A DNA stretch of 64,000 nt from Raineyella fluvialis (GTDB lineage Bacteria > Actinomycetota > Actinomycetes > Propionibacteriales > Propionibacteriaceae), in the NCBI RefSeq assembly GCF_009646095.1, contig NZ_CP045725.1, positions 2,728,001-2,792,000 of the forward strand, read 5' to 3'. Below are positions 1 through 64,000 of this stretch, in pieces. Position 1 is the stretch's first letter; every line of letters starts with the position of its first letter. Below the pieces are notes generated by a model. That model was not told the origin of the DNA. It searched no databases and saw only the letters and a program-made list of their open reading frames with translations. The translations under genes and the position numbers were made by a program.

Positions 1-900
1 GTGCTCGACGCCGACATCCACGTCCGTGGCAACGAGATCCACCTGTCCGGTGACGAGGCCGCCCTCCGGGCCGGCACGGAAGCCCTCACCGAGATGGTCA
101 CCATCGTCCGTACGGGGCAGGGCCTGACCAGTGACGCCGTCGAGAGGCTGGTGGGGATGCTCGCCGGCGAGGCCGAGGTGCGGCCGGCCGAGGTCCTGAC
201 CCATTCGATCCTGTCCAACCGTGGCCGGACGATCCGCCCCAAGACGCTCAACCAGAAGCACTACGTCGACGCGATCGACCGGCACACGGTCGTCTTCGGT
301 ATCGGCCCGGCGGGCACCGGCAAGACCTACCTCGCGGTCGCCAAGGCCGTCCAGGCGCTGCAGCGCAAGGAGGTCAACCGGCTCATCCTGACCCGGCCGG
401 CGGTGGAGGCGGGCGAGCACCTCGGCTATCTCCCTGGCACGCTCAGCGACAAGATCGATCCGTACGTCCGTCCGCTCTACGACGCGCTCCACGACATGGT
501 CGATCCGGACTCGATCCCGCGGCTGTTGACCGCCGGCACGATCGAGGTCGCCCCTTTGGCGTACATGCGCGGTCGTACGCTCAATGACGCGTTCATCATC
601 CTCGACGAGGCTCAGAACACCACCGCCGAGCAGATGAAGATGTTCCTCACTCGCCTCGGCTTCGGCTCCAAGATGGTGGTCACCGGCGACGTCACGCAGG
701 TCGACCTGCCCGGCGGCCAGCGATCGGGGCTGCGGGTGGTCAGCAACATCCTCCACGACGTGGAGGACATCGCCTTCTGCCAGTTGACCAGCAAGGACGT
801 CGTCCGGCACCGGCTGGTGGGGCGCATCGTCGCCGCGTACGACCGGTTCGAGTCGGCCAACGCCCAGGACAACCAGGAGAAGGGGACCAAGCGCCGGTGA
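1..900 (+). CDS. phoH: PhoH-family ATPase, 5' end cut by window
   Basis: Cytoplasmic P-loop ATPase of the PhoH/YbeZ family, which works with YbeY in ribosome and rRNA quality control. The 299 visible residues hold a Walker A motif GPAGTGKT at about residues 102-109 and a Walker B stretch FIILDEAQN near 199. Family members normally carry some 30-50 more N-terminal residues, and the frame is already open at base 1, so the GTG there is probably internal and the true start lies outside the window. The stop overlaps the GTG start of ybeY by 4 bp, which points to translational coupling in a phoH-ybeY-CNNM-era operon. Confidence 0.93.
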   Translation: MLDADIHVRGNEIHLSGDEAALRAGTEALTEMVTIVRTGQGLTSDAVERLVGMLAGEAEVRPAEVLTHSILSNRGRTIRPKTLNQKHYVDAIDRHTVVFGIGPAGTGKTYLAVAKAVQALQRKEVNRLILTRPAVEAGEHLGYLPGTLSDKIDPYVRPLYDALHDMVDPDSIPRLLTAGTIEVAPLAYMRGRTLNDAFIILDEAQNTTAEQMKMFLTRLGFGSKMVVTGDVTQVDLPGGQRSGLRVVSNILHDVEDIAFCQLTSKDVVRHRLVGRIVAAYDRFESANAQDNQEKGTKRR

Positions 901-1367
901 GCGTCGAACTGAACAACGAGTCCGGCGACGAGGCGGACGAGAAGGGTCTGGCCGCCCTGGCGACCTGGGTGTTGTCGGAGCTGCGGATCCATCCGCAGGC
1001 GGAGCTCTCTATCGTCCTTGTCGACGAGGAGACAATGACCGCCTACCACGTCAAGTACATGGATCTGCCGGGCCCCACCGACGTGCTGTCGTTCCCGATG
1101 GACGAGCTGCGCATCCCGGACCCGGACGAGCCCGAGACCGAGGGAATCCTCGGTGACATCGTGCTGTGTCCCGCGGTGACGGCCCGTCAGGCCGCCGAGA
1201 ACAACCGGACGCCTGACCAGGAGGCGGAGTACCTGCTGGTGCACGGCATCCTGCACCTGCTCGGGTACGACCACGCCACGCCGGAGGAGCATGCCGAGAT
1301 GTTCGGGCTGCACGACCGGCTGATGGCGGCGTACGAGAACCATCGGGCGGGTGACGTGCGTTCATGA
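897..1367 (+). CDS. ybeY: Endoribonuclease YbeY (rRNA maturation)
   Basis: Zinc-dependent single-strand endoribonuclease needed for 16S rRNA 3' maturation and ribosome quality control. The 156-residue product has the family signature HGILHLLGYDHATPEEHAEMF split as HGxLHLLGYDH followed by a third metal-ligand histidine. The length is typical. The start is a GTG inside a GTGA overlap with phoH, and the stop overlaps the ATG of the next gene (ATGA), so it sits mid-operon and is probably translated by reinitiation. Confidence 0.95.
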   Translation: MSVELNNESGDEADEKGLAALATWVLSELRIHPQAELSIVLVDEETMTAYHVKYMDLPGPTDVLSFPMDELRIPDPDEPETEGILGDIVLCPAVTARQAAENNRTPDQEAEYLLVHGILHLLGYDHATPEEHAEMFGLHDRLMAAYENHRAGDVRS

Positions 1368-2706
1368 GCGAGCCGGACGTCGTCCAGCTGGTCATCGCCC
1401 TCGTCCTCGCCATCGCCGTCGGCTTCCTCGCCGCGATCGAGACCGCGCTGCACTCCTTCTCCCATGCCAGGGCGCAGAACCTGGTCGAGGAGGGTGTGTC
1501 CGGCGCCAAGCGCCTCGAGCTGATCACCGAGGACCCTGCTCCCGCGGTGAACGCCGTGCTGTTCATCCGCACCATCCTCGAGGTCACCTCGATCGTCCTG
1601 GTGGCCCGGGTCGTGATGGGACTCAACCTCCGCGACTGGGCGGAGCTCCTGTTGGCGATCGGGTCGATGGTGATCGTCTCCTTCATCGCGTGGGGAGTGG
1701 CACCACGTACCCTCGGCCGCCAGCGTGCCGACAGCATCGCCACCCGATCCTCGGGCCTGGTCGTCCTGCTCACCACGGTGCTCGGGCCGGTCCCGCAGCT
1801 CCTGATCGCCATCGGCAACATCCTCACCCCGGGACGCGGCTTCGACGACGGCCCGTTCTCCTCGGAGGCCGAGCTGCGCGAACTGGTCGACCGGGCCGAG
1901 GAGTCCGACGTGATCGAGGCCGGTGAGCGCCGGATGATCCACTCCGTCTTCGAGCTCGGCGACACCATGGTCAAGGAGGTGATGGTGCCCCGGACGGACA
2001 TCGTCTCCATCGAGGACTCCAAGACCCTGCGGCAGGCGACCTCACTGGCCCTGCGCTCCGGCTTCAGCCGGATCCCCGTGGTCGGGGAGGGCGGACTGGA
2101 CAACATCGTGGGCATCGTCTTCCTCAAGGACCTGATGAAGCGGACCTACGACAATCCGCAGTCCCAGACGACGGAGCGGGTCTCCTCCCTGATGCGCCCG
2201 CCGATCTGGTGCCCCGACTCCAAGCCGGTCGACGATCTGCTCAAGGAGATGCAATCGACCCACTCCCACCTGGTCGTGGTGGTCGACGAATTCGGCGGCA
2301 CCGCGGGCCTGGCCACGATCGAGGACATCCTCGAGGAGATCGTCGGTGAGATCGTCGACGAGTACGACGAGGCCGAGGTCGCCCCGATCGTACGGTTGTC
2401 GGAGGACCGCTACCGGGTGTCGGCGCGCCTGGCCGTCGACGAACTGGGGGAGCTATTCGGGCGCAAGCTCGACGATGAGGACGTCGACACGGTCGGTGGA
2501 CTGATGGCCAAGCTGCTCAACATGGTCCCGATCGCCGGTTCCGTGGTCCGCTGGGAGGGCCTCGAGCTCGTCGCCGAACGCGCCCAGGGCCGGCGCAACC
2601 AGATCGGCACCATCCTGGTCACCCAGGTCGGTGAGGACGAGGAAGCGGGGGACGCCCGGGCGACAGCGGCCGTTCTCCGTGTCGCACAGACCAAGGAGGA
2701 GAAGTG

Positions 2707-2707
<1 letters not shown>
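1364..2707 (+). CDS. CNNM/CBS-pair membrane protein (HlyC/CorC family)
   Basis: Membrane protein of 447 residues. An N-terminal DUF21/CNNM domain with hydrophobic segments (about residues 5-150) is followed by a CBS pair (about 200-330) and a C-terminal CorC_HlyC domain (about 345-430). Relatives are linked to magnesium or cobalt efflux and are often labelled hemolysin; transport is the better-supported role. It overlaps ybeY at ATGA, and its TGA overlaps the era start, in the usual actinobacterial order. The transported ion cannot be read from the sequence. Confidence 0.9.
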
Positions 2708-5129
<2,422 letters not shown>

Positions 5130-5165
5130 GCGGAGGCGGCAGGCGCCGCCGGAGCAGGCAGGGCG

Positions 5166-5197
5166 AAGCGGCCCACGGGTGAACCCGTGGGCCGCTT
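5166..5197. terminator. Bidirectional hairpin terminator
   Basis: A perfect 14-bp stem (AAGCGGCCCACGGG and its complement) closes on a TGAA tetraloop between convergent argG and the DUF4352 gene. It starts in A residues and ends in T residues, so it can serve both strands. Confidence 0.85.
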
Positions 5198-5234
5198 GCC
5201 GTTCCGCTGCCCCCCAACAGCGGAGGCTGTGGGA

Positions 5235-5951
5235 TCAGGAAAGTGAGATCTTCTTCTCGGCCCCGAACATCCCGCCGCGCACACCGAGCTGGGTGGGCTG
5301 CACGTCCTTCGGAATGTCGAACACCAGCAGGCCCTTGACGGTGTTGCCCGGATTCACCTGCTCGAGAAAGGTGTGGTTCTGATCGTTCGCGTAGATCTCA
5401 GCGGTGCTGTCGGAGCTATATTCGATGGCGTCCTTGTCGTACAGCTTGACCAAGTTGGAGTCGAACGTCTTCGATGACTTGCCGGTGTTCTTGACGTTCA
5501 CGCTGACGAGTACGTACTGGCCCTGCGCCGACTGGTTGAGGTAGTCGGAGCCGACCTTACTGACGCCCTTCTGGACCTTGGTCACGGTGTACTGCAGGTC
5601 GCCGGCGTCGACCGCCTCGTTCAGGCCGGCGAGCTTCTCCTCCTGCTTGGCCGCCGGCGCCACCGCCTGGGTGGACGCCTGGACCGGGGTGGTCGCGAGC
5701 GGGGAGGAGGCCGCCGCAGGGGCCTGCGACGCCGTGGAGCCGGCAGTGACCTTGGCGCCCTTGTTGCCACCGCCGTTCGCGGCGAACGCGATGATGACGA
5801 TGACCGTCACGACCCACACCCACGGCCGCTTGTACCACTTCTTGCGCGGCTTCATCGGCGGCTGCGGGGGATAGGGCTGGCCCGGGACCTGCTGGTAGGG
5901 CTGGTTCTGGTACTGCGGGTTCTGCGACTGGGGGAAGGGGGGCTGGGACAT
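5235..5951 (-). CDS. DUF4352 membrane-anchored protein
   Basis: Hypothetical secreted or anchored protein of 238 residues. The N-terminus is Pro/Gln/Tyr-rich and cytoplasmic (about 1-45), then a basic patch KPRKKWYKRP and one transmembrane helix (about 55-72), an Ala/Ser/Thr-rich linker, and a DUF4352-like immunoglobulin-type domain (about 115-238) with the usual YVLVSVNVKNTG strand. I chose the ATG at 5951 because AGGAG lies 7 nt upstream; an in-frame ATG 12 codons earlier has no such site. Function unknown; the domain family is extracytoplasmic. Confidence 0.8.
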   Translation of the reverse strand: MSQPPFPQSQNPQYQNQPYQQVPGQPYPPQPPMKPRKKWYKRPWVWVVTVIVIIAFAANGGGNKGAKVTAGSTASQAPAAASSPLATTPVQASTQAVAPAAKQEEKLAGLNEAVDAGDLQYTVTKVQKGVSKVGSDYLNQSAQGQYVLVSVNVKNTGKSSKTFDSNLVKLYDKDAIEYSSDSTAEIYANDQNHTFLEQVNPGNTVKGLLVFDIPKDVQPTQLGVRGGMFGAEKKISLS

Positions 5952-6082
5952 TTCCGTCTCCTGTCTGGTGCTGCTGACAGGTTCCATGGAACCGGTCGGG
6001 CCACTGACGCCACATCGGCCGATCGGCGCGGCCGACTCAGCGATTCGGACGAGGCGAGAGTCGCGGCATCATCCGATCGGCT

Positions 6083-6101
6083 GATTCCCGGACGGGGAAT
6101 C
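6083..6101. repeat. Inverted repeat before the histidine kinase
   Basis: GATTCCC and GGGAATC flank a 5-nt spacer, 7 nt before the kinase ATG and between divergent genes. It could be an operator for the response regulator encoded downstream, or a hairpin in the mRNA leader. Confidence 0.4.
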
Positions 6102-6107
6102 GAACGT

Positions 6108-7414
6108 ATGATCAACCGCGTGCAGAAGCCCTCGGAAGTCCCGCCCACCCTGGTGACGGTGCGCCGCGTGGCGTGGACGGTCCTGGGCGGTTCACTCGCG
6201 GTGCTGGTGTGTCTGGTCGCTCTCGTGGGTTCGTTGAGCGTCGTTCCCGCCTACCAGTCGCATGTCGGCCTCGGTGGTCAGCTGACGAGTGTCGGTGTGC
6301 TGGCGCTGCTGGCCTGGCTCGTCGCGATGGCCACCCTGTTCGCCCGCCGCGCGCACCCCTGGGTGCCGATGGTGGCCGGTGTCCTGCTCACGGTGGTGCT
6401 CCAGCTCGACAGCCTGCTGCTGCTGTTCGGGGCGGCGTCGGTGGTCGTGCATCGCGGTCGCCGTCAGGGCGCCATCGCCTCCACCGTCGCAGGGGCGCTC
6501 ACGCTGGTGGCAGGGCTGCGCGACGGGCTGCGCCCCTGGCGGGACAGCGCCTGGGCTGCCGCGTTGAGCTCGTCGTCCCCGCTGTCTGCGACGCCGGATC
6601 CGCAACTTCAACTCGGCGTGAGCCTCGGGATCGCCTTCGTCTCCGGTGTGGTGGTCCTCGGCAGCGCCTGGCTGGTCCGTTCGCGACAGGACCTGGGGGA
6701 GACAGAGGAAGCCCGGGCGCAGGCGGAGGACCGCAGCGAACGACTCGCGACGGCGACCGTGCGCCTGGAGGAACGTGAGCGTCTGGCCCGCGAGGTCCAT
6801 GACACCTTGGCGCATCGCCTGTCGCTGATCTCGCTGAACTCGGGGGCGCTCGAGACTGCCGCCCTGGACGGCTCCCCCAGGTGGCGCAAGCAGCCGAGGC
6901 CCTGCGGGAGAGTGCTCATCGCTCGTTGGAGGATCTGCGTGAACTGGTCGGCGCACTGCGACAGCCGCCGACTCCCGATCGCGCTCCGATGGCAGGCGAC
7001 CCGGACCTCGCTCCTCGGGTGGGGCTCGCCACCCTGCCCGAGCTGATCGAGTCGGCGAGGTCTTCCGGGGCTCGCATCGAGGCCACGATCATGGTCCAGG
7101 ACGCTGATCAGGCGGGGGACCTGCTGAATCGAGCCACCTATCGCATCATGCAGGAGGCCCTGACGAACGCCTTCAAGCATGCACCAGGCCAGCCCATCCG
7201 CGTCGATCTCATAGCCGGCCCCACGACGGGCATCCACGTCACGGTGACGAATGCGCTCGGCCCGGATTCCGGCCTTCCCGGGTCGGGCAACGGCCTCATC
7301 GGCATGCAGGAGCGTGCTGCCCTCCTCGGCGGGATCCTCAGCGCTGAACCGGATGACCGAGGGAACTTCGTGGTCGAGGCATCCCTGCCGTGGCAAGGTC
7401 GAACGAGCCGCTGA
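6108..7414 (+). CDS. NarL-family sensor histidine kinase, frame-broken
   Basis: Membrane sensor kinase for the regulator that follows. The N-terminal half has about five hydrophobic segments (residues 15-190), then a coiled stretch and the HisKA_3 box LAREVHDTLAHRLSL with the phospho-accepting His near residue 231. After the C run at 6874-6878 the frame shifts by one; the new frame continues without a gap into VAQAAEALRESAHRSLEDL and a HATPase domain with an N box (IMQEALTNAFKHAPG) and GNGLIGMQERA. Adding one C restores a single protein of about 435 residues. The ligand is unknown. A real loss of function cannot be excluded. Confidence 0.85.
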
Positions 7415-7460
7415 GGAGGGGCGGGCCGAGCTGCGGGCGGCCGATGTCAGAGGCTTCTCC

Positions 7461-7466
7461 TAGCCT
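7461..7466 (+). promoter_or_regulatory. -10 box before response regulator GTG
   Basis: TAGCCT ends 7 nt before the GTG at 7474. No ribosome site precedes any candidate start here, so this box is what favours 7474 over the ATG at 7444. Confidence 0.45.
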
Positions 7467-7473
7467 CATCGAT

Positions 7474-8184
7474 GTGACACAGAGTGATGCGGGGGACACC
7501 CGGCCCATCCGGGTGATGCTGGTCGACGACGACGCGATGGCGCGCAACGGCGTTCGGATGATCCTGGAGAGCGCGCGCGATATTCGGGTGGTCGCTGAGG
7601 CTTCCGACGGTGGGAAGGTGATCGACGCCGTCCATGCCCACCACCCCGATGTGGTGCTGATGGACCTGCACATGCCGACGGTGAACGGCATCGCGGTCAC
7701 GGCCCGCCTACAGCGAGAGATCAATCCGCCGAAGGTCATCGCCCTGACCTCGATCGACCTGGACAGCTACGTCTTCGACGCCCTGGAGGCAGGGGCGAGC
7801 GGGTTCCTGCTCAAGGACGTGGCGCCGGTCGATCTGCAGCAGGCGGTGCGTACGGTGCACCACGGGGATGCCGTTCTTTCCCCGCGCAGCATCGCCCACC
7901 TCATCCGGCAGTTCGTCGACGCAGGCCACCGCGAGCAGAACAGCCGCGCGCTCGGTCTGCTGGCGCTGCTGACGCCCCGGGAACTGGAGGTCGCCCACTG
8001 CGTCCACGAGGATCTGAGCAACCAGCAGATCGCCCGGAGACTCGGCTGCAGCGAGGCCACCGTGAAGACGCACCTCAGTCACATCATGGCCAAGCTCGAC
8101 GTGCCGAGCCGTGTCCAGGTCGCCCTGCTGGTTGAGCGTGCGGCCTCCTCCCGCAGCGCGATGGTCCCCGCCCCGATGGGATGA
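7474..8184 (+). CDS. NarL/LuxR-family response regulator
   Basis: DNA-binding partner of the kinase upstream. A receiver domain (about residues 10-125) has the acidic pair in VMLVDDDA, the phospho-acceptor Asp in DVVLMDLHMPTVNG, and the Thr and Lys switch residues (ALTSID, LLKD). A LuxR-type helix-turn-helix fills the C-terminus (LTPRELEVAHCV, NQQIARRLGCSEATVKTHL). From GTG 7474 the protein is 236 residues, close to the usual 210-230; ATG 7444 would add 10. Targets are unknown; the inverted repeat at 6083-6101 is a candidate. Confidence 0.9.
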   Translation: MTQSDAGDTRPIRVMLVDDDAMARNGVRMILESARDIRVVAEASDGGKVIDAVHAHHPDVVLMDLHMPTVNGIAVTARLQREINPPKVIALTSIDLDSYVFDALEAGASGFLLKDVAPVDLQQAVRTVHHGDAVLSPRSIAHLIRQFVDAGHREQNSRALGLLALLTPRELEVAHCVHEDLSNQQIARRLGCSEATVKTHLSHIMAKLDVPSRVQVALLVERAASSRSAMVPAPMG

Positions 8185-8188
8185 CCTG

Positions 8189-10139
<1,951 letters not shown>

Positions 10140-10192
10140 CGGCACCGCACCCCTGGACTCCGGGCAGTCGCCACCCCTGACCCGCCCGGAAA

Positions 10193-10234
10193 CACGAAGC
10201 CCTGCCTCCCACAAGGAGAGAGCAGGGCTTCGTG
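10193..10234. terminator. Bidirectional terminator between leuA and hmp
   Basis: CACGAAGCCCTGC (10193-10205) pairs perfectly over 13 bp with 10222-10234; a small inner CTCC/GGAG stem lies in the loop. It sits between convergent stops. Confidence 0.85.
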
Positions 10235-10255
10235 GCGTTCAGTGCCGTGTGGCGA

Positions 10256-11422
10256 TCACTCGCCCTGGACGAGCCACAGGTCCGGGCCGAAGATCTCGTA
10301 GAAGACCTGCTCCGACGGGTGGCCCGACGAGATGACCTGCGAGCGGACGGCCTTCAGGAAGGGCAGCGGGCCACACATGACGACGTTCGCCTCCCACGGG
10401 ATCGACACACCGCTGATGTCCATGTAGCCCTCGTGGTCGCCGTCGCCGCCCTCCTCGAACCAGGTCTCGATCCGCGCATTCGGCAGGTCCGCGACGAGCT
10501 GCTTCATCTCGTCCGCCAGCGGCCACTCGGCCGAGGACCGGTCGGCGTGCAGCACGATGACCTCGCGCTGCGACCCGCGCTCGCACAGGGCGTGGAGCAG
10601 GGCGAGCATCGGGGTGACGCCGATACCTGCCGAGGCCAGGACAAGCGGGACCTGCGTGTCGCGCAGGACGAGATCTCCATACGGGTTGGACAGGTCGTAG
10701 ACGTCGCCGACCCGGAGCTTCTCGTGGATCAGCGGGGTCACCTCGCCGTTCGGGTCGAGCTTGACCGCGATCCGGCGGGTGCCGGCCGGGGCGGGAATCA
10801 GGGTGAACTGGCGCGGCTGGCGGATGCCGTCGGGCGTCGGGACCTCGATGGAGACGTACTGGCCGGGCCTAGCCGGTGCCACAGCGGTGTCATCGGCGGG
10901 CTCGAAACTGATCACGGCGACATTGCCGCCGGTCATCTCCTTCTTGGTCACCCGCCACGGGGAGAAGGGCTTGTCGTTGGGCTGGCTCGCGTAGAGGTTC
11001 TTCTCCATCGAGATGAGGGCGTGGGCCATCAGCCAGTAGACCTCGGTCCAGGCCTCGACGACCTCGGGGGTGGCGGCGTCGCCGAGATCGGCCGCGATGG
11101 CACCGAAGAGGTGCTCGTAGACGGTCGGGTACTCGTCCTCCTTGAGTCCCAGCGAGGCATGCTTGTGGGCGATCCGGGAGAGCACCGACTCCGGGTAGGA
11201 GTCCGGGTGCTGCAGCAGCCAGATCGCGAACGCGGCGATCGATCCCGCCAGCGCCTTCGGCTGCTCACCGGTGATCTGGTTCGAGCGGCTGAACATCCCG
11301 TCGAGCAGGTCGGGGCGTGCCCCGAACATCCGCTTGTAGAACTCCGGGGTGATGAAGGGGATGCGTTCCGCGACGACGGCAGCGGTGGCCGCGATGATCG
11401 GGCGGGAGGTGTCCGACAGCAT
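10256..11422 (-). CDS. hmp: Flavohaemoglobin (nitric oxide dioxygenase)
   Basis: Converts NO and O2 to nitrate using NAD(P)H. A globin domain (about residues 1-140) is followed by an FAD-binding reductase domain (about 150-260, with RQFTLIPAP and the flavin-contacting DLSNPYGDL) and an NAD-binding domain (about 265-385, LVLASAGIGVTPMLALL). The length of 388 residues is just below the usual 395-400. GGAG lies 9 nt before the ATG. Divergent from a DinB-like gene. NO-responsive control is common for this family, but I see no clear operator. Confidence 0.95.
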   Translation of the reverse strand: MLSDTSRPIIAATAAVVAERIPFITPEFYKRMFGARPDLLDGMFSRSNQITGEQPKALAGSIAAFAIWLLQHPDSYPESVLSRIAHKHASLGLKEDEYPTVYEHLFGAIAADLGDAATPEVVEAWTEVYWLMAHALISMEKNLYASQPNDKPFSPWRVTKKEMTGGNVAVISFEPADDTAVAPARPGQYVSIEVPTPDGIRQPRQFTLIPAPAGTRRIAVKLDPNGEVTPLIHEKLRVGDVYDLSNPYGDLVLRDTQVPLVLASAGIGVTPMLALLHALCERGSQREVIVLHADRSSAEWPLADEMKQLVADLPNARIETWFEEGGDGDHEGYMDISGVSIPWEANVVMCGPLPFLKAVRSQVISSGHPSEQVFYEIFGPDLWLVQGE

Positions 11423-11521
11423 GGGGTGTACTCCTTCGTTGGGGTTGCCGGAACAGTAATCGATTGATTCGGACTATCCGTTGAAAACGATCGTGATCCA
11501 GGTCACCGACGAGGTCATCGC

Positions 11522-11527
11522 TAGGCT
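11522..11527 (+). promoter_or_regulatory. -10 box of leaderless DinB-like gene
   Basis: TAGGCT ends 6 nt before the ATG at 11534, with no ribosome site in between. Confidence 0.55.
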
Positions 11528-11533
11528 TTGACC

Positions 11534-12040
11534 ATGATCGTCAACGACCTGCTCATCGACGGCATCGAGCGCAGCCGGGAGGTCTGTCACGAGGTATTGC
11601 GCGGATTGACGCCCGATCAGGCGAATGCCCGTCCGGGCGGGGACCACAACTCGATCTCCTGGCTGGTGTGGCACATCGCTCGCGAACAGGACGTGCAGAT
11701 CGCACCACTCTGCGGCACGCCACAGGTCTGGACCTCCCAGGGGTGGTTCGAACGGTTCGATCTCGACCTGCCGGCCCGCTCGATGGGGTACGGCCATGAC
11801 GTCTCCACCGCAGGCAAGGTCGTGGTCGACGACACCGACCTGTTGCTGGGTTACCTGGACGCCGCGGTCGACGCCACCCGGGCCTACATCGCCTCGGTCG
11901 GGGCCGACCAGTTCGACGACATCGTCGACGACCGCTGGGACCCGCCGGTGACACGGGGGGTGCGGCTCGTCAGCGTCATCGACGACGCCGCCCAGCACGC
12001 GGGGCAGGCGGCGTACGTCCGGGGACTGCTCTTCGGCTGA
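11534..12040 (+). CDS. DinB/DUF664 family protein
   Basis: Small four-helix-bundle protein of 168 residues in the DinB/YfiT/DUF664 superfamily. Metal-ligand histidines are visible in SWLVWHIAREQ (about residue 50) and in the C-terminal DDAAQHAGQAAYVRG (about 157). Members include mycothiol- and bacillithiol-dependent transferases, so a thiol-linked role is possible in an actinobacterium. The ATG at 11534 is preferred to the TTG two codons upstream because a -10 box ends 6 nt before it. The substrate is unknown. Confidence 0.8.
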   Translation: MIVNDLLIDGIERSREVCHEVLRGLTPDQANARPGGDHNSISWLVWHIAREQDVQIAPLCGTPQVWTSQGWFERFDLDLPARSMGYGHDVSTAGKVVVDDTDLLLGYLDAAVDATRAYIASVGADQFDDIVDDRWDPPVTRGVRLVSVIDDAAQHAGQAAYVRGLLFG

Positions 12041-12068
12041 ACGGGCCCTGGTGCTCTGGGGCGTTCGG

Positions 12069-13001
12069 TCAGCCCAGCGCCCCGTCGTCGGGTTCGGCGT
12101 CCTCCTCCTCGGGGATGACGTCGGTCCGGACGCCCGGGGCCACCGGCTCCGCCCAGGCGTACGGCGTCTTGTCCACGTGCAGGGCGTTCGGGTGCAGGGC
12201 GCTTGCCTGCTCCGTCCGGCCCTCGATGTTCGGTACCGCGCCCCCGAGCCGACGATCCCGGCCGGCGAACGACTCGATGGCGGCCCACAGGTCCCGCCGG
12301 TCGAAATCCGGCCACAGGGTGTCGAGGAACACCATCTCGGCATAGGCGGACTGCCAGACCAGGAAGTTCGACGTCCGCTGCTCGCCGGAGGAACGGATGA
12401 ACAGGTCGACGTCGGGGATGTCCGGTTCGTCGAGGAACCGGTGGAACGACGACTCGGTGATGTCCTCAGGGCGCAGCTGGCCGTCGCGGGCCAACCGGGC
12501 GATCTGCCGGGCGGCATCGACGATCTCGGCGCGCCCGCCGTAGTTCATGCAGAACTGCAGGGTGAGGGTGTCGTTGTCGCGGGTCCGTTCCTCGGCCGTC
12601 TCCAACTCACGGATCACCGAGCGCCACAGCCGGGGGCGCCGACCGGCCCATCGGATGCGTACGCCCATGGCGTCCAGTTCGTCCCGGCGCCTGCCGATGA
12701 CATTGCGGTTGAAGCCCATCAGCCAGCGCACCTCGTCGGGGGAGCGTTTCCAGTTCTCCGTGGAGAAGGCGTACGCCGAGACGTACTTCACGCCGATCTC
12801 GATCGCACCGGCGAGCACGTCCATCAGCACCGCCTCGCCACGGGCGTGACCCTCGATCCGCTTCAGTCCGCGTTCCTTGGCCCACCGTCCGTTGCCATCC
12901 ATCACGATCGCGACGTGGCGGGGAACCTTCCCGGCCGGAATCTCCGGCGGACGGGCGCCGGAGGGATGGGGTGGCGGAGGGGCCGGCGTGTGACGCGACA
13001 T
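12069..13001 (-). CDS. uppS: Isoprenyl transferase (UppS family)
   Basis: Cis-prenyltransferase that extends farnesyl or related diphosphate with isopentenyl diphosphate to the polyprenyl lipid carrier used for cell-wall precursors. The family start [13 protein letters not shown] (catalytic Asp) is at about residue 29, and [15 protein letters not shown] is at about 205. At 310 residues it is longer than the usual 250 because of a Pro-rich N-terminus and an acidic C-terminal tail. Actinobacteria often have two such enzymes with different chain lengths; which this is cannot be told. It is divergent from recO. Confidence 0.92.
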
Positions 13002-13052
13002 GGGATCAGCCTAGTGGGGCCGCGTCACCCGGTGCGGCCTCCGATCGCGCCG

Positions 13053-13058
13053 TAGAAT
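13053..13058 (+). promoter_or_regulatory. -10 box of leaderless recO
   Basis: TAGAAT ends 6 nt before the GTG at 13065; no ribosome site can fit between them. Confidence 0.65.
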
Positions 13059-13064
13059 GAAGCG

Positions 13065-13805
13065 GTGCCGACCTACCGCGACCAAGCCGTGGTGCTGCGG
13101 ACGCACAAGCTCGGCGAGGCCGACCGCATCATCACGATGCTCACGCGCGCCCACGGCAAGGTGCGTGCGGTGGCCCGGGGGGTGCGCCGGACAGGATCGA
13201 AGTTCGGAGCCCGGCTCGAGCCGTTCAGCCATGTCGACCTGCAGTTGGCCAGCGGGCGCAACCTGCACTACGTCGACCAGGTCGAGACCATCCAGGCCTA
13301 CGGCGGTCGGCTGGCGGCCGATTACCCGGCCTGGACGGCGGGGCAGGTGATGGTCGAGACGGCCGACAAGCTGGTCGGTGAAGAACATCAGCCTGCGTTG
13401 CAGCAGTACCGGCTGCTCGTCGGGGCCCTGGCGGTGCTGGTGCGAGGGACCACCGACGGCCCCCGCCCCGCCGCGATGGTGCTGGACTCCTACCTGCTGC
13501 GGTCGATGGCGGTGGCCGGTTACGCGCCCACCTTCACCGACTGCGCCTCCTGCGGCGCTCCCGGCCCGCACACCGCGTTCTCCCCGGCGGCGGGCGGTGT
13601 GGTGTGCCGCTTCTGTCGCCCCCCGGCCAGCGCCCATCCCCAAGTGGCCACCCTCAACCTGCTCAGCGCCCTGTTGGTGGGGGACTGGGCCGCGACGAGT
13701 GCGGTGGAGGCCACGGTCCAGCGGGAGGCGAGCGGTCTGACCGCGGCGTTCGTCAACTGGCACATGGAGCGTGGGCTGCGGTCCCTCTCCCTGGTCGAGA
13801 GGTAG
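13065..13805 (+). CDS. recO: DNA repair protein RecO
   Basis: Binds single-stranded DNA and, with RecR, loads RecA at gaps. The 246-residue product has an N-terminal OB fold (YRDQAVVLRTHKLGEADRII at residues 3-22) and a C-terminal zinc site with Cys pairs in CASCGAPG and CRFC. The GTG start at 13065 is supported by the -10 box ending 6 nt upstream. It is convergent with the lactate regulator gene. Confidence 0.93.
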   Translation: MPTYRDQAVVLRTHKLGEADRIITMLTRAHGKVRAVARGVRRTGSKFGARLEPFSHVDLQLASGRNLHYVDQVETIQAYGGRLAADYPAWTAGQVMVETADKLVGEEHQPALQQYRLLVGALAVLVRGTTDGPRPAAMVLDSYLLRSMAVAGYAPTFTDCASCGAPGPHTAFSPAAGGVVCRFCRPPASAHPQVATLNLLSALLVGDWAATSAVEATVQREASGLTAAFVNWHMERGLRSLSLVER

Positions 13806-13830
13806 TAGCTCCGCCGGGGTTGCGGCCGGC

Positions 13831-14568
13831 TCACGACTGGGGCTGGGCCTGCGGCTCGATCGGAAGGATCGCGTAGGCGGCCCGGATGTGGCTCTCCATC
13901 GCCGTCGCGGCCCGCTTCTGGTCCCGCGCGAGCAGAGCCTCGTACACCTCTTGGTGGTCCGCCATCGTCGCGCGCCGGAAGGCCGGCCAGTCCCGCATGT
14001 TCTTCTCCGCGGTCACGATCGGCCGGCGCAACGACTCGCGGATGGCGATTGTCATGTCCGTTGCGAGGGTGTTGCGGCCGGTGTTGGCGATGGCGACGTG
14101 GAAGCGGGTGTCGAGATCGTTGAAGGTGTCGGGGTCTTGGGCCACCGCCATCTCGTCGAGGATGTCGCGCAGTTCCTCGAGGTGCTCCTCGGTGATGTCG
14201 CGGCAGGCGGCGGCGATGGTCGTACGCTCCAACGCGATCCTCACCTCGGTGACGTCCTCGACCGGGAAGTCCGCCAGGGCGACCTGCAACCGCAGTACCT
14301 TCTTCAGCGCCTCGGTGCGGAAGGCCGCGACCCGCGTCCCGCCGCGGGGGCCCACCGAGGCGGAGAGCACACCCTGCGCGACCAGGGCATGGATCGCCTC
14401 GCGTACGGCGGCACGGCTCACCCCCAGTTGGGTCGCCAGGTCCCGCTCCGGCGGGAGCTGCTGGCCGATCACGAGGGAACCGCCGAGGATGGCTTCCTCG
14501 ATGTGATTGAGGACCACCTCGTAGGCTCGGCTGCCTTCAGTCACGTCATCGCCTCTCGATACGGTCAT
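13831..14568 (-). CDS. lldR: FadR/LldR-type GntR regulator (FCD domain)
   Basis: Likely lactate-responsive repressor of the neighbouring permease and oxidation genes. A GntR winged helix lies at about residues 12-80 (LPPERDLATQLGVSRAAVREA) and an all-helical FCD ligand domain with metal-type histidines at about 100-230. The 245 residues are typical. TAGACT (14580-14575) ends 6 nt before the ATG, so its own transcript is leaderless. Two TTGGTC-N-GACCAA sites lie between it and lctP, matching the TGGTNNNACCA pattern of FadR-like proteins. The effector is inferred from context. Confidence 0.85.
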   Translation of the reverse strand: MTVSRGDDVTEGSRAYEVVLNHIEEAILGGSLVIGQQLPPERDLATQLGVSRAAVREAIHALVAQGVLSASVGPRGGTRVAAFRTEALKKVLRLQVALADFPVEDVTEVRIALERTTIAAACRDITEEHLEELRDILDEMAVAQDPDTFNDLDTRFHVAIANTGRNTLATDMTIAIRESLRRPIVTAEKNMRDWPAFRRATMADHQEVYEALLARDQKRAATAMESHIRAAYAILPIEPQAQPQS

Positions 14569-14574
14569 GGGGAG

Positions 14575-14580
14575 AGTCTA
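14575..14580 (-). promoter_or_regulatory. -10 box of leaderless lldR
   Basis: TAGACT on the minus strand ends 6 nt before the regulator ATG. Operator 1 (14598-14612) covers the expected -35 position, which suggests autoregulation. Confidence 0.6.
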
Positions 14581-14591
14581 GAAGACACACC

Positions 14592-14621
14592 TTGACCATT
14601 GGTCTGACCAATGATTACTGT
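14592..14621 (+). promoter_or_regulatory. lctP-lutABC promoter
   Basis: TTGACC (14592-14597), an 18-nt spacer and TACTGT (14616-14621) form a promoter toward lctP. Operator 1 lies wholly within the spacer. Confidence 0.55.
14598..14612. promoter_or_regulatory. FCD-regulator operator 1
   Basis: Perfect 15-base palindrome ATTGGTC-T-GACCAAT containing TGGTNNNACCA. It sits between the -35 and -10 of the lctP promoter and at the -35 of the regulator gene, so bound repressor could block both. Confidence 0.8.
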
Positions 14622-14629
14622 ACTTTCTG

Positions 14630-14642
14630 TTGGTCAGACCAA
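14630..14642. promoter_or_regulatory. FCD-regulator operator 2
   Basis: Perfect 13-base palindrome TTGGTC-A-GACCAA, centred 31 bp (about three helical turns) from operator 1 and just after the predicted lctP transcription start. Confidence 0.8.
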
Positions 14643-14688
14643 TGCTGACCTTCCATGAACGTAGTGACAGAGGACAAAGGTGTTCCCT

Positions 14689-16359
14689 ATGACTCCCTTC
14701 CAGCCGACGCTCAGCCCACTCGGCAGCGTCACCGCCTCCGCACTGGTGGCGCTGGTTCCCATTCTGGTCATGCTCATCACCCTGGGCGTGCTGAAATGGA
14801 AAGCTTATCTCGCGGGTCTGGCCTCGTTGTTGGCCGCGCTGCTGGTGGCGGTCCTCGCCTTCCACATGCCGGTGACCATGGCGGGGCTGTCCGCCCTCCA
14901 GGGTGCGGCGTTCGGTATCTTCCCGATCACCTGGATCCTGCTGGCCGCCATCTGGATGTACGACATCACGGTGGTCAGCGGCCGGTTCGAGGATCTCCGT
15001 TCGACCTTCTCGTTGATCACCGACGACCCCCGCGTCCTCGGCATCCTGGTGGCCTTCTGCTTCGGCGGCCTGCTCGAGGCGCTGGCCGGATTCGGCGCGC
15101 CCGTCGCGATCACCTCGGTGATGCTCGTCGCCATCGGCTACTCGCCGCTCCGCTCGGCCATGACCGTGCTGTTGGCCAACACCGCCCCGGTCGCGTTCGG
15201 CGCCATCGCCACCCCGATCATCATGGCCGGCAACGTCTCCGGTCTCGACTACCACCGGATCGGCGCCTTCGTCGGTCGCCAGACCGCCATCCTGGCCTTC
15301 ATCGTGCCGTTCCTGATGCTGCTGCTGATCGACGGGCGCAAGGGGCTCAAGCAGGTGTGGCCCGCAGCCGTCGTCATCGGTGGTGTCTTCTCCGTCGCCA
15401 AGTGGATCACCTCCTCCTACGTGTCCGTCGAACTGACCGACGTGATCGCCTCGCTGCTCGGCATTGCCGCCGGTGTCGTCCTGATGCGCTTCTGGAAGCC
15501 CGCCGGCTCGGCCGAGGCGATGGAGCGGATCTCACGGCGGATGATGGGGGAGCCCGACTCCGTGCTGGAACGCGACTCCCACGCCCCCGCGGACCCCAAG
15601 AGCCTCACCGCCGGCAAGATCACCATGGCGCTGCTCCCGTACATCCTCGTGGTCGCCCTGTTCTCGATCGTCAATCTGATCCCGCCGATCGCCAACGCCC
15701 TGGCCGCGACCGACATCAAGTTCGGCTGGCCGGGCCTGGCCGGCAACATCCTGGACGCCGCCGGTCACAAGGTCACCCGCACCACGTTCAAGCTCGCGCT
15801 CCTCTCGTCCCCCGGCACTCTGCTCGCCGTGATCGCCATCATCACGGCTGCCATCTACCGGGTGCCCCCGCGCGCCGTGGTCGGGACCTTGGGCCGCAAC
15901 GCCCACAAGCTGCGCTTCACCGCCCTCACCATCGCCTCGGTCGTCGCCCTGGCGTACGTGATGGACTTCTCCGGCCAGACCGTCACGATCGGCACCTGGA
16001 TCGCCGGCACCGGTGCGGTGTTCGCCTTCCTCTCCCCGGTGCTCGGCTGGATCGGGACCTACGTCACCGGCTCCGACACGACGGCGAACGCCCTCTTCAG
16101 CGGCCTGCAGGCCACCGTCGGCAAGAAAATCGGCCTCGATCCCTTCCTCACCGTCTCCGCGAACGCCTCCGGTGGCGTGCTCGGCAAGATGATCAGCCCG
16201 CAGAACCTGGCGATCGCCGCCACGTCGGTCGGCCTGATCGGCCAGGAGTCACTGATCCTGCGCCGGATCGTCGGCTGGAGCTTCGCCCTGCTCGCCTTCC
16301 TCTGCGTGCTCGTCGGACTGATGTCCACGCCGGTCCTCGGCTGGCTGCTCCCGGCCTGA
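14689..16359 (+). CDS. lctP: L-lactate permease
   Basis: Proton-coupled lactate importer of the LctP/LldP family, 556 residues with about 13-14 transmembrane segments. The conserved GGLLEALAGFGAPVAI is at about residues 121-136, and the C-terminal ANASGGVLGKMISPQN is a family hallmark. I chose ATG 14689 over the GTG at 14680 because AAAGG lies 8 nt upstream. It heads lctP-lutA-lutB-lutC, so import and oxidation of lactate are transcribed together. Confidence 0.95.
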   Translation: MTPFQPTLSPLGSVTASALVALVPILVMLITLGVLKWKAYLAGLASLLAALLVAVLAFHMPVTMAGLSALQGAAFGIFPITWILLAAIWMYDITVVSGRFEDLRSTFSLITDDPRVLGILVAFCFGGLLEALAGFGAPVAITSVMLVAIGYSPLRSAMTVLLANTAPVAFGAIATPIIMAGNVSGLDYHRIGAFVGRQTAILAFIVPFLMLLLIDGRKGLKQVWPAAVVIGGVFSVAKWITSSYVSVELTDVIASLLGIAAGVVLMRFWKPAGSAEAMERISRRMMGEPDSVLERDSHAPADPKSLTAGKITMALLPYILVVALFSIVNLIPPIANALAATDIKFGWPGLAGNILDAAGHKVTRTTFKLALLSSPGTLLAVIAIITAAIYRVPPRAVVGTLGRNAHKLRFTALTIASVVALAYVMDFSGQTVTIGTWIAGTGAVFAFLSPVLGWIGTYVTGSDTTANALFSGLQATVGKKIGLDPFLTVSANASGGVLGKMISPQNLAIAATSVGLIGQESLILRRIVGWSFALLAFLCVLVGLMSTPVLGWLLPA

Positions 16360-16392
16360 CCCTCCGTTCCTCATCCCCATGAAGGAAAGACA

Positions 16393-17172
16393 ATGACGTC
16401 CCCCTCCTCTACTGGTCTTCCCGGTGCCGGGAAGACGGTGGCACTCTTCGCCACCTGTGCCAATGACGTGATGTTCCCCGACACCCCCAAGGCGGTGGTC
16501 ACGCTCCTGGAGCGGCTCGGCTGCCGGGTGGTGTTCCCCGAGGAACAGACCTGCTGCGGCCAGGTGTTCACCAACACCGGGTACTACCCCGAGGCCCTGC
16601 CGAGCGTGAAGACGTACGTCAAGGCGTTCAGCGACTACGACTACGTCGTCGGCCCCTCCGGCTCCTGTGTCGGCGCCGTCCGCCACCAGCACGCGATGCT
16701 CGCCGAGGAGGCTGGGGACCACGGACTGGCCCGGGAGGCCACCGCGGTCGCCGCGCGGACCTTCGACATCTCCGAGTTCCTGGTCAACGTGCTGGGCGTG
16801 ACCGACGTCGGGGCCTACTTCCCGCACCGGGTCACCTACCACCCGACCTGTCACTCCATGCGCGTCGCCAAGGTCGGGGATGCGCCCCTGCAGCTGCTCA
16901 GGGCCGTCCGCGGCCTGCAGCTGATCGAGCTCGAGTTCGCCGAGCAGTGCTGCGGTTTCGGCGGCACCTTCTCGTTGAAGAATCCGGACGTGTCCCGGGC
17001 CATGGTCAACGACAAGGCGCGCCACGTCATGGACACCGGCGCCGAATACCTCGTCACCGGCGACAACCTCTGCGCACTCAACATCTCCGGAGTGATCCAC
17101 CGCAACCGCGGCGGGGTCAAGCCGATCCATCTCGCCGAGATCCTGGCCCGGACCGAAGGAGGCAACCAGTGA
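16393..17172 (+). CDS. lutA: Lactate utilization protein LutA (Fe-S subunit)
   Basis: Iron-sulfur subunit of the LutABC L-lactate dehydrogenase, which oxidises L-lactate to pyruvate. Two cysteine-rich CCG domains are visible: CANDVMFPD with EEQTCCGQ in the first half, and YHPTCHSMR with EFAEQCCGFGGTF in the second. The 259 residues include about 15 more at the N-terminus than typical LutA, ending near TVALFATC. AAGGAAAG precedes the ATG. Its stop overlaps the lutB GTG by 4 bp. Confidence 0.94.
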   Translation: MTSPSSTGLPGAGKTVALFATCANDVMFPDTPKAVVTLLERLGCRVVFPEEQTCCGQVFTNTGYYPEALPSVKTYVKAFSDYDYVVGPSGSCVGAVRHQHAMLAEEAGDHGLAREATAVAARTFDISEFLVNVLGVTDVGAYFPHRVTYHPTCHSMRVAKVGDAPLQLLRAVRGLQLIELEFAEQCCGFGGTFSLKNPDVSRAMVNDKARHVMDTGAEYLVTGDNLCALNISGVIHRNRGGVKPIHLAEILARTEGGNQ

Positions 17173-18674
17173 CCGCCACCGAGCAGCCGCGCCGCGACAA
17201 GGACGGGCGTCTCACCCCCGCGCCGCCCGAGTGGACGACGCGCCCCGCAGCGCCGTTCCCCGAGGCCGCCGTCAAGGGCCTGGAGAACCAGGTCCAGCGG
17301 GCCAACCTGCGCCACGCGACCGGGACCATCCGCGCCAAGCGCGCCCGGGTCGTCGCCGAGGTCGACAACTGGCAGGACCTCAGGTCGGCCGGTGAAGCGA
17401 TCAAGAACCGTACGCTGCGCCACCTCGACCAGCATCTGGTGACGCTCGAGGAGTCCCTCACGAAGGCGGGTGCGACGGTCCACTGGGCCCGCGACGCGGC
17501 CGACGCCAACCGGATCATCGTCGACCTGGTCAAGGCGACCGGGGAACAGGAGGTGACCAAGGTCAAGTCCATGGTCACCCAGGAGATCGGCATGAACGAG
17601 GCCCTGGAGGAGGCCGGGATCGCCGCCTGGGAGACCGACCTCGCCGAGCTGATCGTCCAGCTGGGCCACGACTTCCCGAGCCACATCCTGGTGCCGGCGA
17701 TCCACCGCAACCGCGGCGAGATCCGCGAGATCTTCCGCGAGGAGATGGGCGTCTACGGCACCCCGGCGCCCGAGGGACTGTCCGAGCAGCCCGCCGAACT
17801 CGCCGGCGCCGCCCGCACCCACCTCCGCAACAAGTTCCTCCGGACAAAGGTCGCCATCTCCGGGGCCAACTTCGCCGTCGCCGAGACCGGCACCCTGGTG
17901 GTCGTGGAGTCCGAGGGCAACGGGCGAATGAACCTCACCCTGCCCGAGACCCTGATCTCGGTCGTCGGCATCGAGAAGGTGCTGCCGACGGTCGAGGACC
18001 TCGAGGTCTTCCTGCGCCTGCTCCCGCGCTCCTCCACGGGGGAGCGGATGAACCCGTACACCTCCATGTGGACCGGCCCCTCCGCCGGTGACGGCCCCCA
18101 GGACGTGCACGTCATCCTGCTCGACAACGGCCGGACGAACGCGCTGGCCGACCCGAAGGGCCGCGAGGCGCTGCGGTGCATCCGCTGTTCCGCCTGCCTC
18201 AACATCTGCCCCGTCTACGAGCGGGTCGGCGGGCATGCGTACGGCTCGGTCTACCCGGGCCCGATCGGGGCGATCCTCAACCCACAGCTGCGCGGGGTGG
18301 AGAACCCGATCGACAAGTCGCTGCCGTTCGCCTCGTCGCTGTGTGGGGCCTGCAACGAGGTCTGCCCGGTGAAGATCCCGATCTCCGACCTGCTGGTGCA
18401 CGAGCGCCACCGTGTGGTGGAGGAGAAGAAGCGTCATCAGCTGAACCAGTTCGAGCCGGCCATGATGAAGGCGGCGAGCTGGGTGATGGCCGACCACAAG
18501 CATCTCGAGGCCGCGGGCACCGCCAGTTCGCTGGCCGGCAAGTTGCTCCCGATCCGGACGATCGGCCCCCTGCCGGGACCACTGTCGCGATGGACGCAGA
18601 ACCGTGATGTCCCGATGGTCCCGGCCCAGACGTTCCGCCAGTGGTGGAAGGAGAACCATGATGAGCGCGCGTGA
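17169..18674 (+). CDS. lutB: Lactate utilization protein LutB (ferredoxin-type)
   Basis: Central subunit of the LutABC complex, 501 residues. An N-terminal LUD domain (about 70-310) is followed by two 4Fe-4S motifs, CIRCSACLNICP (about 337) and CGACNEVCP (about 393), and a C-terminal DUF3390-type helical region. The frame is open upstream inside lutA, but the GTG in the GTGA overlap with lutA gives the family length. Electron acceptor not evident. Confidence 0.94.
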   Translation: MTATEQPRRDKDGRLTPAPPEWTTRPAAPFPEAAVKGLENQVQRANLRHATGTIRAKRARVVAEVDNWQDLRSAGEAIKNRTLRHLDQHLVTLEESLTKAGATVHWARDAADANRIIVDLVKATGEQEVTKVKSMVTQEIGMNEALEEAGIAAWETDLAELIVQLGHDFPSHILVPAIHRNRGEIREIFREEMGVYGTPAPEGLSEQPAELAGAARTHLRNKFLRTKVAISGANFAVAETGTLVVVESEGNGRMNLTLPETLISVVGIEKVLPTVEDLEVFLRLLPRSSTGERMNPYTSMWTGPSAGDGPQDVHVILLDNGRTNALADPKGREALRCIRCSACLNICPVYERVGGHAYGSVYPGPIGAILNPQLRGVENPIDKSLPFASSLCGACNEVCPVKIPISDLLVHERHRVVEEKKRHQLNQFEPAMMKAASWVMADHKHLEAAGTASSLAGKLLPIRTIGPLPGPLSRWTQNRDVPMVPAQTFRQWWKENHDERA

Positions 18675-19305
18675 CGACGTGTTGGCCCGGGTGCGGGCCT
18701 CGTTGACCGATGTGGCCGAGCCGGACGGCCCGGTGGACTGGGCGTACGGCCTGCCCACGGCGATGGCCGACGTGGTCGACCGGTTCGTGGAGACGGTCAC
18801 CGACTACAAGGCCACCGTCGTGCGCTGCGGAGCGTCCGAGCTGCCCGGCCAGGTGATGCGCGGGCTGATGGAGACCGGCGCCCGGACTGTCGTCCTGCCG
18901 GCCGGCACCGACGAGATGCTGCATCGTACGCTCGAGATGGCGGCGGACCTGTCCGTACGGGTCGATGACGGGTCCCTCACCGCGGCGGATCTCGACGCCA
19001 CCGATGCAGTGGTCACCGCGAGCTCCGTCGGCATCGCCGAGACCGGGACGATCGTCCTCGACCACGGTCCGGGCCAGGGGCGCCGGGCGCTGTCGCTGGT
19101 GCCTGACCGGCACATCTGTGTTGTTCGCGCTGCGGACGTCGTCTCCGACGTCCCGGAGGCCGTCGCGAGGCTCGCGACGTCGGTCCGGGCGGGCCGGCCG
19201 CTGACCTGGATCAGCGGCCCGTCGGCCACCTCCGACATCGAGCTGAGCCGCGTCGAGGGTGTGCACGGCCCACGTCACCTGTGGGTCATCCTCGTCGAGG
19301 GTTGA
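18658..19305 (+). CDS. lutC: Lactate utilization protein LutC
   Basis: Third subunit of the LutABC lactate oxidation complex; a single LUD domain protein of 215 residues with ASSVGIAETGTIVLDHGPGQ and the C-terminal WISGPSATSDIELSRVEGVH typical of the family. Two adjacent ATG codons (18658, 18661) lie inside the lutB end after GGAAGGAG; the overlap is 14-17 bp. The stop falls in a tandem repeat shared with the convergent zur end. Confidence 0.93.
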   Translation: MMSARDDVLARVRASLTDVAEPDGPVDWAYGLPTAMADVVDRFVETVTDYKATVVRCGASELPGQVMRGLMETGARTVVLPAGTDEMLHRTLEMAADLSVRVDDGSLTAADLDATDAVVTASSVGIAETGTIVLDHGPGQGRRALSLVPDRHICVVRAADVVSDVPEAVARLATSVRAGRPLTWISGPSATSDIELSRVEGVHGPRHLWVILVEG

Positions 19306-19340
19306 TTCAGGCAGGGTTGATTCAGGCAGGTTGATTCAGG
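19300..19340. repeat. Tandem repeat covering two convergent stops
   Basis: About 2.8 copies of a 14-15 nt unit GGTTGATTCAGGCAG. The first copy holds the lutC stop and the last the zur stop. It may be a recent slippage product; I see no hairpin in it. Confidence 0.8.
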
Positions 19341-19737
19341 AGCGGGCGGCCCAGCACTCCGCGCAGACGCCGTAGATCTCCAGATCGTGGCGGATGTCGT
19401 GGAAGCCGTGCTGGGCCCCCACCCGCTGGGTCCAGGCGTGGACGTCGGGATCCTCGATCTCGACCGTGCGCCCGCATCGGCTGCACACCAGGTGATGGTG
19501 GTGGTGTTCGGTCGTGCAGCGGCGGTAGGCGACCTCCCCGTCGTTCGTGCGCAGCGCATCCACCTCGCCGCCGTCCGCCATCGCCTGCAGGGTGCGGTAG
19601 ACCGTCGTCAGACCGACCTGGTCACCCCGTTCCCGTAGCAGGTCATGTACCTGCTGTGCGGTGCGGAACTCCTCGACCTCGTCCATCGCCCGGCGCACCG
19701 CTTCACGCTGCCGGGTCGTCCGCTGGCCCACGGCCAT
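19336..19737 (-). CDS. zur: Fur-family regulator, probably Zur
   Basis: Zinc-sensing repressor of 133 residues. A winged helix (about 1-80, LTTVYRTLQAMADGGEVDAL) is followed by the metal and dimer domain with a run of five His, CSRCG, and the C-terminal CAEC, so both structural zinc Cys pairs are present. AGGAGGA 9 nt upstream supports ATG 19737; the frame runs on upstream into low-complexity Thr-rich sequence. It lies just downstream of znuB on the same strand, which together with the boxes at znuA argues for Zur rather than Fur. Confidence 0.88.
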   Translation of the reverse strand: MAVGQRTTRQREAVRRAMDEVEEFRTAQQVHDLLRERGDQVGLTTVYRTLQAMADGGEVDALRTNDGEVAYRRCTTEHHHHHLVCSRCGRTVEIEDPDVHAWTQRVGAQHGFHDIRHDLEIYGVCAECWAARS

Positions 19738-19765
19738 CCTGTCTCCTCCTGCCGTTCCCACGGTG

Positions 19766-20758
19766 TCAGTGCTCGTCGTAGTGGTCGCCGTGCATCGCGT
19801 GCCGATGACCGTCGTGGACGTAGTCGAGGTGGTCACCGTGCTGCACCGTGGGGTGGTGACACTCGGGACCCCCGTGCACGTGGGGGTGCCCCTCCTCGTG
19901 GTCGTGCGGTGCCGGGACGGCCTCCGGGACCACCGGGAGCTCGCGTCCCGACCGTCGCCGCCGGGTCAGGACCTCCCCGATCGGCAGCGACACGATGAAC
20001 ACACCGATCGCGATCAGGACGATCAGCGCGCCGGGCGGGGCATTCCAGTAGTACGACCCGAGGATGCCACCGGTGGCGGCGACCACACCGACGCCCATGC
20101 CGACCACCATGGTCATCCAGAACCCCGTGACCAGATTGCGGCTGGCGGCGATCGGGACGACCATCAGGGCGCTCACCAGCAGCAGCCCGACCGTCCGCAT
20201 GGACAGCGAGATCGCCACGGCGGCCAGGACGACGGTGAGGTAGTTGTAGAAGCGGATCGGCAGGCCGAGGGTGTGGGCGTACTCCTCGTCCGTCGACACC
20301 GCGAACAGCCGGTCCGCGAGCCCGACCGACACCACCAGGGCGATGACCGTGAGCACGACGATCATCACCAGGTCGCCGTTGCTGATGGTGGTGATCGAGC
20401 CGAAGAGGTACTGGTTGAGGCCACCGGAGCCGGCCAGTCCGGACATGAACACGCCTCCGGCCAGACCGCCGTAGAAGAGGATGGCCAGGCCGACGTCGCC
20501 CGACGCGCGCTGGTGCTGGCGCAGGTACTCGATCAGGACGGCGCCGATGGTGGCCACCGTGATCGCGACCGGCAACGGGGTGGTGCCGGTGAGCAGGGCG
20601 AGGCCGACGCCGGCGATGGCCACGTGGCCCAGACCGTCGCCGAGCAGGCTGAGCCGCTTCTGGACGATGTAGATGCCGATCGTCGGGGCGATCAGCCCGG
20701 TGAGGAGCGCCGCGACGAGCGCCCGCACCATGAACGGGTAGCTGAGGATCGTCGTCAT
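19766..20758 (-). CDS. znuB: Zinc ABC transporter permease with His-rich tail
   Basis: Membrane component of a high-affinity zinc importer (ABC-3 family), 330 residues with about 8-9 transmembrane segments, including GLGHVAIAGVGLALLTG. The last 49 residues (282-330) contain 15 histidines spaced as HxH and Hx2-4H and should lie in the cytoplasm as a metal-binding tail; standard ZnuB proteins of about 260-290 residues lack it. Its ATG overlaps the znuC stop by one base. Confidence 0.92.
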   Translation of the reverse strand: MTTILSYPFMVRALVAALLTGLIAPTIGIYIVQKRLSLLGDGLGHVAIAGVGLALLTGTTPLPVAITVATIGAVLIEYLRQHQRASGDVGLAILFYGGLAGGVFMSGLAGSGGLNQYLFGSITTISNGDLVMIVVLTVIALVVSVGLADRLFAVSTDEEYAHTLGLPIRFYNYLTVVLAAVAISLSMRTVGLLLVSALMVVPIAASRNLVTGFWMTMVVGMGVGVVAATGGILGSYYWNAPPGALIVLIAIGVFIVSLPIGEVLTRRRRSGRELPVVPEAVPAPHDHEEGHPHVHGGPECHHPTVQHGDHLDYVHDGHRHAMHGDHYDEH

Positions 20759-21567
20759 CAGTCCTCCTGGTCGGGTTCGGCCACGGACGGGTAGGCCGGC
20801 ACCCAGTCGTTGTGCGAGGAGACGTGCTCGGGCGGCAGGTGGTGCTCGTGGGGGAGGCGTGGGGTGGAGCCGGCGCTCTCGAACCCGGCGCCGTCGAACA
20901 CCAGCCGACCGTCCTGCAGCAGCAGGCTGCGGCTGACGAGGTCGGCGAACGGGCCGTGCTCGTGCAGCACGACGAGCACGGTGAGCTGATGCGCGGCGGT
21001 CAGGGTCCGCATCAGCGAGGCCAGCGACTCCTGAGTGGCGATGTCCACCCCGGCCAGCGGCTCGTCCATCACCAGCAGATCCGGATCGGTGGCGAGTGCC
21101 CGGGCGATCAGCGCGCGCCGGCGCTGGCCGCCGGAGAGATGGGCCAGCTGGGATCCCGCCTTGGCCGACAGGTCCACCTCGGCCAGTGCCCGCTCCACCG
21201 CCTGCCGGTCGCGACGCCGCGTCAGCTGGAAGGGCCGTCGCAGCGGCAGCCGACCCGTCGCCACGACTTCGCGCACGGTGGCGCTGAGCAGGCCGGGGTC
21301 CACGTGTTGGGGGACATAGCCGATCCGGTGCCAGTCCCGGAAGGACTCCTGCCGCTCGCCGAACAACTCGATGGAGCCTCGTCGGCGGGGGACCAGTCCG
21401 AGCACGGCGCGCAGCAGGGTGGTCTTGCCCGAGCCGTTTGCGCCGAGGAGCGCGACGAACTCGCCTCGGCCGATGTCGGCGGTGACGCCACGGACGATCG
21501 GCAGGCCGCCGAGGGTCACCGAGACGTCCCGCAGGCCGATGATGGTCGTCGGGTCACCCGTCATCAT
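20758..21567 (-). CDS. znuC: Zinc ABC transporter ATP-binding protein
   Basis: ATPase of the zinc importer. Walker A GANGSGKTTL, the signature LSGGQRRRA and Walker B LLVMDEPLAGVD are all present, with the H-loop VVLHEHG. The C-terminal 40 residues add a short His-containing stretch (PHEHHLPPEH). I chose ATG 21567, which makes an ATGA overlap with the znuA stop; a GTG two codons upstream is possible. Order znuA-znuC-znuB-zur. Confidence 0.92.
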   Translation of the reverse strand: MMTGDPTTIIGLRDVSVTLGGLPIVRGVTADIGRGEFVALLGANGSGKTTLLRAVLGLVPRRRGSIELFGERQESFRDWHRIGYVPQHVDPGLLSATVREVVATGRLPLRRPFQLTRRRDRQAVERALAEVDLSAKAGSQLAHLSGGQRRRALIARALATDPDLLVMDEPLAGVDIATQESLASLMRTLTAAHQLTVLVVLHEHGPFADLVSRSLLLQDGRLVFDGAGFESAGSTPRLPHEHHLPPEHVSSHNDWVPAYPSVAEPDQED

Positions 21568-22506
21568 CGGCACCCGTTCGCGGTGCGCAGGGACTGGAGG
21601 TTCGCCCGCATCACCCCGAGGTAGTCCGCGCCGCGAGTGGTGTCGGTGGGCTTGGCCTCGAGCGGGTCGAGGACGTCGGTCCGCAGGCCGGCGTCGCGGG
21701 CGATCGCCTGGGAGACGGCGGGCGAGACGGCCGTCTCGTAGAAGATCGTCGTGATGCCCTCCCGCTTGGCCAGGTCGGAGACCTCGGCGATCCGGGCGGC
21801 TGTCGGCTCGACGCTGGCATCCATGCCCGGATGGAGATCTGCTGGAGGGTGTAGCGGCGGGCCAGATAGCCGAACGCCTCGTGGGAGGTGACGAACCCGC
21901 GTCGCTCGCATGTGGTCAGGCCGGAGGAGTACTCCGTGTCCACCGCCTTGAGATCGGCCACGACGGCGTCGTTGTTGGCCCGGTAGGAGTCGGCGCCGGC
22001 TGGATCGAGCGCGGTCAGTTGGTCGCGCACGGCGTTCGCGACGGTGACCATGTTCGTCGGGTCGAGCCACAGATGCGGATCGGCCTTGGCGTCGTGCGGG
22101 TCGGTGGGGGTCTCGGTGTCGTGGCCCCGGCCGCCTCGGTGGTGTCGAGGTTCTGCACCAGGGTGCGGGTGTCCAGGGCCCGACCCTTCGTGCCCTGACC
22201 TACGGCGGCGTCGACCGCCGCCTGGAAGTGGGACTCGTAGATGACCAGGTCGCTGCCGGTGGTCACCTCGCCGACCTGCTGGGGAGTGAGCTCGAGGTCA
22301 TGGGCCTCCCCGCCGGGTGGCAGGAGGCCCTGCACCGTGACCCGGTCGCCGCCGATCCGCTGGGCCAGCCACTCGTACGGGTAGATCGCCGCCGCCACCC
22401 GGACCGTTCCACCAGGCTTCGAGGCCGACGGAGAGGCGGTGCAGGCGCCCAGGAGGGCGACGGCGACGAGTCCGGACGCGAGGGCGAGTGGGCCTGACAT
22501 CTTCAT
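21564..22506 (-). CDS. znuA: Zinc-binding lipoprotein ZnuA, broken in two places
   Basis: Solute-binding protein of the zinc importer. A lipoprotein signal with lipobox LLGAC follows the ATG at 22506, then the cluster A-I domain with YPYEWLAQRIGGD, the His in GGEAHDLELTP, and HLWLDPTNM. Two single-base losses break the frame: in the C run 22135-22138 and at 21826-21828 (plus-strand bases). Restoring one base at each gives a continuous protein of about 315 residues ending in SLRTANGCR. Two Zur boxes overlap its promoter. Its ATG directly follows a -10-like GACAAT by 7 nt. Confidence 0.85.
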
Positions 22507-22520
22507 GACAATCATTGTCA
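22506..22520. promoter_or_regulatory. Zur box 1
   Basis: Perfect palindrome TGACAAT-C-ATTGTCA at the znuA start codon. It covers the proposed -10 element and transcription start. Confidence 0.8.
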
Positions 22521-22542
22521 ACAAGGTGAGAATGATTGTCAA
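22514..22542 (-). promoter_or_regulatory. znuA promoter
   Basis: On the minus strand, TTGACA (22542-22537), a 17-nt spacer and GACAAT (22519-22514), then 7 nt to the ATG. Both hexamers lie inside the two Zur boxes. Confidence 0.55.
22527..22541. promoter_or_regulatory. Zur box 2
   Basis: TGAGAAT-G-ATTGTCA, the same 7-1-7 palindrome with one mismatched pair, centred 21 bp from box 1. It covers the -35 of znuA and lies 13 bp before the -10 of the divergent gene at 22567. Confidence 0.75.
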
Positions 22543-22553
22543 AACCAGACGGG

Positions 22554-22559
22554 TAGGCT
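22554..22559 (+). promoter_or_regulatory. -10 box of leaderless monooxygenase-like gene
   Basis: TAGGCT ends 7 nt before the GTG at 22567. Confidence 0.55.
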
Positions 22560-22566
22560 TCCGCAT

Positions 22567-22878
22567 GTGCTCGTCATCCATCGCTTCCACGTCCCCGAGG
22601 GGCGTACGGCGGACTTCGAGACCGCGGCGGGGGCCGCGGTCGCCCATTTCCGTACCCGGCCCGGGGTGGACGGGGTCGACCTCGTCCGCAACCTCGACGA
22701 ACCGGGGCTGTGGGCCCTCGTCACCCGCTGGGCGGATCCCGGCAGCTACCGCCGCGCGATCAGTGGTGCGGCGGCGACGTACGCGCTGATGCCGGTGATG
22801 GCGTACGCCCTGGATGAGCCGTCCGCTTACCTGCCGGCCGAGGAGTTGGGGGAGAACGTCCCCCGGGGTGCCGACTGA
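22567..22878 (+). CDS. ABM (antibiotic biosynthesis monooxygenase) domain protein
   Basis: A 103-residue dimeric ferredoxin-like fold protein of the ABM family (VIHRFHVPEGRTADFETAAG; later WALVTRWADPGSYRRAI). Relatives act as haem-degrading or quinol monooxygenases, or as structural proteins without activity. It is divergent from znuA across the Zur boxes, so zinc-linked control is possible. GTG start chosen from the -10 box 7 nt upstream. Substrate unknown. Confidence 0.75.
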   Translation: MLVIHRFHVPEGRTADFETAAGAAVAHFRTRPGVDGVDLVRNLDEPGLWALVTRWADPGSYRRAISGAAATYALMPVMAYALDEPSAYLPAEELGENVPRGAD

Positions 22879-22961
22879 CGTCGGCCGGGGGCCGTTCGGC
22901 TAGGCTGACCGGCGGTGGCATCAGCCGGATGCCCCCGGACAGACAGACGGAGTGAACACAC

Positions 22962-24349
22962 GTGGCCCCGAGCAAGCTCGACAATGTCATTTCCCTCGCC
23001 AAGCGGCGCGGCTTCGTTTTCCCCAGCGGCGAGATCTACGGTGGTACGAGGTCCGCGTGGGACTACGGGCCCTACGGCGTGGAGCTGAAGGAGAACATCA
23101 AGCGCCAGTGGTGGAAGTGGATGGTCACCGGGCGTGAGGACATCGTCGGGTTGGACTCCTCGATCATCCTGCCGCGTGACGTCTGGGTCGCCTCCGGCCA
23201 TGTGGGTGTCTTCACCGACCCGCTCACCGAGTGTCTCTCCTGCCACAAGCGGATGCGCGCCGACCACCTGCAGGAGGAGCACGCCGCCAAGCACGGCATC
23301 GCCGACCCCGACCAGGTGCCGCTGGCCGAGGTGAACTGCCCGAACTGTGGGGTCAAGGGCCGCTGGACCGAGCCGCGCGACTTCAACATGATGCTGAAGA
23401 CGTACCTCGGCCCGGTAGAGGACGAGTCCGGCCTGCACTACCTGCGCCCGGAGACCGCCCAGGGCATCTTCGTGAACTTCAAGAACGTGATGACCGCGGC
23501 GCGCAAGAAGCCGCCGTTCGGGATCGGCCAGGTCGGCAAGTCCTTCCGCAACGAGATCACCCCGGGGAACTTCATCTTCCGCACCCGCGAGTTCGAGCAG
23601 ATGGAGATGGAGTTCTTCGTCGAGCCCGGCAGTGACGAGGAATGGCACCAGTACTGGATCGACAACCGCCACCGGTGGTACGTCGAGCTGGGGATCGACC
23701 CGGCCAACCTGCGTTTCTACGAGCACCCCAAGGAGAAGCTCTCGCACTACTCCAAGCGGACCGTCGACATCGAGTACCGCTTCGGTTTCCAGGGCTCCGA
23801 CTGGGGCGAACTCGAGGGCATCGCGAACCGCACCGACTTCGACCTGGGCACCCACTCGAAGCACTCGGGCACCGTCCTGGAGTACTTCGACCAGGCCAAG
23901 GGCGAGCACTACACGCCGTACGTGATCGAGCCGGCCGCTGGCCTGACCCGCTCGCTGATGGCCTTCCTCACCGATGCGTACGTCGAGGACGAGGCCCCAA
24001 TGCCAAGGGGGGCGTCGACAAGCGGACGGTGCTGAAGCTCGACCCGCGCCTGTCACCGGTCAAGGTCGCCGTGCTGCCGCTGTCCCGCAACGAGAACCTG
24101 ACGCCGAAGGCCAAGGAACTCGCCGCCGAGCTGCGCAAGTACTGGAACGTGGACTTCGACGACGCCCAGGCCATCGGCAAGCGCTACCGGCGCCAGGACG
24201 AGATCGGCACGCCCTACTGCGTGACCGTCGACTTCGACACCCTCGAGGACCAGGCCGTGACCGTCCGGGAGCGCGACACCATGACCCAGCAGCGCATCGC
24301 GATCTCGCAGGTTGCCTCCTATCTGGGTGGCAAGCTCGTAGGCTGCTGA
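22962..24349 (+). CDS. glyS: Glycyl-tRNA synthetase (dimeric), frame-broken
   Basis: Class II aminoacyl-tRNA synthetase charging tRNA-Gly; essential. Motifs visible: [13 protein letters not shown] near the N-terminus, a zinc ribbon (CLSCHKR, CPNCG), motif 2 [21 protein letters not shown] and, after the break, the anticodon-binding domain ([20 protein letters not shown]). The frame is lost at the C run 23995-23998; one extra C gives [20 protein letters not shown] without a gap, a protein of about 462 residues, the normal length. The GTG at 22962 follows ACGGAG; a TAGGCT lies about 60 nt upstream. The break is almost certainly an artefact. Confidence 0.92.
24339..24344 (+). promoter_or_regulatory. 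-10 box inside the glyS end
   Basis: TAGGCT ends 6 nt before the ATG at 24351, just before the glyS stop. It suggests independent, leaderless transcription of the small gene downstream. Confidence 0.5.
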
Positions 24350-24350
24350 C

Positions 24351-24656
24351 ATGGCGCAATCGTCGAATCCGGCCCGTGAGGCCGAGAAGATGCGGGTGAT
24401 GGGGGAGTGGCTCGACGCGGTGAGTGCCGAGCTCGGCCTCGATCCCGCGCTGCTGGAGCAGGTGCGTACGCCCATGCTCGACATGATCGCCGAGGTGGCG
24501 CACGGTCCGAGTCGGCCGGGCGCGCCGATGACGGCGATGCTGGTCGGGTTGGCCTCGGATCCGCAGGACCCGGCGGCGATGCTCGACCGTGTCGCCCGGA
24601 TCCGTGAACTGGCCGCCGGGTGGGTGGTCGAGGAGGCCCAGCCCGCCCAGGACTGA
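24351..24656 (+). CDS. DUF6457 domain protein
   Basis: A 101-residue, mostly helical protein matching the DUF6457 pattern (MGEWLDAVSAELGLD, VAHGPSRPGAPMTAMLVGL). The domain occurs alone or fused to molybdenum-cofactor guanylyltransferases in actinobacteria; here it stands alone with no Mo-cofactor genes nearby. It begins one base after the glyS stop. Confidence 0.75.
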   Translation: MAQSSNPAREAEKMRVMGEWLDAVSAELGLDPALLEQVRTPMLDMIAEVAHGPSRPGAPMTAMLVGLASDPQDPAAMLDRVARIRELAAGWVVEEAQPAQD

Positions 24657-24663
24657 GCCGGCG

Positions 24664-25149
24664 TCAGGTCAACGGTCCGAGCCGGGTCTCGGGGCGGTCC
24701 TCCAGGACCACCCGGACCCGGCTCGCGTGCACGTCGTCCATCGGCGGCAACCGGTCGATCGGGAAGAACCGGGCCTGGCTCGTCTCGTCGTGGTCGGGCC
24801 GGGGCTCACCGGAGACCCAGCGGCACCGGAAGGTGTGGTCGATGTACTGCGAGCGGTCCCCGTTCGCGTACGTGATCACGTCCGTCACGGTGAGCCAGGC
24901 CAGCCGCTCCACTTCCGCGACGATCCCCGCCTCCTCCGCGACCTCCCGCAGTGCGGCGTCGTGGGGTTGCTCGCCCGGATCGATGATCCCGGCGACCGGC
25001 GTCCACATGCCGTCGTCGGCCCGCTGGACCAGGAGAGTCTCCGGCCCATCGGCGCCGTCGCGCAACACCACGGCCGTGCAACCGGAGAGCCACAGCAGCT
25101 CGTGACCGAGCTTCTCGCGTTGTCGCAGGATGAAGTCCGGGGTGGCCAT
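24664..25149 (-). CDS. Nudix hydrolase
   Basis: Hydrolase of a nucleoside diphosphate linked to another group; substrate unknown. The Nudix box GX5EX7REXXEEXGX is intact as GIIDPGEQPH followed by DAALREVAEEAGI (about residues 55-77). 161 residues. The ATG at 25149 overlaps the stop of the upstream HAD gene (ATGA), giving a two-gene operon of housecleaning-type enzymes. Confidence 0.88.
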   Translation of the reverse strand: MATPDFILRQREKLGHELLWLSGCTAVVLRDGADGPETLLVQRADDGMWTPVAGIIDPGEQPHDAALREVAEEAGIVAEVERLAWLTVTDVITYANGDRSQYIDHTFRCRWVSGEPRPDHDETSQARFFPIDRLPPMDDVHASRVRVVLEDRPETRLGPLT

Positions 25150-25805
25150 CAGCGCAGCCCCTCCACCAGGTCGACGGTCAGCGAGTCGAGATCCGCCACC
25201 ACGGCGTCGGCCAGCGCCAGCGCGTCCCCCGCCGGGGGGAAGTCCGGACGCGGCACCGCGATCACTGCCATCCCGGCCGCGGCGGCGGCCCGCAGGCCGT
25301 TGCTCGAATCCTCGATCGCGACGCAGGTCGCCGGGTCGACGCCCAGCAGCTCGCACGCCCGCAGGTAGCCGTCGGGCGACGGCTTGCCCCTGCCGACCTC
25401 CTCGGTCGACACGGTGACGGTGAACGCGTCACTGATCCCCAATGTTTCCAGGCTGACGTCGATGAGTCGCCGCGGCGATGACGAGGCCAGACCCAACGGC
25501 CATCGTGCGGCGAGCCGGCGGACCGCGTCGACCGCTCCGGCCAACTCCGGCAGGTCGTGCGCGTAGCGAGCGACGAGGGCGTCGATCGTCCGGCGGGCGG
25601 CCTCCTCGGGGGTGCCACTGAGGCCGACGGTGCCGACCAGGTAGCTCGACCACTCCTGGGTGCTCATCCCCATCATCGCGAGGGTCGCCTCCGGCGGCCA
25701 GGGGATCCCCTCGTCGGCCGCAAGGCCTCGGCGCACCTCGTCCCAGATGATCTCGGTGTCGGTGAGGACGCCGTCCATGTCGAAGACGACTGCGCGGGGG
25801 CTCAT
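25149..25805 (-). CDS. HAD-superfamily phosphatase (beta-PGM-like)
   Basis: HAD hydrolase of 218 residues with motif I VFDMDGVLTDTE (nucleophile Asp at about residue 9), motif II LASSS near 110, Lys in GKPSPDGYL and motif IV CVAIEDSSNG. The subfamily includes phosphoglucomutases and sugar phosphatases; the substrate is not predictable. It starts the operon with the Nudix gene and is divergent from dus. Confidence 0.88.
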   Translation of the reverse strand: MSPRAVVFDMDGVLTDTEIIWDEVRRGLAADEGIPWPPEATLAMMGMSTQEWSSYLVGTVGLSGTPEEAARRTIDALVARYAHDLPELAGAVDAVRRLAARWPLGLASSSPRRLIDVSLETLGISDAFTVTVSTEEVGRGKPSPDGYLRACELLGVDPATCVAIEDSSNGLRAAAAAGMAVIAVPRPDFPPAGDALALADAVVADLDSLTVDLVEGLR

Positions 25806-25853
25806 GGTGCCATCCTGTCACGTGACGATTGCGGTCGATGCCGGGCGGTCGCG

Positions 25854-25859
25854 TAGAAT
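25854..25859 (+). promoter_or_regulatory. -10 box of leaderless dus
   Basis: TAGAAT ends 6 nt before the GTG at 25866. Confidence 0.65.
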
Positions 25860-25865
25860 CTGTCG

Positions 25866-27037
25866 GTGCCCCCGACCGCTCCGCCCAGCCTGACCGCCCC
25901 CCTGCGGCTGTCCGCGCCGTCCCGACCGGACGCTCTGGTCGTGGACGCCCCGGTGGTGCTCGCGCCGATGGCGGGGGTGACCAACGCCGCATTCCGTGAG
26001 CTCTGCGCCGAGCAGGGGCGGGACTGTACGTCTGCGAGATGATCACCTCCCGCGGCCTGGTCGAGCGGGACCGCAAGTCCCTGGAGATGCTGACCTTCTC
26101 ACCCGCGGAGACCGTACGTTCCGTGCAGCTGTACGGCGTCGATCCCGCGACGATGGCCACCGCGACCGAGATCCTCTGCGGCGAGTTCGGGGTGGACCAC
26201 GTCGACCTCAACTTCGGCTGCCCGGTGCCGAAGGTCACCCGCAAGGGTGGCGGCGGCGTGCTGCCCTGGAAGCGTGACCTGCTCGGGGAGATCCTCCGGG
26301 CGACGGTGCGGGCCGCCGACCGGTACGGCGTCCCGGTGACCATGAAGACCCGGATCGGCATCGACGACGACCACCGCTACTTCCTCGACGCCGGTCGCAT
26401 CGCCGAGGATGCCGGCATCGCCGCGATCTGCCTGCACGGCCGTACGGTCGCCCAGGCCTACTCCTCGGACGCCGACCGCGACGCGATGGCCGACCTGGTG
26501 GCGCACGTCTCCGTCCCGGTGCTCGGCAACGGTGACATCTGGGAGGCGGCCGACGCCCTCGAGATGGTCGAGCAGACCGGCGTCGCCGGTGTCGAGGTCG
26601 GGCGCGGCTGTCTGGGGCGTCCCTGGCTCTTCCGCGACCTGGCCGATGCCTTCGCCGGCCGGGTGACGCGTACGCTGCCCACCCTGGGGGAGGTCGCCGC
26701 CATGTTCCGTCGTCACGGCGAGCTCCTTGCCGGCCTGATGGGGGAGCGTCGCGGCCTGACCGACCTGCGCAAACACGTCGCCTGGTACTTCAAGGGCTTC
26801 CCGGTGGGCGGTGATGTCCGCCGTGGACTGGCGATGGTCACCTCGTTCGCCGAACTCGACGACCTGCTCGGCCGGCTCGACCCGAGCGTCGGGTTCCCCG
26901 ACACCGCCGTCGGCGCACCGCGCGGCCGCCAGGGCTCCCCGCGGGACAAGGTCGCCATGCCGGAAGGGTGGCTGGCCGACACCTGTGGACTCGGCCAGGA
27001 CCTGTCCGCGGCCGAACTGGGCGTTTCCGGGGGCTGA
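25866..27037 (+). CDS. dus: tRNA-dihydrouridine synthase, frame-broken
   Basis: FMN enzyme that reduces uridine in tRNA D-loops. The N-terminal part (VVLAPMAGVTNAAFRELCAE) lies in the frame of GTG 25866; after the G run 26015-26018 it continues one frame over as GLYVCEMITSRGLVE. One extra G joins them. The rest is typical: NFGCPVPKVTRKGGG with the catalytic Cys, KTRIGIDD, LHGRT and GNGDIW. The repaired length is about 390 residues. A -10 box 6 nt upstream fixes the start. Confidence 0.9.
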
Positions 27038-27083
27038 CATCTCGGGGAGGGGCAGCGTCGGAGGGTGCTGGCAGGATGGGGGC

Positions 27084-28248
27084 ATGGACGTCGAGGACGT
27101 GCCCGTGGACCCTTCCGCACCGCTGCCGCGCGCTCGGCAGTGGGCCAGCACCATGGCCGGCCACAGCCGTGCCGGGCGTGACGAGGGGACGCGCGTGGTC
27201 CGCGCCCATGCCGATTCCTCAGCCCCCATCAGGGGTGGCGAGGTCATCGACCGTGAGGCGCGTGAGGCCTGGGAGCGGGTCACGCTACGTCCCGGGGCGG
27301 CGCTGTCCCACGGTGCCGGGGACCGTCCCCGCGAGGAGGAACCGGACGCCGAGCGGACCTGCTTCGAACGCGACCGGGACCGCATCGTCCATGCCACCGC
27401 CTTCCGCCGACTGGCCGGCAAGACCCAGGTCGTCGTCCATCCGACCGACCACCAGCGCACCCGGTTGACCCATGCCCTCGAGGTCGCCCAGGTCGCGTCG
27501 TCGATCGCCCGCGGAGTGGGTGCGAACGTCGCCCTGACCGAGGCCATCGCACTGGGCCATGACTGTGGCCACGGGCCGGGCGGGCATGCCTCCGAGGACG
27601 CGTTCGACCCGTACCTTCCGGAGGGTTACGACCACGGACCGTGGGGGCTGATGTGGCCCTCGCCGATCTGAACCTCTGCGCGGAGACGTCCGACGGCATC
27701 CGCAACCACTCCTGGTCGCGACCCGCCCCCGCACGATCGAGGGCGAGATCGTCTCCTGGGCCGACCGGATCGCCTACTGTGCCCATGATCTGGAGGACGC
27801 CGCCCGCGCCGGCATCGTGTCACCGGCCGACCTTCCGGCGCAGCTGGCGGCCGTCTGCGGCCGCGATCGCCGGGCCCAGATCCGTACCTTCGTCCGTGCG
27901 GTCGTCCGGACCGTCGCCGAGTGCGGCGAGGTGGCGATGGGGGCGGACGAGGCGGCGGCCCTGGCCGGCCTGCGCTCCTTCAATTACGAGCGGATCTACA
28001 CCCGCCCCGAGTCGGTGGCCCAGTCCCGTGCCGTCGTCGACGTCCTGCGGGCGCTGGTCGAGCACTACGCGCACCGCCCCGAGCGGCTGCCCGGCGCACC
28101 GGATGCACCCGCCGACTCCCCCGAGGTCGTCCGCGCCGCCATCACCTGGATCGGCGGGATGACCGATCGGTACGCCTTCGACATCGCCACCCGTGAGCTG
28201 CGCTGGGACCCCGGCAGATTGCCGAAAGCGATCCGGGAACTTGCCTAG
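27084..28248 (+). CDS. dgt: dGTPase-like HD phosphohydrolase, broken twice
   Basis: Deoxyguanosinetriphosphate triphosphohydrolase family (dNTP to deoxynucleoside plus triphosphate). An HD domain is clear: FRRLAGKTQV, RTRLTHALEVAQ, LGHDCGHGPGGHASE. Two single-base losses interrupt it: the G run 27643-27647 (then ADVALADLNLCAETSDGIRNHSW one frame over) and the C run 27726-27730 (then TIEGEIVSWADRIAYCAHDL in the third frame). Restoring both gives one protein of about 388 residues. The ATG at 27084 is preceded 6 nt upstream by a weak -10-like CAGGAT. Confidence 0.88.
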
Positions 28249-28293
28249 GTCCCTCGGTATGACGCGGCCGGTACTGTTCCTGGTGGACGAACC

Positions 28294-28314
28294 CCGTTCC
28301 GCATACGGGAACGG
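28294..28314. promoter_or_regulatory. Inverted repeat before the catechol cluster
   Basis: CCGTTCC and GGAACGG flank a 7-nt spacer, downstream of a possible -10 (TACTGT, 28272-28277) and about 95 nt before the ferredoxin ATG. It is a candidate operator for the IclR regulator at 30295. Confidence 0.45.
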
Positions 28315-28409
28315 CTGTGGCGGCCGCCACACGGCTCGAGGACAGTTCTAGATATCGCACGAGGAGCGATCCTCCCGGATCTCTCGCAGCGTCGACGCGA
28401 AGGAGCGCC

Positions 28410-28775
28410 ATGACGAAGGTTACTGTGCACCCCACCGGTGAGGTGGTCGAGGTGCGCGACGGTGAGACCATCATGGGCGCCTTCTACCGCACCGGCTACG
28501 CGATGAGGATCGGCTGCAAGCGCGGTGGCTGCGGCTTCTGCAAGATCGACGTCCATGACGGTGCCTTCGAGTACGAGCGGCCGGTGTCCGACGAGGTCGT
28601 CACCCCGGCCGAGGCGGCTGACGGTGTTTGCCTGCCCTGCCGGGCGGTGCCGACGGGGGACATGGTCGTCGAGTTCCGCGAGAACTCGCTGCGTCTGGTC
28701 AACCCGCTGATGCGTTACATGCTCTCGAGCAAGGAAGTCCCCGCTCGTCCGTCCCACCTCTCCACCACGGTGTGA
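28410..28775 (+). CDS. 2Fe-2S ferredoxin, XylT-like
   Basis: Plant-type ferredoxin of 121 residues with the cluster ligands in CKRGGCGFC (residues 36-44) and CLPC near residue 75. In xenobiotic meta pathways XylT/NahT ferredoxins re-reduce catechol 2,3-dioxygenase inactivated by its substrate. It lies 81 bp before that dioxygenase gene, which supports the same role. AGGAG is 5 nt before the ATG. The C-terminal 30 residues beyond the usual domain are unassigned. Confidence 0.88.
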   Translation: MTKVTVHPTGEVVEVRDGETIMGAFYRTGYAMRIGCKRGGCGFCKIDVHDGAFEYERPVSDEVVTPAEAADGVCLPCRAVPTGDMVVEFRENSLRLVNPLMRYMLSSKEVPARPSHLSTTV

Positions 28776-28856
28776 CGTACCTCTCGTCGCACCCCTGATC
28801 CCGATCCACCACCTAGCATCCGATTCAGTACCGCCACGACAACAAAGGAGTTACTC

Positions 28857-29774
28857 ATGGCGATCATGCGAATGGGCTACGCACACGTCCGCGTCACGGA
28901 CCTGGCCGAAGCCCGTCAGCACTACACCCAGACGCTGGGCCTGAACGAGGTCGCAGCCGATGGCAACAAGGTCTACTTCAAGGGCTGGGACGAGTGGGAC
29001 CACCACTCGGTCGTCCTCGAAGAGGGCGGTGTCGGCCTGGTGAAGTTCGGCTTCAAGGCCCAGTACGAGGACGATCTGGCCGACATCGAGAAGAAGGCCC
29101 AGGCCTTCGGCGCCACCACCGAGCGGATCTCGAAGGGTGAGGAACTCGAGGTCGGTGAGATCCTTCGGATCCACACCCCCTCCAACCACATCTTCGACGT
29201 GTACCACGAGATGACCTCGGGCCAGGTCGACGTCGGCAACGTCAACCCGGAGGCCTTCCCGCGCGACCTGCGCGGCGTCGGCGCCCCCGCACTGGACCAC
29301 GCTCTCATCACCGCTGAGGACGCCGGTCTGATGGAGCGCTTCCTGCACGAGTGCTTCGGCTACTGGACCGCGGAGAAGGTCGCCACCTCGCTCGATCCGG
29401 CCGATCAGCACACCATCGCCGTGTGGATGACCGCGACGACGCAGATCCACCAGTTGGCCGTCCTCGAGGGCCCGCAGTCCAAGCTGCACCACTTCGCGTT
29501 CCGACTCGAGGAGGGCTGGGAGGTCAACCGGGCCGCCGACCTGTTCGCCATGGACGACGTGCCGATCGATGTCGGCCCGACCCGCCACGGCATCACCCGC
29601 GGCAAGACCGTCTACTTCTTCGATCCGGCCGGCAACCGCAACGAGGTCTTCGCCGGCGGCTACCTCTCCTTCCCGGACCGCCCGATGGTCACCTGGACCC
29701 CGGACGTCCTCGGCAAGGCGATCTTCTACCACGCCCGCGAGCTGAACGAGCGTTTCACCACCGTCCTCACCTAG
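28857..29774 (+). CDS. Catechol 2,3-dioxygenase
   Basis: Extradiol enzyme that opens catechol to 2-hydroxymuconic semialdehyde. Two glyoxalase-fold halves in 305 residues; the Fe(II) ligands fit His148 (LDHALI), His211 or 212 (KLHHFAF) and Glu263 (NEVFAG), close to His153, His214 and Glu265 of XylE. The active-site Tyr region FFDPAGNRNEV is kept. AAAGGAG precedes the ATG. First enzyme of the oxalocrotonate branch encoded downstream. Confidence 0.93.
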   Translation: MAIMRMGYAHVRVTDLAEARQHYTQTLGLNEVAADGNKVYFKGWDEWDHHSVVLEEGGVGLVKFGFKAQYEDDLADIEKKAQAFGATTERISKGEELEVGEILRIHTPSNHIFDVYHEMTSGQVDVGNVNPEAFPRDLRGVGAPALDHALITAEDAGLMERFLHECFGYWTAEKVATSLDPADQHTIAVWMTATTQIHQLAVLEGPQSKLHHFAFRLEEGWEVNRAADLFAMDDVPIDVGPTRHGITRGKTVYFFDPAGNRNEVFAGGYLSFPDRPMVTWTPDVLGKAIFYHARELNERFTTVLT

Positions 29775-29866
29775 TCGGTAGCTGTGTCCGGCGCCCGGGG
29801 CCCCGCGACGGGTTCCGGGGCCGGGCGCGGACCCTCACCCACCCGTACGCCCCGGAAGGAGCCCCC

Positions 29867-30298
29867 ATGTCCGTCACCCGCCCGCAGAGCGTCATCTCGC
29901 TCGAAGGTGCCCGCCGAGCGATCGCCGGAGCCTTCGCCAAGGCCACCGACCTCGGCGTCGCCGTCAACATCGCCGTGGCGGATGCGGGCGGCAACCTGGT
30001 CAGCTTCGACCGGATGGACGGGGCGGCGCTGATGTCGGCCTCGATCGCCCAGGACAAGGCGATCTCGGTGGTCTCCTTCAAGGGCCTGCCCACCCACGCC
30101 TGGACGGACCTCTTCGCCGGCGACGACGAGTCGGTCGGCGCGGGCATCCCGCACCGGCCCGGTCTGGTCATCTTCGGCGGCGGCATCCCGATCGAGATCG
30201 AGGGCGAGCTGGTCGGCGCCGTCGGCTGCTCGGGCGGCTCGTCGCAGGAGGATCGGCTGATCGCCGAGGCCGGTGCCGCCGCGGTGCTCGGTCGATGA
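29867..30298 (+). CDS. GlcG/HbpS-like protein (DUF336)
   Basis: A 143-residue protein of the GlcG/HbpS family (SLEGARRAIAGAFAKATDLG; VNIAVADAGGNLVSFDRMDGA; GLVIFGGGIPIEI). Family members bind haem or cobalamin-like ligands or occur uncharacterised beside aromatic degradation genes. It lies between the dioxygenase and the IclR gene and overlaps the latter by 4 bp. GGAAGGAG is 6 nt before the ATG. Role in the pathway not established. Confidence 0.82.
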   Translation: MSVTRPQSVISLEGARRAIAGAFAKATDLGVAVNIAVADAGGNLVSFDRMDGAALMSASIAQDKAISVVSFKGLPTHAWTDLFAGDDESVGAGIPHRPGLVIFGGGIPIEIEGELVGAVGCSGGSSQEDRLIAEAGAAAVLGR

Positions 30299-31143
30299 CG
30301 GCCGTGGTGAACAAGCCCGCACCGGGCGGGTCGGTCCCGAGCAGCCGGACCTGGGAGGTCACCACCCTTGCCCGCACCAAGGGGGACCGCCAGCAGTCCC
30401 GTCAGGGTGAGCTGAAGTCCGTCGGCACCGCGCTCGATGTCCTCGAGTGCTTCTCGGTGGACGGCGAGCTGGGCGTCTCCGACATCGCCCGTCGCCTCGA
30501 CATCGCCAAGAGCACGGCCCACCGGCTGCTCACGACGATGGCGTCACGCCGGATCGTTGAGCAGAACCCGCACACCGGGCGGTACCGCCTGGGTGTCCAC
30601 CTGTTCGAACTGGGCGCTCTGGCCCAGGCGCGGTTCGACCTGCGCCAAGTCGCGATGCCGACGATGCTGGAGTTGAGCCGCCAGACCGGTTACGTCGTCA
30701 ACCTCTCCGTCCCGGACGGGCCGGACGTCGTCTACATCGAGCGACTCGAGACCGGACCCGGTGCGAAGCTGCTCGCGAAGTCCGGTCGTCGCCTGCCGAG
30801 CCATGCCACGAGCTCGGGCAAGGTGATGGCCGCCTACAACGCCGAGGCCGCCCGAGCCCGGGTGGAGGCGGGGTTCCCGCCGAGAGTGAGTCACACGATC
30901 CGCAGCCGCGCCGAGTGGGAGTCGACTCTCGACGAGGTCCGGCGCCTGGGCTACGCCCATGCCGACCACGAATCGTACGAGGGCATCTCGACGGTCGCCG
31001 TCCCGCTGTTGGATCTGCAGCAGCAGGCGTACGCCGCCCTCTCCCTGCTCGGACCGGCCGAACGCCTGTCACCCCAGGTGCCGAACCTGGCCCGACTGCT
31101 GCACACCGCGGCGCAGCGGATCAGCCGCTCGCTCGGGCGTTGA
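30295..31143 (+). CDS. IclR-family regulator
   Basis: Probable regulator of the catechol cluster. The winged helix (about 40-95) contains VSDIARRLDIAKSTAHRLLTTM, and the IclR effector domain (about 110-275) contains YVVNLSVPDGPDVVYIERLE and SHATSSGKVMAA. From the ATG in the ATGA overlap it is 282 residues, some 25 longer than usual, so a later start such as the TTG near 30369 is possible. Unusually it lies inside the catabolic operon. Confidence 0.88.
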   Translation: MTAVVNKPAPGGSVPSSRTWEVTTLARTKGDRQQSRQGELKSVGTALDVLECFSVDGELGVSDIARRLDIAKSTAHRLLTTMASRRIVEQNPHTGRYRLGVHLFELGALAQARFDLRQVAMPTMLELSRQTGYVVNLSVPDGPDVVYIERLETGPGAKLLAKSGRRLPSHATSSGKVMAAYNAEAARARVEAGFPPRVSHTIRSRAEWESTLDEVRRLGYAHADHESYEGISTVAVPLLDLQQQAYAALSLLGPAERLSPQVPNLARLLHTAAQRISRSLGR

Positions 31144-31184
31144 CCACTCTCCCCATCACCGACAACCAACGGAAGGACACCAAC

Positions 31185-31988
31185 GTGGATCCGATCAGCC
31201 GGACCAGTGCCGCGGAGGCGCTGCTCGAGGCCAACCGTAGTGGGGTGTCGATCCCGCCGTTGCGCGAGACCTACCCCGACCTCACCATCGAGGACGCCTA
31301 CGAGATCCAGATGCTGACCGTGCGCAGCTGGCTCGCCGCGGGACGGACGGTGGGCGGTTACAAGGTCGGGCTGACCTCGCCGGCGATGCAGAAGCAGTTG
31401 GGCGTCGCCCAGCCGGACTTCGGCCACATCTTCACCGACCAGTTCTACCTCGAGAACATGCCGATGGACCTGAGCGGGCACATCCTGCCCCGGGTCGAGC
31501 CGGAGATCGCGTTCGTCCTCAAGGAGGACCTCTGCGGTCCGGGCGTGACCGTCGTCGACGCCATCCGCGCCGTCGACTACGTGCTGCCGGCCCTCGAAGT
31601 CGTCGACTCCCGGGTCCGCGACTGGGACATCCAGATCGGTGACACCGTCGCCGACAACGCCTCCGGCGGCGGCGTGGTCCTCGGGTCCACCCCGACCTAC
31701 CTGGGTGACGCCGACCTGCGCCTGGTCGGCTGCACGATGTACAAGAACGGCCAGGTGGCCGGGACGGGTGCCGGTGGCGCTGTCCTCGGGTCGCCGATCA
31801 ACGCCCTCGTCTGGCTGGCCAACACCGTCGGCCCGCTCGGCACCGTCCTCGAGGCGGGCAAGGTCGTCCTGCCCGGATCGGTCACCAAGATGGTCCCGGT
31901 CGCCCCCGGTGACCGTGTCACCGCCAACTTCGGCAGCGGTCTCGGTTCGGTGACCGCCCTGATCGCCACCACCTCGAAGGAGAACTGA
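31185..31988 (+). CDS. 2-oxopent-4-enoate hydratase
   Basis: FAH-superfamily hydratase (XylJ/DmpE/MhpD type) converting 2-hydroxypenta-2,4-dienoate to 4-hydroxy-2-oxovalerate. The 267 residues contain GYKVGLTSPAMQ, the metal-binding RVEPEIAFVL and DTVADNASGGG. A GTG start follows GGAAGGA; the open frame extends further upstream over the IclR gene end and is not the gene. It shares fold and about equal size with the decarboxylase next door; assignment of the two rests on family features. Confidence 0.85.
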   Translation: MDPISRTSAAEALLEANRSGVSIPPLRETYPDLTIEDAYEIQMLTVRSWLAAGRTVGGYKVGLTSPAMQKQLGVAQPDFGHIFTDQFYLENMPMDLSGHILPRVEPEIAFVLKEDLCGPGVTVVDAIRAVDYVLPALEVVDSRVRDWDIQIGDTVADNASGGGVVLGSTPTYLGDADLRLVGCTMYKNGQVAGTGAGGAVLGSPINALVWLANTVGPLGTVLEAGKVVLPGSVTKMVPVAPGDRVTANFGSGLGSVTALIATTSKEN

Positions 31989-31991
31989 CCC

Positions 31992-32783
31992 ATGGCCTGG
32001 GATTACGACAGCGTCGCCACGGAGCTGCTCGCCTGCGAGGCGGAGGTCCGTGAGCGCGAGCCGATCAGCGACGAGTGGCCGGAACTGGCCTCCGACATCG
32101 AGGGCGCGTACCGGATCCAGGACGCGAATCTCCAGAAGCGCATCGAACGCGGCGAGAAGCTGATCGGTGTCAAGCTGGGCCTCACCTCGCGGGCCAAGCA
32201 GCAGCGGATGGGCGTCGACACCCCGTTCGTCGCCTGGCTGACCGACCAGATGATCCTGCCCGCGGGTGATCCCGTGCCGCAGCAGCGCCTGATCCACCCG
32301 CGGATCGAGCCGGAGATCGTCTTCGTGATGAAGGACCGCCTCGAGGGTCCGGGTGTCACCGCCGCGCAGGCCATGGCAGCCGTCGGCCAGGTGCTCGGAG
32401 GTGGCGAGGTCATCGACTCGCGCTACCGCAACTTCCGCTTCACGGCTGGCGACGTGATCGCCGACAACGCCTCGTCGGGTGCCTTCTCGATCGGCGGAGT
32501 CTCGGTCAAGCCTGAGGACATCGACCTCGGCACCGAAGGGATCCTCGTCGAGGTCAACGGCGCCATCGTCGACACCTCCACCGGCGCGGCCGTCCAGGGA
32601 CACCCGGGCGAGGCCCTCGCGCTGGCGGCGAACGACTTGGCCAAGCGCGGCCTGGCCATCGAAGCCGGATGGATCATCCTCACCGGTGGGATCACCGACG
32701 CCTACTTCGCCACGCCGGGGACCTCGATCGGCTTCCACTTCACCAACCTCGGCTCGCTCTACTTCTATGGCGGGGATGAGTGA
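31992..32783 (+). CDS. 4-oxalocrotonate decarboxylase
   Basis: FAH-superfamily decarboxylase (XylI/DmpH) turning 2-oxo-3-hexenedioate into 2-hydroxypenta-2,4-dienoate and CO2; it normally forms a complex with the hydratase encoded just upstream. The 263 residues include GVKLGLTSRAKQQRMGVD, the metal ligands RIEPEIVFVM, and DVIADNASSGAF. Its stop overlaps the tautomerase start (TGATG). Confidence 0.88.
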   Translation: MAWDYDSVATELLACEAEVREREPISDEWPELASDIEGAYRIQDANLQKRIERGEKLIGVKLGLTSRAKQQRMGVDTPFVAWLTDQMILPAGDPVPQQRLIHPRIEPEIVFVMKDRLEGPGVTAAQAMAAVGQVLGGGEVIDSRYRNFRFTAGDVIADNASSGAFSIGGVSVKPEDIDLGTEGILVEVNGAIVDTSTGAAVQGHPGEALALAANDLAKRGLAIEAGWIILTGGITDAYFATPGTSIGFHFTNLGSLYFYGGDE

Positions 32784-32998
32784 TGCCGATCATCGAGGTC
32801 ACCCTCGCCGAGGGACGTACGCCCGAGAAGCTGCGGGCACTGATCCACGAGCTCACCGAGTCCGTGGTGCGCACCGGGGTCGCGAAGAAGGAGAGCGTCC
32901 GCGTCATCCTTCGCGAAGTCCCCTCGACGCACTTCGCCGCCGCGGACGAGACGCTCGCCGAGCGCGCCGTCCGCGTCGGTGAGGCCGAGAAGGCCTGA
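32783..32998 (+). CDS. 4-oxalocrotonate tautomerase
   Basis: Small enzyme that ketonises 2-hydroxymuconate. After removal of Met the catalytic Pro1 is first (PIIEVTLAEGRTPEKL), with Arg at the usual positions. At 71 residues it is slightly longer than the 62-residue XylH because of a short C-terminal tail. ATG 32783 rather than the GTG one codon earlier is required to expose Pro1. Confidence 0.93.
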   Translation: MPIIEVTLAEGRTPEKLRALIHELTESVVRTGVAKKESVRVILREVPSTHFAAADETLAERAVRVGEAEKA

Positions 32999-33060
32999 CC
33001 CCTATCACTTCCGGGCACGAACATCCGGGCTCAGAAACACAAAGAACAGGAACACTGGGA

Positions 33061-34530
33061 ATGCGCAAGGTCATCACCCCCCGCAACGTGGCCAACTTCA
33101 TCAACGGACAGTACGTCGAGACGGGCGACACCTTCGACGTCCTCTACCCGGTGACCGGCGAGGTCACCGCCAAGGTCCACACGGCCGGTCAGGCCGAGGT
33201 CGACGCCGCTGTCGCCGCCGCCCGCGCCGCCCTCTGCGGCCCGTGGGGCCAGCTCAGCACCGATGAGCGCATCGGCATGGTGATCGACATCGCCAACGGC
33301 ATCACCAAGCGCTTCGACGACTTCCTCGAGCTCGAGGTCCTCGACACCGGCAAGCCCTACTCGGTCGCCTCGCACGTCGACATCCCGCGGGGTGCCGCCA
33401 ACTTCAAGGCCTTCGCGCACACCCTGAAGGAGCACGCCACCGAGGCGTTCCGGATGGACACCCCGGACGGCAACGGGGCACTGAACTACGGCGTGCGTCG
33501 TCCCCGCGGTGTCATCGGCATCATCTCGCCCTGGAACCTCCCGCTGCTGCTGATGACCTGGAAGGCCGGGCCGGCCCTGGCGATGGGCAACACCGTCGTC
33601 GTCAAGCCGTCCGAGGTCACCCCGTCCACGGCCTCGCTGCTCGGTGAGGTGATGAACGAGGTCGGCGTGCCCGCCGGTGTCTACAACGTGGTCAACGGCT
33701 TCGGCAAGACCGGCGCGATGATCACCTCGCACCCCGACGTCGACGGCATCACCTTCACCGGTGAGACCGTGACCGGCTCGATCATCATCAAAGCGACCGC
33801 GGACACCCTGAAGGCCACCTCGATGGAGATGGGCGGCAAGAACGCCGGCATCGTCTTCGAGGACGCCGACCTCGACATCGCGGTCAAGGAGCTGGGTCGT
33901 TCCTGCTTCCTCAACACGGGCCAGGTCTGCCTCGGCACCGAGCGCGTCTACGTCCACGAGTCGATCTTCGACGAGGTCCGCGACCGGCTGAAGGACTACG
34001 CCGAGAACGAGCTGAAGTACGGCTACCCGGACGACGACACGATGAACTTCGGCCCGGTCGTCTCCGACGAGCACCGCGACAAGGTGCTGTCCTACTACAA
34101 GCTCGCCGAGGAGGAGGGCGCCACGGTTGTCACCGGCGGCGGCGCCCCGAAGTTCGGCGACGAGCGCGACGGAGGCTCCTGGGTCGAGCCCACCATCTGG
34201 ACCGGCTTGGGGCACGAATCGCGGGTCGCCACCGAGGAGATCTTCGGTCCGGCCGTGGCCCTCATCCCGTTCTCGGATGAGGACGAGGTGATCAGGCTGG
34301 CCAACGACACCCGCTACGGTCTGTCGGCGACCTTCTTCACCCGCGACATGTCCCGCGCGCTGCGGGTGGCCCCGCAGCTGGAGGCCGGCATCGTCTGGGT
34401 GAACTCCTGGTTCCTCCGTGACCTGCGGACGTCCTTCGGTGGGATGAAGCAGTCCGGCATCGGCCGCGAGGGCGGCGTGCACGGCCTCGAGTTCTACACC
34501 GAGATCTCGAACGTCTGCATCAAGATCTGA
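33061..34530 (+). CDS. 2-hydroxymuconic semialdehyde dehydrogenase
   Basis: NAD-dependent aldehyde dehydrogenase (XylG/DmpC type) oxidising the ring-cleavage product to 2-hydroxymuconate. 489 residues with the proton-abstracting Glu in SMEMGGKNAG, the nucleophile Cys in NTGQVCLGTERV (about 287), and a C-terminal MKQSGIGREGGVHGLEFYTE. It ends the cluster before a strong terminator. The substrate comes from the gene neighbourhood, since betaine-aldehyde-type ALDHs look similar. Confidence 0.88.
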   Translation: MRKVITPRNVANFINGQYVETGDTFDVLYPVTGEVTAKVHTAGQAEVDAAVAAARAALCGPWGQLSTDERIGMVIDIANGITKRFDDFLELEVLDTGKPYSVASHVDIPRGAANFKAFAHTLKEHATEAFRMDTPDGNGALNYGVRRPRGVIGIISPWNLPLLLMTWKAGPALAMGNTVVVKPSEVTPSTASLLGEVMNEVGVPAGVYNVVNGFGKTGAMITSHPDVDGITFTGETVTGSIIIKATADTLKATSMEMGGKNAGIVFEDADLDIAVKELGRSCFLNTGQVCLGTERVYVHESIFDEVRDRLKDYAENELKYGYPDDDTMNFGPVVSDEHRDKVLSYYKLAEEEGATVVTGGGAPKFGDERDGGSWVEPTIWTGLGHESRVATEEIFGPAVALIPFSDEDEVIRLANDTRYGLSATFFTRDMSRALRVAPQLEAGIVWVNSWFLRDLRTSFGGMKQSGIGREGGVHGLEFYTEISNVCIKI

Positions 34531-34555
34531 CCTGATCGGTCCTCACCGACGCACA

Positions 34556-34588
34556 CGGAAGGGCGGCCCCGGCGGGGCCGCCCTTCCG
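34556..34588. terminator. Terminator after the catechol cluster
   Basis: A perfect 15-bp stem (CGGAAGGGCGGCCCC and complement) with a 3-nt loop between convergent stops; no clear U run, but the stem is very stable. Confidence 0.85.
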
Positions 34589-34591
34589 CAC

Positions 34592-35350
34592 TCAGGGGCA
34601 CAGAGCCTCCTTCAGGTCCGGCGGGAGCAGCTTCCCGGCGGCGGCGAGCCGTTCGACCAGGACCGCGACGCCGGCGTTGGCGGCCATGATGCCGATCAGC
34701 ACCAGCACCTGGGAGGCGCCGGCCTGGAGGGGGGAGCCTCCCCCGAGCAGGACACCGATGAAGGCGCCGGGCAACGTCACCAACCCGACCGTGCGGGTGG
34801 TGTCGATGTTCGGCATCAGTGCCTCGCCCGTCCCGGCGTGGATGATCTGGCGGATCGCCCAGGGCCGTTCGAACCCGAGGGCCAGTGCGGCCTCGTACTG
34901 TCCTCGCTGGTCGCGCAGCGCGGGGAAGGCCCGACGGGTGACCAGGGTGTGAGCGTTCATCGCGTTGCCGACGACGATGCTCACGATCGGGATGATCGCC
35001 GCCCCACTCCAGGGGGAGGCGCCCGACAGGAACACCAGGGCCGACACCGGCACCACACCGCCGGCGATGGCCAACGCCACCCACGGGATGGCGTTGCGTA
35101 CGCCGGCCCGCCCGGCCGCTGTCCACGTCGCGATGCAGAACATCAGCAGCACGAAGAGCAGGGCCGTCCAGACGAACCGGACCGCCCCGACGATGACGAA
35201 AGAGACGACGGCAAGCTGCAGCACGGCGCGCAGGGACGCCACGACCTGTTGACGGGCCAGCCCGAGTTCCCCCAGGCGTGACAGCACGACGGACAGCAGG
35301 ACGAGTGCGACCAGCGCGATCGCCAGTCCCCACCCCAGATCGACAGTCAC
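34592..35350 (-). CDS. FetB/UPF0014-type permease
   Basis: Integral membrane protein of 252 residues and about seven helices, UPF0014 family. Conserved stretches include GNAMNAHTLVTRRAF and LVTLPGAFIGVLLGG. E. coli FetB is the permease of an iron exporter with the ATPase FetA, but no ATPase gene is adjacent here, so its partner is elsewhere or absent. Confidence 0.85.
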   Translation of the reverse strand: MTVDLGWGLAIALVALVLLSVVLSRLGELGLARQQVVASLRAVLQLAVVSFVIVGAVRFVWTALLFVLLMFCIATWTAAGRAGVRNAIPWVALAIAGGVVPVSALVFLSGASPWSGAAIIPIVSIVVGNAMNAHTLVTRRAFPALRDQRGQYEAALALGFERPWAIRQIIHAGTGEALMPNIDTTRTVGLVTLPGAFIGVLLGGGSPLQAGASQVLVLIGIMAANAGVAVLVERLAAAGKLLPPDLKEALCP

Positions 35351-35373
35351 GGGGCCACCCTACTCACCGGGTG

Positions 35374-36693
35374 TCACTTGCTGGCGAGCGTCACCTTGAC
35401 CTGCTGGCTGCCGCCGTTGCGGCTCACGTCCAGGGTGACGACATCGCCGACCTGCTGGCTGCGGACCCTCGCCGCCAGACTGACCGACCCGGTGATCGGC
35501 ACCCCGTCCATCGCCGTGATGACATCGCCGGTCCTGATCCCGCCCTTGTCGGCGGCGGATCCGGAGGTGACGGACTTGACCTGCGCGCCGACGACCTGCT
35601 GGCCGTTGACGTTGCCGACCCCGTCGGTGGTGGAGACGCCCAGGAGGGGGGTGGTGGCGCTGCCCTTGCTGATCAGTTCGCTGGTCACCGAACGCACCTG
35701 GTCGGCCCGGATCGCGAAGCCGATGCCGATGTTGCCGGACTGGCTGCCGGACGAACTGCCGAGCGTCGCGATCGACGAGGTGAGGCCGATCAGCTGCCCG
35801 CTGGCGTTGATCAGCGCACCGCCGGAGTTGCCCGGGTTGATCGCGGCCGAGGTCTGGATGGCGTCGGTGACCACGGTGGTGTCCGTCGACTGGCCCTGGG
35901 AGAAGGGTGACTGCTGCTGTTGTTCGTTGGCGGAGGAGCGCACCGGCCGGTGCAGAGCCGAGACGATGCCGGTGGTGACACTGCCGGACAGGCCGAGCGG
36001 GTTGCCGATCGCCATGACCGGGTCGCCGACCGCCACCTTCGTCACGTCGCCGAAGGCGATCGGCGTGAGGTCACTGGGCGGATCGGTCAGCTTGATCACC
36101 GCCAGGTCGGTACCCGGGTCGGTGCCGACGATCGTCGCCTTGTGGATCGTGTTGTTGTTGAGAGTGACCTGGATCTGCCCGTTCTGGCCGCCGCTCACCA
36201 CGTGGTTGTTGGTGGCGATGTGCCCCTGGGCGTCGAGGATGACGCCCGACCCTTCCGCGCCGCTCGATCCGCTGCTCACGGTGATGGAGACCACAGCGGG
36301 CTCCACGGACTTCGCCACGGTCGTCCAGTCCACGGCATTGCCGCTGCCCTGGACGACGGGGGTCGTGGTGCCGCCTCCGGTGATCACCTTGGACTGTGAC
36401 CCCGAGACCGCCATCGTGGCCGCCGATCCGACGCCGCCGCCGAGCAGGGCGGCGATCAGGACGAGGGCGACGAGCCTGCCCGAACCGCTCCTCGGCTTAC
36501 GGGGACCCGGAGCGGTGACCTGTCCGGGGGCGGGCTGCCAAGCCGGTGAGGAGGACCACGGCTGCCCGTACGGAGGCTGCTGAGGGGCCCCGTACGGTGC
36601 CTGCTGAGTGCCAGGGAGCGGACCGGGCCGGTCTGACGACGGCGACGAGCCGGCGGGGGGCTCGAACGACGGGGGACCGGGACGCTCCGACAT
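35374..36693 (-). CDS. HtrA-like serine protease with PDZ domain
   Basis: Membrane-anchored, extracytoplasmic chaperone-protease of 439 residues. A Pro/Gln-rich cytoplasmic N-terminus (1-70), one transmembrane helix (about 74-96), a trypsin-like domain with the triad His (TNNHVV), Asp (GTDLAVI) and Ser (NPGNSGGAL), and one PDZ domain (about 345-435). I chose ATG 36693 after GAGGAG; upstream in-frame codons lack a ribosome site. Likely serves envelope stress. Confidence 0.92.
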   Translation of the reverse strand: MSERPGPPSFEPPAGSSPSSDRPGPLPGTQQAPYGAPQQPPYGQPWSSSPAWQPAPGQVTAPGPRKPRSGSGRLVALVLIAALLGGGVGSAATMAVSGSQSKVITGGGTTTPVVQGSGNAVDWTTVAKSVEPAVVSITVSSGSSGAEGSGVILDAQGHIATNNHVVSGGQNGQIQVTLNNNTIHKATIVGTDPGTDLAVIKLTDPPSDLTPIAFGDVTKVAVGDPVMAIGNPLGLSGSVTTGIVSALHRPVRSSANEQQQQSPFSQGQSTDTTVVTDAIQTSAAINPGNSGGALINASGQLIGLTSSIATLGSSSGSQSGNIGIGFAIRADQVRSVTSELISKGSATTPLLGVSTTDGVGNVNGQQVVGAQVKSVTSGSAADKGGIRTGDVITAMDGVPITGSVSLAARVRSQQVGDVVTLDVSRNGGSQQVKVTLASK

Positions 36694-36814
36694 GGCTCTC
36701 CTCAAGGATCGCTGACGCTTGCTGGTGCTGGTACCCACCATGTTCGCCGCTGATTCAAGGAAGCTGATCGTTTCCTGTGAGCGCCATGAGAACCGGGGAC
36801 CCGCTCCGGCCACG

Positions 36815-36820
36815 TACACT
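36815..36820 (+). promoter_or_regulatory. -10 box of dnaG
   Basis: TACACT ends 8 nt before the GTG at 36829, with no ribosome site between. Confidence 0.5.
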
Positions 36821-36828
36821 GACACCTT

Positions 36829-38790
36829 GTGGCTGGCCGGATCAATGAGGAGGATATCGCTCTGGTGCGGGAGCGATCCCGCATCGACGACGTGGTGAGT
36901 CCGTACGTGACGCTACGCCGGGCCGGAGCGGGATCCCTCAAGGGCCTGTGCCCCTTCCATGACGAGAAGACCCCCAGCTTCCAGGTCACCCCAGCACGCG
37001 GTCTCTACTACTGCTTCGGCTGCGGGGAGGGCGGCGACGCCATCTCGTTCCTGCAGAAGAAGGAGAATCTCTCCTTCGTCGAGGCGGTCGAGCGGCTGGC
37101 CGACCAGTTCAACGTCCAGCTCCGTTACATCGACGACGGGAGTCGTACGGCCGAGACGGGTAACCGCCGCCGGATCACCGAGGCGAACCGGTTGGCGGCC
37201 GAGTTCTACGCCCACCAGTTGACCTCGCCGGACGCCCTCGTCGGCCGACGGTTCCTGGACGGGCGCGGCTTCGACCGGCAGGCGGCCGAACACTTCGGCA
37301 TCGGGTTCGCGCCGCGAGGCGGCCGCGACCTGCACGCGTTCCTGCGCCAGCGCGGCTTCCGCGACGATGAACTGGTCCGGGCCGGCCTCGTTCGCGAGAA
37401 CGGAGGCTGGGACTTCTTCCAGGGGCGCCTGCTCTGGCCGATCCGGGACGCCGGGGGCGTGGTGCTCGGATTCGGCGCTCGCCGGCTGTTCGACGACGAC
37501 CGGATGCCGGCGAAGTACCTCAACACCCCCGAGACGGCGGTGTACAAGAAGTCGCACGTCCTCTACGGCCTCGACCTGGCCCGCCAGCCGATCGCCAAGA
37601 AGTCACAGGCGGTGGTGGTCGAGGGCTACACCGACGTGATGGCAGCCCACCTCTCCGGAGTCGACACCGCGGTCGCCTCCTGCGGCACAGCCTTCGGTGA
37701 CGACCATGCCCGGATCCTGCAGCGCCTGCTGGGCCAGACGTCGGCGACCCAGGGCGAGGTGATCTTCACCTTCGACGGTGACGCCGCCGGGCAGGCGGCC
37801 GCGTTGAAGGTCTTCAAGGGCGACCAGAACTTCATCACCCAGACCTACGTCGCCGTCGAGCCACACGGCTGGGATCCCTGTGACCTGCGGATCAACGAGG
37901 GCGACGCGGCGGTCCGGGAGCTGGTCGGCCGGCGGGTCCCTCTCTATCGGTTCGTGATGGACAACGTTATCGGGGAGTTCGACCTCGACCGGGCGGACGG
38001 GCGGGTGGCGGCGCTACGTGCGGCCGCGCCGTTGGTCGCCGCGATCCGGGACCGCTCGCTGGTCGCGGCGTACGTCCACGAACTGGCCGGGCTGCTGGGG
38101 CTGGACCTGGAGGACGTCCGCCGCGAGGTGGCCCGCGCGGAGCGCGGTGGCCAGGGTGCCCAGCGGCAGGGCGGACAGCGCGACGGATCCGGGAGCGTCG
38201 ACGTGGTCACCGAGCCGATGGTCGGTCAGCCGGGCCCGGCCGGTGGGATCCCTGGAGAGACCGCTGTCACGCCTCTGCTGCCACTGCCGGACCCTCGTGA
38301 CCCCCGGCTGGTCGTGGAGCGCGGGACCGTTCAGCTGCTGGTCCAGGTGCCGTGGATGTTCAGCCCGGACTGGGGCGGGCTGGAGGCCGACGATTTCGCG
38401 CATCCCGCCTACCGCCGGATCGCCCAGACGGCCCGGCTGGTCTTCTCGATGTACGGCGAGCCGAGCGGTGAGGTCCCGGACGGTTTCGACCCGGCCGCCT
38501 GGATCCACCTGCTGCGCGAGGGCTGCGACGACGCCAACGCCGAGCAGGTGCTGATCGCGCTGTCGGTCGAGCCGCTGCTGCGTGACCCCGATCCCCTCTA
38601 CGCCGACGCGTACGCCGCCAGACTGCAGCTGCAGCGGGTCAACGAGGCGATCGGCGCCCTGAAGGGCCGGATGCAGCGGACGAATCCGATCGAACAGGCC
38701 GAGGAGCATCGGCGGATGTTCACCGACCTGCTCGCCTGGGAGACTGCCCGCAAGGATCTCCAAGCCAGGTCCTTCGCGGTCCCGGACTGA
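36829..38790 (+). CDS. dnaG: DNA primase
   Basis: Makes RNA primers at the replication fork. 653 residues: a zinc finger (about 35-65, [11 protein letters not shown] and [11 protein letters not shown]), a TOPRIM core with [13 protein letters not shown] and TFDGDAAG, and a C-terminal helicase-binding region (about 500-650). The GTG start matches the family N-terminus ([19 protein letters not shown]). A sigma factor gene follows on the same strand after 187 bp. Confidence 0.95.
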
Positions 38791-38830
38791 TCGAGCCATG
38801 CTCGATCGCGCCCGCGACGCCTTCGGCTCT

Positions 38831-38866
38831 GACCGCGATGACCGCGATGACCGGGACGACCGCGCC
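38831..38866. repeat. Short 9-nt tandem repeats after dnaG
   Basis: Two exact GACCGCGAT units followed by two variants (GACCGGGAC, GACCGCGCC) in the dnaG-sigma gap. No other element stands out in this 187-bp gap. Confidence 0.6.
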
Positions 38867-38977
38867 TGATCCTCCCTCGGGGAAGTTCTCCCCAGCCCCT
38901 CCTGCGCGGGCTCCGGCTCGTCCACAGGGCTGATCTGAGCGGGGTCGACACGCCGCCTGCGGTCCGAGGCTGGGGGC

Positions 38978-39727
38978 ATGACGCAGCCAGAGAACCCTGT
39001 CCGGGACCGCCCCCGCCTGCTGACGGGCGACGAGGAACGCCGCCTCGCCCGCATGATCGAGGCGGGCGTCATCGCCCGTCACTTCCTCGACACCGCCACC
39101 CCCTGCCCCCTCGGTACCCCCGACGAGTTGCGCGCCGTCGTCGAGGAGGGTCTGAGGGCACGGGAGCGCTTCCTGTCGGCCAATATCGGGCTCGTCGTGC
39201 ACCTCGTCCGTCGTGACGCCGGGACGTCGGCACCGGAGCGGGAGGACCTCGTCCAAGAGGGGTGTGTCGGCCTTGCCGAAGCGCTGGCCACCTTCGATTG
39301 GGCCCGTGGCACCCGCTTCTCCACGTGGGCGGTGCCGTACGTACGCTCCCGGATCGCGGAGGCCCGTCGGCTGGACCGCGGGGGAATCCGCATCCCGGTC
39401 CGACGGCTCCGCCAGGCCGCGGCCGCCGGCGAGCAGGTGCTCAGCACCTCCTCCATCCACGGGGTCGAGGAGTTGGAGACGACGTGGTGGCGCGACGACC
39501 CCCTCTGCGAGGACGATGGTCCGCCCTGGGAGGAGCTCGTGGCAGGCTGGCGGGACCTGTCCGATGAGCAACGGGCGGTGCTCTCGCATCGCTACGGTCT
39601 GGCGGGCGGGCCCGCCGGCACCCAACTCGCGACCGCGGCGGCACTCGGGATGCCGGTGAAACGCGTCCGGGCCACCGAGGCCGCCGCGCTCGAGTACCTG
39701 CGTGACGTGTGCCTCGCGGGCTTGTGA
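38978..39727 (+). CDS. Sigma-70 family RNA polymerase sigma factor
   Basis: Sigma factor of 249 residues. A region 1.2-like start (LLTGDEERRLARMIEAG) precedes region 2 (ANIGLVVHLVRR; EDLVQEGCVGLAEALATFDW; GTRFSTWAVPYVRSRI), region 3.0 (GIRIPVRRLRQ), a shortened region 3, and region 4 (LSDEQRAVLSHRYGLAGG, then a helix-turn-helix with MPVKRVRATEAAALEYL). Region 1.1 is absent, so it is an alternative (group 2/3) factor. No anti-sigma gene adjoins. Its place after dnaG recalls the dnaG-rpoD order, but it is too divergent to be the housekeeping factor. Confidence 0.85.
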   Translation: MTQPENPVRDRPRLLTGDEERRLARMIEAGVIARHFLDTATPCPLGTPDELRAVVEEGLRARERFLSANIGLVVHLVRRDAGTSAPEREDLVQEGCVGLAEALATFDWARGTRFSTWAVPYVRSRIAEARRLDRGGIRIPVRRLRQAAAAGEQVLSTSSIHGVEELETTWWRDDPLCEDDGPPWEELVAGWRDLSDEQRAVLSHRYGLAGGPAGTQLATAAALGMPVKRVRATEAAALEYLRDVCLAGL

Positions 39728-39799
39728 CGCCGCAGCCTTTGCCGACAGCATCCTCGTGTCCGCGGTCATCGTCATCGTCCCCGGTTGCCTCCCGATGGT

Positions 39800-39910
39800 G
39801 GAATGCCCACGGCGGGGCTACTGTCAGGGCACTGTCCCGGCGCGGCGGAAGCCGGTGAGAACCCGGCCGGCCGCGCCGCTGAGCCCTGTCAGAGGGACGC
39901 GAGATGCCGT
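39800..39910 (+). ncRNA. Cobalamin riboswitch
   Basis: The leader contains the conserved B12 core GGAAGCCGGTGAGAACCCGG (39847-39866) followed by a GCCGCTG variant of the GCCACTG element at 39875-39881, inside a GC-rich multistem region that runs to the ribosome site AGGAGG (39911-39916). This places B12-dependent control on the metal transporter downstream. Boundaries are approximate. Confidence 0.8.
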
Positions 39911-39921
39911 AGGAGGCCGTG

Positions 39922-41052
39922 ATGTCATCCACCCCGCCGGCGCGGTCCCCAGGCACGTCAGCACCCAGCGTGTGGCAGACCCTGCTGACGTCGTGGACGC
40001 GTGCGGACCGGATGCGTGTCGCGGGGGTGCTGGCTGTGGTGGTCCTGATGCACCTGCTGGCGTTCGGGGTGCTGTTCGGCGTGCTCGTCCCGGCGCATTA
40101 CCACGTGGGCACCCGAGCCTTCGGCGTCGGACTGGGACTGACGGCGTACACGTACGGTCTGCGGCACGCCTTCGACGCCGACCACATCGCGGCGATCGAC
40201 AACACCACCCGCAAGCTCCGCGGCGAGGGTACGCGGTCCACCTCGGTGGGATTCTGGTTCTCCCTGGGACATTCCACGATCGTGGCGGTGCTGGCGGCCC
40301 TCGCCGCCGCGGGATCCCAGATGGTCACTGCGTTGACCAGGGACGGGAATGCGGCACCGCGGATCCTCGGGTTGGTCGGGACGACTGTCTCGGGCGGCTT
40401 CCTCTACCTCATCGCGGCGCTCAACCTGGTGGCCCTGGTCGGGATCCTGCGGGTCTGGCAGGCGATGCGGCGCGGCGAGTACGACGAGAGCCGACTGGAG
40501 GAGCACCTCGACTCCCGCGGAGTCGTGGCGCGCATCCTGCGCCGGTTGAACCGCACGATCAGCCATCCGGGGCAGATGTACCTGGTGGGCATGCTCTTCG
40601 GCCTCGGCTTCGACACCGCGACCGAGGTGGTGCTGCTCGTCATCGCGGGCAGCGGTGCGGCCTCGGGCCTGCCGTGGTACGCCATCATGGTGCTGCCGTT
40701 GCTGTTTGCGGCGGGGATGAGTCTGCTGGACACCCTCGACGGGCTGTTCATGAGCGTGGCGTACGACTGGGCGTTCCTCGATCCGGTCCGGAAGGTCTAC
40801 TACAACCTCTCGATCACCGGATTGTCCATCGCCGTGGCCCTCGTCATCGGGACGATCGACTTCGTCGGGGTGCTGCACGACGACGTCGGCTGGGTGAACC
40901 CCTTCAGCACGTGGATCAGTGGCATCGGGCTCAACAATGTGGGCTTCGTCGTGGTGGGCCTCTTCGTCCTTGTGTGGGTCGTCGCTGTCGCTTACTGGCG
41001 CGCGACGAGGGTGGGGGATCGGTGGGTCGTCGAGGAGGAGGTCCGGCGCTGA
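39922..41052 (+). CDS. NiCoT-family nickel/cobalt transporter
   Basis: Secondary transporter of 376 residues and about eight helices. The family signature RHAFDADHIAAIDN lies in helix II (about residues 78-91), with FSLGHSTIVA and LGFDTATEV in later helices. The riboswitch upstream argues that cobalt for B12 synthesis is the physiological ion. ATG 39922 gives 5-nt spacing from AGGAGG and is preferred to the GTG at 39919. Confidence 0.93.
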   Translation: MSSTPPARSPGTSAPSVWQTLLTSWTRADRMRVAGVLAVVVLMHLLAFGVLFGVLVPAHYHVGTRAFGVGLGLTAYTYGLRHAFDADHIAAIDNTTRKLRGEGTRSTSVGFWFSLGHSTIVAVLAALAAAGSQMVTALTRDGNAAPRILGLVGTTVSGGFLYLIAALNLVALVGILRVWQAMRRGEYDESRLEEHLDSRGVVARILRRLNRTISHPGQMYLVGMLFGLGFDTATEVVLLVIAGSGAASGLPWYAIMVLPLLFAAGMSLLDTLDGLFMSVAYDWAFLDPVRKVYYNLSITGLSIAVALVIGTIDFVGVLHDDVGWVNPFSTWISGIGLNNVGFVVVGLFVLVWVVAVAYWRATRVGDRWVVEEEVRR

Positions 41053-41068
41053 CCAGCCAGCTGGTCAG
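41049..41068. terminator. Hairpin joining two convergent stops
   Basis: CTGACCAG and CTGGTCAG form an 8-bp stem on a CCAG loop; each arm holds the stop codon of one of the two convergent genes. Probable short bidirectional terminator. Confidence 0.5.
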
Positions 41069-41526
41069 GCCCGCTCGATCGCGGCGAGTCCTCGGCGGAA
41101 CGATGCCGCGACAGGTCTGCCGCCGGACAGCCGGATCATCCAGCACATCAGCCGTCCCCGCACGGTGCTGCCGGTTCGGTTCCAGGTGATGTGCACCGAA
41201 CTGCCTCCGCCGGGAGTCGGCCGGATCGCAGCGGAGACATAGCTGCCGGGGCGGCAGAAGTTGCTTTCCCGCACCGTCCAACGCACAGTGACGGGATCGG
41301 ACCAGTCGTAGTGCTCGAGAGCCCAGACGTTCCCGCCGGGGCCTCGGCTGCCCTCGCGGACATCGGCGGTGGTGTCACCGACCGCCACGACCTCGTACAG
41401 CGACGGCTCGATGCCGGGCCACAGCCCGGTGCGGTCATCGGAGAAATCGATCAGCGCGGCGCGCATCTTCTCGGGAGCCGCCGCCGTCTCCAGGTCAAAG
41501 GCGACCTCGCCACCCCTGGTCATCAT
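41065..41526 (-). CDS. SRPBCC (START-like) family protein
   Basis: A 153-residue protein with the helix-grip pattern of polyketide cyclase/START-like proteins (EVAFDLETAAAPEKMRAALIDFSDD; later PTPGGGSSVHITWNRTG). Such folds bind hydrophobic ligands; no ligand can be named. Two ATG codons are adjacent at the start; GACACT lies 6 nt before the first, suggesting a leaderless mRNA. Confidence 0.75.
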   Translation of the reverse strand: MMTRGGEVAFDLETAAAPEKMRAALIDFSDDRTGLWPGIEPSLYEVVAVGDTTADVREGSRGPGGNVWALEHYDWSDPVTVRWTVRESNFCRPGSYVSAAIRPTPGGGSSVHITWNRTGSTVRGRLMCWMIRLSGGRPVAASFRRGLAAIERA

Positions 41527-41622
41527 GTGGCCAGTGTCACACGAGGCGGCTGTGAGCGAAGGAAGTCGTGAAACGAAGAACGCTCCGACAGGGCATTTAC
41601 CCTTGTCGAAGCGTGTTTCGCG

Positions 41623-41698
41623 TGGCTCCCCCGACTGGACTCGAACCAGTAACCCTTCGATTAACAGTCGAATGCTCTGCCAATTGAGCTACGGAGGA
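41623..41698 (-). tRNA. tRNA-Asn (GTT)
   Basis: Full cloverleaf on the minus strand: a 7-bp acceptor stem (TCCTCCG with CGGGGGA, one T-G pair), D arm AGCTCAATTGGCAGAGC, anticodon loop CTGTTAA giving GTT, T arm GGTTCGAGTCC, discriminator G and an encoded CCA. Confidence 0.95.
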
Positions 41699-41795
41699 TC
41701 AGGCACCTGCTGGCGCTGGCGCCGAGAAAGAACACTAGCATCGGAACGCCGACCGGCCAAATCGAGGACGGTTCGTCCGGCCCGATCCGGACGGC

Positions 41796-42326
41796 TCAAC
41801 GTCCCCCGTACGGGTCGTACTCCGACCTCAGCTCGGCCAGCGCCGCTTCGGCTGCCTCCCTGGCGCCCGGGTCGGACCACCGGGTGCCCTTGTTGACCGA
41901 GGCGTGCCACTCGAACACCGGCGGCTCCGCGCCCAGCACCCGCCGTCCGACGACCATGACACCGTGCTTGGTCCCCGGCACTACGACCTGGCGGCGGACC
42001 ATGATGCTGGCCTCCACCCGTTCCTTGAAGAGCTCCGGCATGCTCCCGGGCTCCTCGAGGGCGAGATCGCCCCGTCCGCCGTCGTAGTCGACCCAGCTGA
42101 GCCGTTGGGTGTCCTTGTCCCAACCACCACGGAGGATCCGATGCCAGGCCAGCGCGTGCCACCCGTTCCCGTCGTCGTACACGAGGTGGCCCGGGAATCC
42201 GATGACGTACCGGTCGCCGTCGCGGCCCCAGGCGAGCAGGCGCGTACGGTCAGGACCGTCGTCCGGCACCATCGCGACGGCCGCCCGGCGAACCTCGACC
42301 GGGAGAGCCTGTCGACGCCACCTCAT
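41796..42326 (-). CDS. Conserved hypothetical protein downstream of otsA
   Basis: Soluble protein of 176 residues, beta-rich in the first half (RDGDRYVIGFPGHLVYDDG, HALAWHRILRGGWDKD) and helical at the C-terminus. No family recognised with confidence. Its start overlaps the otsA stop by 4 bp, so it is cotranslated with trehalose-6-phosphate synthase. Confidence 0.7.
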   Translation of the reverse strand: MRWRRQALPVEVRRAAVAMVPDDGPDRTRLLAWGRDGDRYVIGFPGHLVYDDGNGWHALAWHRILRGGWDKDTQRLSWVDYDGGRGDLALEEPGSMPELFKERVEASIMVRRQVVVPGTKHGVMVVGRRVLGAEPPVFEWHASVNKGTRWSDPGAREAAEAALAELRSEYDPYGGR

Positions 42327-43777
42327 GCCTGTGGCCCTGACGACGGCGCCTGTGCCGGGGGAAGGGCGGCCAGGTCGTCGAGGAACGAGGTCGCCCAGGC
42401 GTCGATGTCATGGGTGAACACCTGACGACGCAGCGCCCGCATCCGCCGGCGCTTGTTCTGCACCGTGTCGTTCATCGCCAGGGTCATGCCGTGCTTCATG
42501 CTGTTGATGTCGTAGGGGTTGATCATGTACGCCTGGCGCAGCTCACCGGCTGCCCCGGTGAACTCGCTGAGCACCAGGGCCCCGTCCGTGTTGCTGCGGC
42601 AGGCGACGTACTCCTTGCACACCAGGTTCATCCCGTCCCGCAGCGGTGTGACCACGCAGACGTCCGCGGCTGTGTACATCGCCGCCAACTCGGCGCGGGG
42701 GAACGACGCGTGCAGGTAGGTGATCGCCGGTCGCCGGACGTCGCCCAGGTCGCCGTTGATGCGCCCGACCAGCATGTTCACCTCGTCGCGGAGGCGCTTG
42801 TACTCCTCGACCCGTTCGCGCGACGGCGTCGCCACCTGGAGGAACGCCACCTTCCTGGGATCGACGATCCCGTCGGCGACGAGCTCCCCGTAGGCGCGGA
42901 GCCGGTGGTAGATGCCCTTGGTGTAGTCGAGCCGGTCGACCCCGAGGAAGAGCACCTCAGGGTCGCCCAGTTCCCGGCGCAACTCGGCGGCCCGTTCAAG
43001 GGTGGCCTGGGATTGCGCGAGCGACTCCAGTCCTTTGGCGTCGATCGAGATCGGGTACGCCTTGGCGCGGGTCGAGCGTCCCGTGGGGAGGGTGACGACC
43101 TCACGATGGGTCTCCATCTTCAGCCGGTGACGGCAGATCCGGGTGAAGTTCTGGGCACCGCCGGGGGTTTGGAACCCGATGATATCGGCCCCGAGGAGAC
43201 CCTCGATGATCTGGCGCCGCCACGGCAGCTGCTGGAAGAGCTCGATCGGGGGGAACGGGATGTGCAGGAAGTATCCGATCCGCAGGTCCGGGCGACGCTG
43301 GCGCAGCATCTGCGGCACCAGCTGCAACTGGTAGTCCTGGACCCATACCGTGGCGCCCTGGGCGGCCACCTGGGCCGTCGCCTCCGCGAATCGCTCGTTG
43401 ACGGCGTGGTAGGCGTCCCACCATTCACGGTGGTACTCCGGCTTGGCCACCACGTCGTGGTAGAGCGGCCACAGGGTGCCGTTGGAGAAGCCCTCGTAGT
43501 ACTCCTCGACCTCCTGCGCGCTCAATTGCACCGGGACGAGGTGATAGCCGTCGTAGTCGAAGGGGTCGAGCGCCTCGTCGGGGGCGCCATGCCATCCGAC
43601 CCAGGCGCCCTGCCGGTCCCGCATGACGGGCTCGAGCGCGGTGACGAGGCCCCCCGGCGCCGTGCGCCAGGCGGTGCCGCCCCCACCGTCGCTCGCCCGG
43701 TCCACCGGAAGCCGGTTGGCCACCACAACGAAGTCGGCCGGGTGGGACTCTGCTGCTTCTGCTGATTCTGCTGACAT
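42323..43777 (-). CDS. otsA: Trehalose-6-phosphate synthase
   Basis: GT20 glycosyltransferase that joins UDP- or GDP-glucose to glucose-6-phosphate. 484 residues with the N-terminal NRLPVDRAS, WVQDYQLQLVPQMLR, RLDYTKGI (phosphate-binding Arg and Lys) and TPLRDGMNLVCKEYVA. GGGAGGA precedes the ATG. It is divergent from otsB, so the two trehalose steps are controlled from one 56-bp region. Confidence 0.95.
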   Translation of the reverse strand: MSAESAEAAESHPADFVVVANRLPVDRASDGGGGTAWRTAPGGLVTALEPVMRDRQGAWVGWHGAPDEALDPFDYDGYHLVPVQLSAQEVEEYYEGFSNGTLWPLYHDVVAKPEYHREWWDAYHAVNERFAEATAQVAAQGATVWVQDYQLQLVPQMLRQRRPDLRIGYFLHIPFPPIELFQQLPWRRQIIEGLLGADIIGFQTPGGAQNFTRICRHRLKMETHREVVTLPTGRSTRAKAYPISIDAKGLESLAQSQATLERAAELRRELGDPEVLFLGVDRLDYTKGIYHRLRAYGELVADGIVDPRKVAFLQVATPSRERVEEYKRLRDEVNMLVGRINGDLGDVRRPAITYLHASFPRAELAAMYTAADVCVVTPLRDGMNLVCKEYVACRSNTDGALVLSEFTGAAGELRQAYMINPYDINSMKHGMTLAMNDTVQNKRRRMRALRRQVFTHDIDAWATSFLDDLAALPPAQAPSSGPQA

Positions 43778-43833
43778 GCGCGATCATCCTCCCATCGGTG
43801 TCACCCAATCTATCCCGTGCAAGAGTGGGACCC

Positions 43834-44667
43834 ATGGACAAGCTCGACGCCGTGCTCGCCGCACCGGACCGTACGATCCTCGCCCTCGACTTCGACGGCA
43901 CCCTAGCGCCGATCGTTCCCGACCCCGATCGCGCGTTCGCGGACCCGGTGGCGATCGCCGCATTGCGCCGCCTCTCGCCCCTGCTCCTGCGGGTCGCCGT
44001 CGTCACCGGCCGTCCTGCCCTGAAGGCCGTCGAGCTCGGCAGCCTGGCCGGCGGCGCTGGGCTGGAGCATCTCATCGTGATGGGCCAGTACGGCATCGAA
44101 CGCTGGGAGGCGTCGAGCGGGGAGGTCGTCGCGCCCGCGTTGCCGGAGGAGATCATCGCCGTCAAGGAGGCGTTGCCGGCGCTGCTGGCCGCCGCTGGCC
44201 ACCCCGACGCCTGGATCGAGGACAAGGGGAGAGCGGTCGCCGTCCACACCCGTCGACTGGCGGATCCCGCAGTGGCGCAGGCGGACCTGTCCGAACCGGT
44301 CCAACGGCTCGCCGAAGAGCACGGTCTGCGGGTCGAACCGGGTAAGAACGTCCTGGAGATCCGTGCCGGGGGTTTCGACAAGGGCGACGCGATCCGGGAC
44401 CTGGTGCAGCGCTTCGATCCGGCCACCGTCGTCTACGCCGGAGACGATCTGGGCGACCTCGCCGCCTATGACGCGGTGGCCGCCCTTGCCGAGGAGGGGC
44501 GAACGCCGGTGCTGGTGTTCCCCCGGATGCCGGGGGAGGACAGTCCGCTGGCCGACCGGGCCGACATCATCCTCGAGGGCACGGACGGGATGGCGGAGTG
44601 GCTGACCGTGCTGGCCGATCGGCTGGAGACGCGACGGGAGACCTCACCCGACCCCCTAGAATCGTGA
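43834..44667 (+). CDS. otsB: Trehalose-6-phosphate phosphatase
   Basis: HAD phosphatase of 277 residues releasing trehalose. Motif I LALDFDGTLAPI holds the nucleophile Asp (about residue 18), motif II VVTGRP, Lys in GFDKGDAI, and motif III VYAGDDLGDLAAYDAV. The start at ATG 43834 fits the family; the frame is open 12 codons further. tRNA-Met follows 4 bp after its stop. Confidence 0.93.
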   Translation: MDKLDAVLAAPDRTILALDFDGTLAPIVPDPDRAFADPVAIAALRRLSPLLLRVAVVTGRPALKAVELGSLAGGAGLEHLIVMGQYGIERWEASSGEVVAPALPEEIIAVKEALPALLAAAGHPDAWIEDKGRAVAVHTRRLADPAVAQADLSEPVQRLAEEHGLRVEPGKNVLEIRAGGFDKGDAIRDLVQRFDPATVVYAGDDLGDLAAYDAVAALAEEGRTPVLVFPRMPGEDSPLADRADIILEGTDGMAEWLTVLADRLETRRETSPDPLES

Positions 44668-44671
44668 GGGC

Positions 44672-44745
44672 GTGCCAGTAGCTCAGCCGGTCAGAGCAGC
44701 GGACTCATAATCCGTCGGTCGTGGGTTCAAGCCCCACCTGGCGCA
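44672..44745 (+). tRNA. tRNA with CAT anticodon (Met, possibly Ile2)
   Basis: Acceptor stem GTGCCAG/CTGGCGC (one T-G pair), D arm AGCTCAGCCGGTCAGAGC, anticodon loop CTCATAA, T arm GGGTTCAAGCCCC, discriminator A, no encoded CCA. The acceptor stem shows it is not the initiator. An elongator Met is most likely; an Ile2 tRNA modified at C34 cannot be excluded. TAGAAT at the otsB end is a possible -10. Confidence 0.88.
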
Positions 44746-44838
44746 CTCATCGTCTGCGTCGCCCGCCAAACGATCGCCTGCCGGTCCTGAGGATCGGCCC
44801 CGGCGTACGTGTGATCGGTTGATGTCTGTGGCCTGCCC

Positions 44839-44844
44839 TAGCGT
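44839..44844 (+). promoter_or_regulatory. -10 box of leaderless DUF222 gene
   Basis: TAGCGT ends 7 nt before the ATG at 44852. Confidence 0.5.
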
Positions 44845-44851
44845 TGGTTTC

Positions 44852-46452
44852 ATGCAAGGAGAACTGTTCGACGGGCCCGATCCGGGCCCGGAGCGTACGG
44901 GCCGGGAGTTGGATACCGGCCCGGTCGACGCGGCCGATCCGACGATGCTGGACGTGGTCACCCCGCTGGCGTTGAGCCCGCAACGGCTGCTGCCCGCCAC
45001 CATCGGGGAGGCGATGGAGGAGATAGACGCCCTACGCACCCTGCAGGCCACGGTGGAGGCCCGCCAGTTCGCGATCACCGCCCACCTCGCCGCCCTCACC
45101 CCCACCCCCGCGCCCGAGCAGGCCCTGCTGCCCGGCGGGGAAGCAGTGGTCGACCTCGGCGGGGACGGCTGCCCCCTGGTCGCGGAGTTCGCCGTCCTGG
45201 AGATCGCCGCCCTGCTCCACACCACCCACCAGGCCACCCGCGGCCAGATCGCCGACGCCCTCTCCGTGCGCTGGCGCCACCCCCGCATGTGGCAAGCCGT
45301 GATGGGCGCCCACCTACCCGTATGGCAGGCCCGCAAGATCGCCCAAGCCGTCCGCTGGGCCGGCCTCGACCGGGCCCAGGCCCTCCGCGTCGACAAAGCC
45401 ATCGCCCCCGCCCTGGGCGCCCTGTCCTGGACCCGCCTGGAGCAGCTCGTCGAGGGCGAGATCGTCGCCGCCGACCCCGCCCGTGCCGCCCAGGCCGAGG
45501 AACGCGCCCGCACCGGCCGCTACGCCCACGTCCACCGCGACGAAACCGGCACCGCCGGCGTCCGCACCGTCCTCGCCCGGATCGCGACCCCCGACGCGAC
45601 CCAACTCGACGCGACCCTCACCCGCCTCGCCACCACCATCGCCACCACCGACGAGGGGCACGGGGAGAGCCTGGACGAGCGCCGCGCCCGCGCCCTGGGC
45701 ATCCTCGCCACCCCCGAACGCGCCGCCGCCCTCCTCGCCGGCAACACCACCACCGCCGACCGACTCAAAGCCCCCGTCCGTCTCTACGTCCACGTCAACG
45801 CCGACCGCCTCGGCCCCGACGGCGTCGCCCGCCTCGAAGGCGAAGGCGCCGTCCCCGTCGCGAGCCTGCGGGCGTTGCTCGCGGACTCCACCGTGCGGGT
45901 CACCGGCGTGATCGACCACCGCGCCTCCGAGCCCGTCGACGCCTACGAGATCCCCGAACGCATGCGCGAACAAGTCATCCTCGCCAACCCCTACGAAATC
46001 TTCCCCTGGGGATCACGCCGGGCCCGCCACACCGACCTCGACCACACCACCCCCACAGCCAAGGCGGAGAAACCAGCCCCGCCAACCTCGGCCCGCTGGG
46101 CCGGACCGCGCACCGGGCGAAAACCCACGCCGGCTGGCGCTGCCACCAAACCCGCCCCGGCCACTGGCTCTGGCGCACCCCCTACGGCCGCACCTACCAC
46201 GTCGACAACTGGGGCACCCACACCCCCGACAACCCCACCACCGACCAGCACTCCACCACCGAACTCGACGCCCTCCTCCGCCTTTCGTCGGTGCGCGGCC
46301 AAAGTGGCGTCAGCCTCCCAGCTTCGCCCCCACGATCGCCCCGCCGCCGGCGGCCCAGGCCGGGGGCACGTAGGCGCAGCTCGGGTCGGAGGCGAGCGGG
46401 TCGCCCAGCATTGCGTAGGCGCGGGCCCGGGAACCGCCGCAGATCCAGTTGA
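44852..46452 (+). CDS. DUF222/HNH endonuclease-like protein, frame-broken
   Basis: Member of the DUF222-HNH (13E12-like) family that is multicopy in many actinobacteria; role unproven, nuclease by motif. DUF222 spans about residues 30-340; an HNH-type end starts at HTDLDHTTP. The frame breaks at the C run 46050-46054; one extra C continues it as SQGGETSPANLGPLGRTAHR and HAGWRCHQTRPGHWLWRTPYG. The true C-terminus is unclear: this frame runs to 46452, overlapping the convergent radical SAM gene by 143 bp, so the real end may lie near 46310. Strong Ala/Arg/Thr bias from extreme third-position GC. Confidence 0.75.
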
Positions 46453-47512
46453 ACTCGCAGACGCCGCATTTGCCGGAGTACTGCGACGGCTTCCGCAGCG
46501 CCTGCATCATCGGCGCCTCGGCGTAGATCTCGTGGAAAGGCCGGTCCCGGACGTTCCCACAGTCGAAGGGAAGGAACCCGCTGGGATAGACGTCCCCCAC
46601 GTGGTCGATGAACGCGAAGCCGCTCCCGGAGTTGACCCCGATAGCCGGGCGGGGCGGGCGACGGTGGCCGCCATCGCCGAGGAGTTCGATGGTGCGCTCC
46701 ATCAGTCGGGCGTGGAGAGGGCCCGTCGCTGGCAGGGGAAGGCCCGCCTCGAGCGCGTCGTCCCGTTGGATCGCCACGCGCCGGTACGTCTGCCCTTCGG
46801 TGGTCTTGATCGCGATGCGGTCGGAGATGTCGTGCAGCCAGTGCATGACATCCTCCATCTCCTCGGGGGAGAGTCCCTCGAGGTCGGAGCCGCGGCCCAT
46901 CGGCACGAGGAAGAGCAGGTACCAGAGGTGGGCGCCCATCCCCATGACGGTCTGGAGGATCCCGGGCAGCTCATCGAGGTTGTTGCGACAGATGGTCGTG
47001 TTCACCTGGAACCGGAAGCCGTGCTTCACCACCAGCTTCGCGGCCTCGAGCGTGGCGTCGAAGGTGCCCTCGATGCCACGGAAGGAGTCGTGCGTTGCGG
47101 CGGTCGCGCCGTCCAATGACAGCGAGAACGCCTTGACCCCGGCGGAGCGTACGGACGCCAGTCGCTCGTCTGTCAGCAGCGGGGTGACCGACGGTGACAG
47201 GGCGATCGGCAGCCCGATCGACGTACCGTACGCGATCAGCTCCTCCAGATCGGGGCGTTCGAACGCATCCCCGCCCGACAGGATGACGATGGGGCGTGGA
47301 GTCCCGTAACTGGCGAAGTCGTCGAGCAGCGCCTTGCCCTCAGCCGTGGTCAACTGCCGCGGATCGGGACGGGTGAAGGCGTCGGCGCGACAGTGGCGGC
47401 AGGCCAGCTGACAGGCTCGGGTCACCTCCCAGACCAGGACGTGGGGGCGCTCCCCGGCGTCGTGATGGAGTGTGCGGACGACGCCCGGGTGTGCGGCCGT
47501 GTGCATGGACAT
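46310..47512 (-). CDS. Radical SAM/SPASM protein (NirJ/AhbD-like)
   Basis: Radical S-adenosylmethionine enzyme of about 400 residues. The 4Fe-4S motif CQLACRHC is near residue 33, the SAM-binding ILSGGDAFERPDL near 78, and a C-terminal SPASM-type Cys cluster CGVCEFNWICGGSRARA with a further Cys after it. It resembles the haem-modifying NirJ/AhbD group and related peptide-modifying enzymes. No haem or peptide genes adjoin, so the substrate is open. I chose ATG 47512 because TACCGT lies 6 nt upstream. Confidence 0.85.
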   Translation of the reverse strand: MSMHTAAHPGVVRTLHHDAGERPHVLVWEVTRACQLACRHCRADAFTRPDPRQLTTAEGKALLDDFASYGTPRPIVILSGGDAFERPDLEELIAYGTSIGLPIALSPSVTPLLTDERLASVRSAGVKAFSLSLDGATAATHDSFRGIEGTFDATLEAAKLVVKHGFRFQVNTTICRNNLDELPGILQTVMGMGAHLWYLLFLVPMGRGSDLEGLSPEEMEDVMHWLHDISDRIAIKTTEGQTYRRVAIQRDDALEAGLPLPATGPLHARLMERTIELLGDGGHRRPPRPAIGVNSGSGFAFIDHVGDVYPSGFLPFDCGNVRDRPFHEIYAEAPMMQALRKPSQYSGKCGVCEFNWICGGSRARAYAMLGDPLASDPSCAYVPPAWAAGGGAIVGAKLGG

Positions 47513-47548
47513 GCGTCCACGGTACATGTAGTACGAGGTTGGCCGTAG

Positions 47549-48034
47549 TCAGCCGTCGAGGTCGGCCAAGGGCTCGTGGGACGACACGGCCTCCGGGATG
47601 TGCGGCTCCGGACGGGGGATCGGCTTCATCCGGTGCGGGATCCGGTCGCGGGCGTAGGTGATCTCCGAGTAGCCGTGCTCCAAGGGGCGGCCCTGGTCGT
47701 CGAGGGACACCATGACGATCTTGTCGACCGTGATGATCGACTCGCGCGTCACCATGTTGCGGACGTTGCAGCGCAAGGTCAGCGAGGTCCGGCCGAACTT
47801 CACCGGGAAGATGCCCAGTTCGATGATGTCGCCCTGCCAGGCGGACGAGACGAAGTTGATCTCCGACATGTACTTCGTCACGACGCGCTCGTTGCCGAGC
47901 TGCACGATCGAGTACAGCGCCACCTGCTCGTCGATCCAGGAGAGCAGATGTCCTCCGAACAGGGTCCCGTTCGCATTGAGGTTCTCGGGGCGGACCCACA
48001 TCCTGGAGTGATAACGCATCCCTTGCTCGTCCAT
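47549..48034 (-). CDS. Acyl-CoA thioesterase, hotdog fold
   Basis: Hotdog-fold thioesterase (YciA/ACOT-like) of 161 residues with NANGTLFGGHLLSWIDEQVAL at residues 20-40, where Asn and Asp are the expected catalytic residues, and an acidic Pro-rich C-terminus. It follows the Cof-type phosphatase gene on the same strand after 4 bp. Chain-length preference unknown. Confidence 0.88.
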   Translation of the reverse strand: MDEQGMRYHSRMWVRPENLNANGTLFGGHLLSWIDEQVALYSIVQLGNERVVTKYMSEINFVSSAWQGDIIELGIFPVKFGRTSLTLRCNVRNMVTRESIITVDKIVMVSLDDQGRPLEHGYSEITYARDRIPHRMKPIPRPEPHIPEAVSSHEPLADLDG

Positions 48035-48038
48035 GGGG

Positions 48039-48899
48039 TCAGTCTAGGGACGCCTGATCCATCACGCCGGTCAGCGTGCTCCCGCGGACGCCGTTGAACC
48101 ATTCGAGGATCGTGCGCCCCACACCGTCCTCGGAGCAGGACCGCTCGACCGCCCGGCCGATGCCGGCCAGCAGGGGATGCCGAGGTGGCATCACGTACGC
48201 GCGACCCGCCCAACTGAGCATCTCCAGGTCGTTCGGCATGTCGCCGAAAGCGGCGACGTCGCCGGCGTCCAGCCCGAGCGTGGCACAGTAGCGGGCCAGC
48301 ATGGCGGCCTTGTCCACGCCGCGGGCGCCGACCTCGACCAGCACCCGTTCCCCGGTGTCGGCTCCGCGCGTCGACCAGGTGAGGGTGAGTTCCTCCCCGG
48401 CCACCTCCCGCAACGCAGTCAGTACGTCGTCCAGCGGGGCACGGTAGGACTGCACCAGCACCTTGAGGACGGGGCCACCGACCAGCAGGTCCTCCAGCGG
48501 CGCGCAGCGATAACCCGGAACGGTAGGTGGGGACTCCAGGTAGCCCGGCTCGTAGCCGAACGAATCCCCACGTTGCAGCCCCAGCGTGACACCGGGCAGG
48601 ACCTCGCGCACCCGCTGGCCCAGGGTCGCGATCAGCGCGGGGTCGATGTCCACGACCTCGGCGACCTCGCCCGTCGCCAGGTCATAGCGGATGGCCCCGT
48701 TGCACCCGATCACCGGCGCGGTGGGCAGGCCGAGGTCGGCGATCGGCTGCATCCAGGTCGGCGGCCGTCCCGTGGCGAACACCACGTGCACGCCCTCGTC
48801 CAGGGCTGCCCGGACGGCGCGCGCGTTGGTCTGGGAGACGACCCCGTCGGGATGGAGGAAGGTGCCGTCCAGATCGGTGGCGATGAGGCGGGGAATCAC
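48039..48899 (-). CDS. Cof-type HAD phosphatase
   Basis: HAD-IIB phosphatase of 286 residues: motif I IATDLDGTFLHPDG, VFATGRPP, Lys in GVDKAAMLARY and the C-terminal VAAFGDMPNDLEML. Substrates of this family range from sugar phosphates to flavin or PLP phosphates. GTG start in a GTGA overlap with the upstream membrane protein gene. Confidence 0.9.
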   Translation of the reverse strand: MIPRLIATDLDGTFLHPDGVVSQTNARAVRAALDEGVHVVFATGRPPTWMQPIADLGLPTAPVIGCNGAIRYDLATGEVAEVVDIDPALIATLGQRVREVLPGVTLGLQRGDSFGYEPGYLESPPTVPGYRCAPLEDLLVGGPVLKVLVQSYRAPLDDVLTALREVAGEELTLTWSTRGADTGERVLVEVGARGVDKAAMLARYCATLGLDAGDVAAFGDMPNDLEMLSWAGRAYVMPPRHPLLAGIGRAVERSCSEDGVGRTILEWFNGVRGSTLTGVMDQASLD

Positions 48900-49732
48900 A
48901 GCTTCGACCTTTCAGGGATGCCGGACGCGGAGGCGGTCGGCGATGCCGAGGGTGATGCCGAGCGTGGTGACGGTGAGGGTGAGGGTGTCGCGGACGCCGA
49001 CGACGGGGAGGGGGACGGCGATGCCGAGGCCGACTGCGGTTGCGGGGGCGGAGGGGACTGCGGGGGCTCGTGGCGGAACAGCAGGATGGCGATCGCTATC
49101 GCAAGAGCGGTCAGCAGCACCATCAGCAGCCAGGAGACGAAGAGCGTCACCCATCCCGCCCGGTCATGGCGTCCGGGCCAGGGCAGCGGCCACTGGGATG
49201 TACGTCCGGGTGTGGTGTCGTCGGCCCAGGGCAGCCGATAGTCGGGCCCGGCCGGCGGAGGCGTCACCGAGGGCAGAGCGAGGCCGACGTCGGCCAGGAT
49301 CGACTCGGCGAGCGGTAACTGGCCGGCGGCCAGCGCCACCCAGGGGGCTTCGGGCTCGGCATCGGCGACCGGTGCGGCCGAAGGACGCAACCTCGACGTG
49401 AGGCGACCGCTGTCCTGGCCATGCCCGCCGCGGGCCACGACAAGATCGACGTGCAGACGGTCCACCCGACCGGTGAAGCGGTCGCGCGCCACCCGCTCGG
49501 CCGCTGCCCCCCGGGACAGCAGGACCAGCACCACCTCGCGCGGCCCGCCGTCCTGCCCCTCGCCTACCTCCCGCCCGCCGGACCGCTCATGGTCGCGGTA
49601 CTCATGGGCGGCGTACGCCACCCCGGAAGCCTCGTCCGCCAGGCGCGCATCCAACCAGAACCCGCCGACTCGAGGCGGATCCTCAGGACGGAGGGGCCGG
49701 GCGAGCGGCTCGGGGGCGGCGTCAGTGGTCAT
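48896..49732 (-). CDS. Hypothetical membrane protein with Ser/Pro tail
   Basis: Protein of 278 residues with no recognised family. The N-terminal 190 residues look soluble and contain an HxxR/D-rich stretch; one transmembrane helix (WVTLFVSWLLMVLLTALA, about 200-222) is followed by an outer segment built of Ser-Pro, Ala-Ser and Gln-Pro repeats. Start at ATG 49732; the frame is open upstream without a ribosome site. Cotranslated with the Cof phosphatase. Confidence 0.6.
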   Translation of the reverse strand: MTTDAAPEPLARPLRPEDPPRVGGFWLDARLADEASGVAYAAHEYRDHERSGGREVGEGQDGGPREVVLVLLSRGAAAERVARDRFTGRVDRLHVDLVVARGGHGQDSGRLTSRLRPSAAPVADAEPEAPWVALAAGQLPLAESILADVGLALPSVTPPPAGPDYRLPWADDTTPGRTSQWPLPWPGRHDRAGWVTLFVSWLLMVLLTALAIAIAILLFRHEPPQSPPPPQPQSASASPSPSPSSASATPSPSPSPRSASPSASPTASASGIPERSKL

Positions 49733-49841
49733 CGTCCCCATCTCACCACACCCTGCCAAGCCCGGCGGTCTGCTTGCGCGGTGGCCGATGATGGACGTGC
49801 GGTCTGCGAGGATGGTCCGCACCGGACGACGGGAGGCAGAG

Positions 49842-50837
49842 GTGGACAACCAGGAGGCGGCCCGACTGGTCGACGAGGCCCTGACGCAGGTGCGGCGGGT
49901 CATCGTCGGCCAGGAGCACATGGTGGAGCGGCTGATGGTCGCTCTCCTCGCCCGTGGCCACTGTCTCCTCGAGGGGGTGCCGGGTACGGCCAAGACGCTG
50001 GCGGTGAGGACCTTCGCCACCGTCGTCGGCGGCGACTTCGCCCGGGTCCAGTTCACACCCGACCTGGTCCCCTCCGACATTGTCGGCACCCGCATCTACA
50101 AGCCCTCCGAGGAGGGATTCGACGTCGAGCTCGGCCCGATCTTCGTGAACTTCCTGCTCGCCGACGAGATCAACCGGGCGCCGGCCAAGGTGCAGTCGGC
50201 GATGCTGGAGGTGATGGGGGAGCGGCAGGTCTCCATCGGCGGGACGACGTTCCCCGCCCCGAGCCCCTACATCGTCATCGCGACCCAGAACCCGATCGAG
50301 TCCGAGGGCGTCTACCCCCTGCCCGAGGCCCAGCGCGACCGGTTCCTGCTGAAGGTGGACGTCCCCTACCCCCACGGCGACGAGGAGTTCGAGATCCTGC
50401 GCCGGATGAGCGTCGACGTGCCGGTGGCCCGGCCGGTGCTCGACAACGCCTCGGTGCTCGAACTCCAGCAGCGGACCAGCCACGTCTTCGTCCACCAGCT
50501 GGTCGCCGAGTACATCGTCCGGCTGGTCCTTGCCACGCGGTCGCCGGCGGACTTCGGACTGCCCGACCTCGCCGACGTCATCTCCATCGGCTGCTCGCCA
50601 CGCGCCACCCTCGGGCTGGTCGGAGCCGCCCGCGCCCTCGCCCTCATCCACGGTCGTGACTACGTCCTGCCGACCGACGTCCAGGCCGTGGCCCGCGACG
50701 TGATGTCCCACCGGCTCCAGTTGGGTTTCGACGCCGTGGCTGACAACGTCGACCCGGCGGAGGTCATCGACCGGGTGGTGGCGATGGTGCCGGCGCCCAC
50801 TCCGGTCTGGGAGGAGCAGCCGAGCTTCCATGGCTGA
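49842..50837 (+). CDS. MoxR-family AAA+ ATPase
   Basis: AAA+ chaperone of 331 residues: Walker A GVPGTAKT, Walker B LLADEINRAP, sensor ATQNPIESEGVYPLPEAQRDRF. MoxR ATPases act with VWA proteins in metal insertion or protein maturation. I chose GTG 49842, with GGAGG 5 nt upstream, over ATG 49812 and 49788. It overlaps the DUF58 gene by 8 bp and heads moxR-DUF58-VWA-VWA. Confidence 0.92.
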   Translation: MDNQEAARLVDEALTQVRRVIVGQEHMVERLMVALLARGHCLLEGVPGTAKTLAVRTFATVVGGDFARVQFTPDLVPSDIVGTRIYKPSEEGFDVELGPIFVNFLLADEINRAPAKVQSAMLEVMGERQVSIGGTTFPAPSPYIVIATQNPIESEGVYPLPEAQRDRFLLKVDVPYPHGDEEFEILRRMSVDVPVARPVLDNASVLELQQRTSHVFVHQLVAEYIVRLVLATRSPADFGLPDLADVISIGCSPRATLGLVGAARALALIHGRDYVLPTDVQAVARDVMSHRLQLGFDAVADNVDPAEVIDRVVAMVPAPTPVWEEQPSFHG

Positions 50838-51846
50838 CGATGCCGCCTCCTCCCTGGTCCGCCCCCCGGACCACCCGACGCTGCCGCTCGATCGGCTCGC
50901 GCCGGAGGCGGCTCTGCGCCGGCTCGAACTCACCGTCGTACGGCGCCTCGAGGGGTACCTCCAGGGCGACCACCTCGGCGTGCTGCCCGGACCGGGCAGC
51001 GACCCCAACGACGCGCGGCCCTACCGTCCGGGCGAGGACGACGTCCGCAAGATCGACTGGCCCGTGACGGCCCGCACCCAGGTCACCCAAGTCCGTGACA
51101 CCATCGCCGATCGCGAGCTCGAGGTGTGGGCGCTGCTCGACATGACCCCATCGATGAACTGGGGCACCGCCGGCATCACCAAACGCGACCTCGGCATCGC
51201 CGCCCTCGCCACCTTCGGGTTCCTCTCGCAGCGGATGGGCGACCGGTTCGGCGGCATGGTGATGCGTCCCGAGGGTGTTCGCCTCGTCCCGGCCCGATCC
51301 GGCCGGACGGCCCTGTACGGGCTGTTGCGCTCGCTCCTCGAGGAACCCATCGTCCCCGACGCCACCGACCCGGGGCTGCCCCTCGCGGACGCCATCGATG
51401 ACCTCGGCCGGGCCCAGCGGCGGCGTGGGCTGCGGATCATCGTCTCGGACTTCCTCACCCCAGGTGACACTGAGGTGGACCCCGACGTACCCCCGCCGTG
51501 GGAGCGCGCGTTGCGACGCCTCTCGGTGCGCAACCAGGTGATCGCCGTCGAGGTGATCGACCGCCGGGAGGTGGAGTTCCCCGACCTCGGCGACATCCTC
51601 GTCCGCTCGCCCGAGACCTCGTTCCAGCGCTACGTCAACACGGGTGACGCCCGGTTGCGACGGGCCATGGATGCCGCCGCAGCACGGCAGCGGGAACGCA
51701 CCCGCCTCGCCCTGCGCCGAGCAGGCGTCGGTCACCTGCTGCTGCGTACGGACGGTGACTGGGTCTCCGAGATCGCGAGGTTCGTCCTCGGGTACCGGCG
51801 CACGGCCGGCTTCCTGCACCGGCCACCGCGCGGGGTGGCACGATGA
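50830..51846 (+). CDS. DUF58 domain protein
   Basis: Partner of MoxR, 338 residues. DUF58 holds the typical VLPGPGSDPNDARPYRPGED and VRKIDWPVTAR (about 55-85) and a VWA-like fold with LLDMTPSMNWG in place of a strict DxSxS metal site. No transmembrane helix is obvious. It is followed by the two VWA genes after 31 bp. Confidence 0.88.
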   Translation: MADDAASSLVRPPDHPTLPLDRLAPEAALRRLELTVVRRLEGYLQGDHLGVLPGPGSDPNDARPYRPGEDDVRKIDWPVTARTQVTQVRDTIADRELEVWALLDMTPSMNWGTAGITKRDLGIAALATFGFLSQRMGDRFGGMVMRPEGVRLVPARSGRTALYGLLRSLLEEPIVPDATDPGLPLADAIDDLGRAQRRRGLRIIVSDFLTPGDTEVDPDVPPPWERALRRLSVRNQVIAVEVIDRREVEFPDLGDILVRSPETSFQRYVNTGDARLRRAMDAAAARQRERTRLALRRAGVGHLLLRTDGDWVSEIARFVLGYRRTAGFLHRPPRGVAR

Positions 51847-51877
51847 TTGCCGGGCGCCTGATGTGCGGGGGCGTCTG

Positions 51878-52860
51878 ATGAAGGGACTGGCCGAGTTCTG
51901 GCGCGAGCTCGCCTTCGACCAGCCCTGGCGGCTGCTCTTCCTGCTGCTCGTGCCGGCGATCGTCGGCCTCTACGTCTGGGCCTCCCACCGGCCGGGCCGG
52001 CGTGGCGTACGTCTCACCACGACCGCCCTGCTTGATCTGGTCGGCGGCCGCCGCTCGCAGTGGCGGCGCCACCTGGCGGTCGCCCTGTCACTGCTGGCAC
52101 TCACCGCGGCCATCGCCGGCTGGGCCCAGCCCACCACGCTCGCCAACGTGCCCCGGGAGCGGGCCACCGTCGTCCTGGTGATGGACGTGTCACTGTCCAT
52201 GGAGGCCAAGGACGTGACACCGACCCGGCTGGCCGCCGCCGTCAGCGCCGCCACCACCTTCGTCGGGGACATCCCACCGGCCTACAACGTCGCACTCGTC
52301 ACGCTGTCGGGCAATCCGTCGGTCGTCGTGCCGCCCACGCTCGACCACGCGGCCATCACCCGGGCCCTCGCCGGGCTGAAGCCCCAGGAGTCCACCGCCA
52401 TCGGCGATGCGATCCTGGCCGGATTGCGCGCGCTGGAACAGGCCCGCGGGACCCGGCCCATCCCGGTCAGCTCGCGCCCGGGGCGATCGTGCTGCTCTCG
52501 GACGGCGACAACACCGCGGGGACCAGCGCGGTCCAGGGTGCCCAGAAGGCGGCCGAGGCCAAGGTGCCGGTGCACACCATCGCCTTCGGCACCGAGAACG
52601 GCTACGTGGACGTCGACGGCAAGCGGGAGTCGGTGCCGCCCGACCCGGCGGTCCTGGCGGAGGTCTCCCGGATCACCGGGGGCCAGACCTTCAGTGCGGA
52701 CTCCACCCGGGGCCTCGACCGGGTGTACCGCAACATCCGTTCGGACGTGGGGATGGAGAAGAAGTCCACCGACGTCAGCTCGACGTTCGCCGGCTACGCC
52801 ATGATCGCCGCCGTGCTCGCCACCCTGGCGGCCATCACCCTGGGGGCCCGACGCCGATGA
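51878..52860 (+). CDS. VWA-domain membrane protein (BatA-like), frame-broken
   Basis: Membrane-anchored von Willebrand A protein. An N-terminal hydrophobic segment (LLFLLLVPAIVGLYVW) and a second (about 68-85) precede the MIDAS motif DVSLSM and VTLSGNPSVVVPPT. The frame breaks in the G run 52480-52483; one extra G restores AIVLLSDGDNTAGTSAVQGA and the C-terminal helix (AMIAAVLATLAAITL). Repaired length about 328 residues. Its stop overlaps the next VWA gene (ATGA). Confidence 0.87.
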
Positions 52861-53822
52861 GTCCGATGATCCCGATGATCCAGTTCCTCTCCCCGGGGCG
52901 CCTGTGGTGGCTGCTCCTCGTGCCGCTGCTGCTCCTCGTGCACCTCGTGGTCTCCGGTCTGGCTGCCCGCGGCCGAGGGGCCCACGACCCGCTGCTGGCC
53001 GCCGTACGCGTCGAACGGTCCTGGCAGGTGCACCTGGCGGTCATCCTCGCCGCGCTGAGCCTGGTCGCCCTGACCGTGGCTTTCGCCCGGCCCAAGCAGG
53101 ACGTCCTGCAGCCCCGCGAGAGGGCGACGATCGTGGTCGCGATCGACGTGTCGTTGTCGATGCAGGCCGACGACGTCACGCCCACCCGGCTGGGAGCCTC
53201 CAAGGAGGCGGCCATGGACTTCGTCCGCTCCCTCCCGCCGAAGTTCAACGTGGCCCTGGTGTCCTTCGCCGGCACCGCGACGGTCGTCGTCCCCCCGACC
53301 CAGGACCGCGGGGTGGTGACCTCGGCCATCGACGGCCTGCGCCTGCAGCCCTCCACCGCGATCGGCGAGGGGATCTACACCGCCCTGAGCGCGCTGAACC
53401 AGGTCCCGCCCGACCCCGAGCACCCGAACGACCCGCCTCCCGCGCGGATCGTGCTGCTCTCCGACGGGTTCACCACGATCGGGCGCCCCGCGGCGGAGGC
53501 CGCGCAGCAGGCCCGCAGCCAGTCGGTGCCCATCTACAGCATCGCGTACGGCACCCTCGGCGGCTCGATCATGATCGAGGGCAGTCGCCAGCCCGTTCCC
53601 GTCGACTACAACGAGCTCGCCACGGTCGCCCGGATCTCCGGAGGCAAGGCCTATCGAGCCACCACCGCCAATCAGCTCAAGGAGGTCTACCGCGACATCG
53701 GTTCGTCGGTCGGCAAGGTGGCTGTCCCCGTCGACGTCTCCAACCGCTACGTCGGTGTCGCCGCGGCCTTCGCCCTGCTGGCGTCCCTCGGGGTGGTGTC
53801 GCTCGCCGCCCGCTGGCCGTGA
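52857..53822 (+). CDS. VWA-domain membrane protein (BatA/B-like)
   Basis: Close paralogue of the preceding protein, 321 residues: two N-terminal hydrophobic segments, MIDAS DVSLSMQADDVTPTR, VSFAGTATVVVPPT, VLLSDGFTTIG, and a C-terminal helix. The two products probably pair in the membrane and work with the MoxR ATPase. No BatD or TPR gene follows, so this is a reduced Bat-like operon. Confidence 0.9.
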   Translation: MSPMIPMIQFLSPGRLWWLLLVPLLLLVHLVVSGLAARGRGAHDPLLAAVRVERSWQVHLAVILAALSLVALTVAFARPKQDVLQPRERATIVVAIDVSLSMQADDVTPTRLGASKEAAMDFVRSLPPKFNVALVSFAGTATVVVPPTQDRGVVTSAIDGLRLQPSTAIGEGIYTALSALNQVPPDPEHPNDPPPARIVLLSDGFTTIGRPAAEAAQQARSQSVPIYSIAYGTLGGSIMIEGSRQPVPVDYNELATVARISGGKAYRATTANQLKEVYRDIGSSVGKVAVPVDVSNRYVGVAAAFALLASLGVVSLAARWP

Positions 53823-53823
53823 G

Positions 53824-53829
53824 TAGGGT
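53824..53829 (+). promoter_or_regulatory. -10 box of leaderless yggS
   Basis: TAGGGT ends 7 nt before the ATG at 53837, just after the VWA gene stop. Confidence 0.5.
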
Positions 53830-53836
53830 GCGTGCC

Positions 53837-54591
53837 ATGGCAGAGGGTCCCACGACAGACGGTCCGGCGCCGGACGTACGCGGCAATCTCGTGGCGGTCC
53901 GGGCGCGGATCGACGCCGCCTGCCGTGCCGCGGGGAGGGATCCGGGCGAGGTCCGCCTGCTGCCGGTGAGCAAGACCCGCGGACTGGAGCTGATCCGCGA
54001 GGCGTACGACGCCGGTTACCGCCGGATGGGGGAGAACCGTGTCCAGGAGGCCCTCGGCAAGTGGGAGGGCAGCAAGGACTGGCCCGGAGTCGAGTGGGCG
54101 GTCATCGGCCACCTCCAGACGAACAAGGCGCGCGACGTCGCCCGTTTCGCGGCGGAGTTCCAGGCACTCGACTCGTTGCGGCTCGCCCGCGAGCTCGACC
54201 GCCGGCTGCAGGCCGAGGGCCGCGGGCTGGACGTCCTGATCGAGGTCAACTCCTCGGGTGAGCCGCAGAAGGCGGGAGTGGCCCCGAGGAGGCTCCGGCC
54301 CTGGCGCAGGAGCTGGCGGCGTTCGACTCCCTGCGCGTCAGGGGCCTGATGACGGTGGCGGTGCGCTCCGAGGACCTCGCCCAGGTGGAGGCCTGCTTCC
54401 GGGTGATGCGGCGGCTGCAGGAGCGCCTGCGACAGACCGACCGCGCAGCGGGCAGCTACGACGAGCTGTCGATGGGGATGTCGGGCGACTTCGAGGCGGC
54501 CATCAGGCATGGTTCCACCTGCGTACGCCTCGGCCGGGCGATCTTCGGGCCCAGGCCGGTCCACCCGGAACCGGGCCGACTGGCGCACTGA
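53837..54591 (+). CDS. yggS: PLP homeostasis protein YggS/PROSC, frame-broken
   Basis: Pyridoxal-phosphate-binding protein with an alanine-racemase-like barrel. Visible: LLPVSKTR with the PLP Lys (about residue 41), GENRVQEALGKWE, WAVIGHLQTNKAR and, after the break, MGMSGDFEAAIRHGSTCVRLGRAIFG split over the phosphate-binding loop. The frame is lost at the C run 54282-54285; one C restores EEAPALAQELAAFDSLRVRGL. Repaired length about 251 residues. In actinobacteria it more often lies by ftsZ/sepF; here it is apart. Confidence 0.88.
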
Positions 54592-54676
54592 CCCCCGTTC
54601 GGCAAGAATGGGCACTGTTCCGACGTGGACACGAGGTTGCTGGGGAAGGCGTATCTCGTACCAGGGAGGAACGAAC

Positions 54677-55159
54677 ATGACGAACACCAGGGGCGTCCTG
54701 TACGTCCACTCCGCACCGGCGGCTCTGCGTCCACACCTCGAGTGGGCGGTCGGCGGGGCCTTCGGCGTACCCGTCCACTTCGAGTGGTGCTCACAGCCCG
54801 CCGAGCCGGGCCTGCACCGGTGCGAGCACTCCTGGGTCGGGCCCGTGGGGCTCGGCGCCAAGGTGACGTCCGCGCTGCGCGGATGGGACCACCTGCGGTT
54901 CGAGCTGACCGAGGAACCCACCTCGGTCAGTGACGGGCAGCGGTGGATGTGGACGCCCCGGCTGGGGCTGTTCCGTGGCCAGGTGGGCCACAGTGGCGAC
55001 ATCGTGCTGCCCGAGGAACGGGTCCGCTGGGCGATGACCCAGGACAACCCCCAGACGGCCCTGCTCGATCTGCTCGGCGAGCCGTGGGATGCCGAACTGG
55101 AGGTGTTCCGCTGGGCGGGCGAGGGTGCGCCGGTGCGCTGGCTGCATCGCGCGGTCTAG
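54677..55159 (+). CDS. DUF3145 family protein
   Basis: Actinobacteria-restricted protein of 160 residues (RGVLYVHSAPAALRPHLEWA; RWMWTPRLGLFRGQVGHSGD). Function unknown. The family is often found near fatty-acid synthesis genes, as here, where it is convergent with fabF. The ATG follows GGGAGGAACGAAC. Confidence 0.85.
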   Translation: MTNTRGVLYVHSAPAALRPHLEWAVGGAFGVPVHFEWCSQPAEPGLHRCEHSWVGPVGLGAKVTSALRGWDHLRFELTEEPTSVSDGQRWMWTPRLGLFRGQVGHSGDIVLPEERVRWAMTQDNPQTALLDLLGEPWDAELEVFRWAGEGAPVRWLHRAV

Positions 55160-55187
55160 CGCTAGGCCCGTCGCAGACCACGACCGA

Positions 55188-55231
55188 CACCGCCCTCCCG
55201 TGGACCGTACGTGGTCCGCGGGAGGGCGGTG
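55188..55231. terminator. Terminator between DUF3145 and fabF
   Basis: CACCGCCCTCCCG (55188-55200) pairs over 13 bp with 55219-55231, with an inner GGACC/GGTCC stem. Symmetric, between convergent genes. Confidence 0.82.
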
Positions 55232-55263
55232 GTCTCAGCAGTCGATCAGCCGAGATCAGTCGA

Positions 55264-56520
55264 TCAGTCGGTGATGTTGGCGCTGGTGAACGTCAGAGCG
55301 ACGTTGTGGCCGCCGAAACCGAACGAGTTGTTGATCGCCGCGATGTCGCCCTGGGGCAGCTCGCGAGCGGTCGTGGCGATGTCGATCCCCAGACCGTCCT
55401 CGGGATCCTCGAGGTTGATCGTCGGGGGGACGAGGCGGTTCTTCAGCGCCAGCACGGTGAACATCGATTCCATCGCACCGGCAGCACCCAGCAGGTGGCC
55501 GGTCTGCGACTTCGTGCCGGTGAAGATGACCTCGTCGGTGGCGTCGCCGAGGGCGCGGCGCACCGAGTTCACCTCGGTGACGTCGCCGGCCGGGGTGGAG
55601 GTCGCGTGGGCGTTGACGTGCTTGACGTCGCTCGGCTGCAGACCGGCGTCCAGCACGGCGAGGCGGACCGCCTCCGACTGGCCGAAGCCGTCGGGGTCAG
55701 GGGCCACCATGTCGTACGCGTCGGAGCTGATGCCAGCCCCGGCGAGGGTGGCGTAGATGGTGGCGCCGCGGGCGATGGCATGCTCCAGCGACTCCAGCAC
55801 GAGCACCGCGGCACCCTCACCGAGGACGAAGCCGTCGCGGTTCTTGTCCCAGGGGCGGGAGGCCTTCTCAGGCTCGTCGTTGCGGCGCGACAGCGCCTGC
55901 ATCTGGCCGAACGCGGCGACCGGCAGCGGGTGGATGACGCCCTCGGCGCCACCGGCGACGACGACGTCGGCCCGGCCCAGCCGGATGATGTCCAGGCCCT
56001 GGGCGATCGCCTCGTTGCCGGAGGCGCACGCGGAGACCGGGGTGTGGATGCCGGCGCGGGCGCGCAGCCGCAGGCCGATCGTCGCGGCCGGCGCGTTGGC
56101 CATCAGCTTGGGGATGGTGAACGGGCTGACCCGGCGGGCGCCCTTGTCCTTCTGCACGTCCCACTGACCCAGCAGGGTGTGCAGACCGCCGATGCCGGTA
56201 CCGACGGACACGGCCAGGCGGGTGGGGTCGAGGGTGTTCTCGTCGTCCAGCCCGAAGCCGGCATGCCGCCAGGCCTCGAGGGCGGCGACGGTGCCGAGCT
56301 GGGTGGAGCGATCCATCTTGCGGGCCTCGACCCGGTCGATCAGGGTGGCGGGGTCGACGGCGGCCTCCGCGGCGATCCGGGTCGACAGGTCCTGCGCCCA
56401 GTCGTACGACAGCGCGTGGACACCCGAGGTGCCCTTGACGACATTGGCCCACGAGGTGGCGGCGTCGCCGCCCAGAGGGGTCGTGGCACCGAACCCGGTG
56501 ACGACAACGGTGGAGGACAT
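55264..56520 (-). CDS. fabF: Beta-ketoacyl-ACP synthase II
   Basis: Elongating condensing enzyme of type II fatty acid synthesis, 418 residues. Active site Cys in PVSACASGNEA, the two His in VNAHATSTPAGD and FGFGGHNVAL, and the Lys/Glu region KSQTGHLLGAAGAMES. It closes the aceE-fasR-fabD-fabH-acpP-fabF run before a terminator. Only one KAS I/II type is visible here. Confidence 0.95.
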   Translation of the reverse strand: MSSTVVVTGFGATTPLGGDAATSWANVVKGTSGVHALSYDWAQDLSTRIAAEAAVDPATLIDRVEARKMDRSTQLGTVAALEAWRHAGFGLDDENTLDPTRLAVSVGTGIGGLHTLLGQWDVQKDKGARRVSPFTIPKLMANAPAATIGLRLRARAGIHTPVSACASGNEAIAQGLDIIRLGRADVVVAGGAEGVIHPLPVAAFGQMQALSRRNDEPEKASRPWDKNRDGFVLGEGAAVLVLESLEHAIARGATIYATLAGAGISSDAYDMVAPDPDGFGQSEAVRLAVLDAGLQPSDVKHVNAHATSTPAGDVTEVNSVRRALGDATDEVIFTGTKSQTGHLLGAAGAMESMFTVLALKNRLVPPTINLEDPEDGLGIDIATTARELPQGDIAAINNSFGFGGHNVALTFTSANITD

Positions 56521-56599
56521 GGTTCAGGCTCCTAGGATCGCGAAAGTGTTCTGCAGGCGTGGGACCGACCGGCAGCCGGCCCCACGCCGGGTGCGTGCG

Positions 56600-56845
56600 T
56601 CAGTTGGAGGCGCGCTCGATGTAGGCGACGGCGTCGCCGACGGTCTTGAGGTTCTTCGACTCCTCGTCGGGGATCGAGACGCCGAACTTCTCCTCGGCGG
56701 CGTAGATGATCTCGACCATCGACAGCGAGTCGATGTCCAGGTCGTCGGTGAACGACTTGTCCAGCTGGACGTCCTCGACGGGGATGCCCGCGACCTCGTT
56801 CACGATCTCGCCCATGGCAGCGGTGATCTCTTCGGTGGTAGCCAT
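56600..56845 (-). CDS. acpP: Acyl carrier protein
   Basis: 81-residue carrier of fatty acyl intermediates; the phosphopantetheine Ser is in LDIDSLSMVEI (about residue 41), a DSL site. Strongly acidic as expected. AAGGAG precedes the ATG. It lies between fabH and fabF. Confidence 0.95.
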   Translation of the reverse strand: MATTEEITAAMGEIVNEVAGIPVEDVQLDKSFTDDLDIDSLSMVEIIYAAEEKFGVSIPDEESKNLKTVGDAVAYIERASN

Positions 56846-56888
56846 ACTTGTCTCCTTGTGATGGGTGGCTTGGTCAGGTTGGAAGGTA

Positions 56889-57893
56889 TCAGGGGAGGAC
56901 GATGACCTGGCCCGAGTAGACCAGTCCGGCGCCGAAACCGATGATCAGGCACGTCTCACCCGAGTGCACCTGACCGTCCTCGTACAGGGCCTCGATCGCC
57001 ATCGGGATCGAGGCGGCCGACGAGTTGCCGGTGTGCGCGATGTTGTGCGACACCAGCACGGACTCCGGCAGCTTCAGCGTGCGGACCATCGCCTGGGTGA
57101 TCCGGTCGTTGGCCTGGTGCGGCACGAAGACGTCGAGGTCCTCGGGGGCCAGCCCGGCGGCGGCCAGCGCCTGCTCGGCGTAGTGGCAGACGGTGAACGC
57201 GGCCCACTTGAAGACCGGGTTGCCGTTCATCACCAGGACGGGATGCTTGCCCTCGGCGACGGCCTGGGGCCAGTGCGGCACCTGCTGGATGAGGTCGCCC
57301 TGCTCGGCGTCGGAACCCCAGACGACCGGGCCGATGCCCGGCTCGTCGGAGGGGCCGACGACGGCCGCGCCGGCGCCGTCACCGAAGATGAAGGCGGTGG
57401 AGCGATCGTTCTGGTCGGTCAGGTCGGAGAGTCGCTCGACGCCGATCGCCAGCACGTACTTCGCCGCGCCGGAACGCACCAACGCATCGGCCTGGGCCAG
57501 GGCGTACGAGTAGCCGGCGCAGGCGGCGGAGATGTCGTACGCCGCGGCCTTGCTGCCCAGGTCGCCGGCGATGACACAGGCGAGGCTGGGGGTCTGGGTG
57601 AACCAGCCGACGGTGGAGACGATGATCGCGCCGAGCTCCTCCACCGGGACGCCGGAGCGCTCGATGGCCTTCTTGGCGGCCTCGGCCGCCATGTACTCGA
57701 CGGTCTCCTCACCGGTCGCCCAGTGCCGCTCGGTGATGCCGGACCGGGTGCGGATCCACTCGTCGGAGGACTCGATCCAGGTGCAGACCTCCTCGTTCGT
57801 GACGATCCGTGAGGGGGAGTAGCCGGACATCCCGTAGATCCGGGCGTACGGCGACCCTACGGACGCCTTGATCGGGTGGCGGGACTGGCTCAT
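56889..57893 (-). CDS. fabH: Beta-ketoacyl-ACP synthase III
   Basis: Initiates chains by condensing acyl-CoA with malonyl-ACP. 334 residues with the triad Cys (SAACAGYSYAL), His (VPHQAND) and Asn (AHTGNSSAAS), plus the C-terminal GFGAGLVYSGQVIVLP. ATG 57893 overlaps the fabD stop (ATGA). The frame is open upstream within fabD and is not coding. Confidence 0.95.
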   Translation of the reverse strand: MSQSRHPIKASVGSPYARIYGMSGYSPSRIVTNEEVCTWIESSDEWIRTRSGITERHWATGEETVEYMAAEAAKKAIERSGVPVEELGAIIVSTVGWFTQTPSLACVIAGDLGSKAAAYDISAACAGYSYALAQADALVRSGAAKYVLAIGVERLSDLTDQNDRSTAFIFGDGAGAAVVGPSDEPGIGPVVWGSDAEQGDLIQQVPHWPQAVAEGKHPVLVMNGNPVFKWAAFTVCHYAEQALAAAGLAPEDLDVFVPHQANDRITQAMVRTLKLPESVLVSHNIAHTGNSSAASIPMAIEALYEDGQVHSGETCLIIGFGAGLVYSGQVIVLP

Positions 57894-58854
57894 CGGGTGA
57901 CCTCCGTGGCGTCGGCGTTCTCGGTGGACTGGGTGGCGTGCCGGGCGACGAACTCGCGGGCTGCGGGCAGTTCGTCGGGCGTGTTCAGGGCGAAGACCTC
58001 GACACCCTTGAGGTTGCGCTTGGCGATCCCGGTCAGGGTGCCGGCCGGCGGCAGCTCGAGAAGGCCGGTCACACCCAGAGTGCGCAGGGACTCCATGCAC
58101 AGGTCCCAGCGGACGGGTGCCTCGACCTGACCGACCAGGCGCTGGAGCATGTCGGTGCCGGACTCGACGACCTGACCGTCACGGTTCTGCAGCAGCTTCG
58201 TGCGGGGTGCGTGCGTCGCGATCGCCCGGGACAGGCGCTCGAGGCGCGCGGTCGCCGGGGCCATGTGCACGGTGTGGAAGGCGCCGGCCACGCTCAGCGG
58301 GATGAACCGGGTGCGCTGCGGGAGGTTCTCCTTGAGCGCCTCGAGTTCCTCCATCGTGCCGGCGGCGACGATCTGGCCGGAACCGTTGTGGTTGGCCGGG
58401 GTGAGTCCCGCGGCCGCGATGGCGGCCAGGACCTCCTCCTCCTTGCCGCCGATGACGGCTGCCATCGAGGTCGGGCGTACGGCCGAGGCCTCTGCCATCC
58501 CCTTGCCGCGCTCGCGGACGAAGACCATCGCCTGCTCAGCCGACAGCACCCCGACGAACGCGGCGGCCGTGATTTCGCCGACGGAATGGCCGGCGACGAC
58601 GCCGACCCCACGCAGGTCCTCGGGGAGGAGAACAGGGACGGGGCGGATGCCAGGCCGGCGGCGACCAACAGCGGCTGGGCGATCGCGGTGTCGCGAATGG
58701 TGTCCTCGTCGGCCTTCGTCCCGTAGTACTCGAGATCCAGGCCGCCGACCGCAGACAGCCAGTTCAGGCGATCGGCGAAAGCGGGGTCCGCCAGCCACGG
58801 TTCGAGGAATCCTGGTTTCTGAGCGCCTTGTCCCGGCGCGACGACTGCGAGCAC
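57890..58854 (-). CDS. fabD: Malonyl-CoA:ACP transacylase, frame-broken
   Basis: Loads malonyl groups onto ACP; essential. The N-terminal LAVVAPGQGAQKPGFLEPWL lies in one frame from a GTG at 58854 (GGGAG 10 nt upstream). At the G run 58640-58643 (plus strand) the frame changes and continues as PVPVLLPEDLRGVGVVAGHSV, with the catalytic Ser in GHSVGE and the His in VAGAFHTVHM. One base restores a protein of about 321 residues, the family length. Overlaps fabH. Confidence 0.93.
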
Positions 58855-58922
58855 GCTTCCACTCTCCCGCCTCGGGGCCACGGATGCGGCAGGCGCGGCA
58901 GACGAAATCGGACGTCCCAAGT

Positions 58923-58939
58923 TTGTCGGAATCCCACAA
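58923..58939. promoter_or_regulatory. Candidate FasR operator before fabD
   Basis: On the minus strand TTGTGGGA-T-TCCGACAA, an 8-1-8 palindrome with one mismatched pair, centred about 77 bp before the fabD GTG. A second palindrome, CCCGCCATGGCGGG, lies at 58943-58956 and could be a weak terminator. This gap is the only one in the aceE-fabF run longer than 80 bp. Confidence 0.4.
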
Positions 58940-58967
58940 GGGCCCGCCATGGCGGGGGCTGCAGGGG

Positions 58968-60160
58968 TCAACCGACGTGGTCCCCGAACAGGCGACCCAG
59001 GGTGAGGGCCAGCCTCAGCGTGTACGAGTCGCGCGGGTCGGTGGGTGAATATCCGGTCACCTCGTGGATCCGCTTGAGCCGGTAGCGGACCGTGTTGGCA
59101 TGGACGAAGAGCGCTCGTGCCGAGGCCTCGATCGACAGGCCCTCGTCCAGGAAGCAGGTGAGGGTCTCCAACAGGCCGCCGCCCGACTCCACCAGCGGCC
59201 CGTACACGTCCCGGGCCAGGGCCCGGCGGGCGTGCCCGTCTCCGGACAGCGCCCGCTCGGGCAGCAGGTCGTCGGCGTGGACCGGACGGGGGGCGGCCGG
59301 CCAGCCAGGGGCGGCGCGCAGTCCGGACAGTGCGGCCCGGGCGCTCCCACTGGCCAGGGACAGCTGGTCCACCCGGGGCCCGACCACCACCGGCCCGTCG
59401 CCGAAGCGGTCGGCCAAGGGGGCGACGATCGGTAGCGGGTCGGCGTCAGGGGCCAGGCGATCCCCACCCAGCACCACGACCAGACGGTCGCTGTGCACCG
59501 CGGCCAGGCAGTCCAGCCCGCGGGTGCGCGCCATCCTGCGGGTGTCCTCGATCTTGCCCTCCGCCTCGGCGCCCGGGGCGGAGCCGACCATCACCAGCGC
59601 TCCCGCGGTGGAGCGCCACCCGAGGGTGGCCACCCGTGACATCACGGAGTCGTCGACCTCCCCGCGCATGACCGCATCGACGACGGTCGCCTCCTGGCGG
59701 ATATCCCAGGCGCCCCGCACCTCCGCCGCCGCCGCGTAGACCTCGGCGGCGGCGAAAGCGACGTCCCGGCTGTACTCGTTGAGCGCGGCATGCAGGTAGG
59801 GGCGATCGGCTCGCGGCATCAGTTCGTCGATCTGGGCGTCGACCGTGTCGATGACGCTGCGGGTCAGGTCGACCGTCTGCTTCAGGGTCACGTGGCGGGA
59901 CAGCTCCCGCGGTGCCCGGTCGAAGATCTGGACCCGGGCCGAGCCCCCTCGCCGAACCAGTTGATGAAGCCGTCGACGCCCGCACGGGCGACGAGGGTCA
60001 CCGAGGCCCGGTGCTCCGGACTGAGTCGTCCGAACCACTCGTAGCGCGCATCCACCTCCGCGATGGCGGCGGTCGTCATCTTGGCCGCCACCTGCCGCAA
60101 ACGGCGGGCGATCGAGGCGCGGGAACGGGTCGAGGGGAGCTGGATCCAGGTCAGGGCCAT
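58968..60160 (-). CDS. fasR: FasR-like PucR/CdaR-type regulator, frame-broken
   Basis: Transcription activator-like protein of about 397 residues after repair. N-terminal helical region (MALTWIQLPSTRSRASIARR start), a GGDEF-like middle, and a C-terminal PucR helix-turn-helix (LSIEASARALFVHANTVRYRL). The frame breaks at the C run 59944-59948 (plus strand); one base gives WFGEGGSARVQIFDRAPREL. Between aceE and fabD its position matches Rv2242 (FasR) of mycobacteria, which activates fatty-acid synthase genes, so the same role is inferred. Confidence 0.85.
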
Positions 60161-60162
60161 GG

Positions 60163-62921
60163 TCAGGCGCCGGCGCCTTCCTGGGCGACGTGCGCCACCG
60201 CGGTCGGGTCGTCGATGCCGTACGTCGTGAACGCCTCGGCGGCGGCACCGGCGCGGTAGGAGCCCTGTGCCTCCAGTGCCTCCAGGGCCGCGACCACCAT
60301 CGACTGGGCGTCGATCTGGAAGTAGCGGCGCGCGGCGGCACGGGTGTCGGCGAAGCCGAAACCGTCCGCGCCGAGCGAGGTGAACGGCCCCGGGACGTAC
60401 GGCCGGATCTGCTCCTGGACGGCCCGCATGTAGTCGCTGACCGCGACCACCGGGCCGGTGGTCGTCGACAGCTTCTGCGTGACGTACGGGACCCGTCGTT
60501 CGGACGCCGGGTGGCCGAGGTTCCACTTGGCGCACTCGATGGCGTCGCGGTTCAGTTCGTTCCACGAGGTCACCGACCAGACGTCCGCGTCGACGTGCCA
60601 CTCCTCGGCGAGGATCCGCTGGGCTTCGAGGGCCTGGGGGACCGACACGCCGGAGGCGAGCAGGCGTACCCGGGCATAACCGTGGTCCTCGGCGGGCCGG
60701 AACAGGTGTAGGCCCTTGAGCACCCCTCGACGTCGAGGTTCTCCTCGGGGCCGGGCTGCTGCACCGGCTCGTTGTAGACCGTCAGGTAGTAGATGACGTT
60801 CTCGCCGTCCGGATGCTTCGGGTCGTCGTGCCCGTACATCCGGCGCAGCCCGTCCTGGACGATGAGGGCCAACTCGAAGGCGAACGCGGGGTCGTAGTGG
60901 ACGACCGCCGGGTTCGTCGACGCGATCAGCGGGGAGTGCCCGTCGGCGTGCTGCAGGCCCTCGCCCGTCAGGGTCGTGCGGCCGGCGGTGGCGCCGAGCA
61001 GGAAGCCGCGCGCCATCTGGTCACTGGCCGCCCAGATGAAGTCGCCCACGCGCTGGAAGCCGAACATCGAGTAGAAGATGAACACCGGGATCATCGGCTC
61101 GCCGTGCGTGGCGTACGCGCTGCCCGCCGCGGTGAACGAGCCCAGACCGCCGGCCTCGGAGATGCCCTCGTGCAGCAACTGACCCGCGGGCGAGGACTTC
61201 CAGGCCAGCAGCAGCTTGCGGTCGACCGACTCGTAGGTCTGGCCCTTCGGGTCGTACAGCTTGGCCGTCGGGAACATCGAGTCCATGCCGAAGGTCCGGA
61301 ACTCGTCCGGGGCGATCGGGACGATCCGCTTGCCGATCTCCGCATCGCGCATCAGGTCACGCAGCAGCCGGACGAACGCCTGCGTGGTGGCGACCTTGGC
61401 CTTCGGGTTGCCCGGCGCCATCAGCTCCTTGTAGACGCTGTCGCCCGGCAGTTTGAGGGCGCGCGGCTTCACCCGACGCTCGGGAACGGCGCCACCGAGC
61501 GCGGCGCGGCGCTCGCGCATGTACTGCATCGCCGGGGAGTCATCCGCCGGCTTGAAGTACGGCGGGTGGTAGGCGTCCTCGAGGGCAGAGTCCGGGATCG
61601 GCAGGTGCAGCCGGTCGCGGAACGCCTTGAGGTCGGCCGAGGTGAGCTTCTTCATCTGGTGCGTGGCGTTCTTCGCCTCGAGGGCGTCGATCGTCCAGCC
61701 CTTCACCGTCTGGGCCAGGATCACGGTCGGCTGGCCGACGTGCTCCATGGCCGCCTTGTACGCCGCGTAGACCTTGCGGTAGTCGTGGCCACCGCGGCCG
61801 AGGCGCTGCAGCTGCCGGTCGGAGTAGCCCTCGACCATCCGCTTCAGGGTGGGGGTGTCGAAGAACTTCTCCCGGATGTAGGAGCCGTCCGCGATCGAGT
61901 AGGTCTGGAACTGGCCGTCCGGAGTGCTGTTCATCTTGTGCAGCAGCGAGCCGTCGTGGTCCGCCGCCAGCAGCGGGTCCCAGTCGCGCGACCAGAGGAC
62001 CTTGATGACGTTCCAGCCTGCCCCGCGGAAGAAGGACTCCAGGTCCTGGATGACCTTGCCGTTGCCGTCGACCGGCCCGTCGAGCTGCTGCAGGTTGCAG
62101 TTGATGACGAAGGTGAGGTTGTCGAGCTCCTCGCGGGCCGCGCGGCCGATGGCGCCGAGGGACTCGGGCTCGCCCATCTCACCGTCGCCGAGGAAGGCCC
62201 AGACGTGCTGCTGCGAGGTGTCCTTGATGCCGCGGTTGTGCAGGTAGCGGTTGAACCGGGCCTGGTAGATCGCGTTCAGCGGGCCGATGCCCATCGACAC
62301 CGTGGGGAACTCCCAGAACTCCGGCATCAGGCGCGGGTGCGGGTAGGACGACAGCCCGTTGTGCGGCCCGCGCGAGACCTCCTGGCGGAACCCGTCCAGG
62401 TCGTACTCGGTCAGTCGGCCCTCGAGGAAGGCGCGGGAGTACATACCGGGCGAGGCGTGGCCCTGGAAGTAGATCTGGTCGCCACCTCCGGGGTGGTCCT
62501 TGCCGCGGAAGAAGTGGTTGAAGCCCACCTCGTAGAGGCTGGCGGCGCTCTGGTAGGTGGCGATGTGGCCGCCGACCTCGAGGCCCTTGCGGTTCGCCTT
62601 GGACACCATCACGGCGGCGTTCCAGCGCAGGGCCCGACGGATCTCGCGCTCGGTCTCCTCATCTCCCGGGAACAGCGGCTCGTCGGCCGTGCTGATCGTG
62701 TTGATGTAGTCCGTGGACCGGAGCGAGGGCAGTCCCACCTGGCGCTGCCGCGCGCGGGCGAGGAGCTCAAGCATGATGTAGCGAGCTCGGTGGGGACCCT
62801 TCTGCTCGAGGAGCCCGTCGAAGGAGGAGATCCATTCCTCTGTTTCTTCGGGGTCCACATCGGGGAGCTGGCTGGGGAGGCCCTTGGCGCTGGGCGCCGG
62901 GCGGTCACCGGGATTGGCCAT
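60163..62921 (-). CDS. aceE: Pyruvate dehydrogenase E1, homodimeric, frame-broken
   Basis: Thiamine diphosphate E1 that decarboxylates pyruvate for acetyl-CoA. Hallmarks: [20 protein letters not shown] split around the substrate channel, the TPP motif [12 protein letters not shown] with [16 protein letters not shown], and [14 protein letters not shown]. Near the end the frame breaks at the C run 60723-60726 (plus strand); one base joins LDVEG to [19 protein letters not shown]. Repaired length about 919 residues, as expected. ATG 62921 follows AGGACG. The gene ends 2 bp before fasR. Confidence 0.94.
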
Positions 62922-63164
62922 GCATCGTCCTATCCGTTCATGCCGACCTTGGTCGTCGTCCTGAAATGTCGATCCTTGTGCGATCAGCCACAGCGTACGT
63001 TCGGCGTGCCTCCCCAGCCTAGTGGTCCACTTCGGGCCGTGGGACGGCCTTGGGGACGGGGAAGTCGCGGAGGTGTGGGCGTGACGTCGGGCCTGGGGTC
63101 TGGCAAGGTGGTGTCCACACTTCGTGTGTGCCACTTTGACGTACCAATGAAAGGGGAAACCTCC

Positions 63165-63569
63165 GTGGCCAGCGACGCCGCAGGCCGTCTGGGCCTTGCC
63201 GCCGGCCAGCTCGTTCAGGAGCTGGGCTGGGATGAGGACGTGGACGACACGTTACGCATCGCGATCGAGGACGCCGTTGACGGCGAACTCGTCGAGGACG
63301 CCGTCGAGGCGGTCGATGTCGTGTTGTTGTGGTGGCGGGACAGTGACGGCGACATCGCCGACGGTCTCGTCGACGCGTTGACGGACCTCAAGAACGATGG
63401 GGTGATCTGGCTGCTGACCCCGAAGGTCGGTCGGGACGGGCACGTCGATCCCGCCGACATCGCCGAGGCGGCGCTGACGTCAGGGCTCGCCCAGACGTCC
63501 ACCACCACCAGCATCTCGGGCGACTGGAGTGCCAGCAAGCTCGTGCGTCCGCGGGGCAGCCGGCGCTGA
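63165..63569 (+). CDS. DUF3052 family protein
   Basis: Acidic actinobacterial protein of 134 residues ([61 protein letters not shown]). Function unknown; the mycobacterial homologue lies beside aceE and ahpE in the same order. I chose GTG 63165 with AAAGGGGAA 6 nt upstream; an ATG 6 codons earlier is possible. The long open frame over aceE upstream is not coding. The 240 bp before it holds the divergent aceE promoter region; TACCAAT near 63140 is a possible -10. Confidence 0.85.
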
Positions 63570-64000
63570 TGCTGCCGCCGTCCCCGTGGTCGGGCGGGTG
63601 GTCCCGGAGTTCCACGGCTTTGACCAGCGCGGGGATGATTTCGATCTGAGTGCGTGGCGCGGTCGCCCGGTGCTGCTGTTCTTCTTCGCCTTCGCCTTCA
63701 GCTCCGTCTGTCGTGACGAGCTGGAGAACCTCCGCGACATGGCGTATCTGTTCGACGCGGCCGGCTGCCGGATCGTGGCCGTGTCGACGGACACCACGTT
63801 CGCCCTGCGCGAGCTCGACCGGCAGTTGGGGCTGGGGTTCAGCCTGGTCTCCGACCACTGGCCGCACGGGTCCATCGGGCGTGCCTACGGTGCGTTCGAC
63901 GACAGGTTGGGCTGTGACCGTCGGCAGTCGTTCCTGCTCGGGCCGGACGGCACACTGGTCTGGAACAAGGAGGGGGACTTGCCGTCGATACGCGACATCG
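63569..64000 (+). CDS. AhpE-like peroxiredoxin, cut by window end
   Basis: Thiol peroxidase of the AhpE/BCP type; 3' end missing. The frame reads VVGRVVPEFHGFDQRGDDFD, FSSVCRDELENLRD with the peroxidatic Cys, and FLLGPDGTLVWNKEGD. The Pro of the usual PxxxT/SxxC motif is Ala here (AFAFSSVC). The best ATG (63569, TGATG overlap with DUF3052) is one frame off; one extra C in 63582-63585 would give MLPPSPVVGRVVPEF. Otherwise the start is GTG 63586. The order DUF3052-peroxiredoxin matches mycobacterial ahpE. Confidence 0.85.

Follow-up and report, generated by a model that had tools for sequence, protein, structure and literature searches.

A stretch of 64,000 nucleotides of the Raineyella fluvialis contig (positions 2,728,001-2,792,000; hereafter the window) was originally predicted to contain fourteen frame breaks, each shifting the frame by -1 and nearly all of them at short runs of G or C, with glyS, fabD and aceE among the affected genes. 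The question which this locus raises is whether these genes are broken in the organism or merely in its assembly. From the comparative analysis presented here we consider it highly probable (at roughly 96%) that the breaks are assembly errors caused by the under-counting of homopolymers in an insufficiently polished long-read consensus, and that the genes would be intact in the organism.

Genomes and alignments

The genome that carries the window is complete and consists of a single contig of 3,649,865 bases with approximately 69% G+C. We take the strain to be R. fluvialis CBA3103, presumably sequenced on an early long-read machine; judged by titles, none of the Raineyella papers listed reports the R. 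fluvialis genome. The comparison set comprised three Raineyella genomes, namely G1 (R. antarctica LZ-22, 40 contigs) and G2 and G3 (one contig each), and the synteny of the window is kept in all three at a DNA identity of roughly 67-88%. The contamination listed for R. fluvialis is 2.32%, as compared to a rounded 1% for each of G1, G2 and G3, and double-counting of split marker genes could be the source of the former value.

At the protein level, the proteins of G1, G2 and G3 were aligned to the window with an aligner that permits frame changes at a cost, and at the DNA level a four-way alignment of R. fluvialis with G1, G2 and G3 was used, which took in 149,858 of 244,000 bases. Controls were drawn from a region of 204 kb, consisting of the window and its flanks, in which genes were picked by their excess of third-position change. 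A break was regarded as interior if its distance to the alignment end exceeded 120 bases. The run analysis was based on 31 of the 44 one-base DNA losses, being those that match a protein break, with the other 13 excluded, and break rates were calculated relative to the number of coding runs that are intact at the presumed original length, one base above the length seen at the break. The initial 40 kb of R. fluvialis, for which neither G2 nor G3 offers alignable sequence in its own initial 40 kb, were left out, as were the loci L111 and L112. In the genome sampling, 5 of 12 places without usable synteny to the presumed G2 stretch were dropped.

Fourteen frame breaks in the window

Frameshift-aware protein alignment and DNA alignment recovered all fourteen predicted breaks, each with a net shift of -1. 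Thirteen are supported by all three relatives, and the remaining one (at 46049) is supported by G3, the sole relative with aligned DNA at that position. The affected genes, with the relatives supporting each break, are as follows.

6108-7411, plus strand: sensor histidine kinase; -1 near 6874 in a C run; three of three relatives
21614-22647, minus strand: znuA, zinc ABC transporter binding protein; -1 near 22127-22129 and 21828-21830; three of three relatives
22962-24346, plus strand: glyS, glycyl-tRNA synthetase; -1 near 23996 in a C run; three of three relatives
25857-27034, plus strand: dus, tRNA dihydrouridine synthase; -1 near 26018 in a G run; three of three relatives
27078-28245, plus strand: dgt, dGTPase-like with HD domain; -1 near 27647 and 27730; three of three relatives for each
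44822-46449, plus strand: 'HNH' gene; -1 near 46049; G3 only
51644-52857, plus strand: VWA-domain gene; -1 near 52443 (originally placed at 52480); three of three relatives
53873-54555, plus strand: yggS-like gene, alanine-racemase N-terminal fold; -1 near 54280; three of three relatives
57893-58939, minus strand: fabD, malonyl transferase; -1 at ~58610-58630; three of three relatives
58977-60601, minus strand: fasR-like regulator, PucR-type helix-turn-helix; -1 near 59944 in a C run; three of three relatives
60166-62921, minus strand: aceE, pyruvate dehydrogenase E1; -1 near ~60723 in a C run; three of three relatives
63569-64000, plus strand: peroxiredoxin; -1 at ~63580, near the start; three of three relatives by DNA alignment

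Most of the positions given beforehand agree with the alignments, the exceptions being the VWA-domain gene (approximately 38 bases off), the second break in znuA (approximately 8) and fabD (approximately 10-30).

By Pfam profiles, segments of a single protein fall into separate frames in the case of the kinase (HisKA_3 in one frame and HATPase_c in the other, the latter at 25.6 bits and so slightly below the cut-off of 26.4), znuA (the ZnuA profile matches two frames, and the gene runs through three frames in turn against all three relatives), glyS, dgt (HD and HD_assoc in separate frames) and aceE (TIGR00759 in the first frame and Transketolase_C_1 in the second). For a further five genes a part was matched in a single frame only: in the downstream frame for dus (Dus profile, from position 30 onward), fabD (Acyl_transf_1) and the fasR-like gene (HTH_30), and in the first frame for the VWA-domain gene (VWA_2 and BatA) and the yggS-like gene (Ala_racemase_N). 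The fasR break was placed as +2 against G1, which is an equal change of frame. In the peroxiredoxin gene the break is located approximately five codons past the relatives' start codon (ATG); beyond the break, a single frame stays open across the entire AhpC-TSA domain. The name HNH did not hold up, as neither of the two frames tried gave a Pfam match; 401 codons of this gene align with G3 on the 5' side of the break and 132 after it. The interval 44747-46346, which adjoins a tRNA-Met (44672-44746), carries this gene in R. fluvialis and G3, and has no aligned DNA in G1 and G2, where other sequence of a different length is present; its appearance is that of a variable site of insertion adjoining the tRNA.

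No additional well-supported coding break was found in the window beyond the fourteen. A call at 47.5 kb was rejected, the reference ORF there merely extending upstream of the start, as was a +1 in fabD at ~58885, a position that precedes the start codon. At 48037, R. fluvialis has one base fewer than all three relatives, in noncoding DNA directly upstream of the start codon of an intact gene that, from its appearance, is probably thioesterase-like. Calls made against a single reference at 5956, 6043, 25804, 28852, 48095 and 49840 were dismissed on position alone.

Direction of the shifts

The single direction of the shifts was borne out when the relatives were passed through the identical procedure. 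Across the 204-kb region, R. fluvialis has 36 interior -1 breaks with G2 as reference (136 kb), 27 with G3 (127 kb) and 28 with G1 (149 kb), whereas the controls yielded five in G3 and three in G1 by G2, one in G2 by G3, and one in G2 and three in G3 by G1. These -1 breaks make up 36 of 44, 27 of 29 and 28 of 40 interior events in R. fluvialis by G2, G3 and G1, respectively. The remaining shifts (8, 2 and 12 by the same references, at least two of these calls being start-site artefacts) are not in excess of those in the relatives (4, 9, 7, 6 and 5), and neither are internal stops (4, 7 and 11 as compared to 3, 4, 10, 9 and 14). One-base changes specific to a single genome in the 149,858 aligned bases show the same asymmetry, with 44 losses and 12 gains in R. 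fluvialis, 7 and 7 in G2, 4 and 7 in G3, and 24 and 19 in G1, where the raised counts coincide with visibly poorer alignments.

Run context and break rate

The predicted G/C-run context was likewise recovered: 26 of the 31 breaks analysed touch a G/C run of at least three bases as compared to 17.2% of random coding junctions, and 21 touch a run of at least four as compared to 5.0%. At the remaining 5 of 31 a G/C run of at least three is absent, which weighs against run shortening. The break rate rises steeply with the presumed length of the G/C run, from 2 of 4,272 runs of three (0.05%) through 5 of 1,014 runs of four (0.5%) and 13 of 296 runs of five (4.4%) to 8 of 41 runs of six (20%), that is, approximately tenfold per added base until five and approximately fourfold beyond. 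A/T runs longer than three number 17 in the 149,858 bases. Runs of five and six are not visibly depleted in R. fluvialis (311 and 38, as compared to 248-318 and 33-54 in the relatives), a count that taken by itself weighs against run shortening but would be expected if some 5-20% of them were affected.

A different artefact, in which the consensus drops a single base standing between two runs (at a modified base, for example) and leaves the run itself at full length, would account for the fact that the missing column holds a base other than the run base in most relatives at 26 of the 31 breaks, the run base being the majority in the relatives at only five. Intact runs, however, differ from the relatives with similar frequency (for five-base runs 79% of 248, with 12 of 13 at breaks; for those of at least six bases 88% of 33, with 5 of 8 at breaks), shortening would produce just such a steep climb with run length, and no shared motif was apparent by eye in the break contexts examined. 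We consider such a loss of lone bases unlikely; as far as the alignments allow this to be judged, run shortening appears to explain the data, and lone-base loss is unneeded.

Copy number and codon constraint

True decay of the genes, through slippage in G/C runs as might be expected of a mismatch-repair mutator, has in its favour the established knowledge that homopolymer slippage likewise yields one-base changes which become commoner with run length. It would have to be reconciled with the lack of any excess of +1 shifts and stop codons over the relatives, and with the fact that glyS, fabD and aceE are apparently single-copy. Intact second copies of these three genes, which the original prediction had named as grounds for abandoning it, were not found in the complete 3.65-Mb genome: for glyS the next profile match in the genome scores 18.6 bits, with no other full match, and for aceE the next match scores 24 bits. 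No second stand-alone copy of fabD was found; its next profile match (123.9 bits) belongs to a 1,264-codon frame for which both G2 and G3 have a counterpart, and probably represents a domain of a polyketide synthase. Genes were thus struck regardless of need, as homopolymer error would have it.

Codon differences relative to G2 at positions one, two and three amount to 0.117, 0.085 and 0.370 past the breaks of 20 broken genes, and to 0.123, 0.090 and 0.345 in 72 event-free genes. The ratio of positions one and two to position three is 0.55 after the break, 0.77 before it and 0.62 in the 72 event-free genes. Relaxed constraint past the breaks was not observed in the 20 broken genes, a comparison which a very recent loss would escape; the codon constraint therefore indicates that the reading frames are maintained in nature. 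With constraint past the breaks equal to that of intact genes, we regard true decay as very improbable.

We give next to no credence to recoding, by which the assembly would be correct and an efficient slip of the ribosome or RNA polymerase at short G/C runs would restore the frame and yield whole, functional proteins from hundreds of shifted genes, a notion that suits the uniform sign of the shifts and the G/C runs at most breaks but not the many unrelated genes affected, the open frame of the same places in the relatives, or the 283 intact runs of length five, by which equal runs would have to be both slippery and non-slippery.

Extent across the genome

The breaks are not peculiar to the window: its flanks carry them at similar rates, and nine further places sampled in the genome show the same association with G/C runs. 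The number of -1 breaks per kb in the window, upstream and downstream is 0.34, 0.25 and 0.21 by G2, 0.14, 0.11 and 0.26 by G1, and 0.27, 0.19 and 0.18 by G3. At the nine other places (190 kb), 20 -1 breaks and 13 other interior shifts were observed, a bias in direction which by itself is not significant (p 0.30). Of these 20 breaks, 16 have a run of at least four no more than 8 bases away, as compared to 11.5% of random positions. The rate in the 204-kb region, which includes the window that was selected for its breaks, exceeds that at the other places (36 in 136 kb as compared to 20 in 190 kb, p 0.001). By G2, the aligned coding sequence totals 326 kb and contains 56 interior -1 breaks; after subtraction of a background of approximately 1-5 per 113-135 kb, a rough extrapolation gives several hundred false breaks genome-wide.

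In the vicinity of dnaA (1.33 Mb) the -1 rate is 0.07-0.13 per kb within 1 Mb, as compared to 0-0.34 farther away, on few events. A lower break rate close to dnaA is no more than suggestive, and could be explained by read coverage that declines from the origin towards the terminus.

Discussion

Based on the findings of this study, the breaks in the window are best read as assembly errors because they share one shift direction, depend on run length, strike essential single-copy genes, leave codons conserved and recur elsewhere in the genome. The homopolymer-shortening chemistry that had been proposed for them thus finds support in the direction of the shifts, the rate by run length, the single-copy genes, the codon constraint and the genome-wide run context. 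A long-read consensus that received too little polishing with accurate reads would leave short G/C homopolymers one base short, each run base so lost within a gene would shift the frame by -1, and the genes would be whole in the living cell. The sequencing technology, and the longer runs expected in the reads, are the parts of this reading that we infer.

As biology the breaks have no significance, and as a sequencing artefact they are useful as a warning, in that it would be unsafe to draw conclusions about gene loss, essentiality or absent pathways from the R. fluvialis assembly. Plotting the break rate by run length provides a means of recognising error-laden assemblies without recourse to reads. 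Beyond what the original prediction contained, this study adds a comparison with controls, a curve of the break rate, a search for further copies of glyS, fabD and aceE, the conservation of codons past the breaks and the result that the window does not stand out from its surroundings.

In long-read assemblies of Pseudomonas syringae, a report by Kastor (PMC12007338) describes indels that are mostly false deletions and fragment genes, the deletions occurring mostly after homopolymers with a peak at runs of four to five. The R. fluvialis breaks resemble the profile given there, in that deletions dominate, are located at homopolymers and make genes look broken; they differ in that G/C runs lead in R. 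fluvialis, whose genome of approximately 69% G+C has few A/T runs longer than three and where the artefact is read from the assembly, whereas A/T runs lead in the P. syringae account (PMC12007338). With pseudogenes that arise by homopolymer slippage, the frame breaks of R. fluvialis share their location at homopolymers. Unlike such pseudogenes, they strike essential single-copy genes, in one direction, and with neither relaxed constraint nor added stops.
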